Shown here one piece after another: positions 1 through 64,000 of a stretch of DNA of 64,000 bases. A program made the translations under genes and the position numbers. This stretch comes from Tetradesmus obliquus (taxonomy: Eukaryota > Chlorophyta > Chlorophyceae > Sphaeropleales > Scenedesmaceae). The notes under the pieces are model-generated. The model was given only the letters and a program-made list of their open reading frames with translations. It searched no databases and was not told where the DNA came from. Numbering within the stretch: the first letter of the stretch is position 1; the number at the start of each line of letters is the position of its first letter. The DNA is taken from positions 4,083,501-4,147,500 of the forward strand of contig CP126204.1 in the NCBI GenBank assembly GCA_030272155.1, read 5' to 3'.

Positions 1-3000
1 GTGCTGCTGCTGCTGCTGCTGCTGCACCATCCTCATGTAGTTCCACCTCCACGTCTTCCAGCTGCAGCAGCTCTTCTTCATGCTGCTGCTGCTGCTGCTG
101 CTGCTGCTTGAACCACGGCAACGGCTGCTCCTGCCTTGCTGCTGCTTCTGCTGCTGGCCTCTCACCCTGCCCGGCCTCTTCAAACAGACCCAGCAGCTGC
201 CGCGACACAGCAGCCTCTGCTGCAGCAGCTGGCACACCAAGCTCAGCAGCAGCCGCTGCAGCAGCACCAACCAGGCGCTGCCGCTTTGAAGCAGAGCAGC
301 TGGCAGGTGGTGTGCTTGCTCCTGCTGCTGCCTGCTGCTGCTGAACGTCCTGGCAAACATCAGCGGCGTCTGCTGCTGTTGCGCTGCCAGGCTGCATGTG
401 CATCTGCTGCTGCTGCTCCTGCTCGACCGCCACCTCAGCCTCGCCACCGCTGGCACTGCCGGGTGTTGTTGCTAGTGCCAGCCCATCCGCTGGAGTGAAG
501 AACTGCTCCCGAGCCTGCAGCTTGCTGCAGCCCGTCGTGCTGCAGCCTGCAGCTGCTTCCCCAGCAGCAGCAGCAATCTTGCTGCTGGTCTTGCTTGCGC
601 TGCCTGGAGTGAACTGCAGCGGTGTGTAGAATGCCTCTGAGTCATCGTCAGCTGTCGAGCTGGCTGGACTGGCCTCTCCCGCTGCTGTTGCTGCTGTGTC
701 TGGTGCCAGTGGAAGGGGCGGTGTCTGCATGCTGGCTGCAGCAGCAGCAGGGCCAACAGCGCTACCCAAGTCCAGCGTTGCGATTGGCCCCTTGCGCACG
801 CGCCTGCTGCTGCCTGACAGGATGCTGCCGTCTGCTGCTGCCTCGCCAAGGATGTTGCTGCAGCTGCTGCCTGGTGCGCCCACGCCTGACAGCCTGCAAA
901 ATGCACATGCGGACATTGCATGGATGAGAAGCAAGCAGTATAAGGGGCACTGTGTCAGTGAGGCTGGCGCATACACCTATGGGGTTTGCAGTGCTGTTCT
1001 ACATGAACCACAACCGAACGTTGTTTCACAGGAAACAGTACCACACGCGTACTGCCAAACGTGTGGCAGGCCATAGCATGCTGAGATTGCTCACAGCTCA
1101 GGACACGACACCATGCAGCATGCACACACAAGCTCCAGGGCTGCGCGCACCTGAACCGAGGTGGCGTGACAGCGCCACGAGTCCCCGTGTCAGCTGCTGC
1201 TGTGAATGCCAGCCAGGAGGCCTGCTCAGGGTTGAGGCTGCTGTCATCTGCTGCTGCTGCACTCTCGTCACTGTCCCCACCAGCAGCAACATCAAAAGCA
1301 GCAGCGCCTTCAGCAGACGCTGCTGCGGCCTTGCCTTCCACTGTCCCAGGGCTGTCAGGAAGCATCCAGCACAGCGTTGGCGAAGGCCGTCCTGCAGCAC
1401 TCACACTGGCTGCTGCTGCTGCTGGCGCTGCCACACTGCCGCGCCCTTTGCCGCTGCCTACACGGCCGGCCCGGCTGCCTCTGCCGCCCCGCCTGCCGCT
1501 GCTGCCAGTCACAACAGCAGGACTGCCGCTGCCGCCGCCACGCACACTAGCTGGGCTAGCACTGACGGCGCTGCTGCCAGCTGAAGCTGTACTGCTGATG
1601 GACTGGCTGTAGCGCTGGAGCGACCATGCTGCCAGCCTCTCTGCAACCTCCTCAATATCTGCCCCTGCAGGGATCACTGGCGAGTCCGCCAAGCACCCAG
1701 TGCCAGCACTGCTGCTGCCACGGACTACTGCTGCTGCTGCTGCCGAAGGGCTCTTAGAACCGCTGGCCACATAGCCGAAGCCAGGGCTGCTGCTACCGCG
1801 GACTGCAGCTGCTGGACTGTCTGCTGCTGCTGCTGATGCGGGGCTCTTCACCCCACTGGGCACATAGCCGAAGCCAGGGCTGCTGCTGCTGCCTGCTGCT
1901 GCTGCTGCTGCCGGGCTGCACCCTGGGCTTGAGGGGCTATGCGCACCACCGCCGCTGCTGCTGCTGTACCTGGGGATCCTGGAAGCAGGGCTACTGATAA
2001 CAGGCAGCTCAGATTTCTCCGCATCTGCATCTGCTGCTGCTGTTGACACAGAGGGCTGAGCAGCACTGGCTGCTCCTGCAGCAGCTGGTGAGGCCACACC
2101 ATCTGCTGCTGGGGGAGATTCAGGAGCAGCTTTGCCTCTGCGCCTCTCCCTGGGAGATGCAGACGCCACTGCTGCTGCTGCTGCTGGGGTGCTTGCTGCA
2201 CCATCTGCAGCAAGCACCCCAGCCTCAAAGTCTGCAGCCATTTCTGCATCTGCTGCCTGGATACATGCCTGCTGCTGCTGCTGCTGCTGCTGCTGGGCTT
2301 GGCTGCCAGCTGGCGCAGCTTGTGGTGAGAAGCTTCTGTTGGGGCTGGGGGCGCACCACTGCGCGACAGACTCCCATGCCTCTGCTGATGTCATGCCAGC
2401 AAATGCGGTGCCGGCCAGCCCAGGCGTCAGCGGGCTGAAGGGTGATGAAGGACCTGCGGCAGCTGCACTGGCTGCTGCTGCTGCCACTGGAGTGCCTGTG
2501 TGTGCACTGTAGCCGCCGCCGCTGCTGCTGCGTGCTGGTGGGCGCTTGGCGCTGGCTGCGGTTGCTGGTGAACACCCTGCGTTTGAGACACGGCGGCTGC
2601 CGCCCGCTGCTGCTGCTGCCGTTGAAGCCACCGTGGGTACAACAGGGGTCCTACCAGTACCAGACAGCGATCTGCTCCTGAGGTTGCGACCTGAAGCTGC
2701 TGCTGCTGCCACCGCTGCTGCTGCAGGTGTGCCATGTAGGTAGCCCACACCAGCAACAGTGCCGCCTGGCAATGGCCGTTTCACGCCAGATGCCTTGACA
2801 GCAGAGCTGCTACTGCTGTTGCCGCTGATCTCACCAGAAACAGACATTGCTGCTGCCTCTCCAACAGCCTCAGGCTGCTGCTGCTGCTGCTGTGCAGGCA
2901 CCTCTGCTTCTGCCATGCAAGACAGATCAGGTGCAGACACAGCGGACCTTGCTGCCCCTGCGCCAGCAGCCGCAGCAGCTGGGGCTGCCAGGGACAGGAT

Positions 3001-6000
3001 GCTGCTCCTGCAGCGAGCGCTGCGTGGCAGTGGGCTGCTGTCCCTGCTGCTCTTGTACTGCCCCCAGCTGGCCTGCAGGTCCTCAAACGTAGCTGCCATT
3101 GCCTCTACACCTGCCCTGCCTGGCGAAGCAGCTGCACCAGGCTGCTGCAGGCCCTGCTCTGCTGCAGCAGCTGCTGCTACTCCAAAAGCGGGCGACGAGG
3201 CGCGCAGCATGCTGCTCCTGCTGCTCTTATGCGCACTGCGCAGCAGCGGGCTGCTGTCCCTGCTGCTTTTGTACTGACCCCAGCTGGCTTCCAAGTCATG
3301 GAAAGCTGCTGCCATCGCGTCACTCTTGGATGCTGCGGGTGACGGTCCTGGTGCTGCTGCTGCTGGCTCCGCTGCGTCCTGCCTCTGCAGCTTCTCAAGT
3401 GCCAGCCTTGGCACTCGTGCAGGTGATGCTGCCTGTGCCTCACCACTGCTGAAGCTGCTGACACACATGCTCTGGCTGACAACGCCTCCCCGACTGTAGC
3501 GCCGCGGCTGCTGCTGCTGCTGCAGCTGCTGTGGGCTGGCATTCAGGCTCTTGCACACACTGCGGCTAGCAGGGCCAGGGCTGGCATCCCTGCATGTCTT
3601 GTAGCTGTCCCAGGTCACTTCTAGGCTTGCCAGCTGAGCCACTAGCTGCGCGTGCTGCTCCTGCGAAGCAGCTGCCGCCTGTGGAGACCTGCCAGGGGTG
3701 CGGCAGCGAGCAGGGCTCACTTCAGCTGGCGTGCGCGAATAGCTCCTGCTGCTGCTGCTGCTGTTGCTGCTGCTGCCTTTCACTCCTGCTGCTTCAGCCT
3801 CCGCTGCTGCCGCCACTGCCAGCGCTGCAGCAGCAGCTGCTGCCTCAGCAGCCAGCTGCTGCTCCTCCTGTTCACGCATTGCTGCCAATCGCTGCTCTTC
3901 CTGCTCACGAGCTGCTGCTGCTGCGGCCACCGCTTCAGCCGCTGCAATGGCTGCAGCTTCTGCTCTCGCTGCCTCAGCAGCAGCAGCAGCTGCCTCCTCT
4001 GCCTCTTGCTGCTCCTGCTCTGCAGCTGCCTGTGCCGCGACGGCTATAGCAGCTGCTTCAGCCACCAGCTGGGCCTCAAGCTCAGCAAACAGCTGCGAGT
4101 CTTTCTCTCGCGCTGCTGCAGCTTGTGCCTCCGCTTCTGCCGCTCGCACTGCTGACTCTGCTGCTGCAGCCGCCTGCTGTGCCATGACCTCTGCTTGCTC
4201 AGCAGCATGCTCAGCACCCAGGGCCTCAGCAGCACCCCCACCTGCAACAGCCGCTGCTGCTGCTGCAGCCATTGCTGCTGGGGCCTTGCCAGGCTGGCTG
4301 CGCCGTGTTGATACCGCTGACTGCCGCCTGCTGCTGATTGTGCTGCCAGCAACGCTGGACCGCCTGCTGTCGCTGGCCCGCTTGGCTGCTGCACCTCCTG
4401 CAGAGACCCTGCTGGCAGCAACGCTGCTAGCAGTGGGCTTGCTGCCGCCACTGGACGTGCTGACAGCAGAAGCCTTGGCCTTCGTCCTAGTAAGCCGTGG
4501 GCTGGTGGTGACCGCCGGTGCGGCCAGCACGGCTGCTGCTTCCTGGGTGCCTGCACTCCTAGTAGGGAACTTTCCAGCAGCTGCTGCTGCTGCTGCAGCA
4601 GCAGTGGCTGCCGCAGGGCTGGAGCTGTTGTCGCTGCCTGTGGTGGCAGCGGCCACAGCACTGGACCGCTGCTGCTGCGGCTGTGGTGCTGCTGCACGAG
4701 CAGCGCTTCTAGCTGCTGTCTTAGCAGGTGGTGTGATGCTGTAGGGGACCAGCCCAGCCCCGCATGCATTTTCAGGCCAGTTGGGCCCTCCAGGTGTCAC
4801 CAGCATAGTGAACTTGCCTGCAGGAGCAGCGCTGGGAGTTGCTGGTGCAGACGTTGCTGCTGCTGCTGTTGTGCTGCGCGCTCTGCTTCCTGTCAGTGGT
4901 GACCTGCTGGCCCTGCCAGGGGAGAGGCTCTGCGGCTTGCTGCCCTTGCTGGCAGTGCTGCCCATTGCTGCCGTGTTGAGTTCCTTGCTTGCAGCTGCTG
5001 CCTCTGCTGCTGCCGGCCGCGTCCCAGCCTGCGGGAGCCGGCCAAGCGTGCAGGACATGCAGCACGTCAGTCACAGACCGATGCTATTCTCGGCGAGCAT
5101 CAAGCTGACTGGTGCGGTTACAAAGCATATAGTGAGTATGTATGCGCCTGCTTCTGCTTAACAATGGTTCATGCTGCGTGCAGGAGACGCAAGTGCTGAG
5201 CAGGAGTTTTTCTGCGCTTTCCCCAAACCCACCTTGAATATACTGCCCCTCTGGTGTGGCGTGCTGCCCCTGGAGCGTGCTGCTGCAGCATCTGGCGTTG
5301 CATGCACATCGCCAGTGTGTGGCGCTGGAAAGGGCATCAAGGCAGCACCGGCAGCAGCTCGGCTGCCAGCAGCAGCTGACACACTGCCAGTGGCCTTGCC
5401 ATGCTGAGCAGCAGACCGCACTGTGCCTCCAGCTGCTGCTGACCCTGCTGTATGCGAGCTGCGGCCTGTGGCTGCAGCTGCTGGAGTGGAGTGCTGCTTG
5501 CCGCTGCCGCTGCTAGTGCTGGGCGAGGGTCCTGCTACTGATCCTGCGCTTGAGGCAGCAGCAGATGCTGGCCGCTGCGTTGCGGCTGTGCCAGCGCTTG
5601 CAGGACGCGGTGTTGTTGCCTTGCTTTTGGCGCTGCTGTGGCTGCGCTCGCCAACAGAAGCCAGCGAAGAGCGCCTGCTGCTGCTGGCTGAGGGTGGCCC
5701 ACTGGGTGCTGCACGTGCAGTGTGGGTCTGCTGGTCGTGTGCTGCAGTGCCATCTGCCTTCAAAGATGTTGAAGAAGCCCTGCTGCTTGAGGCTGTTGGG
5801 GGTGTTGTTGAGTGCTGCTGGCGGCTGGAGCCACTCCCTGCTGGCACGCTGTTTCTGCTAGGCTTGGGCTTCAATCCAGCCTGGCTGATGCGCAGTGACG
5901 CTTTCTTGATAGAGAACGGACTGCTTGCAGGCTGGGTGAGCTGGGGTGGCAGGAAGCTGCCAACAGAGTTCCTAGCACGGCATTGCGAGGCCCGTGTAGG

Positions 6001-6156
6001 GCGAGCATAGCTGGGCAGCACAGACTTACGCCTGACCACTGCATCCGCTTCTGCTGATCGATCTTGTGGCTTTGCTGCGACGTCCCCTGCTCGCCGCTGT
6101 ACAACGGCAGCACCACCTTGACGCGAACGCTGCTCAACCTCTGAAGCTGATACCAT
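1..6156 (-). CDS. Large Ser/Ala/Pro-rich repeat protein, function unknown (3' end outside window)
   Basis: Three exons can be joined: 6156-5233, 5028-1151 and 893 to beyond base 1. The donors AAG|GTGGGT and CAG|GTGCGC pair with the acceptors CCCGCAG and TTTTGCAG, and reading phase is kept at both junctions. At least 1,890 residues are encoded. The first exon is basic and Ser/Pro-rich. The middle exon carries three copies of a motif close to ASWGQYKSSRDSSP (plus-strand 3560-3610, 3230-3310, 3020-3095), an Ala/Glu/Gln-rich stretch likely to form coiled coil (3840-4250), and repeats of the type SSPGFGYVxSGxKSP (1690-1900). The last exon holds two FYTP/FFTP...TPGSAS motifs. The many SP and TP sites suggest a phosphorylated scaffold or cytoskeleton-linked protein, but that is inference; I recognise no family. 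The large open frames on the other strand are shadows of triplet repeats. Exon 1 could instead be a separate gene, though the phase match argues against it. Confidence 0.72.
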
Positions 6157-6610
6157 CGCTGATTATATGGTGACTACTAAGCTTATCATCATCCAAGCGG
6201 AGTCCACCGAGGCCCTACAAGTAGACAGGCACACAGCCTCAAGAGCGTTCCTGACCTGGAAACTGACTCATTGCATTCTTGTCGACAAATGAATTGTGTT
6301 TTTCATTCCTTACGACGAACAAGTAGCACGTACAGCGACATCAACAATTCAAGTTCACCTAACAACTTGTCATAACTTCAACCACCTGGACCTACATTGG
6401 GCCGCACCGAACTGCGTAGAGGGCGTGCTTGATGCTTGTCACGTTCATCAGCAACCCTGTCTCTTTGAGTGCTCCTCTTGTGACAGCACTGCTAGACTCC
6501 AATGGCCAACGGGCTGGCAACGTCTCAGTGACTGGCACGGCCAACCTCATGTGTCACCCATCACCCACTGCCAGGCATTAGTGCACAGCTGACGTTCAGC
6601 AGTAGCGTTT
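6157..6610. other. Intergenic, between two minus-strand genes
   Basis: This holds the 3' flank of the sulfotransferase gene and the 5' flank of the Ser/Ala-rich gene. It has no triplet repeats and is richer in A and T than the genes beside it. I see no clear TATA box or TGTAA signal on the minus strand. Confidence 0.6.
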
Positions 6611-9600
6611 TCAAGGATTACCATGATCTTCCCAGGGACTTACAGCTCTGCCCATCAGCAGCCGCCCAAGCTGAATGTTGTGTGGAGCATAGAACGCATC
6701 CACCAGCCGCCTAGCCTCTGGCACAGCTTCATAATACTTGTGCTGTGCTGTCAGCGACTGCCTGTGGCTGGCTGCCCCAGCTGCCTCCATTGCTGCCCAT
6801 CTATCATCTTGCACGTTTCCTGCAAGCCCTAGGAACCGCACTACACGTTTGAGCACAGTCTGTGGCGACCTAAAGAGGTCTTCTGACAGCAGCACCAGCA
6901 GCTGGTCTGGCCCAAAGTGGCGCTGCCATCCTTGCAGGAACACCCAGTACATGCCGCGCAGCACCTGCAGCAGCAGCGCAACACCAAACCAGACCAGCAT
7001 GGCAGCAACAAAAGAAGCTGTTGGGTCCCACAGCCGCAGAGAAACAGAGCAGGTGATGTGGCCGCTGGGTGGCTGAGCACACGTGCGTGCAGCAGCTGAC
7101 GCGCTGACACAGGCAACAGGTGTCTTGCAGCAGCTTGGCGGCAGCGCAGGTGCAAAGCACCTGGGGAGTATGATGACCAGCGCTACAGCAGCGCCACTCG
7201 TAGCAGCCTGAGTTGTCACTCGATTGGCGCTCACCTGGTCACAATGGAAGAACACCTTCTCATTGGCAGTGTCCAAGCTCTCAAACAGCAGCACACACTC
7301 CTCCAGGCTGCCATGCCGCGCTACGCAGCGCTCAAAGGCAGCCACTTGCTCCTTCACAAACGCAAGGAAGCCCTCCGGCCCATCGCCATACCTGCACAGC
7401 ACAGCAGCGCGCAACAGCGCAACCTGTGTTTACGATGCAAGAATGATTCTGCAGGTTGTCTGTGCCTGACATCAGTGTTGGCACCATGGCATGCAGCCAG
7501 GTGCGCATCTTCAGAGGTTTGCCTGTCTCAGGGCTAGCTCCGCACATACACTGTATCAAGACGACCACATCATATCTCGTGCAGGAACAGCAGTGCAGAA
7601 GCGCGCTGTGTCCTGCAGGTGCTGAGGCGGCCAGCAGTCAAACATGTGCATGCAGGCAGTGCTGAGCCTGGCGCCATGCAGTGCTATGGCCCCTCTTGAT
7701 GCAGTGCTATGTCTCCTCGCATGCCACAGTGCAGAGCACTGTCAGCGTGCCAGCGCACAACCAGACAGCTCATTTGCCAGCAGATGGTTGCAATCAGGTT
7801 GCATATGCTGTGCCTACGGTGAGACAGCTACGCGGCTGCCCGGCGAGGATGTGGCAATGCAGGCACGATGCATTGTAACGAGGGTTTTCTGGGCTCATCA
7901 TTTGCAAGTATGCTTCCTGGCAAGCAACAAAGGTAGCAGAATATCGCTGTCATAGGCCAGAGTGTCGCTGCCACCCACTTGCTTGTGTAGTGCCCGTACT
8001 CCAGGAAGGAGCTCAGCAGCCGCTGTGCAGGATCGCGCAGCAGTACAACAAGCTTGGGCACAGCAGCAGCAGCTGCAGCTGCAGCCTGCCGCTTGCTCCA
8101 GCTCCAGCCGGCGGCAGCATTGCCATCAACAGCAGCAGCACCTTCAAGATTGCGGCCACTGTACGCCGCCTTCATCAGCAGTGCAGTGTCGAGCTGCCAG
8201 TGTGGCAGCCTAAGCTTGGCAGCAACCTGTAATCCAGCACAGCAAAAACACAGCACCCTTGGTTACGGCAGCAAATGCTACCAAACGTACTGCTCAAGCA
8301 ACTGTACCTCAAGCCCCTGGGCAGCCATAAACCTTTGCTGCAGCAGCGGCTGCTCCAGCCAACCTAAGAATCAAACAACACGACTTTGTTCCTGATCACT
8401 GCAGCAACACAGACAGTATGTGCAGACATATCGTGCTGGCTGGTGCTGCGCATGGGTGTCACCGGAGCACAGCACACAAATCATGGTACAGTCTCACCGC
8501 ACGGTCAGCATGTGTTGCGTTCTGCCAGCAAGCCTCCAGGCAGTGCCCTAGCTGTGGCTGCTGCAGCCTGCCGGCGCAGTGCTCCTGGCACGGCTGCAGC
8601 GTGCGCAGCCACACACGGTGCCCGCGCAGGCCTGCACACCATCACAAACAACAGCGTAATCATACTGGGAATGAGTGGGCCTAGATTGTTGTTGTCGGCT
8701 AGCAGCCTGCCGGCGCAGCGCTCCTGGCAGGGCTGCAGCGTGCGCAGCCACACACGGTGCCCGCGCAGGCCTGCACACCAGACACAGGAACAGGCGGCAG
8801 CGTGACGGGCGTGAGGGCGCTTTTGATGTGTTGACATGGGGAGGTTTAAATGATCAATTTTTTCACGCTCTCAGCTGGCAGCCTAATGCACTGGCCTGCG
8901 GAAGCACTGATGGCTGCTTGAAGACACTTTCAACTCGCAGGAGCTGGTGTGCTGCTGCTGGGCTGCATGATGCAGCAGCCATGCTCATTGTAACACTCAT
9001 CCTCAGTAGTGCCGACCGGTCACCTGCTGCTGCAAGGTGCAAGTTGTGTCAAGCACTGCAAGCTTTGCCGCCGCACCTGCTGCCATGTAGAATGCAAAGC
9101 TGCTCTCAGAGGCGTCCCCAATCAGGGCGCTGCCTGGCCGCTGCTGTATGAAGGGCAGTGCCCCCTGCAGCTCTGCCATGTAGCTGCTGAGGTTCTTGTC
9201 ATGCTCCGCCCAAAAGTGTGGCCGGGAATTGTGGCCCTGCAAAGCAAAGCAGTGGGGCAGCAGCCGTGCAGCAAATCGTGACACTGCTGCTGCAGCTTTG
9301 ACGTGTAGCTGCTGATATTCTTATCTTGCTCCGCCCAGAAGTGTGGCCGCGGGTTGTGGCCCTGCAAAGCAAAGCAGTGGGGCAGCAGCGGTGCAGCAGA
9401 TTGTGACATTACTGCTGCAGCTTCGACGTGTAGCTGCTGATATTCTTGTCATGCTCTGCCCAAAAGTGTGGCCACGGGTTGTGGCCCTGCAAAGCGAAGC
9501 AGTGGGACAGCAGCCGTGCAGCAAGCTGTGGTATGATACTGCTGCAGCTCTGCCATGCAGCTGCTGAAATTCTTGTCGTGCTCTGCCCAGAAGTGCGGCC

Positions 9601-10902
9601 ATGGGTTGTGGCCCTGTGGTGCAAAGCAGAGGGCAGCACAGATGCAGCATACTTTGACACCAGAACAGCAAGCTGTAGCAGGGAGTTTGCATTGGCTCTT
9701 TGCCCACAACTGTGCCATAAGAGTTTGGCTTGGCACAGGAAGACACAGCAGCATGAAACAGCCACGAGCAGCATATGGCTTGATTCAACACGGCCACTTT
9801 CAACATAATGCAAGCCCATGCCGCTGCCTGGCATGGTCTGAGCAACTTTTACCACAGCTTTCAAGTTTTGTAAGTCTGCAACACTTGCACATGCTCCTCC
9901 TGCAGCTGCACACCTTTGCTATGTCAAGGTGCTGCTCCAGCATGCTGTTAACATGGAGTTTTCAGAGTTTTTAGCATGTGAAGCAGATGGAAGTAGTGCT
10001 GTAGAACAGGTGTGGAACAGGCCATGGGTATGGCCACACTGCTGCTGCCAGCAGATTGCGAGTGCATGCCACTACATGGGATGCGTTGAACATCTCGCAC
10101 CACAGCCATCCTGAGACCTTGATAACCTGTGTGCACGTTGCTTCTGCTCACTGTCAAGGAGATGCGTAATGTGATGCCAACTGACACGGTGTATCAGATA
10201 CAACAGTATGGACACATGGTCTAAGATGAGTTGATGTGTGAATCAAGCAGCGTCGCACCTTTGCTACATCTGGATGCTCCAGCATGCTGTACAGGCTGAA
10301 CGCCCCCGACTGGAACGATCCCAGGATGTAGAAGTACGGCAGACACTGCAGCTCCTGCTCCTGCTGCTGCTGCTGCTGCTGCAACTGCTTAACTGCGTGA
10401 AGCAGCTCTGCACTGCCTTCCAATGCTACTGCTGCTGCTGCTTGAGGGGTCCGGTGAGCTGCAGAGCCAGCATGTGGGCTGCTGTGGCTTGCAGGACTAT
10501 CAGGCTGCTGCTGCTGCTGTTGTGTCGGTCTGTGCCAGCAGGGTGTTTTGTAGTTGGGCAGGAAGCTTGCAGGAAGCTGAGCAATCAAGTCTGGGTCCAG
10601 CTGGACAGCTATGGCATGCAACTGCTGTGTTGTAAGTGCCGCAGCGGCTTTGCCGCCACCTGCAAGCAAGTGGCAGACTCAACAGGCTGGTGCTAAAGGT
10701 TCAAGTAGTTCTTTAGCAACTGGTGTGCTGTGAGAAGCAGCCTGGGGAACGCTTGTTCCTTCCTGTGTGTACCTGCTGCTGGTGGTTGGGTGCCGCTGCT
10801 GCTGTAGCGCCACACAGCTGTAAACTGGCCCAGCAGTGTAACAGCCGCAAGGCTTGCCATGGACACAAGGCATAGTGTCAATAGCCACTGCACTTTCAGC
10901 AT
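6611..10902 (-). CDS. Membrane-anchored sulfotransferase, PAPS-dependent type
   Basis: Seven exons join in phase: 10902-10773, 10659-10259, 9236-9077, 8631-8498, 8226-7979, 7391-7235 and 6964-6611, giving 527 residues. The product starts with an uncleaved signal anchor (about residues 5-30), as in Golgi type II sulfotransferases, followed by a Gln/Ala-rich stem. The 5'-phosphosulfate loop region reads YILGSFQSGAFSLYSMLEHP. The family norm is GxxKxGTTxL, so the usual lysine is a glutamine here. The 3'-phosphate site is canonical (LLRDPAQRLLSSFLEYG). C-terminal segments include YGDGPEGFLAFV, a Cys-containing stretch and DAFYAPHN, typical of carbohydrate sulfotransferases of the CHST15 and algal type. 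By family, it would move sulfate from PAPS to secreted polysaccharide in the Golgi; the missing lysine makes activity uncertain. The ATG follows an in-frame TAG. Duplicate splice boundaries lie before exons 3 and 4. Confidence 0.88.
8695..8790 (-). repeat. Extra copy of the start of sulfotransferase exon 4
   Basis: The TGTGCAG acceptor and the first 25 or so codons of exon 4 (RVWLRTLQPCQE...) occur twice, starting at 8770 and at 8631. Only the 8631 copy runs on to a good donor (GTGAGA at 8497). The 8770 copy follows the same frame to ADNNNL and then leaves homology. Confidence 0.85.
9237..9640 (-). repeat. Three extra copies of the acceptor and start of sulfotransferase exon 3
   Basis: Exon 3 begins at 9236 with GHNSRPHFWAEHDKN. 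Diverged copies of the same acceptor (TTTGCAG or CCACAG) and the next 24 or so codons begin at 9361, 9486 and 9613, spaced 125-127 bp. Each copy then runs back into intron sequence, so none is a complete exon, and the 9486 copy meets a TAA after CTGCAGCAG. The changes are both silent and replacement. Confidence 0.9.
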
Positions 10903-11522
10903 TTCAGCAGGCCGATCAACTCGCAATTGCTAGCCGATGAGTTGGTTGGCAAGAGAGACGACAGCAGACACCCTGTTCGTTGCGACCTTTGAGTTGAACA
11001 TGCCTGAGATGTGTTGTTCAACACACTCTCGAGATTGTAGCCTCTTCACAAGGCGGGTGTCAACTAGGGCTTCAACTGTGCCAAGTCAGAGGTTACCACG
11101 TGCTCCCGCAAGCCCCAAGTATCGCAAACTACTCGGAAAGCTGAACGCAACCAAAGTAAACCGTGCGTGCAGGCCCTGCACATCTGACGCTTTGTGCAGG
11201 TGAGTCGGCACATTTTGCGTATGATCACAGCCTGTGGTGCAAAACGGCACCAATGCTGCACATCTGGAACGCCAGTGCCCACTGCAATTCAAAGAACCGT
11301 TCGACACAATTTGTCCGATGCTGAGAAGCAAGGCTTCTGGCACGCATCCATAGTCGTCTGTCTGCTGAAGCCTGTGCCCAGCCAACAAGCTGCAGCATTC
11401 ACTGCCATTCCTGCAGTCTGCTGCGCCGTCAGTGCTGCTTGCTGCGTTATGCCGAAGCTGCCGTATCTTTGCTCAGGTCAGATTGAATCTTCGTTGACTG
11501 CAGCTGCTGCTGTTGCGCTTGC
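10903..11522. other. Intergenic, between sulfotransferase and acetylglutamate kinase genes
   Basis: This is the promoter side of the sulfotransferase gene and the 3' flank of the kinase gene, both on the minus strand. Short open frames here lack splice-site or composition support. No repeat or RNA gene was seen. Confidence 0.55.
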
Positions 11523-15284
<3,762 letters not shown>

Positions 15285-15663
15285 GTGTGCAGGGCTTGTT
15301 CAGGGCTTTTTCACGTTCAATTGCTGCCAGTTGGCAGCACTCAGTTAAACAAGGTATATTTGCGTTGATCACCGAAGTTTGAGACTGGATTGCGCCTTCC
15401 CGCGGTGTCCCGGGCTCACGTTTCAGGGCCTACTCGCCACAACCCTCGTGGTGATCAACTGCAGTTACCACCCGAGAACGCTGACCGTAAACGATCGTCT
15501 GCGGTTGGGGTGAATTTTAACGGTCCGCAGGGCCCTCCTGGTGTCCACACGCGCCATAGCAGTACATCACAGCACCATCAAAGCAGCAGGAAGCTCAGTT
15601 CAACAGACAGTACAGAACCTTTTTACACTCGCCTTTCTGAAGTTCTTCGGATAACTCATAGCA
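15285..15663. promoter_or_regulatory. Divergent promoter between kinase and DUF1997 genes
   Basis: Only 379 bp separate the two start codons, so both promoters must lie here or overlap their 5' leaders. No clear TATA box is visible. Both products appear to be plastid proteins, which would allow shared control, but no motif proves this. Confidence 0.55.
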
Positions 15664-18277
15664 ATGCACGCCTTGCACTCAAGCAGTAGTACCAGCTGCT
15701 GCTGCCAAGGGCGGCGCAGCAGCCGCACTGCAGCTGCACCTGGCAGCTATCATGCAGCACATACACAGCATGCGCAGGCTGCACTGCAGCCCTTTCCAGT
15801 GCTTAACATGCTTACTAGCCAACCACACCACCTAGGCAGCTCCCACAGCAGCGGCAGCAGTAGCAGCCGGCCTCGGCAGCTGACTGTTATGCATGCACAG
15901 CGAGGACCAGACCACGGCAGTGTAGCAGCGCTAGAAGCAGCAATAGCAGCAATCAACAAGATCCTAGGCACATACAACAGAGTACGGCAGCCGAGCAGCA
16001 GCAAGGGAGCCAAGCAGGGCAGCAGCAGCAGCGGCAGCGGCACAGCTGGTGCTAAGCCTGGCATTGCAGGGCTGGCAGCATCTGGGCCTAGCAAGCTGAT
16101 TAGTTTTGGTGCCAAGGCATCAAGCAGTGTAACTGTCAAGGTAAGATGATGCAGCAGCACCTTGTGTGGCAACACTTGGGTGTGGCTTACTTTTCGTATC
16201 GTGCATGTTGGGGCTGGGAAGTTGCTTTCACGCTGCCTCGTCTCACCTTGCACACTCCGACACTCTGCCAAATGTGTGTGCAATGCCAGTGGCTGGTCTG
16301 TTAGCAACACACAGCACTGCAACTGTAGTGCATGTGATGCACTTGACGCAGTGCATGCCGTGGAGCTATCCTTGCACAGCGCTCATTGCTGCTGCAGTGC
16401 CCTGCAAGCGTGCAAACAGCGTTGCTGACCACAGGACTGCAATGTATCTGGCTCCCCACGTTGCTGCTACACAGGAAACCCTCAGGGCAGCGTCTCACAG
16501 CTTTGATAGCAGCAGCAGCAGCAACGGCAGCAGCAGCGCCCAGCACCACACTGTCGCACACAGCAGCAGCAAGACTCATAAGCACAAGCACCATTCAAAG
16601 CAGCCTGCCAGCAGCAGCAGCAGCAGCAGCAGCAGCTCGCCAGGCTCTTCTTGGCTACAGCAGCTGACCGGCAAGCAGTCAAGGAGCAGCAATGGCAGCA
16701 GCGGTGCAGCTGTACCGCCAGAGGCACTTGCCAGGTCAGTGCAGGCTTACCTGGCACTGCCACTAGAGCAGTACAGTGTGTTAGACCCAAAGCTCATCAC
16801 TCGGCTTGCCCCAGGCACTGATGTAGAAGCGCTGCTCACTGAGCTGCTGACAGCGCAGAAAGCAGAGCGGGCACAGCGCAAGGCAGCCATGCAGCAGCAG
16901 CGGCAGCAGCAGCAGCAGCAGGGGCTTGATGCGGTGCTGGCAGATAGCAGTGACGGAGATGAAAGCGACACCACCAGCAGCACCAGCAGCAGCAGCAGCA
17001 GTGCTGCTACTAGCCTCAAGCCAGTGATGCGGGACCTCTCTGAGCCATTAGACAGCAGCAGCAGTAGCAGCAACGCTGCCAGCTCGAACGGCGGCAGCAG
17101 CAGCAGTGATCATGCAGCGGCAGCAGCAGCAGCAGCAGGTGATGGCGCAGCGCCGCCTGTGAGTGGCGCTGGCGCGTTCCTGCTGCGCATCCCCATGCGT
17201 GACCTGCTGGGGGTGGACCTGGAGCCGCTGCTAGTGGTGTATGTGGACATTGACGACACACACGGCCAGGTGCGCAGGATGTTGTCGTTGTCGTGGCCAT
17301 TACAAATATCTGATTGCCTGCAGATCCACTCGTTGCGCGCCGCAAAGCAGGGGTGTGACTGGGCGCACAGCCCACACCAAGCATGCCATCATTACCCCCG
17401 CCAGCCGCACTGCTGAACTGGATGAGTGCACACAGGAGTGGCGTGCTTTGCTTGCCAGAGCATCTGGACTGCTGCAGTGTGCCTCATTTGTGCCGTCACA
17501 CCAAGCTCCTCTTGGTCTCACATCATCATCATCAAAGCACCAATCATCGCTTATCTTGGCCTCTTTGTCGTTTGAGGACGAAATTACCCACCCACCTGGT
17601 TGTTCCTGCAGGTCACCTTCCGTGCCAACCGCCTAGTCATCGGCGACCCAAGGTTTGACCAGGAGTTCAAAGTTGACCTCACAGCCAACATGAGCAGCAA
17701 AGTGACACAACCAGCAGCAAGAGTCGCCCCTGAGGCAGCAGCTGATGCAGCCGCATCCCACAGCAGCAGTAGCGGCGATGCCAGCAACAGCAGCAGCAGC
17801 GCGGCTGCTGCTGGTGCACCCGCCGCCAGCCCTGCAGTTGCTGCTGAGCAGCAGCAGCAGCAGCAGCAGCACGTTGCTGCAGAAGGTGTTACTGCTCTGG
17901 CAGATCCAACAGCAGCAGCAGCAGCAGCAGTGGTTGAGCTGCAGCCGCCTGCTTGGCAGCGCACGAGCGCCCTGGCTTGCAAAGTCAAGCTCAGCATGAC
18001 GCTGCGCATGCCACACCCCCTCAGCATCGTGCCTGGGCCGCTGCTGTCAACAACAGCTAGCCTGGTAGCCAAGCTGGTGATGCAGGCGCTGTTGCCGAGC
18101 TTCCTGGAGCTGCTTGCAACTGACTATGGCCGCTGGGCTGCAGGAAGCAGCACGCAGGCGCGGCAGGCCCTGCCTGCAGGAAGCTTAGTGGCAGCGGGGA
18201 AGCAGCAGCTGCAGCAAGCGCAGGAGCGGCAGCAGGCGCAGCAGCAACAGCCGGAAGTGTTGCCAGCGCAGCAGTAG
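15664..18277 (+). CDS. Plastid-targeted DUF1997-type protein
   Basis: Three exons join in phase at 15664-16140, 16475-17269 and 17612-18277 (645 residues), with donors AAG|GTAAGA and CAG|GTGCGC. The N-terminus is rich in Ser, Ala, His and Arg with few acids, like a chloroplast transit peptide. After Ser-rich linkers the conserved parts are YLALPLEQYSVLDPKLITRL, FLLRIPMRDLLGVDLEPLL, a beta-rich stretch (FRANRLVIGDPRF), and a C-terminal block with VPGPLLSTTASLVAKLVM and LATDYGRWA. This matches the pattern I know for the DUF1997 family of plant and cyanobacterial proteins of unknown function, which resemble lipid-binding folds. The family call rests on motif memory only. Poly-Ser, poly-Gln and poly-Ala inserts make it longer than plant relatives. 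The gene is free of boundary duplications. Confidence 0.8.
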
Positions 18278-19350
18278 ACGGGGCATGTGCGGACGTTTCT
18301 GCTGTGCTGTATGTTGCAGACGAACGGTTGACCGCTTGTAGTCCATGTGTTTCTGTATTTTGCATGTCAGGCAGCGAGCAGCCTCGCAGCAGGCAGCAGC
18401 GTTGAGCAAGCCGGACCTCAGCCTGCTGCATGCTGTACATGTTGCTTGTGCAAGACGTGGTTGGTGTGCCGTGCCATTGCAACCTGGTTGCATGGTTAGC
18501 CGTGCAGGTCTAGCAAGTGTGGGTTCAGCTGCTGGTGGCCTTTTTGAGCTGCTGCTTTTGAGTTAGCAGTCAGTACAGAATCCAGTTATGTATGCTTGTA
18601 AACACACATTTTTCATTACATCTGACAAGAATGCTCGGGTTGGTATGCGTCCAGCATGTGCACATATCTCTGCAGATAGTCAGCTGCTGCAGTGCTTGTT
18701 GATGATGCAGGACTTCGGCGATGCAGTCTCCACAATATACACATAGCTTATATGCAGACAATGATAGTGGAGCGGGCAGAAAGGGTTAACATGCTGTGTG
18801 CACAGTATGAATGGTGATGAACAGCAGCAACACGTGTTGGGAACTGCCTGAATGCATCTTACAATCACGAATGCATAGCTGATTGATGAAACTGGATGCA
18901 GAAAATAAAGGGAGCCTAAGCTTAAATTGAACTAAAATAAAAATGAACAGTCGTCCTTCGACGTCGTTGAAGGTCACTAGCAAGATACACCTTGCTCGTG
19001 CTGCTTGTGTGACAAAAAACAATCAAACATGAACAATAAAACAAATGCGGTTTGAAACGAAGGCTGCAGCTCTGAAAGAGTGAGACTTGCGACGCACACG
19101 ACGTTCAAGATTTGACCAACCAAAACAGACGGGCGCCACTTCGCAAAATAAGCCCTTGAAAGATGCAGAATTACTGCAAGGGTGTAGATGCGAATGATGA
19201 TCTCGTGTCCATCACACGAAGGTGATCTCCAGCAAGCCCTGAACCCTTTCCAGTCCTGTTGGTGCTGAGATATAAGCTGAGGCACCCCGCTCAGAGACGT
19301 TGACCCGGTCGAGAACACTCCCGAGCCCAACCCCAACACAAACAACCAAA
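18278..19350 (+). other. Intergenic: 3' end of DUF1997 gene and promoter of first LHCII gene
   Basis: A TGTAA poly(A) signal at 18597-18601 lies 320 bp after the DUF1997 stop. The stretch from about 18880 to 19060 is unusually rich in A. TATAAG at 19271-19276, 80 bp before the LHCII start codon, is a likely TATA box. Confidence 0.6.
19271..19276 (+). promoter_or_regulatory. Probable TATA box of the first LHCII gene
   Basis: The sequence TATAAG sits 80 bp upstream of the ATG, a usual spacing for a highly expressed algal gene. The other two LHCII genes in the window have a different upstream region. Confidence 0.55.
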
Positions 19351-20950
19351 ATGGCATTCGCACTCAAGCAGGCTGTGGCCACCAAGGCCGCTGCAACCAG
19401 GGTGCGTCACGAAATCTTCGCTCTGTCTCGCAGCAGGCGCCAGTACGCAGCCTTCACTGCCCGCAACGTTGTTTCTTCTATCTAAATGCAGCTATTGATA
19501 AGGAGATCCAGCCCTGACGTAGTGAGCAGTGTGTCTAGCAGGAGCTTACCAGACTTGCCTTGCTTGCTGTGCAGGCCACCCGCCAGGTGACCCGCGCCGC
19601 TATTGAGTGGTATGGCCCCGACAGGCCCAAGTTCCTGGGTGAGTTTCTTGAGCTCTCAGCAAGCTTTCGGCAGAAGCAGTTCGGCACTGCCGTGCAAGGT
19701 GTCTTGCAGCCGTGTACAGCTTTCCATATCATTTACATTGCTTTTTAATACAGTATACACTCCAAGATCTAGCAGTATCTCACACAAACGTCCCACTTAC
19801 CCGTCACTCCCGCTCTGCTGCTGTCCGCCCCGCAGGCCCCTTCTCCGAGGGCGACACCCCCGCCTACCTCACTGGCGAGTTCGCCGGTGACTACGGCTGG
19901 GACACTGCCGGCCTGTCCGCTGATCCCCAGACCTTCGCCAAGTACAGGGAGATCGAGGTGATCCACGCTCGCTGGGCCATGCTCGGCGCTCTGGGCTGCA
20001 TCACCCCCGAGCTGCTGGCCAAGAACGGCGTGCCCTTCGGTGAGGCCGTGTGGTTCAAGGCCGGTGCCCAGATCTTCCAGGACGGTGGCCTGAACTACCT
20101 GGGCAACGAGAACCTGGTGCACGCCCAGAGCATCCTGGCAACCCTGGCCGTCCAGGTGCGTGCCTGCACAGCCTGGGCTTGGCTACAGCAGCTGATACCG
20201 CCAGCAAATAGCAGCAGCAGCAGCTGGTCCTGCAGCAGCAGCAGCAGACAGGTCCAAGGTCCAGCTCAAGTTGCATGTGGATCAGGCCACAGCAGCTGTC
20301 CTGCAAGTCAACTCTTGTCCAGCCTGTTACTCCATACAGCTGTCTGGCATCAGTCAAAGTTGTGGCAGTTGTCCATCTGGTAGCCTGCTTGACTGGTCAC
20401 AGCACAGCAGCAATAGCATGTTCCAGTTTCAACAGCAGGGGCAGCAGGTGGCAGCAGCTGATGGCGCTTTTCAACAGCACCTGGGCAGTGCGCCTGCACA
20501 CCATTGCCCTGATGTCCAGCAGCTGAAACCCTGCTTCCAGCACGCGCAGTTGTGCACATCATACTGCTTTGGTAAACAGTTCCAACTGACCCGTCTGTTC
20601 CTGCCTGCCTGCGCCTGCTTTGCTCCCTCCCACAGGTGCTGCTGATGGGTGCCGCTGAGAGCTACCGCGCCAACGGCGGAGCCCCAGGCGGCTTCGGCGA
20701 GGACCTGGACAGCCTGTACCCCGGTGGTGCCTTCGACCCCCTGGGCTTGGCTGACGACCCCGACACCCTGGCTGAGCTCAAGGTCAAGGAGATCAAGAAC
20801 GGCCGCCTCGCCATGTTCAGCATGTTCGGCTTCTTCGTGCAGGCCATCGTGACCGGCCAGGGCCCCATTGCCAACCTGGACGCCCACCTGAGCGACCCAT
20901 CCGGCAACAACGCCTGGAACTACGCCACCAAGTTTGTGCCAGGCAACTAA
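19351..20950 (+). CDS. LHCBM: LHCII major chlorophyll a/b-binding protein, copy 1
   Basis: Four exons (19351-19401, 19575-19638, 19836-20155, 20636-20950) encode 249 residues. The product binds chlorophyll a/b and carotenoids as the main photosystem II antenna in the thylakoid. Seen in the sequence: a short basic plastid transit region; the trimerisation motif WYGPDR at the mature N-terminus; helix B with [15 protein letters not shown]; helix C with [14 protein letters not shown]; helix A with [19 protein letters not shown]; and the end YATKFVPGN. All chlorophyll-ligand Glu, Arg, Asn and His residues of the motifs I know are present. Codons are strongly biased to C or G in the third position, as in highly expressed algal genes. 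The protein is the same as that of copy 3 (47639-49269), but the promoter is not. Confidence 0.97.
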
Positions 20951-23905
20951 GCGCTTTCTGCTGTTGTAATGCCTAGCCCTTGCCTGCAAGGGTGCAGCTG
21001 AGTGACGCAGGATGCTGTGTGTTGTTTCTGTCGCGTGCTTCTGGCAGAGCTGGGATAAGCTCTGGTGTGTGTGTTTGTGCTGGGCTGAGTGAGTGTGTGT
21101 AGCTGCCTGGGGCAGCAACAGTGGTGTGCTAGCAATGTACGGCGCCCCTGCTGTGTAACTGGACAGTTCAATGTGTTTCCCTGGCCTCTGTGGCCTTGTC
21201 TCTCTGGCTGATGGGTGTGGCGGGCAGTCTTGGCAGTTGCTGTCATCAACAATCATAGCCATGAGCACCAGCATAGGCAGCAGCATTCAATACTGGCCAG
21301 TGACAATGTCTGCAGCCTGCCAGGCCCTATCAACAGTGCAGCTGACTAGGTGTCAACAGCAGTGTTGCACTTGTTACAACCAGTAAACAGTGACCAGAAC
21401 ATACTGTACAGTAGTGTGTTGAAACCCAGCCAGAGTGCCAAGCATGTGAAGTAAAGTTGTGCAATCCAGCTGCCATCTAAACACAGTGTCAGCAATGCAG
21501 CTGCAGGAGTTCACAAAGGGACAGCCAGCACGTGATGTGCACTGAGAGGCAGGTCAATGATCAGCAATGCAACAGGCTGAGCACAGCAACAAGCGACGCA
21601 TGCATTGACACACCATCATCACTGGAGGACCTGGTAACAAATTAGATAAACAGCTGATGGCAGCAACGCAGCTCAGTTTACCCAGCCGCAAAGCGACAGC
21701 CTGTCGCTGAACTGGCAGTTGAACCGGCGTGCCTACACGCAGATGGAATTGATGATTGCTTGATGATTCGAATCATCATGTTACCCGTCAAGCCACAGCT
21801 GAGAACTCCATGTGAACACTGAGCATCAACATGCAGATGCAGCTGCAGATGTAATGTCATCGGTTGACAGAGTCAGCACCAAGACGGCATGGACAAGCCA
21901 GTGAGAACGTCTCACGCAAGCATGATGCTTGCAGGATGTTTTGGATTGCCATCTGCAGTGCAGCAGCAACCCGGCAACCCAGGCTGGCTGTCTCCAGCAG
22001 GCTGCTCAGTAGCAGCACAAAAGTAGTCACAGCACCTCGCAACACATGCAGTGCACCCTCAACCCTTTATGTTGCTGCATCAGTCTGTCAGGGGGTGGTG
22101 GCGTGATGCTGCAAATGCAAGCCAGCAGGGCTCCCAGGTGGTCTGCTGTTGTCCCTCTTGGTCTTGTAAAGATGGACAGTCTAGCATGAAAAAGCAAAAC
22201 ATGCAACCCGGTGTGAAGGATCAGTCCACATCCGCCCGCTACAAGTGTCCTGCATGCCTGCCTGTACAGTGCTGCATGCCTGCCTGTACAGTGCCGCATG
22301 TTTGTGGGTGTTGTGCCGCATATCCTTGCAAACCACAGGAACACACTGCTGTAGTGTTGTTCAGGCAATTATGCATCTGCCTGTGCATCGCATCTTGGGC
22401 CTCGGTGGGTGTGTAAAAGCTTTCTTTTTGCATCTGCTGTGCTCATACGTTGGGGTCCTGCTGCTGGTGTTGCTGTGCGCGCACAGTGCTGCGCCACGCA
22501 AACAACACCCTGGCACGTGCAAGATGCTTAAGATTTGTGTCTTAGCAAGTGCAACTCAATGTGCAGCTGATGATGCGTGCACCTCCAACTTTATAACAAA
22601 CATTGGTCGCCGGGCAGGAAGGCAATAGAACAGCCTGTTCTGAGGGTACGCTACTGATGCAGAGCCACTGAAAGGCTAGCAGTAACACCTGATACTACAA
22701 TACAAAAGTCAGCTACAGGGGTGGCTGGGACGCACGCACAGTTTTAGATTGCTAATAAGGGAACTCCCTGCAGTACTTGTTGCTGCTTGCAGTTTTGTAT
22801 GGGCGTAAGTGGTGTTTCCGCACACTGCAGTGTGCGGCAGCTGCCAGGCACAGTCGCGGCATGCAAGCAGCTGATCAAGCCACTGCTGCCAGCTGTTATG
22901 CTTTTTTGACTTGTGTTCAATCAAGAACTTGCAATGCTTTATGTATGTTCCTGCAGCTGTTATGGCATGCTGGTAGCATAATTCTTGAGCAGCAATGCAC
23001 ATGCTACCCACTGGCACCACCGCCATGCTGCTCTTTCACTGCAGTTGCTGGGTCTGGTCAGTTTTCGGAAGTGCTGCACTCCCACCAGGTGAATAGTTTA
23101 AAGCATATGCCTTGTTGTGGCTGCTGCGGGTACAGCACATGCTGGCAGGCTGGACATATCAGATCTGGGATCGACTGCCTGATCTGAGTGCTGTCCTTGT
23201 TCAGGATCTTGGCATCTAAATGCTGCTGATCACGGGTCTGCCACGAGTTCATTGCCGTTGTCAAATGCATTATTTTCCTTTTTTGATTGACTGCTCTTCA
23301 GATCTCAGCAGTGTGTTGCTGTTCACCCTAATGCTCATCACACAAGGCGAAACAGGCTGCACTGCAGATGATGTCAGCCTGCCCGTCCTACAACTGCAAC
23401 TGAGCTTACATGACTCCTATGTTTTGAGGACCGGCAAAACATCTCACCGAGGCCTCGTGGTCCAGTTGCAAGGCAGCCTGTGCGGTTCACAGCTCCAAGG
23501 GAGATACTGGAACTTGGTGCAACGGTTGGCTGAGATGCGGCTGCGTACGTCGCACCAAAGCTTCTCAATAGTGCAGTAAAGTCTTAAATGCACACTTTGA
23601 AGCGTATGAAGCTGGTGCCAGGCCAAGATTCGGGTGTGTGTCACCAGATACTATCATTGCGCCGGGCTCGTGCAGCACACACGAGACGCTGGCCGCGCCC
23701 ACGCCATGCCTGAACATTACTTAGCATCCCAGTAATCTCCACGTGCCCCGCGTTGGCCGAAATCTGGCCTGACTGACGAGAGATCAAGTTATGTTAGTTG
23801 TTAGCCCGGGCAGGTCGGGCTACTTAAGGCCGGGCCTGCCCTCACTGAAGCTGTCTGAAGCTGATCCCTACTCTCAAGGTCGATCTTCTTCACCCCACCA
23901 TCAAA
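20951..23905. other. Intergenic between LHCII copies 1 and 2
   Basis: No gene could be supported in this 3 kb stretch. It has the 3' flank of copy 1, including TGTAA at 20965-20969 very near the stop. A doubled 21-bp unit around GCATGCCTGCCTGTACAGTG lies near 22250-22292. From about 23786 the promoter of copy 2 begins. Confidence 0.5.
23786..23905 (+). promoter_or_regulatory. Promoter and 5' leader of LHCII copy 2, shared with copy 3
   Basis: The block starting GATCAAGTTATGTTAGTTGT and running through a GC-rich palindromic part and TACTTAAGG to the ATG is closely matched by the region before copy 3 (49270-49395, minus strand). The match across promoter and leader is much stronger than with copy 1, which has its own TATAAG box. 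Confidence 0.75.
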
Positions 23906-25769
23906 ATGGCATTCGCACTCAAGCAGGCTGTGGCCACCAAGGCCGCTGCAACCAGGGTGAGCAATCTCGCTCACAAGGCACCCACTTTGTAGGCATCCGC
24001 AGCCCAGCCAGCTTAGCAAATAGCCTTTCAGCGCTAACCGCACAGGATCAGCAGCAGAGTAGCCAGCGTAGCTGCAGCAACGCCAAGTGAAGCATGAGGA
24101 CTGACCCAATCTCTGTCCTCCCCGCTCTGCCTTGCACCACAGGCCACCCGCCAGGTGACCCGCGCTGCAGTGGAGTTCTATGGCCCCGACAGGGCAAAGT
24201 TCCTGGGTGAGCGTCTTCGCAGAGCAGCAGCAGGGTTGTCGGGAGCCTTCGAGAGCCAGCGTCACACAGCAGCCTTCTAGCTGCACTGATTAAAACTAGC
24301 ATTTGTAGTTTCATGCTTTTGCAGCAGCGTTTGAGCAAGTCAGCACCCGGATCTTTTCGTACTTGCTTGATCACCGTTGGTCGGACCGCTGACGTATCTC
24401 TTCGCTCTTGCTGCCTCGCAGGCCCCTTCACCCCCGAGAGCGACTACCTGACTGGCGAGTTCCCAGGCGACTACGGCTGGGACACTGCCGGTCTGTCCGC
24501 TGACCCTCAGACCTTCTCCCGCTACAGGGAGGTGGAGGTGATCCACGCCCGCTGGGCCATGCTCGGCGCTCTGGGCTGCATCACCCCCGAGCTGCTGGCC
24601 AAGAACGGCGTGCCCTTCGGTGAGGCCGTGTGGTTCAAGGCCGGTGCCCAGATCTTCCAGGACGGTGGCCTGAACTACCTGGGCAACGAGAACCTGGTGC
24701 ACGCCCAGAGCATCCTGGCAACCCTGGCATGCCAGGTGAGGCCTGCCCTGTGGCATGAGATGCTGCTGCTGGTCCAGATTATGACTGCTGTTGCCTTGTC
24801 CATAGGAGATGCAGCCATCATCGCTGCATCACCAGGGACAAGGGTGCAGCAGCCATACTGCTGGCTCATGTCAACAGCAGCCGCTTTTGAATAGTTCTGC
24901 AGGCAGCATAGCAGATGCATCAGCATGCCAGCATGTCTTGTGTGAAAAAATCCATCAGCTACATGCTCACACCATGCTGCATAGCGTTTGGTAGTCGGTC
25001 AGCTTTGCCTTCCAGCCACAGCAGTTGTGTCCCCTTGCAGGACATCCTGCAAGCAACCATATCACACCAGTCAGCAGCTGCACGTTTCCTGCAAAGCCTG
25101 TCCTGGCTTCCTGCTCTTTTCCTGTGCTACTTTTGCTGACCAATCCCTGCCTGCCTTCCTGCCTGCATCTCCTGCACCTGACCTTGCTGCTGCTGCCGCC
25201 AGGTCATCCTCATGGGTGCTGCTGAGGCATACCGCGCCAACGGCGGTGCCCCAGGCGGCTTCGGCGAGGACCTGGACAGCCTGTACCCCGGCGGCAAGTT
25301 CTTCGACCCCCTGGGCCTGGCTGACGGTGAGACATTTGGTTTGTTAGATATGCTTTGCCTGATAGTTGTCTGTCAGCAACAGCAGCAGCAGCTTCTGGCC
25401 ATCTGCACTCACTTGTCTCATCAAGCTGCTACCGGTTTGTGTGTGTCACTGACAGATTTGCTGGCAGCAACAGCAGCAGCCCTTTTGCAGACTCACGCGT
25501 CTGAACAAGCTGTTACCAGTGCGTGTGTCACTAACACGTCACTAACTTATCTGCCCATCCTTGCTGCTGCCGCAGACCCCGACACCCTGGCTGAGCTCAA
25601 GGTGAAGGAGCTGAAGAACGGCCGTCTGGCCATGTTCAGCATGTTCGGCTTCTTCGTGCAGGCCATCGTGACCGGCCAGGGCCCCATTGCCAACCTGGAT
25701 GCCCACCTGGCTGACCCATCCGGCAACAACGCCTGGAACTTCGCCACCAAGTTCGTGCCCGGCAACTAA
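23906..25769 (+). CDS. LHCBM: LHCII major chlorophyll a/b-binding protein, copy 2
   Basis: Five exons (23906-23956, 24143-24206, 24422-24735, 25203-25326, 25576-25769) encode 248 residues. It is a photosystem II antenna protein like copy 1, with the same helix A, B and C motifs, but it is a distinct isoform. The trimer motif reads FYGPDR rather than WYGPDR. The loop after exon 2 is [13 protein letters not shown], shorter than in copy 1, and the lumenal segment reads [12 protein letters not shown]. Exon 4 of copies 1 and 3 is split here by a 249-bp intron after GLAD, in phase 1, so an intron was gained here or lost in the others. The Trp-to-Phe change could affect trimer formation; that is inference. 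TGTAA lies at 25946-25950. Confidence 0.97.
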
Positions 25770-27048
25770 GCAGCTGTTATGTGACAGCTGAGCTTGGCTG
25801 AAGGGGCCCTGCTGTGCGAGTCGTGAAGAGTATGTGCATACCATATGCATGGCGGCTGCTGCAGTTTGGCAGCTCTAGCTGCTGTTCTGGCGCAGCTGCC
25901 GGGCGAGTTTTGAGCTGTGTGCAGTAAGATGTATACTACAGAAGCTGTAAGTTGAGTGTGTGAAGTTGTGCCTTGGCTTTTTGGTTGGCCTCGGCTGATG
26001 GTGGAGGTGGTGGTGGATGCGTGGGTGGCTTGCCCCCACACGACCTGTGAGAGCGCTCTCATGTAGCAGTGTAACGGCCTTACACAAATGTCTCGGCCCC
26101 CTGGGCCTGCCATGACTACAGTCGCAATGACAACAGTCTACACTAGCAGTCTACATATTTGCCAGGGTGATGCAGCCTGAATTTGCTTGATTGGCAGGGA
26201 TCTGTACAGCTTGGCTTGCGTGATGATGCCAGCAGCCTGCTGTAGCAACTGGCACCTGCACAGTCCCGCTGAGGCAGCTTACCAGCCAGGCAGCCAGTGT
26301 AGTGAACATTGCGGTTGATGCATCCACAGCCAATCCTGTCAGCAGAGCAGCTACCGAGCGCGACATGACTGTCAATCACTCAGTGTGCCTCCCAGCTTTT
26401 GTGTGCAGTATGAGATTTTGACAGTCTGTCAGCATTATGGCAATGCAACACGACACAGAGAGTGGCAGCTTAGTGAGTAGTGAAAAGGCGACAGTAGTCT
26501 GCAGATCATATGCAGTGCACACTGTGCACACCGCATAGCCAGCCAAGCTTTCAGCCACCGAACTGATGATGGTGCAGCACCAAACTATTGTATGGTTTGT
26601 CAGTGCGCTTGGTGGAGTTACATTTGCACTGCCACACGGACACTCTCCACAACAGGAACATGCCATACTGTGACAGCAGGAGGGCGTTGTATAACAGCAC
26701 AGTCAGCAGGGTTTATGCAAGTGACACCAACGTGCACTGCATTGTAGGCTACGCCAAGCTACTGGCTCTTGATGAATCGCTTATCAAACCAATTGACAGC
26801 TGGGTGTTGTGAATACCGGTCAATGCAACAGTAAGACAGGATCATCACCTGAAGGCAGCAAGGTGCAGAGGACTGATCGCACCTATACGGTGTAACTGCA
26901 CAAGTTACCCTCTGGAACCACACGTAGCATCGTTTAATTGGTTGTGTCAACGGATTCACATTGCTAGCAGCTTCCCTTCGGGCGTTGTGCTGGACAAGGG
27001 TTATGTAGCGATCCAGCGATCCAGGCAGCGAGCTTGAGGCGTAAAAGC
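25770..27048. other. Intergenic: LHCII copy 2 to VPS16
   Basis: TGTAA signals at 25946-25950 and 26070-26074 probably end the LHCII copy 2 transcript. The remainder, up to the VPS16 start, holds no open frame with believable composition and no repeat of note. Confidence 0.5.
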
Positions 27049-30000
27049 ATGAGCTCTGCAGCTCTTGCGTCCTTGCGAGCAGATGCAGGTGCGTAGTGCG
27101 AGCGAAGCTGCATCTGCACCGTCTAGGGCTTGATCACCACAGTACAGCTGCTGCAACCACCTAAACCACTGCCTGGGCGTGCAGTGAGCGACTGGGAGCC
27201 GTGTGCGGATACGTTCTACTGCCAAGAGCACCTTTATGACCTCGGGTGGCAGGATGTGGACCTGGATGTGCAGAGGTGGGCAGGCACATCAGCAGGAACA
27301 GCAACTGTGTGTGCACAAAGCTGTAGCACCTGGCAACTGCATCCCTTGCTTCAGACAAAGTGGGGCAACCTGCAATGAGCAATGAAGACAGCGTCATCAT
27401 CAAGCAGGCAGCTATGTAATCCACATCCCTGTGTCTTCCAGTTGTGCAGTTCTCCACACCTGCCTGGCAGCAGCACGGGATAGAAGCACAGGACCTGTGC
27501 AGCAAATGGCAAACTTAATTATGCCAGCATACAAGCTGAGTTTGCTTGGTGTGCATGATCAATTGCTCACAACCAAGGAGGTACATTGGCTTGTATACAT
27601 ACATGCACACGCCTGCCCTGCTGCTTCCTTGCGTGCCGCTTGCTGCCCTCTGCGCAACTCCGCCGTGCCCTCAACCGCCTTTCCTGCAAGCAGGGTTACA
27701 GCAGCGCCTTTCGGGGGCCCGCTGGCCCTCATGCGTGATGAGTCAGCACTGACAGTTGTGCGCAGCGGCGCACCAGGCGGCAGGCCGGTGGTCCGCATCT
27801 TTAGCTGTGCAGGGCAGCTGCTGGGGTCCTTTTTGTGGGAGGGCGGGAAACTTGCAGGATGGGGCTGGAGCAGCGAGCTGGAGCTGCTGCTGGTGGATGC
27901 GGCAGGAAAGGTAAGCAGGCAGCTGCAGGATGCGGACACCACTTTCAGTGGTGTGTTTAGCAGAGAAGCAGCGGCACCCATGCATGTCAGGGGCTGGAGC
28001 TGCTGCCTGGTGGATGCGGCTGGGAAAGGTGTACATGCAGCTGCAGGGGCATAGACGTAGACAGCATGCGCGGGTTGTAGATATTCTGCTGTGCAAACAG
28101 GGTGGGCGGCCAGAAAAGCAGCAGAGGTTCAGCTGCTTTGTACGCAGCACTGACAGCAGCTGCACACGGGCTGTGTATCTGCGAGCAGCAGGCACCCAAG
28201 CAGCATGTCACGTGTTTCCTGCAAGCTCCGCAGCGCCCCTGACGTGGTACTGCCGTTTGTGATGCCTGCATGCTAACGACTTCCTGCAGGTGTCATTCTA
28301 CAGCATCAGCGGCGCACGCAGCCCCAAGCAAGTCAGCTTTGGACCCGAGCTAGAAGCAGAAGGGGTGTCACATGTGGCACTGTACGCAGATGGCTTGGTG
28401 GTCATGGGCGCCAAGAGCTGCCAGCTGTGGGCAGTGGCAGGCTTGCAGGAGCCTCGTGCTGTGCGCCTGCCACGCATACCTGGGCTGGGAGTCCTGCAAG
28501 GAGGCAGCAACAGCAGCAGCAATGTTGCTGGTGCTGGCGCTGCTGCTGCGGACAGGGAGGGTGGTCAGGACGGCAGCAGCAGCAGCAGTGTGTGCCTGGC
28601 GGTTCTGGAGCCGCGGTTCACACTCAGCAGCGGCTTAGAGGTGGGTGCATGATGAATAAAAAGTGGAGGTGTGGTTGTGCTGATGCGGCGTTGGGCTCTG
28701 GGTATGGGATCGCAACACATGTGCATGTGGCAGGCAGCAGGTGCAGTTCGCGGTGCTAGCCATGGCAGGGGTGCTCATGCTTTGACTGCCGTAAGTGTGT
28801 GTTGCACAGGTGTGCCTGCAGCACCAGCTGCGTTTCAAACTGCGGGCTGCTGCAGCCAGCAAGCAGTTGCTATGCTACCTGCTTGTCGCAGCCTTGGTTG
28901 CCCTGCAAGTGTCTACCGCTGTGTGTATGTGTGAAACTGCGGATGACCTGCAACAGCGCAAGAAAGCATCCCGAGTTCCTGCAAGCTGCTACACCAGCAT
29001 GCCTGGTCTTTAACCCTGCCCCAGCCCTAACAAATGAATCTCTGTGTTTGGTGCTGGGCTGTGTGTTGCTGCTGCTGTGCTGCAGGTGCTGGTTGCTGTG
29101 CGCGACACGGTATGGGTGGTGGATGACCATGGGGCGACAGACCAGCCCCTTCCTGCAGGCTGCGGGGGCGTGGCTGCCATGGCTGTGTCACCCAACGGCA
29201 CATTCGTGGCACTGTCCTGCAATGATGGCAAGCTGCGAGTCATGACCAGCGGTGAGTGAATTTGACCAACAGTGAACAGCATTGACCAGCGGTCAGCAGG
29301 TGCCACCAGTGATGGGGGTGTTGTGTCGCCCAACGGCACCTTTGTTGCGCTGTCCTGCAATGATGGAAAGCTGAGAGTCATGACCAGCGGTAAGTGATTT
29401 TGACCAACAGTGAACAGCATTGACCGGCGGTCAGCAGGTTCCACCAGTGATGGGGGCGTTGTGTCGCCCAACAGCACCTTTGTTGCGCTGTCGTGCAATG
29501 ATGGAAAGCTGCGAGTCTTGACCAGCGGTAAGTGGGTTCGACCAACAGCGAGCAGCATTGACCAGTGGTTCGAAGCTTTGACCAGTGCTGGGGGCGTTGC
29601 TGCCATGGCTGTGTCACCCAACGGCACCTTTGTCGCGCTGTCCTGCAATGACGGGAAGCAGCGCGTCATGACCAGCGGTGAGTGGGTCCGACCAACAGTG
29701 AGCAGGTTGACTGGGGGATGATGGGTTTGACCAGGGTGGATGGTGTTTAACGGTCTTTGGCATCTGAACACTGTGGTCAGCGTTGACCAGCCGTTTGTAG
29801 GTTTGTCCAGGTGGGTAGCATTCACCAGCCTTTGGCAGGTTCTACTGGTGCTCCGGGTGTCCGCTGCTGGCACATGCGCAAATGCTGAACTCTCTTCTAC
29901 CAAAACCACACCACTTTTGTGGCGCGTGCCCCCTCTGGCCTGTCCTGCAGGCTAATCATAACTTGACCCTTTCCTGCCACAACCACCACTGCTATCACTT

Positions 30001-30945
30001 GGTTCCCTCTCCACCACCCTGCAGGAATCGTGCGGCAGGATGCAGCCAGGAGCTGCAACAGGTAGCCCTCTGTTAGCAAGCGAATGTGCTCAAGCCTCAC
30101 ATTCTCATATTTCCCTCCCAACCACCGCCGCCGATGTCTGCTCGCTTACGCTTCTTCCTCCTGCAGACTTCAGCCAGCAGCTGAGTGAGTTTGACAGCCG
30201 CAGCGGCGTGCCGCCTGCATGCATCGCCTGGTGCGGCGTGGATGCTGTTGCGCTGCGCTGGGAGGGTCTGCTGCTGCTGGTGGGGCCGTATGGAGATTGG
30301 CTGAAGCGGCCCTGCCAGGGCGCTGTTGCACTGGTTACAGAAGTGGATGGGCTGCGGATGGTCAGCAGCAGCGCCTGCAGCTTGCTGCGGCGCGTGCCTG
30401 ATGCGCTGGTGCAGGTGCGTGCTTGCCGCAACATAGACGATTGTGTAAACGTCTTTATGCATGCTGCTTGGCTGCTTGAGCGGCGCGCAGCTGCACCCAT
30501 TTCTTTCCATTCTCCATCATGTACGAGTCTGCTTCTGTGCTCTGGGGGGCAGTCCATTGTGGACTTTGGTGGGTTTACTCTGTTGCCAGAAGTGCATGGG
30601 CTGCAGATGGTCAGCAGCACTACCAGCAGCTTGCTGCGGCGCGTGCCTGACACGCTGGTGCAGGTGCGAGCGTTGCAGGTATTCTGTTTAGCTTGCAGAA
30701 ACTATGTGCAGATTGCAGGAACTCTGTGTATATTGGTGCTTGTGCGTGCGGCTTTGTTACAATGAGCTGTGTGGGGTTGTCAGCTGCATATGATGTGGCA
30801 TTCTGGGTGTGAGCGCTGGATGCCTGGTCCTGCTGTGCTGCAAAGGACACTCGTGTGCAGCTCTATGGCGCAGGGCCCCGCCTGCCATGATATTCACGCA
30901 TCCTCCGCCCCCTTGATATGCCTTGTCGATGCTTCTCACAATCCC

Positions 30946-31002
<57 letters not shown>

Positions 31003-34000
31003 GCTTGCTACCGACCAACGCACTGCTACATCTGCAGGTGTACAAACCCGGCTCCACCTCTCCTGCTGCGCAGCTGCTGGACGCGCGTGACCTGTTCGAT
31101 GCAGGCAGTGCTCGTGCTGACAAGCTGCTGCGACAGATGGCGGGACACCTGGCAGAGGCGGTTGAGGGCTGTGCAGCAGCTGCAGGTGAGATACTGTGGA
31201 GCATGCATGCTGCATGTGCTGACAAGCTGCTGCGGCAGATGGCGGGACACTTGGCAGAAGCTGTGGAGGGCTGTGAGGCAGCTGCAGGTGAGACAATGTA
31301 GAGTGTGCATGCTGCATGTGCTGATAAGCTGCTGCGGCAGATGGCGGAACACTTTCGGCAGAGGCGGTTGAGGGCTGTGCAGCAGCTGCAGGTGAGATAA
31401 TGTAGAGCATGCCTGCAGCATGTGCTGACAAGCTGTTGCGGCAGGTGGCGGAACACTTGGCAGAGGCTGTCGAGAGCTGCCCAGCAGCTGCAGGTTGGGC
31501 AGTGATGGCAGCACCCACTTGCAGCATGTGCTGACAGTATATCTGAAGACTGCCGCTTTGGCACTGCTGTGTTGCTGTGTGCGCACTCGCACACGTGCAC
31601 CTGCCTGTCAGCATGCATGCTTGCATGCAAAGCGAGCTGCTGCTGGGCGCCCGCATAGCACAGCAACACCCCATGCGCTCTGCAGTCCCTGCCTTGAACA
31701 GACAATGTTGTCTGGTCATCCCAGCAATCCCAGAGCTTGAGCAGCCTGTTCCGCTGCTCTGCTCTTGACAGATAAAGATGTATTCTGCATGTGAGCGTGC
31801 AAACGAAGTGATCTGGAGCTGATGTATGCAACCAGCTGTAACTGCGCTGTAATCTTTGCCTCTCGCCGCAGGCCTGGACCTCTCTAAAACCAGGCAGCCG
31901 ATGCATGCATGCATGCATGTGTGATCATTATGCAACAAGACCTTATGCTCGCCTATCCAGCAGCTCTCTGAATTAAACTACCTTTGCCTCTCGCCGCAGG
32001 CCTGGACCTCTCCAAAACCAGGCAGCCTATGCATGCATGCATGTGTGAACACTACGCAACAACACCTTATGCTGGCCTATCCAGCAGCTGTCTGACATGA
32101 ACTACCTGTGCTTCTTGCTGCAGGCCTGGACCTCTCCAAAACCAGGCAGCCTATGCATGCATGCATGTGTGAACACTACGCAACAACACCTTATGCTGGC
32201 CTATCCAGCAGCTGTCTGACATGAACTACCTGTGCTTCTTGCTGCAGGCCTGGACCTCTCCAAAACCAGGCAGCGTGCGCTGCTGCGCGCAGCGGTGTTT
32301 GGCCGCGCCTTTGCGCCGAGCGTGGCAGCGCCGCTGCTGCGGGAGACCGCGCAGCGGCTGCGGCTGCTGAATGCGCTGCGGGAGCCCGAGGTTGGCCTGC
32401 CGCTGACGATGCCGCAGCTGCAGGCGCTCAGTTTACCCGTGGTCGTCAACAGGTGAGGGTCGAAAAGCTCAGACTGAGTTTTTGGCTCAGTGTGTGTGGC
32501 TGCTGGATGCGCTGCGGGAGCCGGAGGTTGGCCTGCCGCTGACGATGCCCCAGCTGCAGGCGCTGAGCCTGCCTGTTGTGGTCAACAGGTGAGTGATGCG
32601 GGTTAAGTTTTATGGTTGGGGGTTAGGCTGCCGCCGCTTGATGTGAGCAAGAAATACGGCCTGCTGCTGACGATGCCCCAGCTGCAGGCGTTGAGCCTGC
32701 CTGTTGTGGTCAACAGGTGAGTGATGCGGGTTGAGTTTTATGGTTGGGGGTTTGGCTGCCGCCGCTTGATGTGAGCAAGAAATACGGCCTGCTGCTGACG
32801 ATACCCCAGCTGCAGGCGTTGAGCTTGCCTGTTGTGGTCAACAGGTGAGTGATGCATATTTGTGTTTTGGGTTCTGACTGCGGCTGCTGAATGCGCTGGG
32901 GGAGCCTGAGGTTGGCCTGCCGCTGACGATGCCACAGCTGCAGGCGCTGAGCTTGCCTGTTGTGGTCAACAGGTGAGGGTTGGAAAGCTCAGGTTTTTTT
33001 GGGCTCAGTGTGTGTGGCCGCTGGATGCGCTGCGGGAGCCTGAGGTTGGCCTGCCGCTGACAACGCCTCAGCTGCAGGCGCTGAGCCTGCCTGTTGTGGT
33101 CAACAGGTGAGGGTTGTTCATGGTTGGATTCAGTCTGCGGCTGCTGAATGCTGCGCTTCAAGAGCCTGAGGTTCGCCTGCCGCTGACGATGCCGCAGCTG
33201 CAGGCACTCAGCCTGCCTGGTGTGGTAAACAGGTGGGGGATACGTCCCTGAGGTACGTGGTTTGTAAACCTGGCTCAGGAGCAAGGGTCAATGCCTCACC
33301 CTAATTTTGCACCTGCTTACTGCCTTCCTGCTGCTGCCCCTGCTGCTGCGATAACATCCCAGGCTGGTGCTGCTGCGGCAGCACCTGCTGGCCTACAAAG
33401 TTGCTGAAGCATTAGGCGGGTCAGGGCAGCAGGAGGTGCTGCTGCACTGGGCAGCAGCAAAGATCAGCGCCAGCCCGGCTGTGCCTGACTTCGCCCTGAA
33501 AGAGGCGCTGGCTGCAAAGATGAGTAAGCTGGAGCGGCCAAAGTACGCAGCGCTGGCGGCACATGCGCAAGTAAGGATGGCTCGGCAGCTGCGGGAGTAG
33601 ACAGCTGTGTGTATGTGTGGAGGGAAGGGGCTCACGTGACTGGCGTCAGCAGATGAACTTTTGACATATGCGATGCATAGCACTGGTTGGTGGTTGGGGT
33701 ATGTACTGCCCCGAAGATCAGCGCCAGCCCTGCTGTGCCTGACTTTGCCCTGAAAGAGGCGCTGGCTGCAAAGATGAGAAAGCTGGAGCGGCCAAAGTAC
33801 GCAGCGCTGGCGGCACATGCGCAGATGTGAATGTGTGGTGGCTGCTGCACCCTGACTAGGTATTTATGCTTGGATGCAGCGGGTAGCTGATGAGGCAGGA
33901 GGCAATGGTATCATGCAGCTTGCTCAGGCAGTAGGCGTTGATGACAGCACGGTTGTTCAAGCACTGGCGGCACATGCGCAGGCAACCACCCCTGCTTTCC

Positions 34001-36102
34001 CAGCAAAACGTCGCACACGATACCGCCTGAGTGTCACATTCTGTTGCCGGTTTTCATATTGTTGCAGTCTGTGGGCCGCCGCAGCCTGGCCATCAAGCTG
34101 CTTGAGGAGGAGCCATCTGCAGCGCAGCAGGTGCCGCTGCTGCTCAGCCTGGCAAAGACAGCTGGCATCAGCAGCAGCAGCGGCAGCGGCGCAGCAGCAG
34201 CAGGGGATGAGGCTGGTGGGGCAGAGGACACCCTTGGGCGGGCGCTGCTGAAGGCGATTGTGTCTGGAGACCCAGACCTCGTTTACCTGGTGCTGTTTGA
34301 AGCGTACAGGTGGGCGGTCGTGTTTTCTGGTATTGTGTAGCCCAATGCACAAGGAATCTAGTGGTGACGCTGCTCGAATGTGGAGTGCCTGGTGTTGGGG
34401 CACCTCATGGTATTCGAGGCATACAGGTGCAGCGCAGAGCACTGTGTACACACTGTTCTGCACAACCTAAGAAGGACGTTGCCAGATGTATGATGCAGAA
34501 GCACCCAGCATCATCAGCTGTGATGGGGTTTGCATGTATGCCATGCAACAGGACTGCGCCGCTCATCTATTCAACGATGTTGACAAGCTGTATTCAGAGC
34601 TAACAGCACTGCTGCTGCTCCTGCTGTGTTGTGCATGTGGCTCGTGTGTTTGCTGCTGCATGCAGGAGCCGGCCTCTGCCTGAGTTCTGGAAGCTGGTGT
34701 CACCACGTGCAACAGCCAGGAAGCTCTTCGTGAAGTTCACACGGCTCAAGGTGAGGAGCAGTGACACACACAGCAGGAACATGGATTGCGTGGGTTCACC
34801 CGGGTTTGGGTTGTGTCCGCGCGCAACAGCCAGGAAGCTCTTCGTGAAGTTCACACGGCTCAAGGTGAGGAGCAGTCACACCAACAGCAGGGGAGTTGAT
34901 GGCGTGAATCATTGGTTAGAGTCATTGTTGAAGTTCAAACAGCTGAGGTGACACAAAGTCAAGCAAAAACAGCATGGCACAGGGCTCTGGTAACTCGCCT
35001 AGGTCAGCGTTGTTGCAGGCCCACAGCCAAAAAGCTTGTCGTTAGCATTGGTTTCCCCGCACGTAGTCCTTCCAACTAAGCACCGCTACTGCTGCTGCTG
35101 CCATGGCTGCCACTGCAGGAGCCGGAGCTGCTTGAGACGCTGTATGTGACGCAGCAGCTGCACCAGGAGGCTGCTGACCTGGCACTGCCTCATACTGCAT
35201 ATGTTTTCACTGCTCACTGCTGCTTCTGTTGCTGCTGCTGCTGCTGCTGTCCCCTTAGGAGCCAGAGCTGCTGGAAACGCTGTACGTGACGCAGCAGCTG
35301 CACCAGGAGGCTGCTGACCTGGCGCTGCTCATACTGCGCAAACTTCCAGCCACCCACTGCTTCTGCTGCTGCTGCTGCCGCTGCTGCTGCTGCTGCCTCT
35401 GCAGGAGCCGGAGCTGCTGGAGACGCTGTGCGTGACGCAGCAGCTGCACCAGGAGGCTGCTGACCTGGCACTGCTTATACTGCGCAAACTTCCAGCCATC
35501 CACTGCTGCTGCTGCTGCTGCCACTGCAGGAGCCAGAGCTGCTTGAGACGCTGTATGTGACACAGCAGCTGCACCAGGAGGCTGCTGACCTGGCACTGGA
35601 GTCAGCGCTGCGGCACCTGGTGCCACACGGTGCTGCTGCTGCTGCTGCCAGGCCTGATGAGTCTGAGGTGGCAAAGGCCATCAGCGGGCTGCAGGCAGCA
35701 GCGCAGAAATACACGCACGTGAGTCAGCAAAGGGTTGGAGTCAGGAAGTGCACATCAAACCAACCAGCATATACGCCTGGGTGCCTGGCTCCAAGCATAG
35801 CTTCAGCTACAGGCATGCGGCTTTGCAGCTGCAATGGACTGTGCCTAGATCAGACTAGGTGTTGGACGTGCCGCCCTTTGATTGTTAGCCTTCCGCCTGC
35901 TGCCGCTTGCCCTGCTGCTGCTGCTGCTGCTGCTGCAGTGTCGTGATGCTGCCTGGCAGTCCAAGGCTGCTACTGAGGCTGCTGCGCTGCTGAAAGAGCA
36001 GGTATGTGGCACTGTGCCTACATGATCTGTTACATAATCAGCGACTGGAAGCGCAGTGCGCTTGTGTTCTCAGCATACTCTCTTTGTTGCGGCAGCATCT
36101 CT

Positions 36103-36133
<31 letters not shown>

Positions 36134-36529
36134 TGGTTATCATCATCTGAAGCTGGAGCACAGCACCGGCCAGTTGCTGTGCCTGGGGCTGAGCGCCTGC
36201 CTGTCTGCCTGCCTGTCTGCCTGTCTGTCTGCCTGTCTGTCTGTCTGTCTGCCTGCCTGCCTGTGTGTCTGTCTGTCTGCCTGCCTGCCTGTCTGCCTGC
36301 CTGCCTGCCTGCCTGCCTTTTGAGCTGCAGAGCAAGCTGGAGCGTGACGCCGGCCAGTCTCTGTTTGTGGGGCTGAGCACCTGCCTGTCTGCCTGTCTGC
36401 ATGCCTGCATGCCTGCCTGCCTGCCTGCCTGCCTGCCTTTTGATCTTCAGAGCAAGCTGGAGCGTGACACCGGCCAGTCTCTGTTTGTGGGTTCAGCTCC
36501 TCCATGTCCAAATGTGTGCTTGCTTATCT

Positions 36530-36567
<38 letters not shown>

Positions 36568-38650
36568 TTGTTTGCCTGCTGTTACACTTCAGGCCAAGCT
36601 GGAGCGTGACACCGGCCAGTCTCTGTTTGTGGGTTCAGCTCCTCCATGTCCAAATGTGTGCTTGCTTATCTCCCTGCCTGCCTGCCTGCCTGTTTGTTTG
36701 CCTGCTGTTACACTTCAGGCCAAGCTGGAGCGTGACACCGGCCAGTCGCTGTTTGTGGGGCTGAGCCTGGCTGACACCATCGCCACCTGCCTGCGCCTGG
36801 GGCACGCCAAGGCTGCAGCCAACCTGCGCAGGTGAGAGTGCGGGCTTGACGGTATCGATTGTGCTGCAGCTGGCATTTGCACATATGACTGCCGCAACTT
36901 TTTTTACGTTTATAACGTCGTCTTGATCGGCGTGGGTGCTGTCCTTCGATACACAGCAAGCTGTAGCTCAAGCACGCTGGTACTGGTTAAATCATGAGGG
37001 CCCTGCCTTGCGCACCTGACTGCTGCGCTCTAACATTTGCCTTGCTGTGGCTGCTGCCCTTGCTTCGTGCACACACACTGCAGCAGGTTTGCTGTGCCTG
37101 AAGCGCGCTGGTACTGCTTGGTTGATCCATGGGGGCCTGCCTTGGACACTGACTGCTGCCACCTGAACCTTGCCTTGCTGTGGCTGCTGCCCTTGCTTCG
37201 TGCACACACACTGCAGCAGGTTTGCCGTCCGAGGCGCGCTGGTACTGGGCCGAATGTGGCGCCCTGCAGCAGCACTGCCGCAATCTTCATTGCCCCGCCT
37301 AATGTATGCGTTGCTGCTGCCCTTGTGTCGTGCACACATACTGCAGCAAGTGTGCTATGCCTGAGGCGCGCTGGTATTGGGTCAAGCTGGGCGCGCTGGC
37401 AGCAGCACATGACTGCCGCAATCTTCATTGCCCTACCTGATGTATGCGTTGCTGCTGCCTGCGTTTTATGCAACATTGCAGCAAGTTTGCTGTGCCAGAG
37501 GCGCGCTGGTGCTGGGTCAAGCTGGGCGCGCTGGCAGCAGCACATGACTGCCGCAATCTTCATTGCCCTACCTAATGTACGCGTTGCTGCTGCCCTTGTC
37601 TGATGCACCACTGCAGCAAGTTTGCCGTCCCAGAGGCGCACTGGTACTGAGTCAAGCTGGGTGCGCTGGCAGCAGCACATGACTGCCGCAATCTTCATTG
37701 CCCTACCTGATGTATGCGTTGCTGCTGCCCGCGTTTTATGCAACACTGCAGCAAGTTTGCTGTGCCAGAGGCGCGCTGGTACTGGGTCAAGCTGGGCGCC
37801 CTGGCAGCAGCACATGACTGGGAGGCCCTGGATGCGTGGGCAGGGGAGCGCAAGAGCCCCATCGGCTGGGAGCCCTTCCTGCAGGCAGCACAGAAGCATG
37901 GCGCACCTCGCGAGGTGCAAGCCAGGTAAGAGGGAAGGATGCACAGTTTTCACTGCAGTTTGTGTGGTCCATAGTGAAGATCGGTGCTGCTGGTGCCGGG
38001 GAGCGCAAGAGCCCCATCGGCTGGGAGCCTTTCCTGCAGGCAGCACAGAAGCACGGCGCACCTCGCGAGGTGCAAGCCAGGTGGGCAAAGGCTTTTGTGT
38101 TGATGTTTGGTGGATACTGCGGCGTGTTTTGGGGGCCAGGGGTATAGTGCCTGCTGTGGAGGGCTGCGACACATGCAGTTTGTGACTGTGCTCGCGGTGC
38201 TTGTTGGTGGTTTAGGGTTTAGGAACTTTCTCCCTGGTGCATGCGGTGCCTTGTTGGTGGTTTGCGGCGCGTTGTCAAGGAGGTGTGCTGCTAGGGAGGT
38301 GCAGCACAGGAGCTGTGTCCGCGAAGCCGTCTGGGCAAAGAGCTGTTGCGGGGTAAAGTGGTAGTGGTTTGGCGCGGGCAGTGTGAGCGGGGGTTGCAGT
38401 GTCGGGATCTCTTGCGAAACGAAATGGCTGGCGGCGCAAGCTGCTTCCGCGCATGCCTGAAGGTCGTTCCCAGACAAACGCTGACGGGGCTTCCTCCCGC
38501 AGATGCAACCTATGTAACAACCAACCTGATTGCTTCTGTGGCTGCTGCAGGCTCATTGCCCGCACGCCAAACAGCCGCGCCAAGGCAGACGCCTACCAGG
38601 CCATCTCATGCAAGCCACTGTGCATGACATGATGTCTAACAGCAAGTGTA

Positions 38651-38682
<32 letters not shown>

Positions 38683-38880
38683 AGGCTCATCGCGCGCATG
38701 CAGGACAGCCGCGCCAAGGCAGACGCCTACGAGGCCATTTCATGCCCCAGGGAGGCAGCCGAGGTGGCAGCTAAGCTGAGAGATGGGGACCTGTTGGCGC
38801 GCATCCAGGGCGCTGTGTCAGCCAACAGCCCTGCAGGCATTGCAATTGCACAGATACGCGAGCGCTTCCAAGGGCGCTGA
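27049..38880 (+). CDS. VPS16: VPS16, core subunit of HOPS/CORVET vacuolar tethering complexes
   Basis: Sixteen exons join in phase: 27049-27088, 27143-27275, 27694-27910, 28290-28640, 29086-29251, 30167-30414, 31038-31185, 32248-32452, 33363-33570, 34068-34309, 34666-34750, 35530-35718, 35939-36001, 36719-36831, 37752-37925 and 38685-38880. They encode 925 residues; relatives have about 840, the excess being Ala/Ser-rich inserts. The N-terminal beta-propeller part shows DTFYCQEHLYDLGWQDVDL, AAPFGGPLALMRD, SFLWEGGKLAGWGW, AVSPNGTFVALSCNDG and WCGVDAVALRWE. The helical C-terminal part shows YKPGSTSPAAQLLDA, GDPDLVYLVLFEA, ERDTGQSLFVGLSLAD, EARWYWVKLGALAAAHDW and RKSPIGWEPFL. By family it joins VPS18, VPS11 and VPS33 to tether membranes at late endosome and vacuole. 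Nearly every intron contains extra copies of its own boundaries, so exon choice at several places needs transcript data. Confidence 0.93.
27985..28028 (+). repeat. Copy of the end and donor of VPS16 exon 3
   Basis: The exon end (LELLLVDAAGK) with its donor at 27911 is repeated in intron 3 as CTGGTGGATGCGGCTGGGAA followed by AG|GTGTAC at about 28029. The offset is 118 bp. Confidence 0.8.
29252..29690 (+). repeat. Three tandem copies of the end and donor of VPS16 exon 5
   Basis: The 19 or so codons ending in RVMTSG and the donor are repeated after the exon. Donors start at 29252 (real), 29390, 29528 and 29678. Between copies lie TTGACCA-type repeats and an AG. Copies 2 and 3 can be read as 90-base cassette exons (29300-29389 and 29438-29527, phase 1 at both ends). 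Copy 2 differs from the exon by six silent and no replacement changes in 19 codons. Confidence 0.92.
30553..30663 (+). repeat. Copy of the end and donor of VPS16 exon 6, a possible cassette exon
   Basis: The segment HGLQMVSSTTSSLLRRVPDTLVQ repeats the exon 6 end and keeps its donor (CAG|GTGCGA at 30664), 249 bp after the real one at 30415. An AG at 30551-30552 would make a 111-base cassette exon, phase 0 at both ends and free of stops. Confidence 0.8.
30946..31004 (+). repeat. CTG microsatellite before VPS16 exon 7
   Basis: About 19 CTG units stand in the sense direction, about 35 bp before the exon 7 acceptor at 31037. Such tracts stand where a pyrimidine tract would be expected. Confidence 0.9.
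31186..31500 (+). repeat. Three tandem copies of the end and donor of VPS16 exon 7
   Basis: The coding segment ADKLLRQMAGHLAEAVEGC and its donor recur with donors starting at 31186 (real), 31288, 31392 and 31494, spaced 102-104 bp. The first three keep GTGAGA; the last has GTTGGG. The third copy has lost frame. Confidence 0.92.
31860..32247 (+). repeat. Three tandem copies of the acceptor and start of VPS16 exon 8
   Basis: The acceptor CGCAG or CTGCAG plus the codons for GLDLSKTRQ begin at 31872, 32000, 32124 and 32248 (real), spaced 128, 124 and 124 bp. After nine codons each copy enters a GCATGCAT repeat and then the intron. All four acceptors look usable. Confidence 0.93.
32453..33240 (+). 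repeat. Six tandem copies of the end and donor of VPS16 exon 8
   Basis: The exon end LREPEVGLPLTMPQLQALSL through VVVNR and its donor occur seven times, with donors starting at 32453 (real), 32589, 32717, 32845, 32973, 33107 and 33233 (period 126-136 bp). The first copy differs from the exon by eight silent and one replacement change in 27 codons. Two units can be read as in-frame cassette exons (32627-32716 and 33134-33232). Confidence 0.94.
33700..33990 (+). repeat. Copies of the end of VPS16 exon 9
   Basis: The segment from KISASPAVPDFALKEAL to AALAAHAQ is repeated at 33715-33823 without the original GTAAGG donor. A short remnant, ALAAHAQ, stands at 33963-33981. Confidence 0.85.
34400..34427 (+). 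repeat. Copy of the end and donor of VPS16 exon 10
   Basis: The exon 10 end (LVLFEAYR) and its donor at 34310 are repeated as a shorter piece ending GCATACAG|GTGCAG at 34427. Confidence 0.65.
34751..35060 (+). repeat. Copies of the end and donor of VPS16 exon 11
   Basis: The exon 11 part ATARKLFVKFTRLK with its donor GTGAGG recurs 114 bp downstream (donor at 34865). Two decayed copies lie near 34930-34947 and 35020-35045. Confidence 0.8.
35100..35529 (+). repeat. Three tandem copies of the acceptor and start of VPS16 exon 12
   Basis: The codons EPELLETLYVTQQLHQEAADL, preceded by an AG, begin at 35119, 35259, 35405 and 35530 (real). Over 23 codons the three copies differ from the real exon by ten silent and one replacement change in total. 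CTG tracts fill the spaces between units. Confidence 0.94.
36096..36718 (+). repeat. TGCC-type microsatellite mixed with copies of VPS16 exon 14 start
   Basis: The exon 14 start (KLERDTGQSLFVG) is repeated at about 36147 (AG lost), 36331, 36451 and 36593 before the real exon at 36719. The gaps are filled by TGCC/TGTC tetranucleotide repeats, which give false reading frames rich in Cys, Leu, Pro and Ala. Confidence 0.92.
37084..37751 (+). repeat. Five tandem copies of the acceptor and start of VPS16 exon 15
   Basis: The start KFAVPEARWYWVKLGALAAA with its CTGCAG or TTGCAG acceptor begins at 37084, 37217, 37347, 37482, 37617 and 37752 (real), period 130-135 bp. Unlike the exon 12 array, several copies here are broken by a stop or a frame change. 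Confidence 0.93.
37990..38345 (+). repeat. Copies of the end and donor of VPS16 exon 15
   Basis: ERKSPIGWEPFLQAAQKHGA through EVQAR and its donor recur, with the second donor (CAG|GTGGGC) at 38081, 155 bp after the real one at 37926. A decayed third copy may lie near 38275-38345. Confidence 0.85.
38540..38625 (+). repeat. Copy of the acceptor and start of VPS16 exon 16
   Basis: An acceptor CTGCAG and the codons LIARTPNSRAKADAYQAISC begin at 38551, 134 bp upstream of the real exon 16 start at 38685. Confidence 0.88.
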
Positions 38881-41014
38881 GGCATGCTCAAGGCGTCCGC
38901 ACGGGAAGAGGGTGAAGCGTGCTGTGTGATGCCAGCAGTGGTGGCGGTGGCAGCATGCTGGTAGCATGCCGTGTCTTGTGTTGGGTTGGTTGTCGGGCCA
39001 GGCAGCCCAGCTGGGGCTGAGCTGCTGGTCAACTTTGGCCCAAGTTGGTGATGGGGACCCGCTGGCGCGCATCCAAGGCGCTGTGTTAGCCAACAGCCCT
39101 GCTGGCATTGCCATTGCACAGATACAGGAGCGCTTCCAGGGGTGCTGAGGCAGGCTTACGTTGCAAGACTTGAACGCATAAAAACTAGTTGTGTGTACAA
39201 CGCCAGCCGCGGCTGAGGCTAACAGCGCGGCTCGTGTCCTGTTGCGGTTGCTAGTTGGACAGACGGTTTAACCGCCTGATCAGGTGCTTGTCATTCTTGA
39301 CTCAGAGGGCGGGTTCTGCTGCTGGCGCGCATCTAAGGCGCTGTGTCACCAGACAGCCCTGCAGGCATTGCCTTTTCGCAGATACGCAAGCGCTTCCAGT
39401 GGCGCTGCGTGGGGCTATTACACCCCAAGTCAAGGGTTGCTCCGGATTGAGGATATGTACTACTGCCTGCTACTATTGGTCAATGAACTTGCAAAATGGG
39501 CTGTGGCGCGGAGCCAGCAGCGGTTGAGGACGGTTTGTGCTGCTGAGCAGTGTGCTGCTTGTTTGACGCAACCTCAAAATCCTTGCAGGCTGCAACTTGC
39601 AGCAGGCGGAGTGCGACATGCTGTTTGTTTGTGTGACATGCTGTTTGTTTGTGTTGTGGCGACGCGCCGCAGCAGGCAGCAGTATTTGCCAGTGGCCCTT
39701 GGGGTGGCGTGTGGTTTCAGATCTGCATGCAAGCTTTCTGGTAACATAGCGCTTTGGTAGACAGCGCCATAGGCTGTGTGTTGCGAGGAAGCTACTGATG
39801 TTGTTGTTGGCCGTCTAGCTATGCACATGTGAGTATGCACTATGTTGTGTTATGCTTATGCTTGTAATGAATGCAAACGGCAACTTTCTTTATATGTTGG
39901 GTGCTGCCTCTGCACTTACTGGTGGTACCAGGCTGCTGTTGCACTGTGCAACGAATTCAGGCACTGCAGTGCCAGCTGGTGTTCGCAATAGGGAAGGTGG
40001 CACATAAGAGATTTGGTGCTCAAGGGTGTGCATTGTGTTTTGCAGTGCTCACTCTCCTTTTCTGGTCTCTGACCTTGTGTTCAACCTGTTGTGGCTCGTA
40101 CCATCGAAGATGGTGCCAGGACCCACATGTATCTATCCTCTCTCTCAAACAAACTGACACTGTCAGCACTACGATTGAGCCGTCAGCCTGCAGGCTGGCC
40201 ACTGATGCTTGTTGTGTACAGCGGGCGCTGTGCCGCCATACGCCAGCCTGTTTTGCGCCGCAAACGAGGCCAATTCATGTTCAATTTCCGGTAACCGCCT
40301 GGTGTGATCTTTGCAAAGCTGGACATTGACAGAAGGTATGAGATAATGCACCTGTTGCAAGCTGGCAATTGGCAATAGTTACTGAGTATGACAGGTCTGA
40401 GCTTCACAATCCGCTCCACTGGAAATTTTGTCATGAAGACACAACAATGACCGTCCTGTGCGGTCTCTAAGATAAATAATGCTGAGCACCGTCAAAGAAT
40501 GCCCAAAAAATACTGGACAAACAAAGGCAAGCTGTGCACCTTCATAGTCGCTAGCAGCAACAACTGCTGAACCAAGAGGAACGTGTCAAGTGCTGTTCAG
40601 GAGATGACACAACCTCAGGCAGTACCGCATTGCCAGCAACTGGCAATACAGTGGATTCCAACACAACCAGGCTGCAAGAAAGAAAGAAGAAAGAAGAAAT
40701 AAGCTTGCCAATCCTCAACGTCTTGTTGTGAAGACTCATGTTGCTGCTACTGCAGCAGCTGCTAGTCTATGCATGGCTGTGCAGCGTGCTGATGCTGCCT
40801 GTACTGGAACACGGTTCGGTCGTGTTACGCAGGCGTTCAAATGCTGTTGTATCGCACCCACCCTGTGTGCAACTGTGATCACCACTACATGCACCACTGT
40901 TCTCAGTGGTTTCCAAAGCAACCAACTCGTGTCTGCGCATGTATCAGCCGTAAATTGTAGTGCTGCTCCTTTCACAGCCACACCCAACACATTCTTGTGC
41001 TGTTCACTCCAAAT
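38881..41014. other. Gap between the convergent VPS16 and cysteine-rich genes
   Basis: The first 520 bp hold the VPS16 terminal copies. TGTAA at 39863-39867 may be the poly(A) signal for VPS16. A short GAAA/GAAG purine tract lies at about 40676-40700. I support no other gene here. Confidence 0.5.
39035..39405 (+). repeat. Two copies of the VPS16 terminal coding segment in the 3' flank
   Basis: The last 35 or so codons of VPS16 (DGDLLARIQGAVSANSPAG... to the stop) are repeated at 39041-39148, with stop TGA, and again in decayed form at 39320-39405. The duplication habit of this gene therefore reaches past its stop codon. Confidence 0.88.
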
Positions 41015-43872
41015 TCAAGGCTGCACAATGCGGCTGCTGGCAACCGACAGCGCCTCGCTTGCCTTCATTGCATTGATCACAGTGTGGCTGCCCACCAGGT
41101 CATTTCCAGATTTGAGGGCATAGCTGCCCGCAGAAACCTCAACAAAACCCCAGCAGGCAGCCGACATGTCACACGCCGCTGCTGTAGCAGCGCGGCTAGA
41201 TGCTGTCTGCAAGGTAACACTGTCAAAGGGCAGCACTGTGCTTGCTGCATAGCTGTGCTTCACATATAAGCCTGATGATACACTTTGGGCCCTCACTGTG
41301 CTGCTGCTGCTGCTACTTGTTGGGGCTGCATTGCCAAGGCCTGCAATACTGACAGAGGCCGCATGAGGCGCAGACAGGCCTGCAATCTGCACGCTTGCCA
41401 TCTGCACACTTGATGCAGACACATCCAGTGTGGGTGGCAGCTTGTAGTACACTGCACGGTCGCTGGGGCTGCCAGCAGTAGAGGGCGCAAACAGGAAGCA
41501 GCCAGGGGTGTAGTCGCCAGAGTTATCAGTGTAACGGAACTCAGCAAAGTGACAGGCCTCATTTTGTGTGCAGGCCTCTACGCAGCCGTCCAAGGTTGTG
41601 GCGGCATGGCTGGTGACGCCATTTGATTCAGAGGGAGTGACATAGCCGCTGAAGATTGAGGTGCCGGCAGAGGCATCCTGCAGGGTGAAGCACAGCAGCA
41701 GAGGGGCAGCACCATACATTCGTAAGCGCATGCATGTGTGTCAGGTTCGCTACAAAGGCTTTTTAAAGATTGTCAGCTGTGCAAGCTATGTCATGCGACA
41801 CTGCTACTGGTGGCTGCAAGTGTTGGTGCAACAGCAGGTAGAGCATGTGTGAACAGCAGCAAGTACGCTGACATCAATTACATCTAAAACATACACACAG
41901 AATGTGCATCACTTCTCACCAGCTGGACGTTGATGGGTGCGCACTGGTCAGCCGATGTGCTGCCTGGTGACACTGTTGTACTGCTGCTCACAAAGGCCAC
42001 CTGGGCTGCATATGTGAAGGTCTTGGAAGGGCACACAATGCACTCCCAGCTGCTGCGGCTGTTGCCATCCAAGGGGTTAGTAGATTGGCCGTCATTGAAG
42101 GATCCGCGGAGGCAAGCATCACACTGGCCGTATGCACTTGAGGTGCGCCCCTTGCCCCTGGTGCACACTGCAGATATCAGCAGCAGCGGAGCAGCAGCAG
42201 CAGCGGCAGCAGCAGCAGCAGCAGCAAGGGGTGTCAGTTATCTTTCATGGTATCCCACCACCACCACCACCATGTGATGCTGGGCATGCAATAGGATGTT
42301 TGACCTGTAGATGTACAGCAACGATGTCATGCTTTGCTATGCGACATGCCCCAACACACGACTATGTCGCCATCAGGCAGTCCTGTTTCTGTGAAAGGAA
42401 ACAGCACAACATGTGGCGTGCTAAGGACTTCCACCGCCTGCCACACAGCTGTACCAGCATCTCACCTGTGCACTGGCTGATGTCTGTGCTGCCAGCCTCC
42501 TCAGTAGCACTGCCAGCGGGGCACGCCACGCAGCGTGCAGCAGTGTCACTGTGCAGGTTCTGACTCTCGCTGTAGCGGCCAACAGGACACTCTGCCACCT
42601 CCAGCTGAGCCTGCTGCACAGCACTCATGCCAGCCACACCGACGTCATACCACTGCGCTGCAGCAGTGGCACCGGCCTGGTCAAACACGCCCAAACCGTC
42701 ACTGACAAAGCAGTCGGTGGCCGCAACTTGCTGCAAGGAGACAGCTGTTGTGGTGCGGCCGGCTGCGCAGGTCTGGCAGGGAAGCATCGAACCCCGGGCA
42801 CTCCAAGATCCCGGCGAGCACTGCAGCGCGACTTGGCCGGTCACGCCAAAGCCTTCGGGGTTGATGCAGGCTGCTGCTTCGTTGCGCTGTGCAGCGGTGA
42901 GGAATGGCTCTGTAATCATGTTGCGGCCGCAGGGCTTGCAGAAACTTGTGGTGAGGCCGTTAGTGTGTGCTGAAGTGCCATAGGTGTTTGGCGGGCAGTC
43001 GGCGGCCCGCAGCATGCTTGAAGAAAGTGAGGCGAGGGAGTAGTCCGTGGTGAGGCTCTGGCCGGCAGTGATGTCTGTGGCAAGGGAAAGGATGAAGGGG
43101 CAGCAGGGGCATGGGGCAGCTGTCAGTTGCTGCCAGGTATGCTGTTGGCAATGATGTGTGCATGTTGATGCCGGTTTTGTTCCCGGCATCACCACCAAAG
43201 CAGGCACATGCGCACAGCTAACTGCATTGCTACACGCAACACCTTGCTGCCCAAGAGCTATCCTTGTCAGGACATGGCATGCAGAAGAGGTAGCAATGCA
43301 GCGCTGCTGCCGCTGCTGCTGCTGCTGCCACCAACTCAAGGCTGCCGCAGTGCACTGCGCGCACAACACCTGCAACTATCAGCTGCCCCACTGCACCAAA
43401 GCAGCACTGCAATGCAGCATCACTTTTCTACTCACAGCACGCGTCAGGTGATGCAGCCACCAGCTCCACTGTGCTGTCCGCGGGGTGCAGGTTCTCCTTT
43501 GTAGGCTCCGACAAAACATTGGCTCCGCAGATCTGGCAATCCTTGACCCCATTTGGCGTAGTCGCCCAGCCCGATCGGTAGGTCCCAAACGTGCCAAAAG
43601 CAGCATCGATGCCATATGTTGCTGCAGCAATGCTGCTGGGGCACAGCAGCATCTGGCTGGCACCGGAAGAGGGCAGGTAGTATCCTGGCGGTGCTGCACA
43701 TGCGGACTTGGACTTGGAGGCAACAGCAGCAGTGGTGTAACCACCGCACGAGGAGCATGGGGTTGGCCCGCTGATCTGTCCGCCGGGCCAGTAGCTGCCG
43801 AAATCGCACTCGTCAGCGTTGTAGGCAAAACCGGCGGCGTCCCACTGCGCAAAGTAGCCGGCGAGGATGACT

Positions 43873-43922
<50 letters not shown>

Positions 43923-45014
43923 TTGCACAGATGGTCAGCAGCACATCTCCTGTACGGGATGAGGGTCTCCTGCACTGCCAGTGCGTGCGAGCAGAGCCAC
44001 TGCACGCTCTTGTCAAGCAGCATGGCTGACCAGGTTCTGAGCAGCATTTGACCAGCATATGACCAGCGTTTGACCAGTGTTTGACCAGTGCTTGACCAGC
44101 GTATAATTAGCGCAGACGCTGCATTAATGTACAGTGCAGCACAGTGCAGTTACAGCGCGGCTCACCTGTGCAGTCCTGGCGATGTGCAGAGCCTGCTGCA
44201 AGCGTACTGATGCCTGCCCCACATGTGCTGCAGCTGGTGGCTTGGGAGTAAGGCAGTGTGCCCTCGCGGTAAGTGCCCATAGGGCAGGGCTTCAGAGCAC
44301 CAGCATCATAAAACTTGCCGGGCGGCACCACTGCAGCAGCAGAGATGAGGTAAGCAAGGGTGGCAACCGCAGCAGCAGCAGCAGCAGCGGCAAGGGTGTG
44401 AGGTGACAAACGGGTCGACGTGATGTGTACATGATGCTGCACTCTAGCAGTGTGCTAACTTGGTTGCGGGCACCGAATCCTCGATGTGACGTGTCACACC
44501 ACAGTGCAGTGCCATGCAGTGTCCGCAACAACTGTGCGGCCTAGCAGCTTGCACAGGCAGATTGGCTACGCAGCACAAACGCAGGCAGCTGTGCATCACA
44601 CACAACACCGCACGACTCAGCAGTGTGTGTGGCAGCAAAGAGCCCTCACTTCACCCAGCACAGCACACTCACGGCAGGCGTACACGCTGTTTTCACATTA
44701 GAAGCAAGCGCAAGCACAGACGCGCTTTGCAGAGCAAAGCATGCAACTCTGATCCGCAGTGTTTTGAGGAGCAAGCACTGAGACCACTTCACTCACGGCA
44801 GTCGTTCACACTGTTGTGGTTGCTTGCTGCATCACCGACAGTAACCATGCCGCTAGGGCAGGCAGTGCAGGCGGTCAGGCGCGTGCCCCCCACGCTGTAC
44901 TTGTTGGCTGGGCAGACCACTCCAGTCTGGGTGCTGGCGTTGATAGCTTGCCCGGGGTTGATTGAGGCGATGCGGAAGCCAGGCCGGGCCACTGAGAGAG
45001 ATGAAGAAAGATAG

Positions 45015-45070
<56 letters not shown>

Positions 45071-46616
45071 CAGGCAAGCGGCACATGTTGGCAAGTTGTC
45101 TGTGTTGACACAGCAGCGGCACGCAGCATATGTATGAGTGCGCATGGCGATGGGGTGCAACCTTTTGCTCATGGGTTTGTAATCAAAGTCAAGCCTCTTC
45201 AAGAAGAGTTGCTGCTGTCAGGAAGCGGTATCTTGACACCAATGCACAGCATCCACAGCAGCAAGCATTGAGTGTGGCTCACCGCAGGACTGCAGGACAC
45301 AGCAGGACACTGCAGGACACAGCAGGACACTGCAGGACGCAGCAGGACACTGCAGAACGCAGCAGGACACCGCAGGACACTGCAGGACGCAGCAGGAAAC
45401 TGCAGGACACTGCAGGACACAGCAGCAAGCATTGATTGCGGCTTACCACACGACTGCCAGCTGGTTGCACGGTTGGTGGGGGTGGTCAGGGCATCCGCAA
45501 ATGGAGTGATGGACCTGTCGCATGCAAACTGGGTCCCACGTGCAGTGTCAGCCTCGTTTGCCTTCGAAACATACTTGGCGTTGACTCCTGCATGCAGCAA
45601 AACGCAGATGGTGCGCTACTCAAGATGTTGTAAACAGACGATTTTGTATGGCTCCTGTATTTTGAAGAACCAAGGTAACTGCATGTTGCGGCACAATGCA
45701 AGGCACATGCAATGGAGGGACTGGACACAGCACGGGGCATAGGATGTGGTGGAGCTGCACTGCAGCAGCTATGTCCAAGCAAACATGCTGCTGCAGGCAT
45801 CCAACTAGTGCAGCCGAGGGCCGCCCTGCAACTCTCTCCACACTGCGCTGGCAGCTTTTAAGGACAGCACGGGGCATAGGACAAGGTTGTGCTGCACTGC
45901 AGCAGTCATGTCACAGCAAACATGCTGCTGCAGGCATCCAACTAGTGCAGCAGGATGTTGCCACTATGCTTGCAGCATGCTTGCAGCCTTCTTGAGACTA
46001 CAGGTGTACCTCAGAGTGTTGCAGCCTGTGCTGCTGAGCTGCCGCAGCAGTGCTGCACAGAGCACACCACTCACCGGGACAGTAGTTTGCATAGCCGCAG
46101 TTGACGCAGGAGGCACCGTTGTCATACTTGCCAGGTGGACACACTGCAGCAGCAGCAACATCAGCAGCAGCAGCAGCAGCAAGATACTCAATGCAGTGTT
46201 GGTGTGCTGCAGGAATTCGGCAGTGCTGCAGCTGACGAACGTGAAGTGCAAGGTGTTGCTTGAAAAGGTCAAGGCATCACATCATACAAATGATCTGGAT
46301 AATCTGACCTGCAATGTGTTGGCAAACTAACCACCCACACTGAGCTAAGCAGCACGCGGGAGCACAGTGGCACGCTGCTGCGGTCTCCTGCTTTCCACTC
46401 ACCGCAAGCGCGACGATTGTTTTGCAGGATGTATGTAGACTGGCACGAGCTGCAGACAGCCACCGGGGCAGTAGCACTGCCCACGATTTGAGATGAGCAA
46501 CTGCCGGGCTTGCACTTGGGGATCTGAGTGCATGTGCTTTGCAGGAGTTCGCGAGCTTCTGCTATTCCTGCTAGGCAAACCAGCGCGACCAGAGCCACAT
46601 AGATGGTTCGCGCCAT
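41015..46616 (-). CDS. Secreted cysteine-rich protein with ephrin-receptor-like repeats
   Basis: Nine exons join in phase: 46616-46403, 46143-46075, 45587-45447, 44991-44797, 44330-44166, 43870-43436, 43074-42466, 42167-41920 and 41677-41015 (912 residues). The first exon begins with a clear signal peptide (MARTIYVALVALVCLAGIAEA). The body is a chain of modules of the pattern CPxGxY...CxxC, such as CPPGKYDNGASCVNCG, CPANKYSVGGTRLTACTACP and CPVGRYSES...CVACPAGS. These resemble the ephrin-receptor-like/GCC2-GCC3 cysteine-rich repeats common in algal surface proteins. The last exon has a PAN or WSC-like stretch (DGCVEACTQNEACHFAEFRY) and a Ser-rich tail without a membrane anchor. Exons 2 to 7 are all phase 1 at both ends, an arrangement suited to module shuffling. 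It likely acts in the cell wall or matrix; no ligand can be named. Confidence 0.87.
44030..44105. repeat. TTTGACCAG short tandem repeat in an intron
   Basis: Seven or so units close to TTTGACCAGC stand in intron 5 of the cysteine-rich gene. The same core occurs in VPS16 intron 5 (29260-29720) and in intron 2 of the CID gene (56705-56760 and 56920-56965, opposite orientation). Confidence 0.8.
45000..45070. repeat. CAG/CTG microsatellite before exon 4 of the cysteine-rich gene
   Basis: About 16 CAG units on the plus strand (CTG in the sense of the gene) stand about 25 bp upstream of the exon 4 acceptor. A similar tract at 43871-43919 directly abuts the exon 6 acceptor and supplies its CAG. Confidence 0.9.
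45270..45430 (-). repeat. Minisatellite with a copied donor in intron 3 of the cysteine-rich gene
   Basis: About seven units of 20 bp or half that length, built on CTGCAGGACACAGCAGGACA, lie between the real exon 3 donor (45446) and a copy of that donor, CCTGCG|GTGAGC near 45285. The sequence after both donors (CAATGCTTGCTGCTGTG) is shared, so the minisatellite sits inside a duplicated boundary. Confidence 0.82.
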
Positions 46617-47638
46617 GTCGTTATATGACAGTCGCTACAACCAGCAACTAAACTATTATATTGTTGAAGTCTGAGGACTTGAATGTTTGGTGTCAATGTG
46701 CTGTTCTTTTATACTCCAAACAGGAGGGCACGGCATATGCTTGCGGCAAAGCATGCCAGCCGGGCCGGGACCGGGAATCTACAATTGTCATGATGACATC
46801 AGTGCTAATCGAGAGCGCCATAGTATGCTTGCTAGATTAGTTCATCACAAAAGCTTTTGTGTGGCGCTAATACAGATGTGAATTTATTGCAATGTGAGGT
46901 ACCCAATGAGGTTTGGAGGTTGCATGTTCCCTCCTGCTGCATGTCCATTGGCTGCACTTTCAGGCCTGTTCGACTTCGCGCAGCTTCCCATCAGTGCATA
47001 ACGCTCTTTGTGATAATTTCTCAAGATCAGCTGGGTGTGTTACTTCCTTCTGCTGCCTGTGACGAGTGTGGCTTTGGGTAGGCTTGAAAAACAAGTTCTA
47101 TCTGGCCAAGCAGTGCTCTGGGAGAATGCTTGCGTCAGCTGCTGCTACTTGTTTTGTGACAAACAAGAGCCAGCACTGCAAAGTTTGCAGACATGAAGTT
47201 GGCAGCAATGCTGAAAAGCAGTCAAGACTGCTGGCTGCTGTGCGGTCAGCTGCACTGGCAAACTATAGTTGCTGTTGCTGTCGGTATGCCAAGGCAAGAG
47301 AGTCGCAAAGAGACAGTCCCAGGGGGACAGGATCCAGTAGTGTAAGGCCTTTACACAGCTAGGGTGCTCCGCAGAGCAGGAAACAACCAAGACAGTGGCT
47401 TCAGAAGCCAGAAGAACATCTCACAGGTGCCCGGAGGCATTCAAATTCTTCATACACTCGAATATACACGTGTATGGTACACCAAGCCCTCAAAAGCTCG
47501 AAAGGACAGCAGCCGAGACAGTGCTCTCAGCGCCAGACCAAAACCAGACCACACAACCACTCATCCACACCACACAAACACACCAGCTGACAGGAATCAC
47601 AGTGTGCTGAAGGTGACCCTAAGCAGCCATGCAGCTGC
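46617..47638. other. Intergenic: promoter of the cysteine-rich gene and 3' flank of LHCII copy 3
   Basis: This holds the 5' flank of the cysteine-rich gene and the 3' region of the LHCII gene, both on the minus strand. A TGTAA on the minus strand (plus 47351-47355) lies about 285 bp after the LHCII stop and is its likely poly(A) signal. I see no gene. Confidence 0.55.
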
Positions 47639-49269
47639 TTAGTTGCCTGGCACAAACTTGGTGGCGTAGTTCCAGGCGTTGTTGCCGGATGGGTCGCTCA
47701 GGTGGGCGTCCAGGTTGGCAATGGGGCCCTGGCCGGTCACGATGGCCTGCACGAAGAAGCCGAACATGCTGAACATGGCCAGGCGGCCGTTCTTGATCTC
47801 CTTCACCTTGAGCTCAGCCAGGGTGTCGGGGTCGTCAGCCAGGCCCAGGGGGTCAAAGGCACCACCGGGGTACAGGCTGTCCAGGTCCTCGCCGAAGCCG
47901 CCTGGGGCACCACCGTTGGCGCGGTAGCTCTCAGCGGCACCCATCAGCAGCACCTGCAGCAGGGAGCAAAGCAGGAGCAGGCAGCAAGGACAGACGGGTC
48001 AGTTGAACAGTTGGTGAACATGTTGGTACTGCTAATGCTGCAAGCAGATACCTGTTGCTGGACATCCTGGCAATGATTTGCAGTCATCGCTCGGCTGCTA
48101 TCATCATACACCAGTAGCTGCTGCCACCTGCTGATGCTGCTGTTGCAACTGCACATGCTATTGCTGCTGCGCTGTGGCCAGTTTGACAGGCTGCCAGGTG
48201 GACAACTGCTGCCACAAAGCACTTTGACTCAAGGCCAGACAGCTGTATGGAGTTTCAAGGCTGGAAAGGAGTTGACTTGCAGGACAGCTGCTGTTGCCTG
48301 GACCGGGTCCCAACTGCTGAGCTGGACCTTTGACATGTCTGCGGCTGCTGCTGCAGGACCAGCTGCTGCTGCTACTTGCTGGCAGTAATGTGCTGCTGCA
48401 GGCAAGCCCAGGCACCCACCTGGACGGCCAGGGTTGCCAGGATGGACTGGGCGTGCACCAGGTTCTCGTTGCCCAGGTAGTTCAGGCCACCGTCCTGGAA
48501 GATCTGGGCACCGGCCTTGAACCACACGGCCTCACCGAAGGGCACGCCGTTCTTGGCCAGCAGCTCGGGGGTGATGCAGCCCAGAGCGCCGAGCATGGCC
48601 CAGCGGGCGTGGATCACCTCGATCTCCCTGTACTTGGCGAAGGTCTGGGGATCAGCGGACAGGCCGGCAGTGTCCCAGCCGTAGTCACCGGCGAACTCGC
48701 CAGTGAGGTAGGCGGGGGTGTCGCCCTCGGAGAAGGGGCCTGCGGGGCAGGAGGGGCAGCAGCAGCAAGCAGATCGTGTCGGACATGGCTCAACCGTGAT
48801 CGACGAGGCAATACAAGATCTAGGCCTGCAGCTGCTTGAAATAGCATGAAATAAACGTATAGCTGCTATTTTATCTAAAAGCTGGCCGAGAACGCTGCTG
48901 AGGAGTGCGCTGCTGGTGAGGAACGTCGAGCAGGTCCGTAGCAACGCCTTGCCAGCTGCTGCAGGCTGCACTCACCCAGGAACTTGGGCCTGTCGGGGCC
49001 ATACCACTCAATAGCGGCGCGGGTCACCTGGCGGGTGGCCTGTAGAAGCAGAAAGCAGGGCGGAACGGAGGAAGGACTGAGTCAGCATCGCTGGTGTTGC
49101 TGCAAGCGCGTCGATCTGCCCTGGATCTCATGCGTTATATGTTTAAGAAGCAGCTGCTAAGCTTTTGCAGGTGGGCTGGGCTATGTAGCTGATGCTGGGT
49201 GAAGGGGTGAGTGCTCACCCTGGTTGCAGCGGCCTTGGTGGCCACAGCCTGCTTGAGTGCGAATGCCAT
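47639..49269 (-). CDS. LHCBM: LHCII major chlorophyll a/b-binding protein, copy 3
   Basis: Four exons (49269-49219, 49039-48976, 48739-48420, 47953-47639) encode 249 residues. Reading exon by exon, the protein appears the same as copy 1 (19351-20950), with WYGPDR and the same helices. Exon phases and the absence of the fourth intron also match copy 1, and intron 3 is recognisably similar in both. The promoter, leader and start of intron 1 instead match copy 2. The gene is therefore a mosaic of the two types, best explained by gene conversion or an unequal exchange. It stands in inverted orientation about 27 kb from copy 1. Confidence 0.97.
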
Positions 49270-49395
49270 TTTGCTGATGGGGTGAAGTAGATCGACCTGT
49301 AGTGAAGGGATCGGCTTCAGACAGCTTCTGAGCTGAGGGGCCCGGCTTTAAGTAGCCCGGGCTCCCCGGGCTAACAACTAACATAACTTGATCTC
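49270..49395 (-). promoter_or_regulatory. Promoter and 5' leader of LHCII copy 3
   Basis: On the minus strand this reads GATCAAGTTATGTTAGTTGT, a GC-rich palindrome around GCCCGGG, and CTACTTAAAG, closely matching copy 2 (23786-23905). CTTAAAG or CTTAAGG stands where a TATA box would be expected. Conservation of the whole block suggests shared light or expression control. Confidence 0.7.
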
Positions 49396-52300
49396 GCTGA
49401 AACCAGGCACGCAATCGGCCAACGTCCTGCGCGTGTTCGTCGCTCACAAAGTAAGCAGTTGTTTCAAGGGCTGCGAGCTCCGCAGGCGCCGTGTTTGCGA
49501 CCCAAACGTTGAGGTGCAAGGATAATATCTGCGTCCAGTTGCCGAATGAAGCCCATCGTGCAACGTCCGGTTGCTTATTATCAAAGTATAAGAATATGCG
49601 TTGTTTGAAGCGTGCCGTAGCGTCCGAACAGGTGCAACCTCGCCCAACTGTGCTGTACCTGCCTTGGACAGCAAAGCACTTGGCAGGCGTCATGTAGGCC
49701 CTCAGCACGTGTCTGGAAGATCCAAGTAAGTGCTGCTTAGTGCATAGAATATCTCAAAAGCAGATCACCGGCTGATCAGGAGGAATGCATGCACACCAGT
49801 GGTGGTGTGGAAGCTGCTGCTGTGACGTTCACAGCACATAAGTATCCTGGCGCTGGCAGCGAGCACACATAGATACAGCAGCAGGCATGCACCAAGCATA
49901 CATGTTGGAAAAGCCTTTGCACCTGGCATGTTCATCGCAGTAAGGAAGCACCCTTGATCTTTGCAGATCACAGATCAAGATCTTGCAGCAGATTCTCTCT
50001 CAGAACACAGCATGCATTTCAGACCGCACACTGTAGATTGTGGCTGCATGCAGTAGGTGACAGTACAGTGCTGTAAAAAGGGTGTCAGCAACAGCAGCTG
50101 CACTGCCCTTGTTGATCAGCACCACCCAGTGGCCCTGTGTTCTGCATCTGCTGCGCACAGCATGCGGCATGCAGCAGCAGCTGCGCAGCACTGCAGAAAC
50201 ATGTGCATTTTGTGCACATTCTCTCAGCGCGCATATTTCTCCAGCATGCAGATGATATTTGAAAAGCACTATGTTCTGCATCTGCTGCGCACAGCATGCG
50301 GCATGCAGCAGCGGCAGCTGCGCAACACGGCAGAAACACATACATTGTGTGTGCATTCTTTCAGCACACATCTCACTGCAGTTTGCAGCTGTTCTGTGAT
50401 GAGCGATTCACGCTCAGGCCAAGCTGCATGTTGTAAGAGCTCACTGGCAGCTGCAGCACCTTCAACTGATTGCGCCACTGTGTCCTTCATGGTGTGAAGA
50501 TCTGCGACCCCGCTGAATTATAAACAGCAGGTGGCAGAAGCTTCCTGCATGCTTTGGTTGCGGTGTCAATTTTACGGTTACCAGCAATTGTCACAGCCCC
50601 ACAAGGTTGTGTCATCTTCTCACACACGCGCGTTTGCGCAAGCAGTCAGATATGACGCCCGCAAACAAGAGGAGCAGATGCACATGCGTACCAAGGCAGG
50701 CAGCAGCCTGCACCAGCGGCTGTACAATGCATTACATTGCATGCCATGCATGGGCAGGTGCCTGCCCACCCTCTGCACTGTTGCTGCCATCGGATTGCTG
50801 TTACAAAATGGCTGGCACAGGAAGAAGGCTTGCCAGCCTGATGCTATGGCATGGTGCCATGATGGCTTGCTGCTCAAACGTATGCTATGCTTATGACACT
50901 GTGCCATGCTGTACGGTGCCGTCTGCTGCCGAGACGAAGACTCTTTTCTTGGTCTTGAAGACTACTCCTGCAATACACTTCCGCAAGCAGACTGGTCAGT
51001 GACTGGAGCATACCTGGCACAGGCACGTGGCGCCAGGCAATGCAGTGTATGTGCACGCGTCTGCCGCTCACTGCACGCAAACAAACAACGTCAATGGCCT
51101 GCACTGCCGACAGGCTGTCGGCGCACAGTTGGCCATGCTCATGCAGCTGAGTGCGCTACAGCCATAAGCACAGTGTTTCTGCTACAGCTGACCCGTACAC
51201 GTGACTTACTTCCTAACACTTGATGCACCACCACGCATTGAGCAGCGCTGTATGGCTGCCAGGCACAGTGTCCCTGCTGCTAAATACAGCTGCCTGCTGA
51301 AGGCCAGGGTGCACAGCAAGGTGCTTCCAACAGCAACAAGCTTGTGAAACAAAGCTGATCCTGTGTTTTTGGGAGTCTGGCATGTGCTGTTTGCAGGCCT
51401 TGCAGAGGTCAACAAAGTTCCAGGTCCTGATAGTTCTTGCACAGTTGTTGGTAAGAGCAGCGTCAATGACAGGATATATGCGACTTTTCACACAAATACT
51501 AACCATGCTTGTACCTTTTTGCAAAAGGGCGTAAGCCACCAGCAAGCATGCTACGAATGGGGTACGAGCAGCGCCTGCAAGCGGGAGATCCCGCAGCACA
51601 TATCTGCGCGAAGATTGCACGCAGATCTTGCCTGCGCGAATGAAATAAAATGTCAGCATTAACACATCGTAACGCTTTGTGATAACTAAACTGTGATAAC
51701 ATAAAACAAACCGACGCCACAGACAGCGGAGCACCCGACAGGCAGCAAGCAGTGCAGATATTTCGCCTGCTGCTTCACAGAACGGCGATCACTGATGCAC
51801 AAATCAGGTAAAAGGTAACAGTTTGGCTGTTGCGAAGCAGGACTCGACCCCAAACACCCAAGCAATGTTCACAAGACACTCACATGATGCAATCACAGCT
51901 GCGGGCAGTTTCAAGTCAACGGGAGAGAAATCTTGCAGATGCATGCAGGCAGTCCAAAGACAGCGGCTGTCCTGCACTGTGAATAGCAGTACTGACAATA
52001 GCATAGTGCTGTACTCTTCTACTGTTTGATACTTCTCCTGATTTCGCCTGTAACATAAGTGCAACGCCTTGCAAGACATGCAACTGTGCACTGTCGCGAC
52101 GCTGCAGCAAGCAACATGAGTGCTGCAGGAAACTCGACCGCCCGCAGCCTCTACTGCCACTGATTTGGCGAGCAAAAGGCATCAACACCACTACTAGCCG
52201 CTGCTAGCTGTCCCCATCATCAGCTGGAACAGCAGCACTGCTCCTGGCAGCGGTGGCAGCGCCACCTGGCTCCAGCTGTTAGCAGCCTAGCTGCCGCAAC

Positions 52301-52589
52301 AGCACCAGGCCGGTCAACCACATCAACCTCTTGCCCTGATGCGAATGCAAACAGCCTCACACCCTCCTGCACACCACCTTTTGTATTAGACATGTGTCCA
52401 CTGCAATATTGCAGAGGTCCATGGCCAGCAGGGACACAGTAGTGGCTTAACAATAATCCAAAGCACTTGATGCCCTGCGCATGCCGTACAATGCTGCCCT
52501 CCAACGACTTGCACATGCCACAACATATAAGATACACAAACACCATGCCAAGCAGCTGATAGCCCCCGTGCTAGCCTACATCTGCTGGC
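49396..52589. other. Intergenic, no supported gene
   Basis: An open frame on the minus strand (about 49693-49181) runs through the LHCII promoter and is not accepted as a gene. Apart from the duplication at 50141-50365, I see no ordered structure. Composition is less triplet-rich than in the neighbouring genes. Confidence 0.45.
50141..50365. repeat. Two-copy tandem duplication, about 133 bp
   Basis: A segment beginning TCTGCATCTGCTGCGCACAG recurs 133 bp later with about 15-20 percent change. The unit length is like that of the exon-boundary units, but no exon is known here. Part of each copy is a near-palindrome (GCGGCATGC). Confidence 0.8.
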
Positions 52590-55500
52590 CTACATCTGCG
52601 GATACTGCTGCTGCCCGTACATGCTGCCTAGATACTGCTGCTGCTGCTGCTGCATGCCAGGAACCATGGCCCCCGGCTGCTGCTGCAGCTGCTGCTGCTG
52701 CGGCCAGTAGCCTTGAGCACCAGGCACCATCTGCTGCTGTTGCTGCTGTGCCATCATCTGCTGCTGCATCAGCATCTGCTGCTGCTGCTGCTGCAGGTAC
52801 TGCTGCTGCTGCATGCCGCCAGCACCATAGCACCCGCCTGCAGCAGCACCGCCCACAGCAGCAGCACCATACACTGCCGCACCAGCCCCCATGCCTGCTC
52901 GCATCCCCATCCCCATCGCCGCCTGCTGCTGCGCTACCATCATCATCTGCTGCTGCTGCTGCTGCCACGCAGCCGCCATCCCAGCACCACCAAACCCTAC
53001 TGCTGAGCCACCCCCTAAACCGCCCTCCAGATCCATATCTACACCGCCATAACTATCTTCATCTGGCGGCAGCGGCGGCGGCGGGCTGCGATTGTCCGGC
53101 GGCAGCGGCGGCATAATCCCGCCGTCATCCTCGTCGGGATTATACAGCGGGCTCGTCTCATCCGGCGGCAGCGGCGGCTGTTCAGGGCTGGCGGGCTCGG
53201 CTGGCGGCGGGCCCACCGGCAGCGGCGGCGCAAAGTCGTCGTCATCGTCAGCTGCCATGAAACTGACACGGCCGCCGCCTGCTGCTGCTGACATGAATGC
53301 ATCAAGAGGATCTTGATCATCATCATCTTCATCATCATCGTCATCCAGTCCTCCTGGCACAACAAAGCGGCGCGGCGCCTGCTGTTGCTGCTGCTGCTGC
53401 TCAGACTGCTTCGCTCCGCTGCCAGCGGCAGCGGCAGCAGCGGCCGCTGCTGCAGGGTCTTCTGGCGGCAGGGGTAGAGGGCCAGAGCCAGGCCACCCCA
53501 GCGGCTGCTGCTGCTGCTGCTGCTGAGGCGGCAGCTTACCCTCTGCCCGCATTTGCTCCTGGATCATCTCTTGCATCTGCTGCTGCCATGCCGGCATTGC
53601 TGCTGCTGCTGCTGCTGCCGCGCCACCAGCAGCTTGCTGCTGCTGCCAGGCTGCCTGCTGCTGCTGCCCACCAAGGCCTGCTGCCATGGCAGCCTGCATG
53701 GCAGCAGCAACCATATTCTGCTGCAGCTGCTGCTGCTGCTGGCTGCCTGACAGCTGCTGATCCAGGCCAATCATACCCTCTGCACCGCTGCTTACTCGCG
53801 GCATAGCAGGCAGTGCACGACTGCTGCCAAACCCTAGAGGCCCCCCAAGCCCTGAAACCAGCCCTAGCTGCTGCCCAGCTGCTGAACCGCCGCCAGGCTG
53901 GCTGAAAGTAAACCCTGGCGCCATGCCGCCAGCTGCAGCAGCTGCTGCAGCTGCAGCAAATGCAGGGTTTGCCCCTGCTGAACCCCACTCGCCAGCGCCA
54001 GACCCTAAACCCATGGCACCACCATTCGCAAAACCGCCGGTGTACCCTGGACCCTCTGCCTGGCGCTTGGGGGCTGCGGGACACACCCAGCCTGATGTGG
54101 GACTGTTATAACCGTCACTTCCTGTCCCGTCAACTTCGGCGGCTGCGTCCCCACCCTGCTGCTGCTGCTGCTGCTTATCTGCTGCTGCTGACCACTCGGA
54201 CCACGTCCTGTCCTCCTCAGTGAGGCCAGCACCCTCCTCACCCTGCTGCTGCTGCTGCTGCTGCTGTGCTGCAGCGTTGTCAGAGCCTGCTGCTGCTGCT
54301 TCTGCCTCTTTTGCATCGTCAATTGGGCCCAGCAGCTGCTTCCAAGTGCTGACCCTGCTGCCAACTTCTTGTACGATCTCCACCCAATCTACCTCTTGAT
54401 CTGCTAAGATGTCAGGAGCCAGCTGCAACACCAGCCGCCGCTGCCGCAGCTGCCCAAATAGCCCACCAAGCGCCAAGTGCTGCTGCTGCTGCTGCCGGCC
54501 TTTGAGCTTGGCAACAGCAGCAGCAAACGGCGGCTGGGTGAGGCCACTGACTGAGCCGTACTGATCTAGGATGTAACCATGGACCACACTCGGCCCAAAA
54601 AGGTTGCACACCAGCTGCTGCTGCTGCTGCTCCTGCTGCTGCTTTGGGTGCGATGTTGCTGCGTCAGCATCAGCTTCTACTTCTGCATTCAGCGCTGTTA
54701 GCAGCAGCTCTGACAATGATGGGCTGTCAGGCGCCGAGCCAGCCTGCTGCTGCTGCTGCTGCTGCTGTGAGCGAGGGTCGCGCGAAGCAACTGCTGCTGC
54801 TGGTACTACCCCCGCCGCACCCTGCTGCTGGGGCTGCTTGGGTGGCTCAGCAGCATCAGCATCTGCTGCAGCAACCTGCTGCCCATCCAGCTGCTGCTGC
54901 TGCTGCTGATCGTCTAGCCACTCATATGCCTGCAGCACTACACGCTGCGCCTGCAGCCCCTCAGGTACTCCTGATGCTGCTGCGTCTGCTGCTGCCTTGA
55001 GCTGTGCTGCTGCCTGGCGCTCGAAGGATGACATGGCGTGGTATGCCAGCTTCGCCATGGAGGCGACAACACGACCCTGTTGGCACCATAGGTCCAGCAG
55101 GTGACGCACCTGTATACAGCAGCAGCAGCAGCAGCAGCACCAGGAAGTGTAAGGTGTTGGCTGATGTTGAGTAACAAACAGTTTGCGTTGAACAGACGCC
55201 ATCTCGGCATGTAATGCACAACACAGGGGAGCAAGCTGGGCTTGGCCATGGAGGCAACAAGGCAACCCCGCTGGCACCACATGTCCAGCAGGTGACGCGC
55301 CTGTGACAGGATGCAGCAGCAGGTGCTGCAACAGGTACATTCACACCACAAAACAGAACCGTTACAAAGACACAGCCGGACAACTGCGCAGGCTATCCAA
55401 GTCATACACTGCAGATGCACCATGCTGGTCAGCCCACCAACACCAGCCAAAACTCCAACCACTGTCCCGGCCACGACCATGTCACAAAGCAGACGCACCA

Positions 55501-56526
55501 GCCGATCACAGCCGCACCTACACTGCGAGGCGCAAAAGGTGCATTCACACCACATGCGTTGTTTGCACATTTACATTCGAAAAAAGCCAGCGCACCTTGC
55601 GCAGGCTCTCCAGGTCATACACTGCAGAGGACACCATGCTGGTCAGCCCAGCTGACACCTTGGCAGGCAGGTCCGCGATCTGCAGCAGCAGCAGCAGTGA
55701 CAGCAACAGCAGCAGCAGCCCCTCAGTGCTGGCACTGTTATCAAACAAGCAGTAGCCATTCACAGCAACCGGCAGCAGCACCAGACACGCCTGCTGCACC
55801 GAATGCTCAATTGTTTCCCTGCTTCCTGTTCCCCCTGTGCGTGTTGCCAGTGTGTGGCGGGACCTACTGTCACCAGCTCCTACCCCCATTGCTGCTGTTC
55901 TAACACTTGCAGCTGCTTGATTGAGACATGTGCGTGGCCTATCTTTGATACAGATACATGTGTTGTGGCTGCACCCACTCACGTGTTGGCTCTGCTGGTT
56001 GGCGGGCACCTTGCTGGCCTGCTGCCTCACACAATCACACTTCTCCTAGAGACGTTACATAACGTTCTATAAAATCACTCACGTGTTGGCTCTGCTGGCT
56101 GGCGAGCAGCCTGCTGCCTCACACAACACCACATCTTCGGTTGACTTGAGGCACTGTATGACGAAATAACACTCACATGTTGGCTCTGCTGGCCTGCTGC
56201 CACACAAATGTTGTGCGTATCAGCTGCCCACCGTACTGGCCTGCTGCCACACACAAACGCACAACCCCACAAGCGCACACCTTCTATGAACGTTACATAA
56301 CGTTATGTGAAACAACTCACGTGTTGGCTCTGCTGGCTGGCGGGCACCTTGCTGGCCTGCTGCCTCATACAACTGCACCATTGCACACCTGCTAAAAACA
56401 TGACATTACTCATTTGGCGACTTCACTCACGTGTTGGCTCTGCTGGCTAGCAGGCACCTTGCTGGCCTGCTTGAGCGTGGAGTCAACCAGGTACAGCAGG
56501 TTGACGCGACCGGGACCTAGCGGCAG

Positions 56527-56569
<43 letters not shown>

Positions 56570-59513
56570 ACCACGGCACGGTGAAGTGTTGAGTTGTGTG
56601 TATGGAGCCAACCTTAAGCAGCAGTTGACTGGACCAGGCTGTGGCAACAGCTTGTGCCATGAACAACAATGCAGCAGCAACAGTAGTAGTAGCAGTAGCA
56701 GATAGTGCTGGTCAAACGTGGTCAAACTTGGTCAAGTATGGTCAAAAATGGTCATATTTGACAGCGGCAGCTCACCTGGCCATCTGCTCCAGCACTGCCC
56801 TCACCACCTTCTGAGGCCCTATGATGTTGCACATCTCAAGCGCCTTGCTGCCAACCTCTTCAAACAGCAGCAAGCGCCAGCAGTTGCAGCACAGAGGTGC
56901 CTAAATGCAGCTGCAGTCAAACTTGGTCAAACCCAGTCAACCTTGGTCAAACATGGTCAAACACTGCAGCAGCAGCTCACCTGGCCATCTGCTCCAGCAC
57001 TGCCCTCACCACCTTCTGAGGCCCAATGATGTTGCACATCTCAAGCGCCTTGCTGCCAACCTCTTTTATGCCCTTGCCAGAAACAGGCATCGCAGCCAGC
57101 ACAGCAGCCCATGCTTCCTCTGCTGCCTTTCGCTTTGCTGCATTCGCAGCAGCAGTGCTGGCGGCAGCTGTGGCGGCTGTAGACGCATACGCAGCAGCAA
57201 GCGCTGCTGCTGAGCCGCCAGCTGCTGCTGCTGCTGCTGCAGTGTCAGCCGGCTGATCCTGCTGCTGCTGCTGTTGCTCCATCAGCAGCTGTGATAGCCG
57301 GGGCTTAGCTAAAGAGCTGACTGTGCCGCTGCTGGTGCGGGGCTTAGCAGCAGCAGCACCTGCTGCTGCTGCAGGCGCTGCAGGGCCCAGCAGCAATGCA
57401 TTCAGCTGTGCAGTCTTGGCAGCAGCCGCTGCTGCTGCAGCACCTGCGGCATCACCAGCTGCTGCTGCGGCTGCTGCTTCTGGCTTGCTAGCAGGCGGCG
57501 ACTTCAAAATGGCAGCAGGCGACTTGCCTGCTGCTGCTGCTGCTACTGCTGCCGGGCTTTTGCCTGCTAGGGCAGCAGGTGATTTGCCTGGCAGAGCTCC
57601 ACTGGAGCTCACTCCCTTCAATCCAGCAGCAGCACCAGCAGATCTATCATGCTGCTGCTGCTGTTGCTGCTGTTTGCCAGCTCCTGCTGCTGCTCCTGCA
57701 GCGTGTGTTCGCTGATCCAGCATCACTGTTTTGGGCCGCGCACCCTGCAGCTGCTGTGTCTTCTGAGCCACCTGCTTGGCAGCATCACGCAGCTGCGCTT
57801 TGCTCAACTGCGGCTTTGGCTGCTGCTGCTGCTGCTGCCGTGCAGGAGATGGCTGCCTGACAGGCGCAGCTCCACCCCCTGACCCTGAAACCGGCCGCTG
57901 CTGCTGCTGCTGCTTGCTTGCTGCATTGCCAGAGACAGGCCTACGCTGCTTGCTGTCAGCAGCAGCAGCAGAAGCCGCAGCCTTAGCTTTGCCGTCTGCT
58001 CGCTGCTTTTTGCTCGGGTGGTGATCGCCATCCGAATCGCTACCAGACTCACTACTGCTGCTGCTGCCACTGCTGCTGCTACTGTCACTGCTGCTGCTGT
58101 GCTTGCTGCCGGCAGGCGAGGGCTTCTGTGCTGCTGTGCCCTGCCACTGTTTTTGCTGCTTCTGCTGCTGCTTGCGAGACTTGCTGGCAGCAGCAGCGCC
58201 AGCAGCAGCACCCTCAGGAGGCGCATGCTTCCTGGGCCTACCCCTAAGCTTTTTGACAGCCGGCTGCCCTGCTGCTGCTGGTGCAGGAGCGTCCTGCTGT
58301 TTGCTGTCACCTGCTGCAGCAGCAGCATTCAGGTCCATGTAGCGGCGCTTGCTGCTGCCGCTGCCAGAGGGCCTGCCCCTGCCCCTGCCTCGGCCGCCGC
58401 TGCCTGCTGCTGCTGCCACTCCTGCTGCTGCTGCTGTAAAGAACTCTTCATCATCGTCATCGTCATCATCATCATCGTCTACAACAGGTTCAAACTCTTG
58501 AAGCTCATCCTCTTCCTCACCGCTGCTGCTGCTGCTGCTGCCATCACCAGCGCCCCGTTTGCGCTTCGCCTTGTGCTGCTGCTGCTGCTGCTGCTGCAGG
58601 TGCTGCTGCCGCTGCTGCTGCCGCTTCTCCTCAAGCGCCCGCAGCTTAGGCAGCAATTCAAACCCTACTGCCTCAGCTTTAGGTGTGTCATCACCAGCTG
58701 CCCACACCGGCTGCTTGTGCAGCCACTTTATGCTGGAAGCAGCGCCTTTTGTGCCTGGCTCCTGCGAGACGATCTGTGTGAAGTTCTTCTTGAACAGAAC
58801 GTCTTCGCAGTCGTCGTCTTCGTAGGTTATGCGCAGCGCAGGGTAGTGAGCGAGGTCGGGGTCTGCTGTGACAACTCCTGCAAACCACTGCTGCTCCTTC
58901 TCCCAGAAGGTCTGTGTGTGAGATTGTGACAGGTGGAGCAGGTGAAGCAGAAGCACGGCATTGGGCAAGGCCAAAGCTGTGCAGGTGGCAGCTGTATGCA
59001 AATCGTGGCTGTAAGTGCAAGCAATCCTGCACCAACTGCACGTACTCCAACCCACTGCAAGCGTTCTTGCATAATAGTGCAACCCACTGCAAGTGCTCTT
59101 GCACATACTCCAACCCACTGCATCTATGATGCTGCTGGGAGGTTAAAATGCCTTTCTGCATGCACTGCAATGACAGCGGGCACCTGCTGCTCCTGCTGCT
59201 GTTCTTGCTGCTGTTGCTGCTGCCTGATCATGGTTCCAGTGACCTCCACTTGCACGTCCTTGTTTAAATCGCTGTTGTTCACATACTTGAAGCAGCATTC
59301 AACCCGCATCTAACAGCACAGCCTCACCTTCACTCGCAAGCCAACCAGGGCGCTATCTTCCGAGTACAGGTCCTCCGCAAGCACTTTGATCTCTGGCAGC
59401 TGCTTCTTCTTGGCCTCGGCTGCTCCCGATGGCTTCTTTACGCCGTCAGCAGCGCCTGCTGCTGTGGGCAAAGCACCTGGGGAAGCAGGAGCTTGCCCAC
59501 TGTTCGGCTCCAT
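52590..59513 (-). CDS. Tudor-like plus CID-domain nuclear protein, binds Pol II CTD by family
   Basis: Five exons join in phase: 59513-59328, 58911-56981, 56527-56431, 55679-55596 and 55109-52590 (1,605 residues). Near the N-terminus is a Tudor/PWWP-like module (ALVGLRVK then TFWEKEQQWFAGVV and YEDDDCEDVLF). A long charged region follows, with acidic runs, basic patches and an AT-hook-like KLRGRPRKH. The CID spans exons 2 to 5: AWAAVLAAM, KALEMCNIIGPQKVVRAVL, VNLLYLVDSTLKQASK, PAKVSAGLTSMVSS and KVRHLLDLWCQQG. CID proteins bind the phosphorylated tail of RNA polymerase II and act in transcription and RNA 3' processing. The pairing with a chromatin-type module recalls plant HUA2-like proteins, but orthology is not shown. 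The C-terminus is Gln-, Pro- and Gly-rich low complexity. Copies of splice boundaries occur in all introns after the first. Confidence 0.87.
55215..55308 (-). repeat. Copy of the acceptor and start of CID-gene exon 5
   Basis: An acceptor (TCACAG) and codons ARHLLDMWCQRGCLVASMAK stand 190 or so bp upstream of the real exon 5 start at 55109 (VRHLLDLWCQQGRVVASMAK). Confidence 0.87.
55385..55445 (-). repeat. Decayed copy of the end of CID-gene exon 4
   Basis: The exon 4 segment GLTSMVSSAVYDLESLRK is repeated in decayed form at about 55440-55385 (GGGCTGACCAGCATGGTG is intact). The donor GT is not kept. Confidence 0.7.
55982..56350 (-). repeat. Four tandem copies of the end and donor of CID-gene exon 3
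   Basis: The exon end SKVPASQQSQH with its strong donor CAC|GTGAGT recurs. Donors start at 56430 (real), 56320, 56176, 56082 and 55982, spaced 94-144 bp. The donor itself is intact in all five copies although other bases vary; one copy reads CAT before GTGAGT. Confidence 0.92.
56540..56570. repeat. CAG/CTG microsatellite before CID-gene exon 3
   Basis: About ten CAG units on the plus strand (CTG in the gene sense) abut the exon 3 acceptor, as at other CTG-flanked acceptors in this window. Confidence 0.85.
56776..56860 (-). repeat. Copy of the end and donor of CID-gene exon 2
   Basis: The stretch EVGSKALEMCNIIGPQKVVR to EQMAR with donor GTGAGC occurs twice, ending at 56981 (chosen) and at 56776. 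Between them lie TTTGACCA repeats. The two copies are nearly the same at base level. Confidence 0.9.
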
Positions 59514-60770
59514 GCTGGAGCAAGGCCGAGATCACGTGTTAACTCAAATCCATAATTGAATAACCGCACAAAGGGTGTCCATAAAAGCCCATGCACCGGC
59601 TGCAGAAGTTGAACAGCCTAGCAGTAGCTGCAAGCTAGCCAGCTCAGTGCTGCTGCTGTGACACCATGGGATGCCTGTGGCAGGCGTTCATTCCAGCTGT
59701 GGCCAGCTACGTATCATCATTAGACACAAGCTTGCACATGGCATGCTCCTGTGTTGGCAGCCTGTCACGCGCTCATGTTCCACGTTACACATGTCACATG
59801 TGTGATCATGACAATGTTGGAGTCAGCGCGTTTGGTCATCAGCATGGAGATGTGGTTGCTGGCGGTGATGGCGGCTACAACGCCAATCATTCCCCATCTG
59901 CTCTTGTACGCAAGCCATAATCCATGGATGAGGTGCCTCTCACCTAGGCACTCTCCACAGGCCGCTATCAGTGCAGCCTTGTGCACGCACCGTGACAGTG
60001 ACTGTTACAGTGTGCCAAAGTGGTAAGATACGTGTGCCGCGGCCCCTTCTGTATGATAGGACCACGGCAGGCATTGCAGCCACCTACTGCCAGTGGATGT
60101 GTACGGCAGCCTGAGGCCGCCTGCGGCACCATCACTGGCACAGCCGAGCTGCTTGCTGGCAGGCTTACACGCGTGACTGTCAGGACCCCTGGATGTTGAT
60201 GGAGTGTGTTAATGGCGGCCGCCACAGTTCAGGAGAATGTCGCTGCCTCCATGTACCAAAGCACATCATACGTGTTACGCAGTGCCACTGGCACATGCAC
60301 TGAGTTCACGTGTGCAATATAAAAGCCGCGGCATCTCACCAGCCGTTCCACATTGAGTTGCCCATTGCCAATTGCCTTGTAATGGCCATAGGAAGCTTCC
60401 CCCCGGCAGAGCCCTCACACAGAGACACCAGTCAACCAGCAGGGCACCTCTGAGGCAGCCAGCTGCTATTCAGACAACTTGCAACTTATCTTTCAGCAAC
60501 TTGCCAGCACAGCTCCATGCCGCACAGCAGCTACAAATGCGCACTGTGGCCTCACACCAGCAGTGCGGCGTTGCCGCCTACCTGCGGCCCTGCGCTGTAC
60601 TGCTGCTGCTTCTTTGATTGCTGCTGCCCCGCTGCTGCTGCCGGTGCTGACAGAGGACCACTTACATGCTGTAGATGCAAATAGGACGATTCTAAGCATG
60701 GTAAAAGCATAACTGCGCACCTTCAAGCAATGCTGGTAAAGAAGCCCCCCGCCCTAGACGCGCGCCGCCC
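59514..60770. other. Intergenic, 5' flank of the CID gene
   Basis: No gene could be supported here. Small open frames have no splice or composition support. A weak near-palindromic GC-rich patch lies near 60030-60130. Confidence 0.45.
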
Positions 60771-61402
60771 TCACCCCGCCAGGGCCAAATAATTCTCAAC
60801 AAAAGAGCAAAAAACTACAGCCAAGGCTCCTGTGCCCGTGTGCCATGCCCTGCTGCGTGCCATGATTAGGCATGCAGCTGACCTGAGGTCACACCACAAC
60901 GGCCCATGCTCCAGCTTCACACGCACAGACTGCCACTGATACATCAGAACACAGCAGCACGCAGCAGTGCCAGTACTAGCAGCATGCTCACTACTTTGAT
61001 GCATATTAATAGTGAGCAACCGCCCATCCATATTAAACAGCGGCACCAGCCAGCACGGCAGCAGCTCCCGCTGCACTCTGCGCAGCTCATGCACTGCTGC
61101 CTCTGACAGATGCATCTGCAGCACCACGCCGCGTGTGAGGCTCACATCTGACAACTCACGCAAGGCGCCGACGGCTTGCATGAGCGCTGCCACGGCATTA
61201 CACTCATAGCCCGGCAACTCGCCCACACTGTACGCAGTAGCATCAGCACCGTCCCTGAAGAACACTGTCCCTGAAGAACAACACACTCTGATACATTGCA
61301 GGCCAGATGCAGCTGCCGCAGCCCAGTCAGCGGCTGCAGCATGGCAGCCTGTGCTGATAATTGATTCAACCAGGTGCGTACTACGCAGCTAGTAGATCGC
61401 AA
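60771..61402 (-). other. Possible LRR-like coding fragment, doubtful
   Basis: On the minus strand, after a possible acceptor (GCACAG), the frame reads AAMLQPLTGLRQLHLACN, like one leucine-rich repeat. A second frame further on reads ECNAVAALMQAVGALRELSD followed by VSL, again LRR-like. The two are separated by a 16-17 bp tandem duplication (TGTTCTTCAGGGACRG twice, near 61255-61287) that shifts the frame, or by an unseen intron. No start ATG fits. It may be a decayed gene or two exons of a gene I could not assemble. Confidence 0.3.
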
Positions 61403-61946
61403 CCATTGCAGTTGTTTTCACAGTTTGGCTGTCACCTTGAGTTGTACAGCTGTACGTGCAACATGCAAACTTTCTGTCAACGGCTTGCAGGCTGATGTGA
61501 TACGTCACACCTATGGTTTTGCTGATCAGCTGAAGCATCTGTGCTGTCAAAGCAGCTTGCTGTATTTCACATGCCATGACCGGTGGTCTGCTTGTGGTGT
61601 CAGCAGGAACACCTGCAGTCAATCTGCCACCACGGCCGCAGGGCACTGCTGCTTGCACTGTTGCCGCACGCACTGCTGATCAGCATGAGCAGTCTGACCC
61701 AGCCTGCCCCAGCCGTGGCACGGTGGCTTCAAGGACAGCATACAAACAGCCTAGGGGCAAGTTGGCCTGTGGCCATATGGTGCATACACGCTTGAAGTCC
61801 GAATGCGCTCACCAAGCAACAGCTGTCGAACTCAGCCCGTGCGCGCGCCCAACCTTTCTGAAGCGTGCGCCTCTAGTGTCATGGCGCAACTATGTAAGGC
61901 AGGGCCACTCGGCGGCCTGTGAATAGGGACATGCCCACATGCCCTG
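61403..61946. other. Intergenic
   Basis: No gene, RNA or repeat was recognised between the LRR-like fragment and the inverted-repeat element. Confidence 0.45.
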
Positions 61947-62235
61947 AGGGGGCGGTTTAAATTGAAGCTGAGACACCCAGATGCTTTGTACGGGGGGTAA
62001 GCGACAAGCGAGGTATGGCTGGGATGCGCTTGAGGGGGGGGGGGGGTAAGCGGTATGCAAGTTGGTCACTGCCAGTCAGCTCACTGAACAGTCAGTGACA
62101 GCCCAGCACAGGGAGGGGGGTGAAGCGGCAAGCGACTTTCAGAAGCGACAGCTGTTGGCTCGCCAACCCCCGGTAAGCGGTTGTCACCCCTCCACAGAGC
62201 AACTGGGTGTCTCAGCTTCAACTAAACCGCCCCCT
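61947..62235. mobile_element. MITE-like element with terminal inverted repeats
   Basis: The ends are inverted copies of about 40 bp. The left end reads AGGGGGCGGTTTAAATTGAA and continues GCTGAGACACCCAG. The right end read in reverse gives AGGGGGCGGTTTAGTTGAAG and continues in the same way. The 289-bp element has no coding capacity and holds several GTAAGCG-type words and a run of 13 G near 62034-62046. This is the structure of a non-autonomous DNA transposon (MITE) or a fold-back element. A target-site duplication is not clear, so the exact ends may be off by a few bases. It lies about 350 bp upstream of the tepsin-like gene. Confidence 0.75.
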
Positions 62236-62585
62236 GACCCAGTGGGTCAGGCTGGTCAGGCTGATGCTGGCCTGGCAGTGCCACAGGCACACCACACCAC
62301 TGCAAATGCTGAAGTACAATCACACATTGAATTCAGTGATGGTTCTGCGTTGACCAGATGCATGCAATCACTGATCTTGGACCCCCAAACAAGCAGCGCG
62401 TCAAACCCTGAAGCCTGTAACTGCCAAAGGTACAACATGTCACGCTGCAGAGCCTCGTCCTTGCCAAGTCAGTCACAGCCTGCATATGTGATTTGCCGTA
62501 TCAGCGCATTAGGAGAGTTGTGGGGAGTAGTTGCGTGGTGTTGGTCCACGGTGCTAGTGTGTACTGCTGCTGCTGGCTTTGCAGC
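62236..62585 (+). promoter_or_regulatory. 5' flank of the tepsin-like gene
   Basis: These 350 bp separate the MITE-like element from the ATG at 62586 and should contain the promoter and leader. No TATA box is clear. Confidence 0.45.
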
Positions 62586-64000
62586 ATGGCCACGTTCATA
62601 GATACTGTGCAGCGTTTTCGCAAGATCGAGGAAGCAACGGCTCAAAAGGATGATCCAGCTCCAGTTGTAAGTGGGATGCATGCAGCTCGAGGCTCTGGTC
62701 AGCAGCAGACCTCTCACGCACCTCTGCTTGTTTCTGGACGCAGTATCTGCTGGACGAGATAGCCGATATGGCACGTCAGTCACCAGAGCAGGCTCAAGCC
62801 ATCTCAGATGCAGTGCTGAAGAAGCTGCAGGTCAAGTCCCCTGTGGTTAAGTTCAAGGTGCGTGGGCTCACGCAGCGCCCTGCATGGCATGTCGTCTTGA
62901 ACCGAAGGATTCAGATGAACTTTGCTCAACGCAGGCGCTGAGGATCATCAAGCACCTGTGCGTGAAGGGCTGTTCCCAGTTCCAACGATGTATGCAGCGT
63001 AATTCTTCTGCTGTCAGGTGAGCGTCTACCCGCAGCACTTTGCCACTTTTGAATGGCCCAGCTGTTGGTTATACTGCATCAAAAGGGCTAGCAAGCTCAT
63101 GCAGTGCAGCTGCAGTGATCAGGGAGGTCAACTGCTTCAACAGCACCGCTGCTGTACACCCAGAGCAGCATGCGCATGCAATGGGAGGCAGCAGCTGCAG
63201 CTTGCGCAAAATCAGCCACCAAGCACACTATTTGCATGCCTGGTGCTGTTCCTGCAAGCGCTCATTCCGCTGTTATTCGCTCTTCATTGTTTGTTTTGCA
63301 CCAGGTGTACCTAACGACCCGCACTCCTGACTAGCAGAGTGCCTTGTTTTTCACAGCATGCAAGTTGGCCGATGTGTGCTGAATCCATGGACCAGCATGT
63401 GCACGCTGTCCTGCAGGGAGCTGATCCACTGGAGGGGCGAGCCAGATCCCTTCAAGGGTGATGTACCCAATGCGCGTGTGCGTGAGTTCTCAAAGGACGT
63501 CGTGGAGGTGCTCTTCAACTCCGCTCCCATCACCAACACCAACAACACACTGGCAGCGCAGGTATGTAAACTGAGCATCATACTCAGATTACCAATCACG
63601 CCTTAGCAATGACGCCATCAGCCCCTCTGTCTCGCTGTTCTGGGGCGTTGCCTGGTCTTGCATGCTGTTTTGTTGTCTGTTTGCTGTGTTTCCGCTGCTG
63701 TTGTGGCTCTAGGGCAAGATCCAGGGCTGTTGGCGGCGGCGGTCCTGACGAGGCAGCATGCAGCAGCAGCAAACACTGCCTGGTCAAACATGCTTGTATG
63801 TTTCTCTCTCCTGTTTCTCTGCTTTATGCCCGTCCAGGGCAAGATCCAGGGCTTTGGCAGCGGCGGCCCTGGCGAAGCAGCAGCCCGCAGCAGCAGCGGC
63901 CACTACGGCGGCATCGGCAGCAGCGGCAGCAACATGGGCAGCGGCAGTTACAGCGGAGGCTTCCGCAGCAGCGGCAGCAGCGGCCTGGCAGCAGCGCAGC
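62586..64000 (+). CDS. ENTH-domain protein of tepsin/MTV1 type (3' end outside window)
   Basis: Five exons join in phase: 62586-62666, 62744-62857, 62935-63017, 63417-63561 and 63838 onward. The N-terminal ENTH/VHS-like domain reads FIDTVQRFRKIEEATAQKDD, YLLDEIADMARQSPEQAQAI, FKALRIIKHLCVKGCSQFQR and WRGEPDPFKGDVPNARVREF, ending LFNSAP. The GPPDPLHG-like loop (here GEPDPFKGD), followed by VREF and VLF, is typical of tepsin and plant MTV1 rather than epsin. These proteins are accessory subunits of AP-4 or clathrin coats at the trans-Golgi network. The open part then becomes Gly/Ser-rich, as in a disordered adaptor-binding tail. The first ATG in frame starts right at the domain. A copied acceptor lies before exon 5. 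Confidence 0.87.
63700..63750 (+). repeat. Copy of the acceptor and start of tepsin-like exon 5
   Basis: An acceptor (CTCTAG) and the codons GKIQG begin at 63713, 125 bp upstream of the real exon start at 63838 (GKIQGFGSGGPGEAA). The copy soon runs into a stop in the exon frame. Confidence 0.85.

Follow-up and report, generated by a model that had tools for sequence, protein, structure and literature searches.

Many introns of the green alga Tetradesmus obliquus contain extra, diverged copies of the edge of an adjoining exon. These copies have the layout of tandem duplications across the exon-intron boundary, in which the unit holds both exon and intron sequence where the tails align and the exon itself is the outermost copy on the matching side. 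The copying extends beyond the window (the whole stretch of 64,000 nucleotides that was analysed) to many introns of the genome. In the window it is anchored chiefly by the VPS16 gene, one open frame of 867 aa in 14 exons (start codon not located), whose product matches a solved VPS16 (8dit_B, E = 1.8e-114) near full-length, with each exon present once. Compared with the genome, the protein gave 31 of 31 matches at its own locus, so that no paralogue offers itself as the source of the copies. Models from an unsupervised gene finder, which fused the window into two spurious genes, were rejected.

27695..38880, + strand: VPS16 gene
27695?-27910, 28290-28640, 29086-29251, 30167-30414, 31038-31185, 32248-32452, 33363-33570, + strand: VPS16 exons 1-7
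34068-34309, 34666-34750, 35530-35718, 35939-36001, 36719-36831, 37752-37925, 38685-38880, + strand: VPS16 exons 8-14

Ten of the 13 VPS16 introns together hold 35 extra exon-edge copies, arranged in eight donor-side and five acceptor-side arrays, each copy outscoring by 2 units or more the best of 40 dinucleotide shuffles made from the intron concerned; introns BC, HI and JK contain no copy above this threshold. Identity to the exon ranges from 0.70 to 0.98, and the exon is covered in part (the last 93 of 174 bp for exon M, 110 bp of 208 for exon G).

27871..28047, + strand: donor-side copy, intron AB
29164..29734, + strand: donor-side array, intron CD, 3 extra copies, period 138
30326..30676, + strand: donor-side copy, intron DE, offset 249
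31099..31536, + strand: donor-side array, intron EF, 3 extra copies, period about 103
31854..32286, + strand: acceptor-side array, intron EF, 3 extra copies, period 124-128
32349..33244, + strand: donor-side array, intron FG, 6 extra copies, period 128-136, exon parts alike, tails mostly at random level
33460..33823, + strand: donor-side copy, intron GH, 97% identical over 110 bp, offset 254, copy without GT
34698..34891, + strand: donor-side copy, intron IJ, offset 114
35085..35650, + strand: acceptor-side array, intron IJ, 3 extra copies, period 143
36103..36799, + strand: acceptor-side array, intron KL, 4 extra copies interspersed with TGCC repeats
36960..37820, + strand: acceptor-side array, intron LM, 6 extra copies, period about 133
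37833..38082, + strand: donor-side copy, intron MN, 97% identical over 88 bp, offset 155
38448..38779, + strand: acceptor-side copies, intron MN, 2 copies
38782..39407, + strand: array over stop codon and 3′ end, 2 extra copies at an offset of about 268, exon edge without splice site

The sequence-only reading placed such arrays at exon-intron boundaries. The 13 VPS16 splice arrays bear this out, but the array at the stop codon spans no splice junction, as would be expected from a process that is blind to splicing. The second anchored gene encodes N-acetylglutamate kinase (NAGK), for which a partial exon map was read by eye.

11800..14400, - strand: NAGK gene (PF00696; 2rd5_A, 4usj_A)
13848..14163, - strand: NAGK acceptor-side copy of exon b, AG kept
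13016..13540, - strand: NAGK acceptor-side array, 4 copies of the exon c start, 1 of them with AG where expected
12393..12614, - strand: NAGK donor-side copy of the exon d end, GT kept

The layout follows the junctions closely. In VPS16 copies were found on the predicted side in 13 of 26 cases, on the wrong side in 1 of 26 and in non-adjacent introns in 2 of 312, and every one of the 13 splice arrays crosses a junction, compared with 61% under a position-blind null (p 0.0017). The earlier claims that the whole exon is the outermost copy and that arrays carry one to six extra copies agree with our results, the first for all 16 anchored arrays (13 in VPS16, 3 in NAGK) and the second for those of VPS16. 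Ordinary minisatellites unrelated to gene structure do not account for 13 of 13 junction crossings, nor for the donors found at the ends of homology described below. Introner elements were also rejected: no similar intron sequence was seen across many unrelated genes, the one array compared with the whole genome (CD) occurring at a single place, the VPS16 protein matching its own locus only and non-adjacent introns being almost free of copies.

Self-comparison of the DNA, in which shorter-period repeats (some purely intronic) were not counted, identified local repeat arrays at a density of 4.7 per 10 kb in the window (30 arrays) and of 3.4 per 10 kb in random stretches totalling 200 kb (67 arrays). 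More than 20 arrays in six genes had been described previously; two of the six genes were anchored, and 16 arrays in them show the described layout. Of the 30 window arrays, 13 lie outside VPS16 and NAGK and are not anchored by homology. Two arrays, at 2995-3321 and 3783-3999, both lie within a single 1371-aa open frame and look like protein repeats. Units had been given as mostly 95-160 bp and tandem: offsets of 100-159 bp do occur in 58 of the 97 arrays of window and random sample, but in 52 of the 97 the similar stretch is shorter than 0.9 of the offset, so that these are spaced rather than strictly tandem. Spaced pairs peak at 100-160 bp just as tandem ones do. Among the random-sample loci, an OPR gene and a glutamate-cysteine ligase (GCL) gene show the same exon-edge layout as VPS16, as do three RNA-polymerase genes chosen by family before their DNA was inspected. 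Three further loci enter the family-free statistics only, since a Pfam search found no family at L016 (- strand) and L014 (+ strand) and only UBA domains at L011 (- strand). The recurrence of the pattern at random loci on other contigs, together with the divergence of the copies from which the sequence-only reading had argued, disfavours an assembly artefact as far as can be judged.

The bulk of the copies has decayed nearly as free copies do. Said to include the GT or AG, they keep it in 40 of 49 cases (VPS16 with NAGK, OPR and GCL) and have lost it in nine, and in 27 of the 35 VPS16 copies the exon alignment runs exactly to the junction. By our own arithmetic this survival is about the neutral expectation, which speaks against redundant splice sites as a selected feature. 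The same 49 copies carry 257 synonymous and 240 non-synonymous differences, and non-synonymous changes accumulate along with frameshifting gaps. Across 39 spaced pairs (the 52 less 3 pairs with fewer than 3 differences and ten of 15 in-frame protein-repeat candidates, at least five of the 15 being exon-edge pairs of VPS16, GCL or OPR) the differences by codon position, 219/120/81, fit a free-copy model (212/132/76, P 0.18) and misfit a model of two constrained copies; the 34 pairs that remain without those five fit as well (191/108/74 vs 188/117/68). Three-base periodicity, which by itself would suggest coding constraint on the copies, is marked in the 44 spaced pairs that show 4 or more differences (z = 7.0) and not in 38 tandem pairs (z = 0.34). 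Other counts also lean to constraint. The 11 youngest spaced pairs, a subset chosen afterwards at an identity of at least 91%, give 38/8/3, in excess of a free copy (P 0.0003) and near two constrained copies (P 0.08). The 14 VPS16 copies with an identity of at least 0.90 show 38 synonymous and 20 non-synonymous differences against 158 and 163 in the rest (p 0.023). Under models without transition bias, variable changes among intronic copies (47/34/75) exceed drift at third positions (p 0.0002), and single-copy changes (33/24/49, p 0.012) are synonymous in 47 of 106 cases (p 0.0002 vs uniform change). A codon-model test of the pair flanks separated coding from intron sequence too weakly to class the pairs.

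We consider it likely that duplications of about 100-160 bp fall across exon edges, that splicing keeps the outermost copy and that the inner copies drift. In this alga many local duplications of that size would arise, probably through break repair with fill-in or through slippage. Those crossing an exon edge would do almost no harm, since the donor or acceptor lying outermost, presumably the site used in vivo, would still be joined and the inner copies would turn into intron. Re-duplication and unequal exchange inside arrays would add copies, which on the whole would drift free of coding constraint, and intron DNA would be about doubled in genes such as VPS16. There the introns measure 8582 bp, of which the extra copies make up an estimated 54%; without them the length would be an estimated 3906 bp, in keeping with the earlier suggestion of a route of intron growth.

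Two observations do not fit this explanation. One is that the differences within the youngest pairs fall mainly on one codon position. The other is that homology often halts just past the splice site, which plain tandem duplication does not predict: in the random sample 12 strong donors lie within the first 10 bp of the copy's intronic end where 1.0 is expected. Although drift should be equal, the exon part is more alike than the tail in 31 of 35 VPS16 pairs of exon and copy, and when intronic copies are paired with one another the same holds for 40 of 49; tails lie at least 0.10 above random in 16 of the 35 (counted by hand), the others sharing little or no intron sequence. The crossing of a junction by all 13 VPS16 splice arrays likewise exceeds what position-blind duplication would give. 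A serious possibility is that gene conversion, in which the constrained exon serves as master, continues after an ordinary duplication in the exon part only, because the tails have diverged; such exchange may be the reason that only the exon part stays alike in some pairs. Homology ending just past the donor and the offset peak common to spaced and tandem pairs favour it, as does array FG, in which the exon parts of intronic copies are 0.83-0.97 identical and 14 of 15 tails only 0.58-0.71 (random 0.57-0.65), at a period still constant at 128-136. However, the FG copies resemble one another more than the exon, one copy pair of array LM combines identical tails with an exon part at 0.76, and conversion alone does not explain why changes in the youngest pairs fall mostly on third positions. 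It complements duplication with drift more than it replaces it. More tentatively, exon edges might be constrained master copies that keep seeding copies in their own introns and re-editing them, duplications starting or persisting preferentially there and ending close to the splice site; much of the intron DNA in this lineage would then be self-templated exon-edge sequence in concerted evolution.

It is unlikely that unequal exchange between homologous chromosomes, in a very diverse or hybrid alga, has set the exon edge and intron of a diverged allele beside the gene's own. This would account for both the unalignable tails and the one-codon-position differences of the youngest pairs, but young pairs vary in divergence, many pairs have clearly homologous tails, and VPS16 lies at one genome locus only, though a collapsed assembly would mask an allele. 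That the pairs are recent introns, made from a duplicated AGGT-bearing exon segment, is quite improbable; a few short spaced pairs (e.g. L005 4838/4951) can be read so by eye, but in VPS16 the copies in CD and FG, for instance, stop well short of the next exon. Functional alternative or mutually exclusive exons are very improbable despite the open frames and splice sites kept in some copies and the third-position excess, since the VPS16 donor-side copies are partial and begin inside the exon, no acceptor is visible by eye where those of GH and MN begin, the offset is not divisible by three in 35 of the 52 spaced cases, non-synonymous changes pile up together with gaps that shift the frame, and the homologous VPS16 has each segment once. 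Copying from spliced mRNA was rejected, as the GH copy is not followed by the next exon (by eye) and spaced and tandem offsets share one distribution.

The model of intron gain by AGGT duplication reportedly goes back to Rogers in 1989, Gao and Lynch in 2009 and Hellsten in 2011. As presented in one account (PMC3443670), it likewise involves duplications with splice motifs that are tolerated via splicing, but there an exonic segment is duplicated to give a new intron whereas the algal unit crosses an existing junction. The same source recognises tandem genomic duplication as a route of intron change, and a duplication across an intron-exon boundary has been published for potato RdRp (PMC4974935), so that the earlier statement that no class or mechanism has been named was too strong. 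In potato, inherited splice signals are reused as well, but one event yields one new intron, whereas the algal arrays, often multi-copy and in many introns of several genes, lengthen introns and seemingly leave the protein unchanged. Polyubiquitin UBC, with dual-specific AGGT sites, is similarly described as a tandem array with a splice site in every unit (PMC10809524); there each unit is a coding monomer and the number included varies, whereas the inner algal copies look non-coding in bulk. Fill-in at breaks offers a general source of short tandem duplications, described for engineered overhangs in mouse and human cells (PMC8355091); it is not tied to exon edges, and was demonstrated in mammalian cells, not in the alga. 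No title or abstract opening on genome-wide exon-edge arrays was found in the literature searched, which excluded most subscription journals. Single cases of duplication across a boundary are known, but occurrence on a genome-wide scale appears to be new.

Intron lengthening is usually ascribed to mobile elements and unspecific insertions. Here the source of intron growth can be read off directly in one gene after another, as each copied piece is tied to an exon of a conserved protein, and since many introns hold decaying exon-edge copies, repeated edge duplication looks to be a major mode of that growth. With their internal control, the arrays document duplication, splice-site decay and possible exon-intron exchange, and they provide a natural test of how a spliceosome passes over as many as six decoy sites close by in the same exon context. 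Introns of T. obliquus average 462 bp, compared with 230-302 bp in four other algae of one comparison (PMC5966456), and exon-edge arrays may help to explain this length.

The VPS16 gene on the plus strand, found through three-frame inspection and a PDB search, has 14 exons which, joined over GT-AG introns, give a single open frame of 867 aa (start codon not included). Its product matches VPS16 chain 8dit_B (E = 1.8e-114) in three stretches spanning most of both sequences, with each segment present once, and 31 of 31 genome matches to the protein lie at the window locus. Exon edges were locally aligned to the adjoining introns with a cut-off of at least 2 score units over the best of 40 shuffles, which revealed 35 extra copies of exon edges in 10 of the 13 introns. 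Of these, 17 are on the donor side and 18 on the acceptor side, and in 27 the exon sequence aligns exactly as far as the junction. The sequence-only reading held that introns carry tandem copies of their own exon boundaries, and self-alignment of the VPS16 introns to their flanking exons bears this out on the predicted side: the 3′ half of an exon was matched in the next intron in 8/13 cases and the 5′ half in the previous intron in 5/13, as against 0/13 and 1/13 on the wrong side and 2/312 for exon halves compared with non-adjoining introns. Extra copies are estimated, as copy number times period, to make up 4676 of the 8582 bp of VPS16 intron DNA. A further array crosses the stop codon, the same process acting where an exon edge lacks a splice site:

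38782-39407, plus strand, VPS16 coding end and 3′ end duplicated, offset about 268

Self-comparison of the window, part of a 104.7 Mb assembly of 17 contigs with a GC content of 0.575, gave 30 local repeat arrays (4.7 per 10 kb), and twenty random 10-kb stretches drawn from all 17 contigs gave 67 (3.4 per 10 kb), with 5 of the 20 array-free. Offsets of 100-159 bp account for 58 of these 97 arrays. The accessible part of the published account of a Tetradesmus obliquus assembly gives 108 Mb and 57% GC (PMC5966456). Long satellite-like arrays in the sample, L017:1-6039 (offsets 274/351) and L020:7337-9953 (offset 108), are unlike the short exon-edge arrays. L018 and L021, in which one long open frame recurs inside 10 kb (perhaps mobile elements), showed no arrays under the self-comparison criteria used for the sample.

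Other anchored genes present the same arrangement. N-acetylglutamate kinase, on the minus strand of the window, has three exon-edge arrays with six copies. The Pfam search of the random sample covered five stretches, one strand each; two genes of the sample are:

L012, OPR/old yellow enzyme gene (PF00724; 1vji_A, E = 4.2e-18)
L006, glutamate-cysteine ligase (PF04107)

The former has five arrays inside 1-4400, each at exon edges (exon limits by eye), and in the latter 3/3 arrays lie at exon edges in the part examined, 800-3600. Three RNA-polymerase Rpb2 domain 6 genes, selected by family before their DNA was retrieved, were scanned under relaxed limits (35 bp, E 1e-4), which gave 15 arrays over 13.3 kb. 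Eight overlap the end of a Pfam-placed exon, a ninth starts one base past such an exon row, and the remaining six are, by eye, at apparent exon edges or ambiguous. Elsewhere in the window, a weak sulfotransferase domain match (6822-6970, minus strand; PF00685, E 7.3e-05) has arrays close by at 8563-8780 and 9165-9660; three mutually similar open frames (19651-20380, 24210-24891 and 47642-47998) presumably resemble light-harvesting chlorophyll a/b proteins, judging by motifs; and the many-exon, cysteine-rich frames at 41000-46640 (minus strand), resembling a secreted or receptor-like protein, include 10-bp repeats at 45289-45425.

A family-free comparison used spaced pairs, copies not strictly tandem, numbering 37 in the random sample and 52 with the window. 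In the random sample, splice motifs at or above the 99th percentile were observed at the homology end in 10 pairs against 1.5 expected. With both members of each pair included, strong donor motifs numbered 12 against 1.0 expected in the first 10 bp at the copy's intronic end, 4 at 10-19 bp and 0 past 50 bp. Acceptors were less sharp than donors, with 4 at 0-9 bp and 5 at 20-29 bp, each against 1.5 expected, and a total of 14 against 15.9. Several acceptor sites in 31038-38685 and in the N-acetylglutamate kinase introns read CTGCTGCTGCAG, with CTG/CAG repeats and 3′ splice sites merging, a merger which may provide microhomology for duplications.

Under a position-blind null, in which VPS16 duplications cross one junction or are intronic and intron lengths are corrected for extra copies, 61% would cross a junction; 13/13 do (p = 0.0017). 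Since this is a moderate excess and copies anchored to an exon can be recognised for longer, we claim no junction-specific mechanism.

Exon-copy differences in VPS16 fall 109/67/203 on codon positions 1/2/3, with 196 synonymous and 183 non-synonymous, compared with a synonymous fraction of 0.27 under uniform change; the kinase, OPR and ligase genes together give 61 and 57. By our arithmetic the pooled fraction, 0.52, is somewhat over that for a free copy next to a constrained exon, which is 0.43 if transition bias is ignored and about 0.5 if it is allowed for. GT or AG is retained in 40/49 copies, where we calculate that divergence predicts roughly 39, and inner splice sites are therefore neither purged nor preserved detectably.

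Plain drift leaves a misfit. Third positions are more variable among intronic copies alone (47/34/75, p 0.0002) and in their single-copy changes (33/24/49, p 0.012), both under a model without transition bias. In young subsets picked after the data were seen, 14 VPS16 copies of at least 0.90 identity show 38 synonymous and 20 non-synonymous differences against 158/163 in the others (p 0.023), and the codon-position differences of 11 spaced pairs of at least 91% identity (38/8/3) exceed what a free copy would show (P 0.0003) and come close to the pattern of two constrained copies (P 0.08). The exon part is more similar than the tail in 40/49 pairs of intronic copies. In array FG the exon parts match at 0.83-0.97 and 14/15 tails are close to random, although some pairs in array LM, unlike FG, are opposite. 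By eye, several of the youngest spaced pairs have only 0-10 bp of intron in common. Sequence exchange between exon and copy, or the joining of diverged alleles, could underlie parts of this, but as an overall account we consider the latter unlikely. Exon-edge duplications whose outermost copy is kept by splicing while the inner copies drift are probably the explanation.

Our literature search found no genome-wide description of exon-edge arrays. From the accessible parts of the sources, a potato RdRp case is the nearest single precedent found (PMC4974935), and the AGGT model (PMC3443670) and UBC (PMC10809524) are related yet different. Filled-in breaks yield small tandem duplications, according to the accessible part of a further source (PMC8355091), and such fill-in is a plausible mutational source of the exon-edge duplications.
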